From Candidatus Dojkabacteria bacterium (GTDB lineage Bacteria > Patescibacteriota > Dojkabacteria > GCA-002793355): 16,833 nucleotides of DNA. The notes under the pieces are model-generated. The model saw only the letters and a list, made by a program, of their open reading frames with translations, was not told the DNA's origin and searched no databases. The position numbers and the translations under genes were made by a program. Below, piece after piece: positions 1-16,833 of this stretch (its first letter is position 1; the number at the start of each line of letters is the position of its first letter). The stretch spans positions 1 through 16,833 of the forward strand of contig JALVLD010000021.1 in assembly GCA_027033525.1 (NCBI GenBank), given 5' to 3'.

Positions 1-18
1 AACAAAAGCCAAAGATAA

Positions 19-1962
19 ATGAATTTTGTAGGTGAGTTAAAAAAGGTTCAAAAATATTTACGTATAAGCTTGCAAGAAGCATTACAAAAGACAGTTAGCA
101 AAACTTTCCCCGACGTCAAAGAGTATGCTATTGAGCTTACCTATCCTAAATACTCTAAATTTGGTGATTATGCCACTAATATTGCCTTAAGTTTAGCCAA
201 GAAATTAAAAAACAATCCAATGGTAATAGCCGAGCAAATAGTTGCTAACTTAGATTTGCCTAAATTTGTAAAAAAAGTTCAAATTGAAAAACCTGGATTT
301 ATAAATATATTTCTAGATAGCAAACAAATATTAAAAAAAGAACTAGAAAATCTTACTAGAAATATAAAACACGGAAAAGCAAGCTTAAAAATAATTGTTG
401 AACATACTTCAGTAAACCCCAATAAAGCCTTACATGTTGGACATTTGCGAAATGCAGTTTTAGGAGATACTTTAGCTCGTTTGCTTGCAAATTATGTAGA
501 GCAAATAGAAATTCAAAATTATATAGATGATACAGGTTTACAAGTCGCAGATACCACAGCTGCGCTTAAATTGTATGGTGAGCAAAGAGATAAAAATGTG
601 CGCTTTGATTATTATTGCTGGGATATTTATGCAAAGTTTCACTCTGAGCTAAAGCAAGAAGATAAAGAGCCGCAATTGTCCAGATTGCGTCGGGAGGTTT
701 TAGAGCAAATAGAAAAACAACAAGGTGAGCATTATAAAGTTTCACAGGGGGTTGTGCATAAAATTTTAGACCATCATTTATCCGATTTAGCCAAACTAAA
801 CATTGAATACAATTTGCTTATTCATGAGCGTGATATTATTGGCTTTAAGCTTTGGGATTATGCTTTTAAACTTTTGCAAAAGTCTGGCAAGTTAAAATAT
901 TACGAAACTGGCGAATTTGCTGGTTGTTGGGTTTTTGAAAGTGAACATATGCCTCCTAAAATTTTGGTTAGAAGTAATGGAACTAAAGTTTATACAGCAA
1001 AAGATATTGCGTACCATTTATGGAAAATAGGAGCACTAGATTTTGATTTCTTGTATAGCCAGTGGCAAGGGAAATTATATGAAAATTCAAATTTAATTCA
1101 CACTGATCCTACAGGCAGTGAGATGCCAGATAAATTTGGGCATGCAGATAAAGTAATAAATGTTATAGATTATAGGCAAAGTTATCCTCAGCAAGTTGTA
1201 CGAGAAGCAGTTGAAGAAGTAACTGGTAAAAGCAATTTAATTTATCATTTAGCTTATGGTGTTGTAAATTTATCTAAAAATACGGCTTCCAGGTTAGGAA
1301 TTGATACCTCTGATGGCAAAAATGTATATGCTATGTCTGGTAGAAAAGGGGTCGGTATAAAAGCGTGGGATTTATACAATGCAGTTAAATCTGCTGTTTT
1401 GCAAAAAGTTAAAGAAACATACAAAGATAAAGCAGATACAATTGATGTAGATGCCATAACTACAGCTGCAATTAGATATCAACTTATAAGGTATACCGCA
1501 GCAAGAGATATTGTATTTGATATAGATGAAGCTACACAATTTGTAGGGAAAACAGGACCTTATTTGCAATATTCTTATGTGCGTGCTTTAAATATTTTGC
1601 GCAAATATACTAACTGCGAAGAAAAAGATAAAGCAATTAATGATATGAAGAACAAAATTGCAAAAAGCAATGTTAAGATCCCAGAAACAGAGTTAACCTC
1701 TGACATAAATGACTTAATAGTTCTTTTAACAAAACACCAAGAAGCATTATTAGATTCAGTATTAGCTATTGAACCAGCTGTATATGCAGAATATGCTTTT
1801 AATTTAGCTTCTGCTTTTAACTCTTTTTACGAGAAAGTGCATATTCTTTCAGAACAAGATAACACGAGGCAGTTGTTTTACATGACTCTCGTTTTTATGT
1901 TTTTAATGAATATGCGAAAAATATTTGGGAATTTAGGCATAATCCCAGTAGAGCGTATGTAA
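19..1962 (+). CDS. argS: Arginyl-tRNA synthetase (class I)
   Basis: This enzyme charges tRNA-Arg with arginine in the cytoplasm. The 647-residue protein has the ArgRS N-terminal domain (about residues 10-105) and a class I catalytic core. Its HIGH signature is HVGH at residues 139-142, followed by the ArgRS-typical NYIDDTGLQ at 167-175. The KMSKS-equivalent loop is MSGRKG at 439-444; loss of the first lysine is common in ArgRS. The C-terminal DALR anticodon-binding domain starts near residue 490 and ends in the family-typical VERM, so the protein is complete. An in-frame TAA lies directly before the ATG, so no upstream extension is possible. Only 18 bases of upstream sequence are visible, and they contain neither a TATAAT box nor a Shine-Dalgarno sequence. 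The next gene begins 23 bases after the stop. Confidence 0.97.
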   Translation: MNFVGELKKVQKYLRISLQEALQKTVSKTFPDVKEYAIELTYPKYSKFGDYATNIALSLAKKLKNNPMVIAEQIVANLDLPKFVKKVQIEKPGFINIFLDSKQILKKELENLTRNIKHGKASLKIIVEHTSVNPNKALHVGHLRNAVLGDTLARLLANYVEQIEIQNYIDDTGLQVADTTAALKLYGEQRDKNVRFDYYCWDIYAKFHSELKQEDKEPQLSRLRREVLEQIEKQQGEHYKVSQGVVHKILDHHLSDLAKLNIEYNLLIHERDIIGFKLWDYAFKLLQKSGKLKYYETGEFAGCWVFESEHMPPKILVRSNGTKVYTAKDIAYHLWKIGALDFDFLYSQWQGKLYENSNLIHTDPTGSEMPDKFGHADKVINVIDYRQSYPQQVVREAVEEVTGKSNLIYHLAYGVVNLSKNTASRLGIDTSDGKNVYAMSGRKGVGIKAWDLYNAVKSAVLQKVKETYKDKADTIDVDAITTAAIRYQLIRYTAARDIVFDIDEATQFVGKTGPYLQYSYVRALNILRKYTNCEEKDKAINDMKNKIAKSNVKIPETELTSDINDLIVLLTKHQEALLDSVLAIEPAVYAEYAFNLASAFNSFYEKVHILSEQDNTRQLFYMTLVFMFLMNMRKIFGNLGIIPVERM

Positions 1963-1971
1963 TAATTAAGG

Positions 1972-1980
1972 TGGTATAAT
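1972..1980 (+). promoter_or_regulatory. Extended -10 promoter before the ATP-grasp gene
   Basis: TGGTATAAT is a perfect extended -10 element. It ends 5 bases before the ATG at 1986, so transcription would begin at or beside the start codon. I see no clear -35 box; that region lies in the end of argS. An overlapping AAGGTGG at 1968-1974 resembles a Shine-Dalgarno sequence, 11 bases from the ATG, and could serve read-through mRNA from argS. Confidence 0.7.
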
Positions 1981-1985
1981 CCTAT

Positions 1986-2927
1986 ATGAATTTCTTAATT
2001 ATTGGTTTAAGGTCTGGCTACCATTTTGAGCGTTTGCAAGAAGAAGCTGAAAAAAGAGGGCATAAAGTGTTCGGCGCGTTGTCTAGTCAGCTTTATGCAA
2101 AATTTATACCAGGCAAAAAAGCAATATTTGGTATTAGAAAACTAGGAGTAAAACTTAGTGAGATTGATTTAATTTATACATGGACAATTTCGTATCCACG
2201 CAAGTGGGATTGGTTTGTGTTTCTTAAGTGGTATGTTGAGAAATATGGCGGAAAGGTTGTTTATAGCAAGTATGTAAATGATGCAACATGTGCAAATTTG
2301 TCGCCTGTATTAAATTATTGGAACGAACTTAAAAAGAGTGTTTTGCTTCCTCGCTCTTTGGCCTTTTATTCAGTAAACTCGATTAAAAAGGTCTTAAAAT
2401 TCTTTGATTTTCCTTTTATCGTGAAGATTTACAAAGAAGCCATGATGAGCCAAGGGCGTGGGGTGTTTTTAGTGCGTTCAAAAGAGGAATTGCGGCAAAT
2501 AGTAGAGAAATATCAGAAAGAGACAAGGCGTTTTATTGCACGTGAATATATTCCAAATAATGGAGATATCCGCGTTTTTGTAGTAGGGTATAAAGCAATA
2601 GCAGCTATGTATAGAATACCCAAAGAAGGGGAGTTCAGAAGCAACATTAGCCAAGGTGGTAGTGCAGAGCCAGTAGATCTAGAAAAAAATCAACAGCTTA
2701 AAGAAATAGCAGAAAAGGTAGCTAAAGCTACTGGAGTGGAAATCGCAGGAGTTGATATTATGTTGCATAAATATACAAAGACACCGTATGTTTTAGAAGT
2801 AAATCCAGGCCCGCAATTTAGAGGCATGGAAACATTAACAGGTGTAAATGTTGCAGAAAAGATCGTTAAATATTTTGAAAAATTAGTTGCACAAAAGAAG
2901 AAAACTGGGTTTCGGCTGTTTAAATAG
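1986..2927 (+). CDS. RimK/LysX-type ATP-grasp ligase
   Basis: This is an ATP-grasp enzyme of the RimK/LysX group, which joins a carboxylate to an amine through an acyl-phosphate. The 313-residue protein begins with a Rossmann-like pre-ATP-grasp half (about 1-115). The ATP-grasp fold follows: a nucleotide-binding lysine at 147, the glycine-containing loop SQGRGV at 155-160, E187, DIRVFVVG at 194-201, RSNISQGG at 218-225, GVDIM at 255-259, and the metal-binding EVNPGPQF at 271-278. All catalytic elements look intact. Known relatives add glutamate to ribosomal protein S6, cofactors or amino-group carrier proteins, but nothing here identifies the substrate. No carrier protein or lysine-biosynthesis gene is nearby. 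The DUF167 gene follows after 13 bases and is probably co-transcribed. Confidence 0.88.
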   Translation: MNFLIIGLRSGYHFERLQEEAEKRGHKVFGALSSQLYAKFIPGKKAIFGIRKLGVKLSEIDLIYTWTISYPRKWDWFVFLKWYVEKYGGKVVYSKYVNDATCANLSPVLNYWNELKKSVLLPRSLAFYSVNSIKKVLKFFDFPFIVKIYKEAMMSQGRGVFLVRSKEELRQIVEKYQKETRRFIAREYIPNNGDIRVFVVGYKAIAAMYRIPKEGEFRSNISQGGSAEPVDLEKNQQLKEIAEKVAKATGVEIAGVDIMLHKYTKTPYVLEVNPGPQFRGMETLTGVNVAEKIVKYFEKLVAQKKKTGFRLFK

Positions 2928-2940
2928 AGTTTAAATTGCC

Positions 2941-3207
2941 ATGTTTTTTGCTGTTTGCAAAGTAGTTCCTAATTCTAAAGTAAATAAAATACAAGAATTA
3001 CCGCTTAACAATCTACCTTCACAATTTAGTAAATGGAATCCCAAATATTTTCTAAAGGTACATTTAAAAGCTAAGCCCATAGAAGGCAAGGCAAATAAAA
3101 AATTAATTGATTTGCTAGCCCAAAGATTTAACGTAGGTTCTTCAGCAATTGAAATAACTACAGGACAAAAAGGCAGGTTGAAGGTGGTGAGGGTGAAAAA
3201 CAGTTAA
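2941..3207 (+). CDS. DUF167/YggU family protein
   Basis: This is a small 88-residue protein of the DUF167 (YggU, COG1872) family, whose biochemical role is not established. The family hallmarks are present: an N-terminal V-x-PNSK segment (residues 9-13), the central KAKPIEGKANKKLIDLLA stretch (about 44-61), and a C-terminal TGQKGRLKVVRV segment. Family members are usually 70-110 residues long, so this one is complete. An in-frame TAA at 2932-2934 blocks any upstream start. There is no Shine-Dalgarno sequence and only a poor -10-like TTTAAA at 2930-2935. It is therefore probably expressed from the ATP-grasp promoter. Confidence 0.88.
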   Translation: MFFAVCKVVPNSKVNKIQELPLNNLPSQFSKWNPKYFLKVHLKAKPIEGKANKKLIDLLAQRFNVGSSAIEITTGQKGRLKVVRVKNS

Positions 3208-3214
3208 GCATCCG

Positions 3215-3223
3215 TGATATAAT
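3215..3223 (+). promoter_or_regulatory. Extended -10 promoter before the 499-residue gene
   Basis: TGATATAAT is a perfect extended -10 element just after the DUF167 stop. Unlike the other promoters here, it lies 28 bases before the annotated ATG at 3252. It predicts a short leader of about 20 bases, which contains AAGG at 3234-3237. A second, weaker match, TGCTATAAG, lies at 3228-3236. Confidence 0.6.
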
Positions 3224-3251
3224 AAGATGCTATAAGGTAACAAACATTGCA

Positions 3252-4751
3252 ATGTTAGAGGATACGGCTGAGAAGCTAGCATTTTTATATCCGCAATCTC
3301 AAAGTTTGGGTACAGTAACTACACTAGCCCGAACTAACCCGTGGTATACTTCGGAAACGACCGGTGTGTTAAACCGGTTAAGTATCTTAAACGGTTGTGA
3401 TAGAGTAAATTGTAGTAACCAGGAGATTGCGTTAAGTCTGTATGATTACAGATTTGCATCAGTGAGTTCTCACCTTCTAGATGAGATAATTGCGGAGCGT
3501 GAAAACGATCCTAGAAGGAAAGGTTCGTTCTGGTATGAACGGATCTGGAGGACAAGAGGAGCGACCATTTATAGATGTGGCGAATCACGAAGAGCGATAA
3601 ATACATACAGTTTTGATTTTAGGGGAATAGATACCTTTGCTTTTACAGATGATGCAGAGCTCTTGTTCTATGTGCCGAATAAAGCCGCAATCATTGCAAC
3701 GGCTGGTTTGATGGATGCAGTAGGAGATCAGTTAGGAGGAAGTGACCAAGTTGGTAGTTCTTCTTTAAAGCCTGAGGAAGTTGATTTGCTTATTGCAGTA
3801 GCACGCCTTCAAAAACTGGCGAGTCTGGTGACTGAAAGTATTATTGTTGATGGGGAGAACGGTTGGAAAATTGAGGATTTCTCCGAGTTTAGCACTGTTC
3901 GTTTATTTTTGCACTCATTGATAAATGCGAGGCGTAGAATAAACCAACAAAATTGGCAAAAATACGGTCCTATTTTAGCTGAAGCATATTTGCAAATAAC
4001 AACCAAATTAAACGATGAACAAATTACACAATTAATGCAGGAATTTATGGAGCAGGTTTTTGCTCAAGGGACCGCTGTACCAAAAGAAACACCGCAAACG
4101 CCTGAAGATTCTTTGCAGTTTTCTTACGACTGGGCTAAATTGCGTGCTCGCTTCAAATTATATGAAAGGATTGGCTATATGGTAACAGCACTCAACTTAT
4201 TAGATGAAGTTAGAATGCGAGGTGTAGAAGAGTTGCCGAAAGAATTAAAACAAATAATGCCACATTTAACATTGGATGTATTTAAAGAGTTAGATGCATA
4301 TGCTGTTGCAAGGTTGGAAGAGGTGCAAAATGCTTCAATAACGCCTCCTACAGAGGCCCCTCAGAAAGCAGGTAGATTTGACAGAATAAAGGCTAAAGTA
4401 GGAAACAGACTAAGAATTCTTAGGGAGCGTGTAAGACGCAGACCAATTGGTGAAGGGGGAGATGAGTTATCGGGCTTAAAATCTCTAATGGACAGCTATT
4501 TAGCAGTTCAATCTGTAGATGAAATAAAGCAGCGTATTTATCTGTTTCGAGCCATGGCACTAATACGTAATGTATTTGATCATCAGCTAGAAGCATTGGG
4601 TAGGGAAATGGGGCAACGAATTCCATCGGTTAATGCGTTTTTTGGTAATGGGGAATTTATTGACCGCATTGCATGGTTTAACAGTCAGTTTGTACCGGTA
4701 CCTAACCCTAGTTACTTAGAAAAATTACGTGCAGCTTGGGGCGGCGACTAG
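3252..4751 (+). CDS. Unrecognised 499-residue soluble protein
   Basis: I do not recognise this protein. It has no signal peptide, no clear membrane segment and no catalytic motif that I can name. The N-terminal 150 residues are mixed, with a cysteine pair at 49 and 54 and an aromatic/arginine-rich stretch (about 94-125). From about residue 175 it becomes mostly helical in character. Two likely linkers break it up: PKETPQTPEDS at 277-287, and a proline-containing segment at 363-370 that leads into a strongly basic patch at 374-398 (RVRRRP at its end). The basic patch could contact nucleic acid, but that is only inference. The ATG at 3252 is the first plausible start after the promoter. It sits alone between the DUF167 gene and gatC, each with its own promoter. 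By eye its base composition is richer in G+C in places than gatA or gatB. Confidence 0.85.
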   Translation: MLEDTAEKLAFLYPQSQSLGTVTTLARTNPWYTSETTGVLNRLSILNGCDRVNCSNQEIALSLYDYRFASVSSHLLDEIIAERENDPRRKGSFWYERIWRTRGATIYRCGESRRAINTYSFDFRGIDTFAFTDDAELLFYVPNKAAIIATAGLMDAVGDQLGGSDQVGSSSLKPEEVDLLIAVARLQKLASLVTESIIVDGENGWKIEDFSEFSTVRLFLHSLINARRRINQQNWQKYGPILAEAYLQITTKLNDEQITQLMQEFMEQVFAQGTAVPKETPQTPEDSLQFSYDWAKLRARFKLYERIGYMVTALNLLDEVRMRGVEELPKELKQIMPHLTLDVFKELDAYAVARLEEVQNASITPPTEAPQKAGRFDRIKAKVGNRLRILRERVRRRPIGEGGDELSGLKSLMDSYLAVQSVDEIKQRIYLFRAMALIRNVFDHQLEALGREMGQRIPSVNAFFGNGEFIDRIAWFNSQFVPVPNPSYLEKLRAAWGGD

Positions 4752-4840
4752 TGCGGAAAAGTTTAGACTTGGACTATTGTGTTTAACGTTAAGTCGTTTG
4801 TGTAACTCCAGGTGCCCGCTTACATCTCTAATGCATAATA

Positions 4841-4869
4841 TTAACTCCCACCTAATTCCTTGCTATAAT
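4841..4869 (+). promoter_or_regulatory. Promoter of the gatCAB operon
   Basis: A -35 box TTAACT (4841-4846) lies 17 bases before an extended -10, TGCTATAAT (4861-4869; hexamer 4864-4869). The -10 ends 5 bases before the gatC ATG, predicting a leaderless transcript. This is the most complete promoter in the window. The 123-base gap upstream also holds a 10-bp palindrome, TTAACGTTAA (4783-4792), too far upstream to assign a role. Confidence 0.75.
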
Positions 4870-4874
4870 ACCCT

Positions 4875-5165
4875 ATGCAAGTTTCAGACAAATTAATTGA
4901 ACTTTTGGCAAAACTTTCAAAATTGCAGCTTTCAGATAAAGAAAGGGAATTATACGCCGCGCAGTTAAAAGAAATCATCAAATATATTTCAAAGATAAAA
5001 TCCTTTGATACAAAAGGTGCTAAGCCTGTGTATCATACAAATATTTCTGAGCTTGCACCTAGAGAAGATAAACAAGAAAATGCGCGAATGCTTTCAAAGA
5101 AAAAAGCACTTGCTAATGCAAAACGCGTGCAAGATGATCAATTTGTGGTAGATGCAATACTTTAA
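4875..5165 (+). CDS. gatC: Asp/Glu-tRNA amidotransferase subunit C
   Basis: GatC is the small subunit that wraps around GatA and holds the GatA-GatB interface in the GatCAB tRNA-dependent amidotransferase. The 96-residue length is typical. Recognisable features are LAKLSKLQLSDKE (residues 11-23), the helix continuing through IIKYISKIKSFDT, the conserved PVYH (46-49), LAPRED (56-61), and the C-terminal ALANAKRVQDDQFVV. The start is supported by the -10 box ending 5 bases upstream; no Shine-Dalgarno sequence is present. It is the first gene of the operon, with gatA starting 15 bases after its stop. Confidence 0.94.
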   Translation: MQVSDKLIELLAKLSKLQLSDKERELYAAQLKEIIKYISKIKSFDTKGAKPVYHTNISELAPREDKQENARMLSKKKALANAKRVQDDQFVVDAIL

Positions 5166-5180
5166 ATAAAAATAATTATT

Positions 5181-6617
5181 ATGCAAAATTGGGATTTAAA
5201 AACAATTTTAGCTAAATTAGATAAAGGTGAGATATCTTCCACAGAGTTAGTGCAATATTATTTAGATCGCATAAAAAAAACAGACGTGAAACTAAATAGT
5301 TTCATAAGCTTAAGACCCAAAGAAGAGATTTTAAAAGAAGCAAAAGAAGCTGATAAACAGCGAGCCAGTGGTAAAGTTAGAAAATTAACCGGAGTCCCCA
5401 TAGGTTTAAAAGATAATTTTTTAGCAGAAGGGACACGTACAACAGCCGCAAGTAAAGTATTAGACAATTTTGTAGCACCATACGATGCAACTGCAGTTGC
5501 TCGTTTAAAAAACGAAGGTGCGATTATTATTGGCAAGTTAAATATGGATGCATGGGCGCATGGCTCAAGTGGTGAAAATAGTGATTATGGTCCTACGCGC
5601 AATCCATGGCATTTGGATTATACTCCTGGTGGTAGTTCTAGTGGGCCTGCAACTGCAATTGCTGCAGATTTAGTGCCTATTGCAACAGGTACAGATACTG
5701 GTGGTTCTATTAGGCTGCCTGCAGCCTTTACAGGCGTTGTGGGAATAAAACCAACTTATGGACGGGTTTCCAGATATGGCACAGTTGCTATGGCAAGTTC
5801 AACCGATTCTATTGGGCATTTTTCTAAAACAGTTTGGGATAATGCTTATATTTTAAGCATTACAGCTGGACACGATAAATATGATGCTACTACAAGCAAA
5901 GTAGAAGTACCACCTTATCATGAGTTATTAGATAAGTTAGATCCAAAAGATTTAAAGGTTGGCATAGTTAAGGAATTTTTTGACGAAAATATTATAGATT
6001 CAGTTGTGCTTGCAAAAACAGAACAAGCAATAAAAGAGCTTGAGAAGAAAGGCGCTACAATAAAAACAGTTTCAATAAAAAATATAGAGCGGGGACTTGA
6101 GCTTTATTATATTTTAATGAGTGCAGAAGTAGCTTCTAACTTAGCAAGATACGATGGCATCCGTTATGGTAACGATAGAACTTATTTTGGCCAAGAAGCT
6201 AAAAGGCGCATTATGTTGGGAACTTATGTGCTTTCGGATGTTATTCCGGGTAAAGGTTTAGAAACCACATATGCTAAAGTTGCTATGGCTCGTGGTTATT
6301 TGCAACAAGAATTTAAAAAAGCATTTAAAGAAGTTGACGTATTACTTACTCCAGTATCACCAACCCTACCATTTAAATTAGGTTCAAAAACAGGAGATCC
6401 CTTACAAATGTATATGTCGGACTTACTTACAGTTACATTTAGTATTGTCGGAGTGCCAGGTTTAGTTGTTCCTATTGGTACTGCTACAAATAAAGAAAAT
6501 GTTAAATTACCAGTGGGAATTCAGATAATTGGGCCTAATTTTTCTGAAACACTTTTATACCAAGTAGGCAAACTTTTAGAAAAACCAGAAATTTTAAATG
6601 AAATAAATCTAACATAA
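5181..6617 (+). CDS. gatA: Asp/Glu-tRNA amidotransferase subunit A
   Basis: GatA is the amidase subunit. It releases ammonia from glutamine and passes it to GatB, which amidates misacylated Glu-tRNA(Gln) and/or Asp-tRNA(Asn). The 478-residue protein has the complete amidase-signature core. The catalytic triad is Lys77 (in GVPIGLKDN), Ser152 (in TPGGSSSGP) and nucleophile Ser176 (in TDTGGSIR). The 24-residue spacing between the two serines matches characterised GatA. The block VVGIKPTYGRVSRYG (187-201) is the classic glutaminase/amidase consensus. One variation is SSSGP where most GatA have SSGGS. No Shine-Dalgarno sequence or -10 box lies in the 15-base gap after gatC, so it depends on the gatC promoter. 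Confidence 0.97.
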   Translation: MQNWDLKTILAKLDKGEISSTELVQYYLDRIKKTDVKLNSFISLRPKEEILKEAKEADKQRASGKVRKLTGVPIGLKDNFLAEGTRTTAASKVLDNFVAPYDATAVARLKNEGAIIIGKLNMDAWAHGSSGENSDYGPTRNPWHLDYTPGGSSSGPATAIAADLVPIATGTDTGGSIRLPAAFTGVVGIKPTYGRVSRYGTVAMASSTDSIGHFSKTVWDNAYILSITAGHDKYDATTSKVEVPPYHELLDKLDPKDLKVGIVKEFFDENIIDSVVLAKTEQAIKELEKKGATIKTVSIKNIERGLELYYILMSAEVASNLARYDGIRYGNDRTYFGQEAKRRIMLGTYVLSDVIPGKGLETTYAKVAMARGYLQQEFKKAFKEVDVLLTPVSPTLPFKLGSKTGDPLQMYMSDLLTVTFSIVGVPGLVVPIGTATNKENVKLPVGIQIIGPNFSETLLYQVGKLLEKPEILNEINLT

Positions 6618-6622
6618 GGTTT

Positions 6623-7954
6623 ATGACTGCAGTTTTTGATGTTAAAAAACTAAAAGAAAAATATGAGTTAGTTTTAGGATTTGAGGTGCATGTAGAGCTT
6701 AGAACACAAAGCAAAATGTTTTGCGAATGTCCAGCTTGGCATTTTGAAGTAGAACCAAATACTAATGTATGCCCGGTGTGTTTAGGGCTTCCAGGTGCTT
6801 TGCCTGTACCTAACAAACAAGCTTTAGAATGGACAATTTTACTTGCAAGTGCTTTAAATTGCAAAATAAATAAATATCAACAATTTGATAGAAAGCATTA
6901 TTTTTATCCAGATTTGCCCAAAGGCTATCAAATAACTCAATTTTATTTCCCAGCTGGTGAACATGGTTATTTAGAAATAGATGGCGAGAAAATTAGAATA
7001 AGAAGAGTACACTTAGAAGAAGATACGGGCAAGTTAATACATAAAGATGGAGTTTCTATGGTTAATTTTAATCGTTCTGGAGTACCTCTTATAGAAATAG
7101 TTACAGAACCAGATTTTAAAACCCCAGAACAAGCAAAAGCATTTTTAAAAATGTTGCATTTAATAGTTAGATATCTTGGTATTTCTGACGCAGATTTAGA
7201 AAAAGGCAGCATGCGTTTGGAACCCAATATTTCTGTAAGACTCAAAGGTGAGACTAAGTTACCAGATTACAAAGTAGAAGTTAAAAATATTAATTCATTT
7301 AATTTTGCAGTTAAAGCAATAGAATATGAATTTATTCGCCAAGCTAAATTGCTTGAGCAAGGAATTACACCTGAGCAAGAAACCAGAGGTTTTGATCCGG
7401 CTTCCGGTAAAACAAGGGCTCAACGTCGCAAAGAAGTTGCAACCGATTATAGATATTTACCAGATCCAGATATACCGCCAATTAAGTTTACAGACGAAGA
7501 GATTAGTAAAATTATTGCAGACAGGCCAGAATTACCATATGAGCGACTTGTAAGATATTTAAACATGAGGATTCGCAAAGATGCTGCAATGTTTTTAATT
7601 TTTAATAAACAAATTGCAGATGGTTTTGATAAGCTAATTAGCAAAGAAAAAGGACTCGATGCAAATAAGTTTGCTGTATTTTTATCTAATGTACCAGAAA
7701 CTAAACGTAATAAATCAGTAGAAGAGCTTTTGGCAGAATTTAAAGCTAAAACCCAAAAAGATACTTTAGATAAAGCAACAGTTACTAAGTTAGTAGCTGA
7801 AGTTATGGCCGAAAATCCAAAAGCAGTAGATGATTATAAAAAAGGCAAGCAAAATGCTATTCAGTTTTTACTCGGCCAGTTTATGCGAAAAATTAGAAGA
7901 CGTGTTGAAGTAGGCCCTATTGTTGAGGAGTTTAGAAAACAACTAAGTAAATAG
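6623..7954 (+). CDS. gatB: Asp/Glu-tRNA amidotransferase subunit B
   Basis: GatB binds the misacylated tRNA and carries out the ATP-dependent activation and amidation. It has an N-terminal cradle with GFEVHVEL near residue 19, an intact zinc site (C34, C36, C52, C55, in CEC and CPVC), HLEEDTGK, and FNRSGVPLIEIVTEPD. A YqeY-like C-terminal tail follows (about 295-443). At 443 residues it is shorter than the usual 470-480. Two conserved blocks differ: the usual RCDANVS reads MRLEPNIS, and the tail's MKxTxGKAxP segment reads MRKIRRRVEVGPI. Both look like lineage drift rather than damage, because the rest is well conserved. It starts 5 bases after gatA; AAGG at 6616-6619 is too close to the ATG to be a normal Shine-Dalgarno sequence. 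Confidence 0.96.
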   Translation: MTAVFDVKKLKEKYELVLGFEVHVELRTQSKMFCECPAWHFEVEPNTNVCPVCLGLPGALPVPNKQALEWTILLASALNCKINKYQQFDRKHYFYPDLPKGYQITQFYFPAGEHGYLEIDGEKIRIRRVHLEEDTGKLIHKDGVSMVNFNRSGVPLIEIVTEPDFKTPEQAKAFLKMLHLIVRYLGISDADLEKGSMRLEPNISVRLKGETKLPDYKVEVKNINSFNFAVKAIEYEFIRQAKLLEQGITPEQETRGFDPASGKTRAQRRKEVATDYRYLPDPDIPPIKFTDEEISKIIADRPELPYERLVRYLNMRIRKDAAMFLIFNKQIADGFDKLISKEKGLDANKFAVFLSNVPETKRNKSVEELLAEFKAKTQKDTLDKATVTKLVAEVMAENPKAVDDYKKGKQNAIQFLLGQFMRKIRRRVEVGPIVEEFRKQLSK

Positions 7955-7966
7955 CCCTGAGGTTTA

Positions 7967-7995
7967 CCTGTACATGTTTGGTGAAGGTGTACAGG
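7967..7995. promoter_or_regulatory. Inverted repeat between gatB and the 396-residue gene
   Basis: Perfect 8-bp arms, CCTGTACA (7967-7974) and TGTACAGG (7988-7995), flank a 13-base loop. It begins 12 bases after the gatB stop and reaches the -35 position of the next promoter. There is no T-run after it, so it is not a standard intrinsic terminator. It could be an operator or an mRNA 3'-end structure. Confidence 0.5.
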
Positions 7996-8014
7996 CGTTG
8001 GGAGTAAGGCAATG

Positions 8015-8020
8015 TATAAT
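8015..8020 (+). promoter_or_regulatory. -10 box before the 396-residue gene
   Basis: A perfect TATAAT, directly preceded by TG, ends 5 bases before the ATG at 8026. The five spacer bases are all T. No clear -35 box is visible; the right arm of the inverted repeat 7967-7995 covers that position. Confidence 0.65.
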
Positions 8021-8025
8021 TTTTT

Positions 8026-9216
8026 ATGGGACAAGTTGGCCACCAGCCAAGTTTCTTTGAAATAGAGTCAGATAAGCCATTAAATAAGCCAGATTGTCTT
8101 ACTAGGGCCCGCCGTGATCTACTAAGTTTGCTTCCCAGTTTTTATCGTCATATTGCTGAAATGGTATTAGAAGGTACATGGTTTAAGAAGTCCGAACAAG
8201 AGCAGGAAGATGGTGAAGAAAATCCTGTTAAGCAAGCTTTAACCGACGTAATTACTGAAGGTTCCACAAATCGTTTTGTTTTTTGGGTAAGTCGAACAGT
8301 TTCTCCTATTCCGGGTAGAAGGCGTAGGGGAAGCAAAGAGTATAAGGAAGGGGGAGGGGCATTAGAGGGGAATAGAGTTGTGCGTTTTGTCGGCAGTAGG
8401 GAACAATGGCTATTTACTGCTTGGAATGCAGGATATTATCTGTATAAAATACTTCAAGGAGAAGTAGATGGTTGTAAATGCGGGGAAGATTGCCAGAAAA
8501 TAAAGAATGAGCGCGATCAATTAAGACTCCCTTATGAGTATGCGATTTCGCAACTAGCAGACGCTCTTGTCTGGCGTTATGGTACAGAAGTTCATAAAGA
8601 TTTTAACCTTTGGGAAAGAATAATATTCCCTTTACAATTCCCGATTATTAGGCCTGAGATATTAAGCTTTATTGGTTTTGTAGGAGCTAGGGGAAGTGTT
8701 TATTTGTTTCCTAGAATTTTTGAGATGGCTGGAGGTATACCTGTAGATAAAAAAGATTGGCGAGAGCAAGGGCGAGAATATCTGAAAGCATTACGAAATT
8801 ATACGAAAGCACGTATTAATTATTTTTTTAAGTCTAGAGAACCAGCCCGAGGTGTTCCTTTTCCCGATGTTTCAGTAGAGGCCGTAGAGTTTAAAGGCCC
8901 ATATTTACCAATTACAGCTATTCCTTTACTGGAAACTTGGCTAGGCTACTGTATTGTTACTACTAATTGGCCTGTTGTTGCAGATAAGGTTGCCCCCTTT
9001 GGTTTAATGAAAAACTTATTAGTTATTGCAGCAACTTCTAACAGCACATGGCTTTTGGATATAGTTAAGGATTGGGAAGAGCGAGTTACTTTAATGCAGG
9101 CAGAGCAAGGAGATGAAATAACAGCTAGTATTTTAGCGGAGATGAAGTGTATCTTAGAAGGAGTAAGACCCTTTGGCCAGTTCGATGATTTATCTCTTAG
9201 TGAGGTAGAGTGGTAA
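8026..9216 (+). CDS. Unrecognised 396-residue protein
   Basis: I do not recognise this protein. It has no signal peptide. Visible features are an acidic stretch (about 56-66), a basic patch GRRRRG at 97-102 followed by a glycine-rich segment, and a small cysteine cluster C150, C152, C156 that could bind a metal. A tryptophan/aromatic-rich hydrophobic region lies in the middle, though nothing is long enough to call a membrane helix with confidence. The start is fixed by the -10 box 5 bases upstream. The final Trp codon and the TAA stop lie inside a 16-bp palindrome (9212-9227), so the C-terminus may have been set by whatever placed that palindrome. Some 60-base lines exceed 50% G+C (8341-8400: 31 of 60 by my count), against 25-35% in two lines I counted in gatA and gatB. 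Confidence 0.83.
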   Translation: MGQVGHQPSFFEIESDKPLNKPDCLTRARRDLLSLLPSFYRHIAEMVLEGTWFKKSEQEQEDGEENPVKQALTDVITEGSTNRFVFWVSRTVSPIPGRRRRGSKEYKEGGGALEGNRVVRFVGSREQWLFTAWNAGYYLYKILQGEVDGCKCGEDCQKIKNERDQLRLPYEYAISQLADALVWRYGTEVHKDFNLWERIIFPLQFPIIRPEILSFIGFVGARGSVYLFPRIFEMAGGIPVDKKDWREQGREYLKALRNYTKARINYFFKSREPARGVPFPDVSVEAVEFKGPYLPITAIPLLETWLGYCIVTTNWPVVADKVAPFGLMKNLLVIAATSNSTWLLDIVKDWEERVTLMQAEQGDEITASILAEMKCILEGVRPFGQFDDLSLSEVEW

Positions 9217-9227
9217 ATATATTTACC
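9212..9227. promoter_or_regulatory. Operator-like 16-bp palindrome, copy 1
   Basis: GGTAAATATATTTACC is a perfect 16-bp palindrome. It overlaps the stop codon of the 396-residue gene (TAA at 9214-9216). It is paired with a near-identical copy 32 bp downstream, about three turns of B-DNA, as expected for two dimers of a regulator binding one face of the helix. Which protein binds it is unknown. Confidence 0.7.
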
Positions 9228-9243
9228 AAAAATATTATAAAAT

Positions 9244-9259
9244 GGTAAATGTATTTACC
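9244..9259. promoter_or_regulatory. Operator-like 16-bp palindrome, copy 2
   Basis: GGTAAATGTATTTACC differs from copy 1 by one central base. Its right half, TTTACC (9254-9259), is also the best -35 candidate for the ATPase promoter. A protein bound here should therefore block RNA polymerase. Confidence 0.7.
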
Positions 9260-9283
9260 GATCTGGGAATCTTATGTTATAAT
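9254..9283 (+). promoter_or_regulatory. Promoter of the ATPase gene
   Basis: The -35-like TTTACC (9254-9259) is followed 18 bases later by an extended -10, TGTTATAAT (9275-9283). The -10 ends 6 bases before an in-frame ATG at 9290. This makes 9290 the likely start rather than the ATG at 9242, which lies upstream of the promoter. Confidence 0.7.
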
Positions 9284-9289
9284 TTAGAT

Positions 9290-10555
9290 ATGTTTAATAA
9301 ATCCTTCTTAAAAACAATTATTTTAGATCAGCATCAAACTTATAAATTGCCTAAAAACTATATAAGGCGAGATTTGCAGGAAACATTGCTTAAGGCAACA
9401 CATAAAGAGACAATAATAATTACAGGATTAAGACGTGTTGGGAAATCTACACTTTTATTGGCTTTAAAACAGCACCTAGGGGGGAAATATTTTATAAATT
9501 TTGACGATGAACGTTTAATAGATTTTAAGGCTTCAGATTTTCAAGTCCTTTTAGAGGTTTTTTTAGAACTTTTTGGAGATCAAAACATTTTTTATTTTGA
9601 TGAAATTCAAAATATCAAGGGCTGGGAGCGCTTTGTACGACGTTTATATGATATGGGTAAACGTATAATTATTACAGGTTCAAACGCCAATTTATTATCT
9701 TTAGAGCTAGGCACACATTTAACTGGCCGTTACATACCTTATGAATTATTTCCATTATCATTTAAAGAATTTTTAAGGGCTAGGAAGAAAGAATTTAATG
9801 TTAATTTTATAACCACAAAAGAAAAAGTAGAGTTGCTAAAAGAATTTCAAAAATATCTTACATATGGAGGTATTCCACAGTATGTATTATCAAAAGAACC
9901 TTTATTTTTACAGCAATTAGTACAGGATGTGGTGTTTCGTGATGTGATTCGCAGATATGCTATAAAAAAGATAGACTCTCTTGATAGATTAGTAAAATAT
10001 GCTTTTTCTAACTTTAGCAGATTAATCAGCGTTAGGCGTATAGCCCCTATAATAGGGGTTGGAGGGCATCCTACAGTATCTTCTTATTTAAAATATTTAG
10101 AGCAGGCATATTTATTGTTTACTATTCCTAAATATGCCTACTCAGTAAAAAATCAATATCTTGCTCCTAAGAAGTTATATGTAATAGATTTAGCCTTAGC
10201 AAAGTATTATGGATTTAGTTTTTCTGAAAATATAGGGCATATGTTAGAGAATTTAGTATTTTTGCAACTAAGAAGAAATGCAAGATTGGGGGATATTTTT
10301 TATTTTTCTAACAACTTATACGAATGTGATTTTATTGTCCAAGAAAAAGGTCAAATTGCCCATATAATACAAGTAACTCAAGGTTTAAATGAAGATAATA
10401 AAAAGCGAGAAGTGAGAGGACTTATTAAAGCTATGAAGTATTTTGGAGTTAAGAAAGGTACTATTATTACCTTTGGGGGGGAAGAAACCATAAAAGAGGA
10501 TAATTTTATTATAGAAGTTGTACCAATTTATAAGTGGCTATTGGCAAATAGTTAG
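9290..10555 (+). CDS. COG1373-type ATPase (AAA plus DUF4143)
   Basis: This is a predicted ATPase of the widespread COG1373 group, with an AAA domain followed by DUF4143; its cellular role is not settled. I choose the ATG at 9290 (421 residues) because a promoter ends 6 bases before it; the longer frame from 9242 would start upstream of that promoter. Counting from 9290, Walker A is GLRRVGKST at 46-54, Walker B is FYFDE at 101-105, and the sensor-like TGSNA is at 129-133. TYGGIPQYV (191-199) is the usual link towards DUF4143. The C-terminal third carries ECDFIV and, 12 residues on, IIQVTQ. This resembles a restriction-endonuclease-like fold core, but with Q where a catalytic E/D-x-K is expected, so nuclease activity is doubtful. 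Twin palindromes at its promoter suggest dedicated, possibly autogenous, repression. Confidence 0.9.
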   Translation: MFNKSFLKTIILDQHQTYKLPKNYIRRDLQETLLKATHKETIIITGLRRVGKSTLLLALKQHLGGKYFINFDDERLIDFKASDFQVLLEVFLELFGDQNIFYFDEIQNIKGWERFVRRLYDMGKRIIITGSNANLLSLELGTHLTGRYIPYELFPLSFKEFLRARKKEFNVNFITTKEKVELLKEFQKYLTYGGIPQYVLSKEPLFLQQLVQDVVFRDVIRRYAIKKIDSLDRLVKYAFSNFSRLISVRRIAPIIGVGGHPTVSSYLKYLEQAYLLFTIPKYAYSVKNQYLAPKKLYVIDLALAKYYGFSFSENIGHMLENLVFLQLRRNARLGDIFYFSNNLYECDFIVQEKGQIAHIIQVTQGLNEDNKKREVRGLIKAMKYFGVKKGTIITFGGEETIKEDNFIIEVVPIYKWLLANS

Positions 10556-10590
10556 AAAATAGACAGAAGGTTTTAAAATTTTTTAGAAGC

Positions 10591-10596
10591 TATAAT
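10591..10596 (+). promoter_or_regulatory. -10 box before the Memo-like gene
   Basis: A perfect TATAAT ends 5 bases before the ATG at 10602, predicting a leaderless transcript. It is preceded by AGC rather than TGn, and no convincing -35 box is visible in the AT-rich sequence upstream. Confidence 0.62.
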
Positions 10597-10601
10597 ATTA
10601 T

Positions 10602-11444
10602 ATGAGGCAGCCAGCCGTTGCAGGAAGTTTTTATCCTGCAGATAAAGAAGAGCTTGTAGCATTAGTAGATGGTTTTATAAAAAATGGTTGCAGTAAGTTT
10701 CCGCAATTGTTTATACATCCACGCATTTTTGTAGCACCACATGCAGGGTATATGTATTCTGGACCAGTTGCAGGATATACTTATTGTGCGTTAAAGCGTA
10801 TGCATACTAGTTACAATCGTTTTATTATTTTAGCTCCAGCACATACTGTATATTTAGAAGGCATTGCTTTAGACGTAAATAACAAATGGCATACCCCCAT
10901 GGGTATAGTTAAGGCTGACTTTGTACTAGTTAAAGAGTTGCTAAATTTAGCTTTTGCAGTTCAATCTGGTGAGGCTCATGTAAAGGAACATGCAATTGAA
11001 GTTCAATTACCTTTTTTGCAATATTTATATAAAAATAAATTTAGTTTTGCTCCAGTAGTTATTGGAGACTTAACAATTGAAAAGATTCACATGCTGGCAA
11101 AAACCCTTGTTGATATTTTGCAAAAATACAAAGATGTTGCAATTATAGTAAGTTCAGATTTATCTCATTATTTACCTTATGATATTGCCAAAGTAGTTGA
11201 TAATAATACTATTAGATTGGTAGAAGATTGTGTAAACAATGGCAGCTTGAATATGAACTGTGAGTTCATATTACCAGAGCAGGCATGTGGTGCTATGGGA
11301 ATAAATACAGTTATGTTAGTTGCAAGAAAATTAAAGTATAAAGCTAAGTTGCTGCAATATCTAAATTCTGGCGATACTGCTGGAGATAAAGCTGCTGTTG
11401 TAGGTTATGCAAGTATAGTTATGGGGGAAGATGTTGCGGTTTAA
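10602..11444 (+). CDS. amrB: Memo-like protein, AmmeMemoRadiSam protein B
   Basis: This is a member of the MEMO1/AmmeMemoRadiSam B family, related in fold to non-haem-iron dioxygenases of the LigB type. The 280-residue length is typical. The N-terminal RQPAVAGSFYP block is diagnostic. Putative metal-site residues are conserved: H47 (in APHAGYMYSG), H81 (in LAPAHT), H189 (in SSDLSHY) and C229 (in EQACGAMG); H130 lies in EHAIEVQLPFLQ. The C-terminal GDTAGDKAAVVGYAS is also characteristic. Human MEMO1 has been reported to bind copper or iron; the bacterial reaction is unknown to me. It starts its own transcript and is followed 48 bases later by AMMECR1, with which the family habitually co-occurs. 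Confidence 0.93.
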   Translation: MRQPAVAGSFYPADKEELVALVDGFIKNGCSKFPQLFIHPRIFVAPHAGYMYSGPVAGYTYCALKRMHTSYNRFIILAPAHTVYLEGIALDVNNKWHTPMGIVKADFVLVKELLNLAFAVQSGEAHVKEHAIEVQLPFLQYLYKNKFSFAPVVIGDLTIEKIHMLAKTLVDILQKYKDVAIIVSSDLSHYLPYDIAKVVDNNTIRLVEDCVNNGSLNMNCEFILPEQACGAMGINTVMLVARKLKYKAKLLQYLNSGDTAGDKAAVVGYASIVMGEDVAV

Positions 11445-11456
11445 TTGGCGAATAGA

Positions 11457-11470
11457 TACCCTATGGGGTA
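11457..11470 (+). other. Small hairpin between the Memo-like and AMMECR1 genes
   Basis: TACCC (11457-11461) and GGGTA (11466-11470) flank a TATG loop, 12 bases after the Memo-like stop. There is no T-run, so it is not an intrinsic terminator. It may be an mRNA stabiliser or chance. Confidence 0.3.
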
Positions 11471-11492
11471 CATAAAATAAAACAAAGACGAC

Positions 11493-12086
11493 ATGAAAAT
11501 GCCAAAAACAATAAAAATTTCTAAAATAGCAGGAGACTTTTTAGTTAAAGTGTCTAGAATGGCTTTAGAGAAATATTTTGAAACTGGAAAGCCATTAACT
11601 TTAAATCAGCTTGATTTACCACAAGATATTAAACCTGAATTATTAAGAAAACAAGCAAGTTTTGTAACTTTAAAAAAGCATGGCAATTTAAGAGGATGTA
11701 TTGGACATTTAGAACCAATTATGCCACTTATAGAAGATGTAATAGCTAATAGTTATGCAGCAGCATTTAATGATCCACGATTTTATCCACTTTTGCCAAA
11801 TGAATTGTCTGAAATACAAATTGAAGTTTCGGTTTTAAGCCCCAAGGTCTCTGTAAATTTTAGTTCTGCAAAAGAATTATTAGAGTTTTTAAATAAATAT
11901 AAACCAGGGGTAGTATTAAGTTTGTATGGAAGGCAAGCCACATTTTTACCACAAGTATGGGAGAAGCTACCTAACGAACAGGAATTTTTAGCCCATTTAT
12001 GTTTAAAAGCAGGCCATGATATTAATTGCTGGCAAAATCCACAAACTAAATTTGAAATATATACAGTTCAGGATTTTCATGAGTAA
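11493..12086 (+). CDS. amrA: AMMECR1-domain protein, AmmeMemoRadiSam protein A
   Basis: This is an AMMECR1-family protein, 197 residues, the usual length. The signature LRGCIGH is at residues 66-72, and DPRFYPLLPNEL (94-105) and IEVSVLSP (110-117) follow. The C-terminal FLPQVWEKLP and HLCLKAGHD segments complete the family pattern. The invariant cysteine C69 in RGCIG is present. The molecular function is not established; the family travels with the Memo-like protein and a radical SAM enzyme, both encoded here. A second ATG at 11499 is possible. No Shine-Dalgarno sequence is present. A weak TAAAAT at 11473-11478 could be a private promoter, but co-transcription with the Memo-like gene across 48 bases is more likely. 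It converges with the radical SAM gene, leaving 69 bases between stops. Confidence 0.93.
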   Translation: MKMPKTIKISKIAGDFLVKVSRMALEKYFETGKPLTLNQLDLPQDIKPELLRKQASFVTLKKHGNLRGCIGHLEPIMPLIEDVIANSYAAAFNDPRFYPLLPNELSEIQIEVSVLSPKVSVNFSSAKELLEFLNKYKPGVVLSLYGRQATFLPQVWEKLPNEQEFLAHLCLKAGHDINCWQNPQTKFEIYTVQDFHE

Positions 12087-12155
12087 CGCTACGAGGTTCT
12101 TCCAAGAAAGGATCTGTTCCAAGAATGGCAAGAAAGCGGCGGGGTAGCTATTTAT

Positions 12156-13193
12156 CTATAAAAATCTTCCAGCAATTTTAGTGTTGCATTTATTACATTT
12201 GCCGTTTTTGAGTCCAATAATTTGAGTATTGTAACCAGTTCGTTTAATAAGTAAATTACCGCAATTTGGACAATATGTATTAGTGTATTTTTCATACTCA
12301 TTGTTTGCAGGAATATTGCCAATATAAACATAATTTAATCCTACTTTTTTACCAATCTCATAAGCTTTTATTAAAGTTTCAATTGGAGTTGGTGGAACAT
12401 CTAACATTTTATAAGCTGGGAAAAAGCGTGAAATATGCCATGGTATATCTACAGAAATAGAGCTTACAAATTTAGCAATTTGTTCTAGTTCTTTGCTAGA
12501 GTCATTATAGCCAGGAATAACTAGAGTGGTTATTTCAATCCATACACCGTGTTTGTAAAGATACTTGATATTTTCTAGTACAGGCTTTAAACGTGCACCT
12601 ATGATTTTTAAGTAAAATTCATCACTAAAGCTTTTTAAATCTATGTTTGCTGCATCTAAAATTTGAGTAAGAAGTTTTGCTGTGCGTTTACTATAATAGC
12701 CATTTGAAACATAAACATTTTTTATTCCGTTTTTTTTAGCTAGTTTGGCTGTGTCATAGGTATACTCAAAATAAACGGTAGGTTCATTATAAGTATAAGC
12801 TATAAAATTTATATGTTTTTCTTTTGCAATGTTTACAATTTTTTCTGGCGGAAGATTATCTAAATGTTTTATAACAGCTTCAGCATCTATAAAATGTTGT
12901 ACTTGGGAAATATCATAATTTTGGCAAAATAAACATTTAAAATTACATCCAATAGTACCTACAGATAGAATTGGCTTGCCAGGATAAAAGTGATAAAGAG
13001 GTTTTTTTTCCATTGGATCTATGTGTAAAAATCCGTAGCCATAAGGTATTAAATAAAGCGTGCCATTTATGTTCTTACGTATACCGCAAATTCCTGTTTT
13101 ACCCGGAGCAATAACACATTGATGTGCACAAGCTTTGCAACGCACGAGCTTGTTGTCTAAAGTTTCTACAAGCTCTTTTAATGCTTTGTGCAT
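12156..13193 (-). CDS. amrS: Radical SAM enzyme of the AmmeMemoRadiSam system
   Basis: This is a radical SAM protein of the AmmeMemoRadiSam type, in the neighbourhood of pyruvate formate-lyase activating enzymes. The 345-residue protein has an N-terminal cysteine cluster (C19, C22, C26, C36, ending GICGIR). The 4Fe-4S/SAM motif CNFKCLFC follows, with C83, C87 and C90. A C-terminal zinc-ribbon-like module has C308, C311, C333 and C336 and ends GRFL. This layout is characteristic of the family. A glycyl-radical partner is not encoded here, and the substrate is unknown. The start is fixed by a TATAAT box 5 bases upstream on the - strand. It lies tail to tail with AMMECR1, so the three-gene system is split into two convergent transcripts instead of one operon. 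Confidence 0.93.
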   Translation of the reverse strand: MHKALKELVETLDNKLVRCKACAHQCVIAPGKTGICGIRKNINGTLYLIPYGYGFLHIDPMEKKPLYHFYPGKPILSVGTIGCNFKCLFCQNYDISQVQHFIDAEAVIKHLDNLPPEKIVNIAKEKHINFIAYTYNEPTVYFEYTYDTAKLAKKNGIKNVYVSNGYYSKRTAKLLTQILDAANIDLKSFSDEFYLKIIGARLKPVLENIKYLYKHGVWIEITTLVIPGYNDSSKELEQIAKFVSSISVDIPWHISRFFPAYKMLDVPPTPIETLIKAYEIGKKVGLNYVYIGNIPANNEYEKYTNTYCPNCGNLLIKRTGYNTQIIGLKNGKCNKCNTKIAGRFL

Positions 13194-13198
13194 ATAAG

Positions 13199-13204
13199 AT
13201 TATA
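13199..13204 (-). promoter_or_regulatory. -10 box before the radical SAM gene
   Basis: On the - strand a perfect TATAAT ends 5 bases before the ATG at 13193. No extended TG and no convincing -35 box are visible. The 66-base gap to the MFS gene is enough for an independent promoter. Confidence 0.6.
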
Positions 13205-13259
13205 TAACAGTATAAAGGAGGGTAGTAAGTTGTGTCGAGTGCGTACGGATCTGTGCGTG

Positions 13260-14534
13260 CTATTTTTCTATTTTTTTATTTTTAAATCTTGTTGCAATTA
13301 AAATAAAACTTAAAGAAATAAATATAAGAGGCAAGCCAAACTGTACGGCGATAAGATTTTTATCTGCGAGGTAGCCAACAAGTGGGTTTAGAAGGCCAAT
13401 GGTGAGATATCGCAGTAAAGAGGAAAAGCTATTTACAGTCGCCCTAATTTCAGAAGGGATCAACTCTTGCATATCTTTGAATAGGTAACCGCGTGCATTT
13501 TTAAATAGGAGTGAACCTAAACTCATAATTAATGCAGAGATCACGACGTGACGGGTAAGGATCCATACAAAGAACCCACCTATGAGTAAAAAGTAGGCTA
13601 GTGTTTGATTTACAATAATAAGTTTTAAGGCTTTCCATTTTTTATATAGAAAAGGCCATACAGAGTTTAGCAGCAGCTCCAGTACATTTTTTATAATTTC
13701 CAAGCCTGCGAACATGGCAGTTGGTAAGCCGATGGTTGCAAATAGAGATTGCAAAGTCCAAAACCCGGACCAATATGCAGTTAGCGAGAGTAGTACTCCA
13801 AGTACTACATAAAAAACAAGTTGGGGCTGACGCTTAAATAACGAGAGACTCTGTTTGATTATTCCTAAGTAATCTGGCACAAATTCTTCCTTGCCTTTAA
13901 CGCGGGGCTCTGGAATTTTAAGGTAAACAAGAACCTCTAAACCTAAAAATATTATAGATGCAAACAGTGTGAATCGTATAGATATGAGTTTTACTAAATA
14001 CATGCCAAGTAAATTAGACACGAAGAAACCGATAATATTAATATTGTCTGAGAAGGCAACAAAAAAATTTGTATATTTTTCATAGCCTAACGTTTTTAAG
14101 GTATCGTAAAATAAAGCTTCGTCCGCACCGCTGTATAAAGCTTGGCCAATTCCCATCAATATTTCTGCTAGTACGAAGGCAGTAAAACTATGGCCGACAA
14201 AATAACTAAGGGTGCCTATACCAAAGGCAAGATTGCCTAGGATTAAACTTAACCGTTTTCCATATTTATCAGCAATAACTCCTGTAGGGATTTCGGCAAT
14301 TACAGAAACAAGCATAAATATACTTTGTAACAGCAGTATTTGAGCATTGTTTAAATGATTTTGTTTATAGAATGGCATTATAAATGGCATAAATAGCATT
14401 CCAAATGAGCCTAAAAACCAAATAATTGCAAACCATTTTAAAGTAGAGGGAGCGGTTTTTAGCTTGGCAAAAGCCTTGCAAGTCTTCGCAATAAACCTGC
14501 TAAGTTTATTTTTAATAGATTTTATACGTTGCAT
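13260..14534 (-). CDS. MFS transporter
   Basis: This is a major facilitator superfamily membrane transporter of 424 residues, long enough for the usual 12 helices. About 30 basic residues precede the first helix (about 34-56). The loop between helices 2 and 3 carries the MFS signature as GVIADKYGKR (85-94). A segment after helix 4, SGADEALFYDTL (135-146), is typical of a group of poorly characterised drug- or sugar-efflux-like MFS proteins. Hydrophobic segments continue to about residue 415, followed by a short basic tail. The substrate cannot be read from sequence. An extended -10 box 5 bases upstream supports the start. The gene is divergent from proS and sits 66 bases before the radical SAM gene on the same strand, but that gene has its own promoter. 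Confidence 0.92.
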   Translation of the reverse strand: MQRIKSIKNKLSRFIAKTCKAFAKLKTAPSTLKWFAIIWFLGSFGMLFMPFIMPFYKQNHLNNAQILLLQSIFMLVSVIAEIPTGVIADKYGKRLSLILGNLAFGIGTLSYFVGHSFTAFVLAEILMGIGQALYSGADEALFYDTLKTLGYEKYTNFFVAFSDNINIIGFFVSNLLGMYLVKLISIRFTLFASIIFLGLEVLVYLKIPEPRVKGKEEFVPDYLGIIKQSLSLFKRQPQLVFYVVLGVLLSLTAYWSGFWTLQSLFATIGLPTAMFAGLEIIKNVLELLLNSVWPFLYKKWKALKLIIVNQTLAYFLLIGGFFVWILTRHVVISALIMSLGSLLFKNARGYLFKDMQELIPSEIRATVNSFSSLLRYLTIGLLNPLVGYLADKNLIAVQFGLPLIFISLSFILIATRFKNKKIEK

Positions 14535-14539
14535 TGGGG

Positions 14540-14548
14540 ATTATAGCA
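14540..14548 (-). promoter_or_regulatory. Extended -10 promoter of the MFS gene
   Basis: On the - strand TGCTATAAT ends 5 bases before the ATG at 14534. It is identical to the -10 of the divergent proS promoter, and the two lie back to back within 89 bases. No clear -35 box is visible. Confidence 0.72.
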
Positions 14549-14609
14549 TTTAGGGATGGGGACAGTGGAGGTGAAGTGCAGTGCGTATTCTTTAAAAACG
14601 CCGTCGCTA

Positions 14610-14618
14610 TGCTATAAT
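14610..14618 (+). promoter_or_regulatory. Extended -10 promoter of proS
   Basis: TGCTATAAT ends 5 bases before the proS ATG at 14624. A weak -35-like TTTAAA lies at 14591-14596, with a 16-base spacer. Confidence 0.72.
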
Positions 14619-14623
14619 TTTTC

Positions 14624-15871
14624 ATGTCTATATTTTTTGCAACCAAATTTTTTATAAAAACCACAAAAGATATTAGCGATAAAGAAGTTTCACGAAATGC
14701 CCGACTTTTGCGAAAAGCTGGATACATTTTTAAAAATTTGGCAGGAGTTTATACCTTTTTACCAATAGGACTTAGAGTTCTTAGGAAAATTGAAAACATT
14801 GTTAGAGGTGAAATGTTAAAAATTGGTGCAATTGAATTTAAATCTAATACTTTACAAGCACCAGATATTTGGAAAGCTTCCAACCGTTGGGATGATAATG
14901 TAGTAGACGTATGGTTTAAAACTAAGCTTAAGAATGGGCAGAAATTAGGTTTAGCATTTACTCACGAAGAAATGTATACAGACCTTTTAAAACACTTTGT
15001 TAAAAGCTATAAAGATCTGCCAATTATACTTTTTGATATTCGTGATATGTTTAGGAACGAACCACGCGCTAAAAGTGGACTGTTGCGTGGGCGGGAATTT
15101 TACTGGAAAGCTGCTTATTCATTTGCAGAAAATCCGGATGATCACAATAAGATATATGAAGAACTAAAAAATGCATACTTGCGAATTATGGACAAATTAG
15201 GCATAGGGGATTTTACTTATTTAACTTTTGCATCAGGGGGAACATTTTCAAAATACTCACATGAATTTCAAACAGTATGTAAGGTTGGTGAGGATGATAT
15301 TTATTTAGATGAAGATAAAAAACTTGCTATAAATAGCGAAGTATTTACCGAGCAAACATTAAAAGATTTGGGTTTAAATAAAGCTAATTTAAAACACGTA
15401 AAAGCAGTAGAGGTAGGAAATATATTTACATTAGGCACAAAATTTCCTAAAGCATTAAATTTAAAAATAGCTAGTGCTAGCGGAAGTGAAACCTTTGCAT
15501 ATATGGGATCCTACGGCATTGGTATTTCCCGCATTATGGGAATTATTGCAGAAAAATTTGCAGATAAAAATGGACTTATTTGGCCTAAAAATATTGCTCC
15601 ATTTACTGTAGAAATAGTGCCATTAGTAGAATATTCAAAATTTTTGCAAAATGTTTTACAAACACTTACAAAATTAAACATGGATATTTTAGTAGACGAT
15701 AGACCAGTTAGTGCAGGGCGCAAATTAGTAGATTCTGATTTACTGGGCATTCCATACAGAATTGTTATTTCAGAAAGGCTTATTAAGTCAAACAAAGTAG
15801 AGGTTAAACAGAGGGCAACTGGCAAGATAATAGAAGTTACACTTTCTAGTTTGCCTAAAGTCATTAAGTAA
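14624..15871 (+). CDS. proS: Prolyl-tRNA synthetase without editing insertion
   Basis: This is a class II synthetase that charges tRNA-Pro. Motif 1 is around PIGLRVLRKIE (47-57). Motif 2 includes FRNEPRAKSGLLRGREF (143-159), and motif 3 is GSYGIGISRIMG (295-306). The THEE loop (113-116) and an anticodon-binding domain (about 328-415) are present. Bacterial ProRS is normally about 570 residues, with an editing domain (INS) of about 180 between motifs 2 and 3. Here only about 15 residues join SHEF...AINSEV (212-240) to VEVGNIFTLGTKF (262-274), so INS is absent. The common MKDAYSF after motif 2 reads WKAAYSF (161-167), losing an aspartate. Short forms without INS are known in other bacteria. The start is set by the -10 box 5 bases upstream. 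Confidence 0.95.
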   Translation: MSIFFATKFFIKTTKDISDKEVSRNARLLRKAGYIFKNLAGVYTFLPIGLRVLRKIENIVRGEMLKIGAIEFKSNTLQAPDIWKASNRWDDNVVDVWFKTKLKNGQKLGLAFTHEEMYTDLLKHFVKSYKDLPIILFDIRDMFRNEPRAKSGLLRGREFYWKAAYSFAENPDDHNKIYEELKNAYLRIMDKLGIGDFTYLTFASGGTFSKYSHEFQTVCKVGEDDIYLDEDKKLAINSEVFTEQTLKDLGLNKANLKHVKAVEVGNIFTLGTKFPKALNLKIASASGSETFAYMGSYGIGISRIMGIIAEKFADKNGLIWPKNIAPFTVEIVPLVEYSKFLQNVLQTLTKLNMDILVDDRPVSAGRKLVDSDLLGIPYRIVISERLIKSNKVEVKQRATGKIIEVTLSSLPKVIK

Positions 15872-15889
15872 AATTAATTTCACTTGATT

Positions 15890-15924
15890 TTGGTTGCTTC
15901 CCTGCGTTTTAATTGAGCAACTAA
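15890..15924. other. Imperfect inverted repeat between proS and the Nudix gene
   Basis: TTGGTTGCT (15890-15898) pairs with AGCAACTAA (15916-15924), with one G-U position and a 17-base loop. It lies 18 bases after the proS stop and 17 before the next ATG. Without a T-run it is at best a weak terminator or leader structure. Confidence 0.3.
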
Positions 15925-15941
15925 ATTAGTTTTACTGAAAC

Positions 15942-16763
15942 ATGGCAAATATTAGAGAGAATTTCAAAACTCCATTACATCCTGTCCAAATGCAAATTTT
16001 AAATAAATTAGTTTTTATGCCAAAGGCAAAATTTTCTGATTTAAAAATAAAAAGCTTAACTACAGATCATTTTACATACCATATAAATAAATTGTTAGAC
16101 CTAGGTTTGATTGCCAAAGAAAATGGAACATATGTTTTAACAGAGGCAGGCAAAAAATTTGTAAGTATTATGGATACAGAACGTGCAAAACATGAACAGT
16201 TTGGTAAGCGAAGTGTATTGCTTAGAGCAGTAAGGGAAAGGTCAGGCAAGTTAGAATATTTAGTATATAAAAGGCTTAAGCAACCATTTTACGGGTATTA
16301 TGGATTTCATACAGGCAAAGTACGCTTAGGCGAAACTGTTGTTGAGGCAGCAATTCGTGAGTTTAAGGAAGAAACAGGCTTGGATATGAGACATTATGAA
16401 TTGGTTGGAGTGTATCATCAAATAGGCTATAAACCTGATGGCACCTTACTTAGAGATGTTTATTTGTATGAATTTAATATTTTTAGCTATACCGGAGAAT
16501 TTATAGAGCTAAATAAAGAAGAAGGAGTTGAAAATAAGTGGCTAACAAAGGAACAATTAAAAGGTTTACCTGTTTATCCAGATTTTTGGAATAAGAAATT
16601 TAAAATAAATTGGCAAAATTTACCGCAAAGATATGCAAGATATAAAAAATTAGAGCAGATGGGACAGTGGATAAATATACCAGCGACATTAAAAGGAGAG
16701 CAAATAGCAACAGAGGCAAGGATCTATTTTGCAGAAACAAAGAAGTTTATAAAGGAGTGGTAG
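15942..16763 (+). CDS. Winged-helix plus Nudix hydrolase fusion
   Basis: This is a two-domain protein of 273 residues. Residues about 12-75 form a winged helix-turn-helix: hydrophobic helix ILNKLVF, FSDLKIK, recognition-helix-like TTDHFTYHINKLLDLGLI, and a wing ending TYVLTEAGKKF. Residues about 88-215 are a Nudix domain with a perfect Nudix box, G125-x5-E131-x7-REFKEETGL (139-147), so hydrolase activity is likely. The substrate, a nucleoside diphosphate linked to some group X, is unknown. The order is the reverse of the NrtR regulators, which have Nudix first and a winged helix last and often a degenerate box. The protein may sense its Nudix ligand and regulate transcription, but that is inference. 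No TATAAT precedes it; TTTACT at 15931-15936, 5 bases before the ATG, is a weak candidate. Confidence 0.92.
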   Translation: MANIRENFKTPLHPVQMQILNKLVFMPKAKFSDLKIKSLTTDHFTYHINKLLDLGLIAKENGTYVLTEAGKKFVSIMDTERAKHEQFGKRSVLLRAVRERSGKLEYLVYKRLKQPFYGYYGFHTGKVRLGETVVEAAIREFKEETGLDMRHYELVGVYHQIGYKPDGTLLRDVYLYEFNIFSYTGEFIELNKEEGVENKWLTKEQLKGLPVYPDFWNKKFKINWQNLPQRYARYKKLEQMGQWINIPATLKGEQIATEARIYFAETKKFIKEW

Positions 16764-16833
16764 AGGGGAGAATTAAGTTGTTTAACTGTTGGTCAGGTAT
16801 TTAATATTGCGCTATAGGATAAGTGTTGATAAA

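Follow-up and report, generated by a model that had tools for sequence, protein, structure and literature searches.

Genes and TATAAT hexamers in the window

The window, the whole stretch of 16,833 nt that was analysed, comes from a draft genome of 866 kb in the class Dojkabacteria (WS6, Patescibacteria). The gene finder called 14 starts in it, and 15 genes are present when the 88-aa DUF167 gene is counted. The initial annotation had placed eight TATAAT hexamers immediately upstream of genes. All eight were confirmed at their coordinates and on their strands, and are listed below with two of the genes that they precede.

1975..1980, + strand: TATAAT, candidate -10 box preceded by TGG; 5 nt to ATG 1986 of the ATP-grasp (RimK-like) gene
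1986..2927, + strand: ATP-grasp gene (PF08443), predicted leaderless
4864..4869, + strand: TATAAT preceded by TGC; 5 nt to gatC ATG 4875
4875..5165, + strand: gatC (PF02686), predicted leaderless; heads gatC-gatA-gatB
8015..8020, + strand: TATAAT preceded by ATG; 5 nt to ATG 8026 of the gene for a 396-aa protein
9278..9283, + strand: TATAAT preceded by TGT; 6 nt to in-frame ATG 9290 of the AAA_14/DUF4143 ATPase gene
10591..10596, + strand: TATAAT preceded by AGC; 5 nt to ATG 10602 of the Memo-like gene
13199..13204, - strand: TATAAT preceded by TTA; 5 nt to the radical SAM gene (12156-13193)
14540..14545, - strand: TATAAT preceded by TGC; 5 nt to the MFS gene (13260-14534); divergent from the proS promoter
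14613..14618, + strand: TATAAT preceded by TGC; 5 nt to ATG 14624 of the 415-aa prolyl-tRNA-synthetase-like gene

The extended form, TGn before the hexamer, is present at five of the eight, as had been described. The ATPase case rests on an assumed start at 9290, because the longest open reading frame begins at 9242 and the hexamer falls within it. The 396-aa protein has no Pfam match. Pfam identifies class II core and anticodon domains in the 415-aa protein, for which "proS" is the label of the initial annotation. The feature is absent at 7 of the 15 genes (argS, DUF167, a 499-aa gene, gatA, gatB, AMMECR1 and nudix). Of these, gatA (5181) and gatB (6623) start 15 and 5 bases after the preceding gene; gatA has no Shine-Dalgarno (SD)-like 4-mer and gatB only AAGG, 3 bases 5' of its ATG.

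The window holds no excess of the hexamer itself (35 copies vs 33.3 expected from shuffling). The probability of finding it at gap 5 before at least 7 of 14 starts is 4.5e-18, or 1.4e-16 when corrected for 31 gaps. The placement of TATAAT, not its frequency, is the non-random part of the window, and the earlier statement that the fixed distance is not due to chance holds.

Genome-wide distribution

The pattern TATAAT-N5-ATG occurs 79 times in the whole genome vs 15 times for the reversed pattern, a count unbiased by the choice of stretches. Among 148 called starts, exact TATAAT was found at gap 5 in 17 and at gap 6 in 6, and no other gap between 0 and 30 had more than 2; shares from this sample may run high because 16 of the 20 stretches sampled were contigs already listed with a TATAAT-N5-ATG match. 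The initial annotation had proposed measuring the TATAAT-to-ATG distance across the genome, and a peak at 5-6 bases was obtained; gaps overall range from 5 to 8. None of 844 internal in-frame ATGs in the genome had TATAAT at gap 5 or 6, and raw counts for GTG, TTG, ATA and ATC in the same sample were without a peak, unlike those for ATG. The box also depends on operon position. Exact TATAAT at gap 4-7 was present in 22 of 90 operon-leading genes vs 2 of 45 genes lying no more than 25 bp behind their neighbour (p = 0.004), and in 1 of 13 genes that follow a codirectional neighbour at 26-60 bp.

The strict estimate of operon-leading genes with a leaderless promoter is 17-27%, and a relaxed estimate gives 25-31% after background. 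An EM fit gave 42-46%, a value that serves as a loose upper bound only, as the fit shifted to other motifs with several of the subsets. Detectable leaderless promoters thus reach about 17-31% of leading genes. Overall, the gap peak, the promoter-like flanks and the operon position back the leaderless promoters of the earlier interpretation, and its scarcity of SD sites also stands; its view of leaderless mRNA as the main mode is not borne out by any of the three estimates.

Sequence context of the hexamer

TRTGn is the name given to the extended -10 element of sigma70 promoters, and this element is found at the gap-5 boxes. In 65 aligned gap-5 instances, the frequency of T at -5 relative to TATAAT was 0.60 and that of G at -2 was 0.49, compared with 0.36 and 0.35 for TATAAT at control gaps (n = 77); strict TG was present in 17/65 and 9/77, respectively. 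Fresh sequence from the nearest relative sampled (G291) gave T 0.41, G 0.59 and strict TG in 7/22. The base before the A of the ATG was a pyrimidine in 68 of 79 instances in the window's genome vs 405 of 773 internal ATGs (p = 2e-9). The same preference was observed at gap 6 in a set of 73 named loci (49/58), and was weaker in the fresh G291 sequence (15/22 at gap 5 and 4/9 at gap 6). A candidate -35 element (at least 5 of 6 matches to TTGACA, 17 bp upstream) was found at 8 of 65 boxes vs 1.7 expected; this enrichment is modest, and control TATAATs show it as well (6 of 77 vs 2.2 expected).

Shine-Dalgarno sites and the translation machinery

SD 4-mers are not enriched at 398 gene starts of the Dojkabacteria family to which the genome belongs, a group of tiny bacteria that are uncultured (38 proximal and 71 distal), as the initial annotation had suspected, while a Firmicutes control gave 104 proximal vs 18 distal in 77 starts. 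The initial annotation had also raised a check of the 16S 3' end. The anti-SD ACCTCCTT is present in all five full-length 16S genes read from relatives in the family, L134 included, with CCUCC kept in the rRNA; no 16S was found in the window's own assembly. Two of the eight family genomes, the window's own included, lacked a 16S match and G288 gave fragments only. Loss or change of the anti-SD is ruled out as the cause in the relatives read and, because all five full-length family sequences carry it, is probably not the explanation of the SD scarcity.

Loss of bS21, IF3 or S1 was also considered as the cause and rejected, the genes being found in most family genomes. At E <= 0.001 bS21 was detected in 7 of the 8 genomes, six of them over the cut-off; IF3 was found in 6 and an S1-like gene in all eight, and the window's genome has all three. 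Its S1-like gene aligned to model positions 4-348 with 271.7 bits; this falls short of the curated rpsA cut-off, which none of the 85 genomes of the class passes.

A hairpin follows the anti-SD in the family 16S genes. Its action as a sequestering device is not favoured; similar precursor hairpins occur in Firmicutes that use SD sites.

Conservation and spread among relatives

An excess of TATAAT-N5-ATG was observed in all eight genomes of the family. In G291 the same start carried a box in 5 of 16 orthologue pairs that are predicted leaderless in the window's genome, compared with none of the 26 other pairs (p = 0.005); for a box at any start the difference was weak, 7/16 vs 4/26 (p = 0.07). 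The reciprocal best match of the Memo-like gene in G291 is 45% identical and carries TATAAT at the identical gap and start; that of the radical SAM gene is about 71-72% identical, with TATAAT lying 6 nt ahead of the aligned start. Whole-genome orthologue searches for proS and the radical SAM gene were of little use: the best relative of proS (G288) is 47% identical and the others 21-29%, and G291 is the single good relative for radical SAM. In two more distant relatives, same-start boxes were found in 0 of 5 (G286) and 0 of 4 (G254) predicted leaderless pairs, while G254 had one among its 22 other pairs; any-start boxes were equally common in the other pairs of both genomes (5/19 in G286 and 3/22 in G254). 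The weaker flanks in G291 and the absence of same-start boxes from these distant leaderless pairs count against the explanation preferred below.

In a survey of the phylum, 2 of 286 genomes had 30 or more N5 matches and no less than 3 times the control; both belong to this family. In a survey of the class, 8 of 85 qualified, namely seven of the eight family members and one genome (G309) of another family, f134; G286 missed the threshold (72 vs 32). These surveys gauge the variant with a gap one base shorter rather than leaderless genes generally, because the N5 pattern is blind to gaps of 6-7. Exclusivity to one family was dropped as an idea, since the named loci peak at gap 6-7. These loci, from other Patescibacteria and mostly Microgenomates, show a weaker peak and some SD use, and the strict share in G246, from another family of the class, is 18%, within the 17-27% of the family. 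The ratio of gap 5 to gap 6 was 79 : 34 in four family genomes vs 22 : 58 in the 73 named loci (p = 7e-9), and 44 : 22 when the window's own genome was removed (p = 3e-6).

Proposed mechanism and alternatives

The box looks more like a sigma70 promoter than a ribosome signal. We consider it highly probable that the boxes serve as -10 elements in promoters of the ordinary sigma70 type, positioned to make the A of the ATG the first transcribed base, because they are specific to ATG in the window's genome, rare inside operons, flanked by TRTGn, followed by a pyrimidine before the A and kept in 5 of 16 G291 pairs. RNA polymerase would recognise (T-R-)T-G-n-TATAAT with a weak -35 at most, melt the 5-6 bases after the box and start at the nearest suitable purine that a pyrimidine precedes, the A of the ATG. 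Leaderless mRNA is very likely in the window's genome, and many mRNAs probably begin at their first codon, because the box often sits five bases before it. Such an mRNA would have its 5' end at the AUG, with neither a leader nor an SD site, and the terminal AUG would be bound directly by the 70S ribosome, or by 30S with IF2 and fMet-tRNA, both of which are known from other bacteria. Downstream genes of operons, which lack the signal, are probably served by coupling to the preceding gene.

An alternative that we regard as unlikely is that the promoters are real and that transcription begins at several positions around the AUG or leaves a leader of 1-5 nt, the RNA being translatable only in part. 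The range of gaps from 5 to 8 fits this reading, as does textbook -10-to-+1 spacing, by which +1 at gap 5 could land on the U of the AUG, one base past the A. The pyrimidine preference, weak at gap 6 in G291, is strong in the window's genome and at gap 6 in the named loci, and this points to the A itself as +1. Much less probable is a box that is read in the RNA as an A/U-rich landing element for the ribosome or S1, with transcription starting further upstream. The retained S1-like gene and the lack of SD enrichment would suit such an element, and S1 sites are raised in PMC5397173 as an alternative explanation for AT bias near -10. Operon-internal genes, however, also need a ribosome site and mostly lack the box, the spacing is fixed within one or two bases, and the TRTGn-like flank and pyrimidine/A step are features of promoters. 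Chance in AT-rich DNA, or biased calling of gene starts, is refuted for practical purposes: TATAAT per se occurs at chance frequency in the window, but its placement there is not random, the whole-genome count of 79 vs 15 needs no gene calling, three start rules give the same peak, and identical code shows none in G297 of the same class or in Firmicutes.

Beyond the promoter reading, a broader and rather doubtful proposal is that the family (perhaps with f134, from one genome) gave up SD initiation for leading genes and made promoters the main start signal. Its polymerase would begin six bases after the -10 instead of seven or eight, and the box would accordingly have moved one base nearer the ATG genome-wide. 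If so, the residues of sigma or RNA polymerase that set the start site would have co-evolved with the placement of many promoters.

Significance and comparison with known systems

A -10 box against the start codon is known in a few other bacterial groups; here it is strong, and the new element is a gap one base shorter than in other Patescibacteria loci. No paper on leaderless mRNA in Patescibacteria was found among the open-access matches listed. Patescibacteria make up a large share of bacterial diversity, and tools for expression in them should consider leaderless designs. A clade that has the anti-SD, bS21, IF3 and an S1-like protein but lacks SD enrichment lends itself naturally to testing what the anti-SD does without leaders; comparing related clades that differ by the one-base shift offers a way to test how RNA polymerase selects its start site, and promoter position could be used to call gene starts in these genomes. 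The GeneMarkS-2 model for leaderless bacteria reportedly represents a promoter box in place of the RBS.

In SD-less genomes of the Bacteroidetes type the anti-SD is conserved but unused, being occluded by bS21/bS18. The Dojkabacteria family similarly keeps the anti-SD, as read in five relatives rather than the window's own assembly, and leaves SD sites unused. Mycobacterial genomes also use SD sites, whereas the family shows no SD enrichment. Leaderless transcripts are described as a large class in mycobacteria (PMC3898074, PMC4633059). Zheng et al. read a TA-like signal some 10 bp before the start codon as a sign that a gene is leaderless, with averages of 19.2% in Actinobacteria and 39.4% in Deinococcus-Thermus and no row for candidate phyla among the table rows listed (Zheng 2011, PMC3160421). 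In Deinococcus-Thermus, a survey of complete genomes, with unclear and symbiotic species left out, describes a -10 hexamer immediately upstream of the start codon as a leaderless promoter at about 30% of ORFs on average, the box being TANNNT at about 6-7 bp and other genes carrying RBS motifs (PMC12340547). A gap of 5 is 1-2 nt below that distance, a point against the explanation favoured here. The combination of a 6-7 bp box with coexisting RBS genes was not found in the Dojkabacteria family, which has TATAAT with a TRTGn-like flank, a mode of 5 bp and no detectable RBS class. In both groups, the -10 hexamer adjoins the start codon.

Putative promoter boxes in the window

The TATAAT-before-ATG pattern is real, strong and genome-wide, and it is best explained as putative leaderless sigma70 promoters. 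Upstream sequences bear out the eight hexamers of the initial annotation, seven at a gap of 5 bases from the start codon and one at a gap of 6, with the TGn extension in five of the eight. The window holds 35 copies of TATAAT where 33.3 are expected; the hexamer is not over-represented, and the signal is therefore its placement. The fixed spacing had been judged too regular for chance, and 7 of 14 starts at gap 5 have a probability of ~4.5e-18 (1.4e-16 allowing 31 gaps). Seven window genes have no box so placed, including DUF167, gatA and gatB, which start 13, 15 and 5 bases after the preceding gene.

The longest ORF of the ATPase gene (window 9242-9290 region) has the promoter box inside it; the true start is probably 9290, and in this case the called start would be revised on the basis of the promoter. 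The 499-residue gene (3252-4751) has TATAAT at 3218-3223, 28 nt upstream of its ATG, and its sole Shine-Dalgarno (SD)-like 4-mer is AAGG, 13 bases before the ATG. Its mRNA is possibly leadered without a good SD, and the case may point to a second initiation mode besides the leaderless one. No Pfam match was found for this protein or for the 396-residue protein (8026-9216). For GatA, loci with Roizmanbacteria, Levyibacteriota or just "bacterium" in the title are better matches (up to 51%) than CP129477.1 (Dojkabacteria; 43%), which speaks against placing the genome in Dojkabacteria (WS6), an assignment based on kinship. The 415-residue synthetase (14624-15871) has a good match only in family member G288 (47%). 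Next to bS21, at contig C169:3011-3469 of the genome under study (G000), is another synthetase-like frame (24% across the anticodon-binding region), and such a frame adjoins bS21 also in G286, G287, G288, G254 and G291.

Spacing across the genome and family

The G000 draft, in which the window is contig C21, comprises 866 kb in 194 contigs and is 88.55% complete. The genome-wide spacing scan for which the initial annotation had called found TATAAT-N5-ATG 79 times versus 15 for the reversed pattern, independently of gene calling. In 241,595 bases, raw counts at gaps 3-9 were 7, 10, 35, 12, 12, 6 and 6, against an average of 5.7 for gaps 10-30; this sample is biased toward contigs with a TATAAT-N5-ATG match, and the unbiased figure is 79 versus 15. 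Without the window, the sample gave 28 at gap 5 and 0-12 at other gaps. Contigs lacking a listed match (44,481 bases) had none at gap 5 by construction, one at gap 6 and four at gap 7. No comparable peak was obtained in the sample with GTG, TTG, ATA or ATC in place of ATG. Among 148 starts called by an ad hoc gene finder in 220,514 bases, exact matches numbered 17, 6, 2 and 1 at gaps 5, 6, 7 and 8, and none of 844 internal in-frame ATGs had a box at gap 5 or 6. Two alternative start rules left this picture unchanged.

All eight genomes of the family (f1) show an excess of TATAAT-N5-ATG over the reversed pattern (79/15, 72/32, 67/6, 76/10, 63/12, 64/15, 65/19 and 68/13). Orthologues were taken as reciprocal best pairs between G000 and a relative. 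In G291, the nearest relative sampled, partners of 16 leaderless-type genes had a box in seven cases and at the same start in five, versus four and none for partners of 26 other genes (any box, p = 0.07; same start, p = 0.005). Two of the five are the Memo gene, 45% identical, and the radical SAM gene, 71% identical; the box distance is unchanged or shifted by one in all five. The conservation test fails in G286 and G254, which are more distant: 1/5 and 0/4 leaderless-type pairs had a box, in no case at the same start, and among the remaining pairs 5/19 and 3/22 had one, with a single same-start case.

Promoter or ribosome signal

Leading genes were defined by a non-codirectional neighbour or one >60 bp away. 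A box at gap 4-7 preceded 22/90 leading genes in G000, 1/13 genes with a codirectional neighbour at 26-60 bp and 2/45 with one within 25 bp (leading versus within 25 bp, p = 0.004). In G286 (8/80, 0/12, 2/37) and G254 (3/92, 0/5, 0/24) the direction is the same but the trend is weaker.

Among 65 gap-5 instances from three f1 genomes, T at -5 from TATAAT had a frequency of 0.60 and G at -2 of 0.49, with strict TGn in 17, versus 0.36, 0.35 and 9 in 77 control-gap instances; 22 fresh G291 instances gave 0.41, 0.59 and 7. We take this flank to be a TRTGn extended -10. At least five matches to TTGACA (spacers 15-19) occurred in 8/65 instances (1.7 expected), but control TATAATs are likewise enriched (6/77 versus 2.2), so the weak -35 does not discriminate. 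T or C precedes the ATG in 68/79 G000 matches versus 405/773 internal ATGs. The corresponding figures are 15/22 at gap 5 and 4/9 at gap 6 in G291, 49/58 at gap 6 and 22/39 at gap 7 in 73 named loci of other Patescibacteria, and 35/77 at control gaps. A transcription start chosen at the A of ATG would leave a pyrimidine just before it.

The scarcity of SD sequences, also claimed initially, holds in 398 f1 starts, where SD 4-mers number 38 proximal and 71 distal, with 30 and 43 for the complement control, and are not enriched; nor are they in same-class G297 (17 proximal, 18 distal). The same code found enrichment in Firmicutes (104 versus 18 in 77 starts) and in the named loci (277 versus 126 in 890 starts). 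The 16S 3' ends of five f1 members carry the anti-SD, ACCTCCTT; the G000 assembly contains no 16S. In the 16S 3' flanks (L131-L135), an SD-like complement lies no more than a few bases past the anti-SD (e.g. CCTCC-TTAC-GGAGG), which could form a hairpin with it in the 16S precursor. Genes for bS21 were found in 7/8 f1 genomes (6 above cut-off), IF3 in 6/8 and an S1-like protein in 8/8, with all three in G000. These components of translation thus look standard, and the distinctive trait is promoter placement.

Share of genes and distribution

The strict share, i.e., TA-like boxes at gap 4-8 minus background per leading genes, was 27% in G000, 22% in G291, 18% in G286, 17% in G254 and 17% in G309, a class member of family f134. 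It was 3-18% in seven other class members, 6-15% in four other-class genomes and 10% in the named loci. Leaderless-type placement thus extends beyond f1. A relaxed, start-flexible count gave 35/90 in G000 (7 expected), 25/80 in G286 (4.5) and 27/92 in G254 (4.3), with 8/79 in G297 (3.5) and 0/41 in Firmicutes. An EM fit gave 42-46% of leading genes in three f1 genomes, taken as an upper bound. With a strict f1 share of 17-27% below that bound, the suggestion that leaderless transcripts are the main mode is not established. In class member G202 (L223-L227; ~20% GC), only 33 genes were called in 100 kb, and its genetic code or gene calls may be off.

Comparison with known systems

The literature search covered open-access text, and the pattern may already have been described elsewhere. 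In the portions retrieved, "leaderless" with CPR, Patescibacteria or Saccharibacteria occurred only for factor YchF or in reference titles, and, judging from titles and abstract openings, Patescibacteria with transcription start sites returned other subjects. The available text of a Patescibacteria expression study (PMC9868632) has no occurrence of "promoter", and that of a 16S/SD survey (PMC10783764) none of "Patescibacteria".

Raw gap 5/gap 6 counts were 35/12 in G000, 22/9 in G291, 10/8 in G286 and 12/5 in G254, versus 22/58 in the named loci, which are mostly Microgenomates by title (p = 7e-9 for four genomes; 3e-6 without G000, left out because its sample was partly picked by gap-5 matches). 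Other class members gave 11/8 (G309), 8/9 (G308) and 4/8 (G246). In the named loci (L031-L110 minus six Firmicutes and L090), the leaderless-type peak is weaker, falls at gap 6-7 and goes with moderate SD use. The Deinococcus box is reported 6-7 bp from the start (PMC12340547), and the f1 mode is 5 bp; from both comparisons, f1 spacing is shifted by one base. The f1 polymerase might start nearer the -10, or the sixth base might be tolerated as +1. Leaderless promoters with the -10 next to the start codon are already known as a kind; this variant is set apart by its occurrence in Dojkabacteria, no detectable SD class and a spacing one base shorter.
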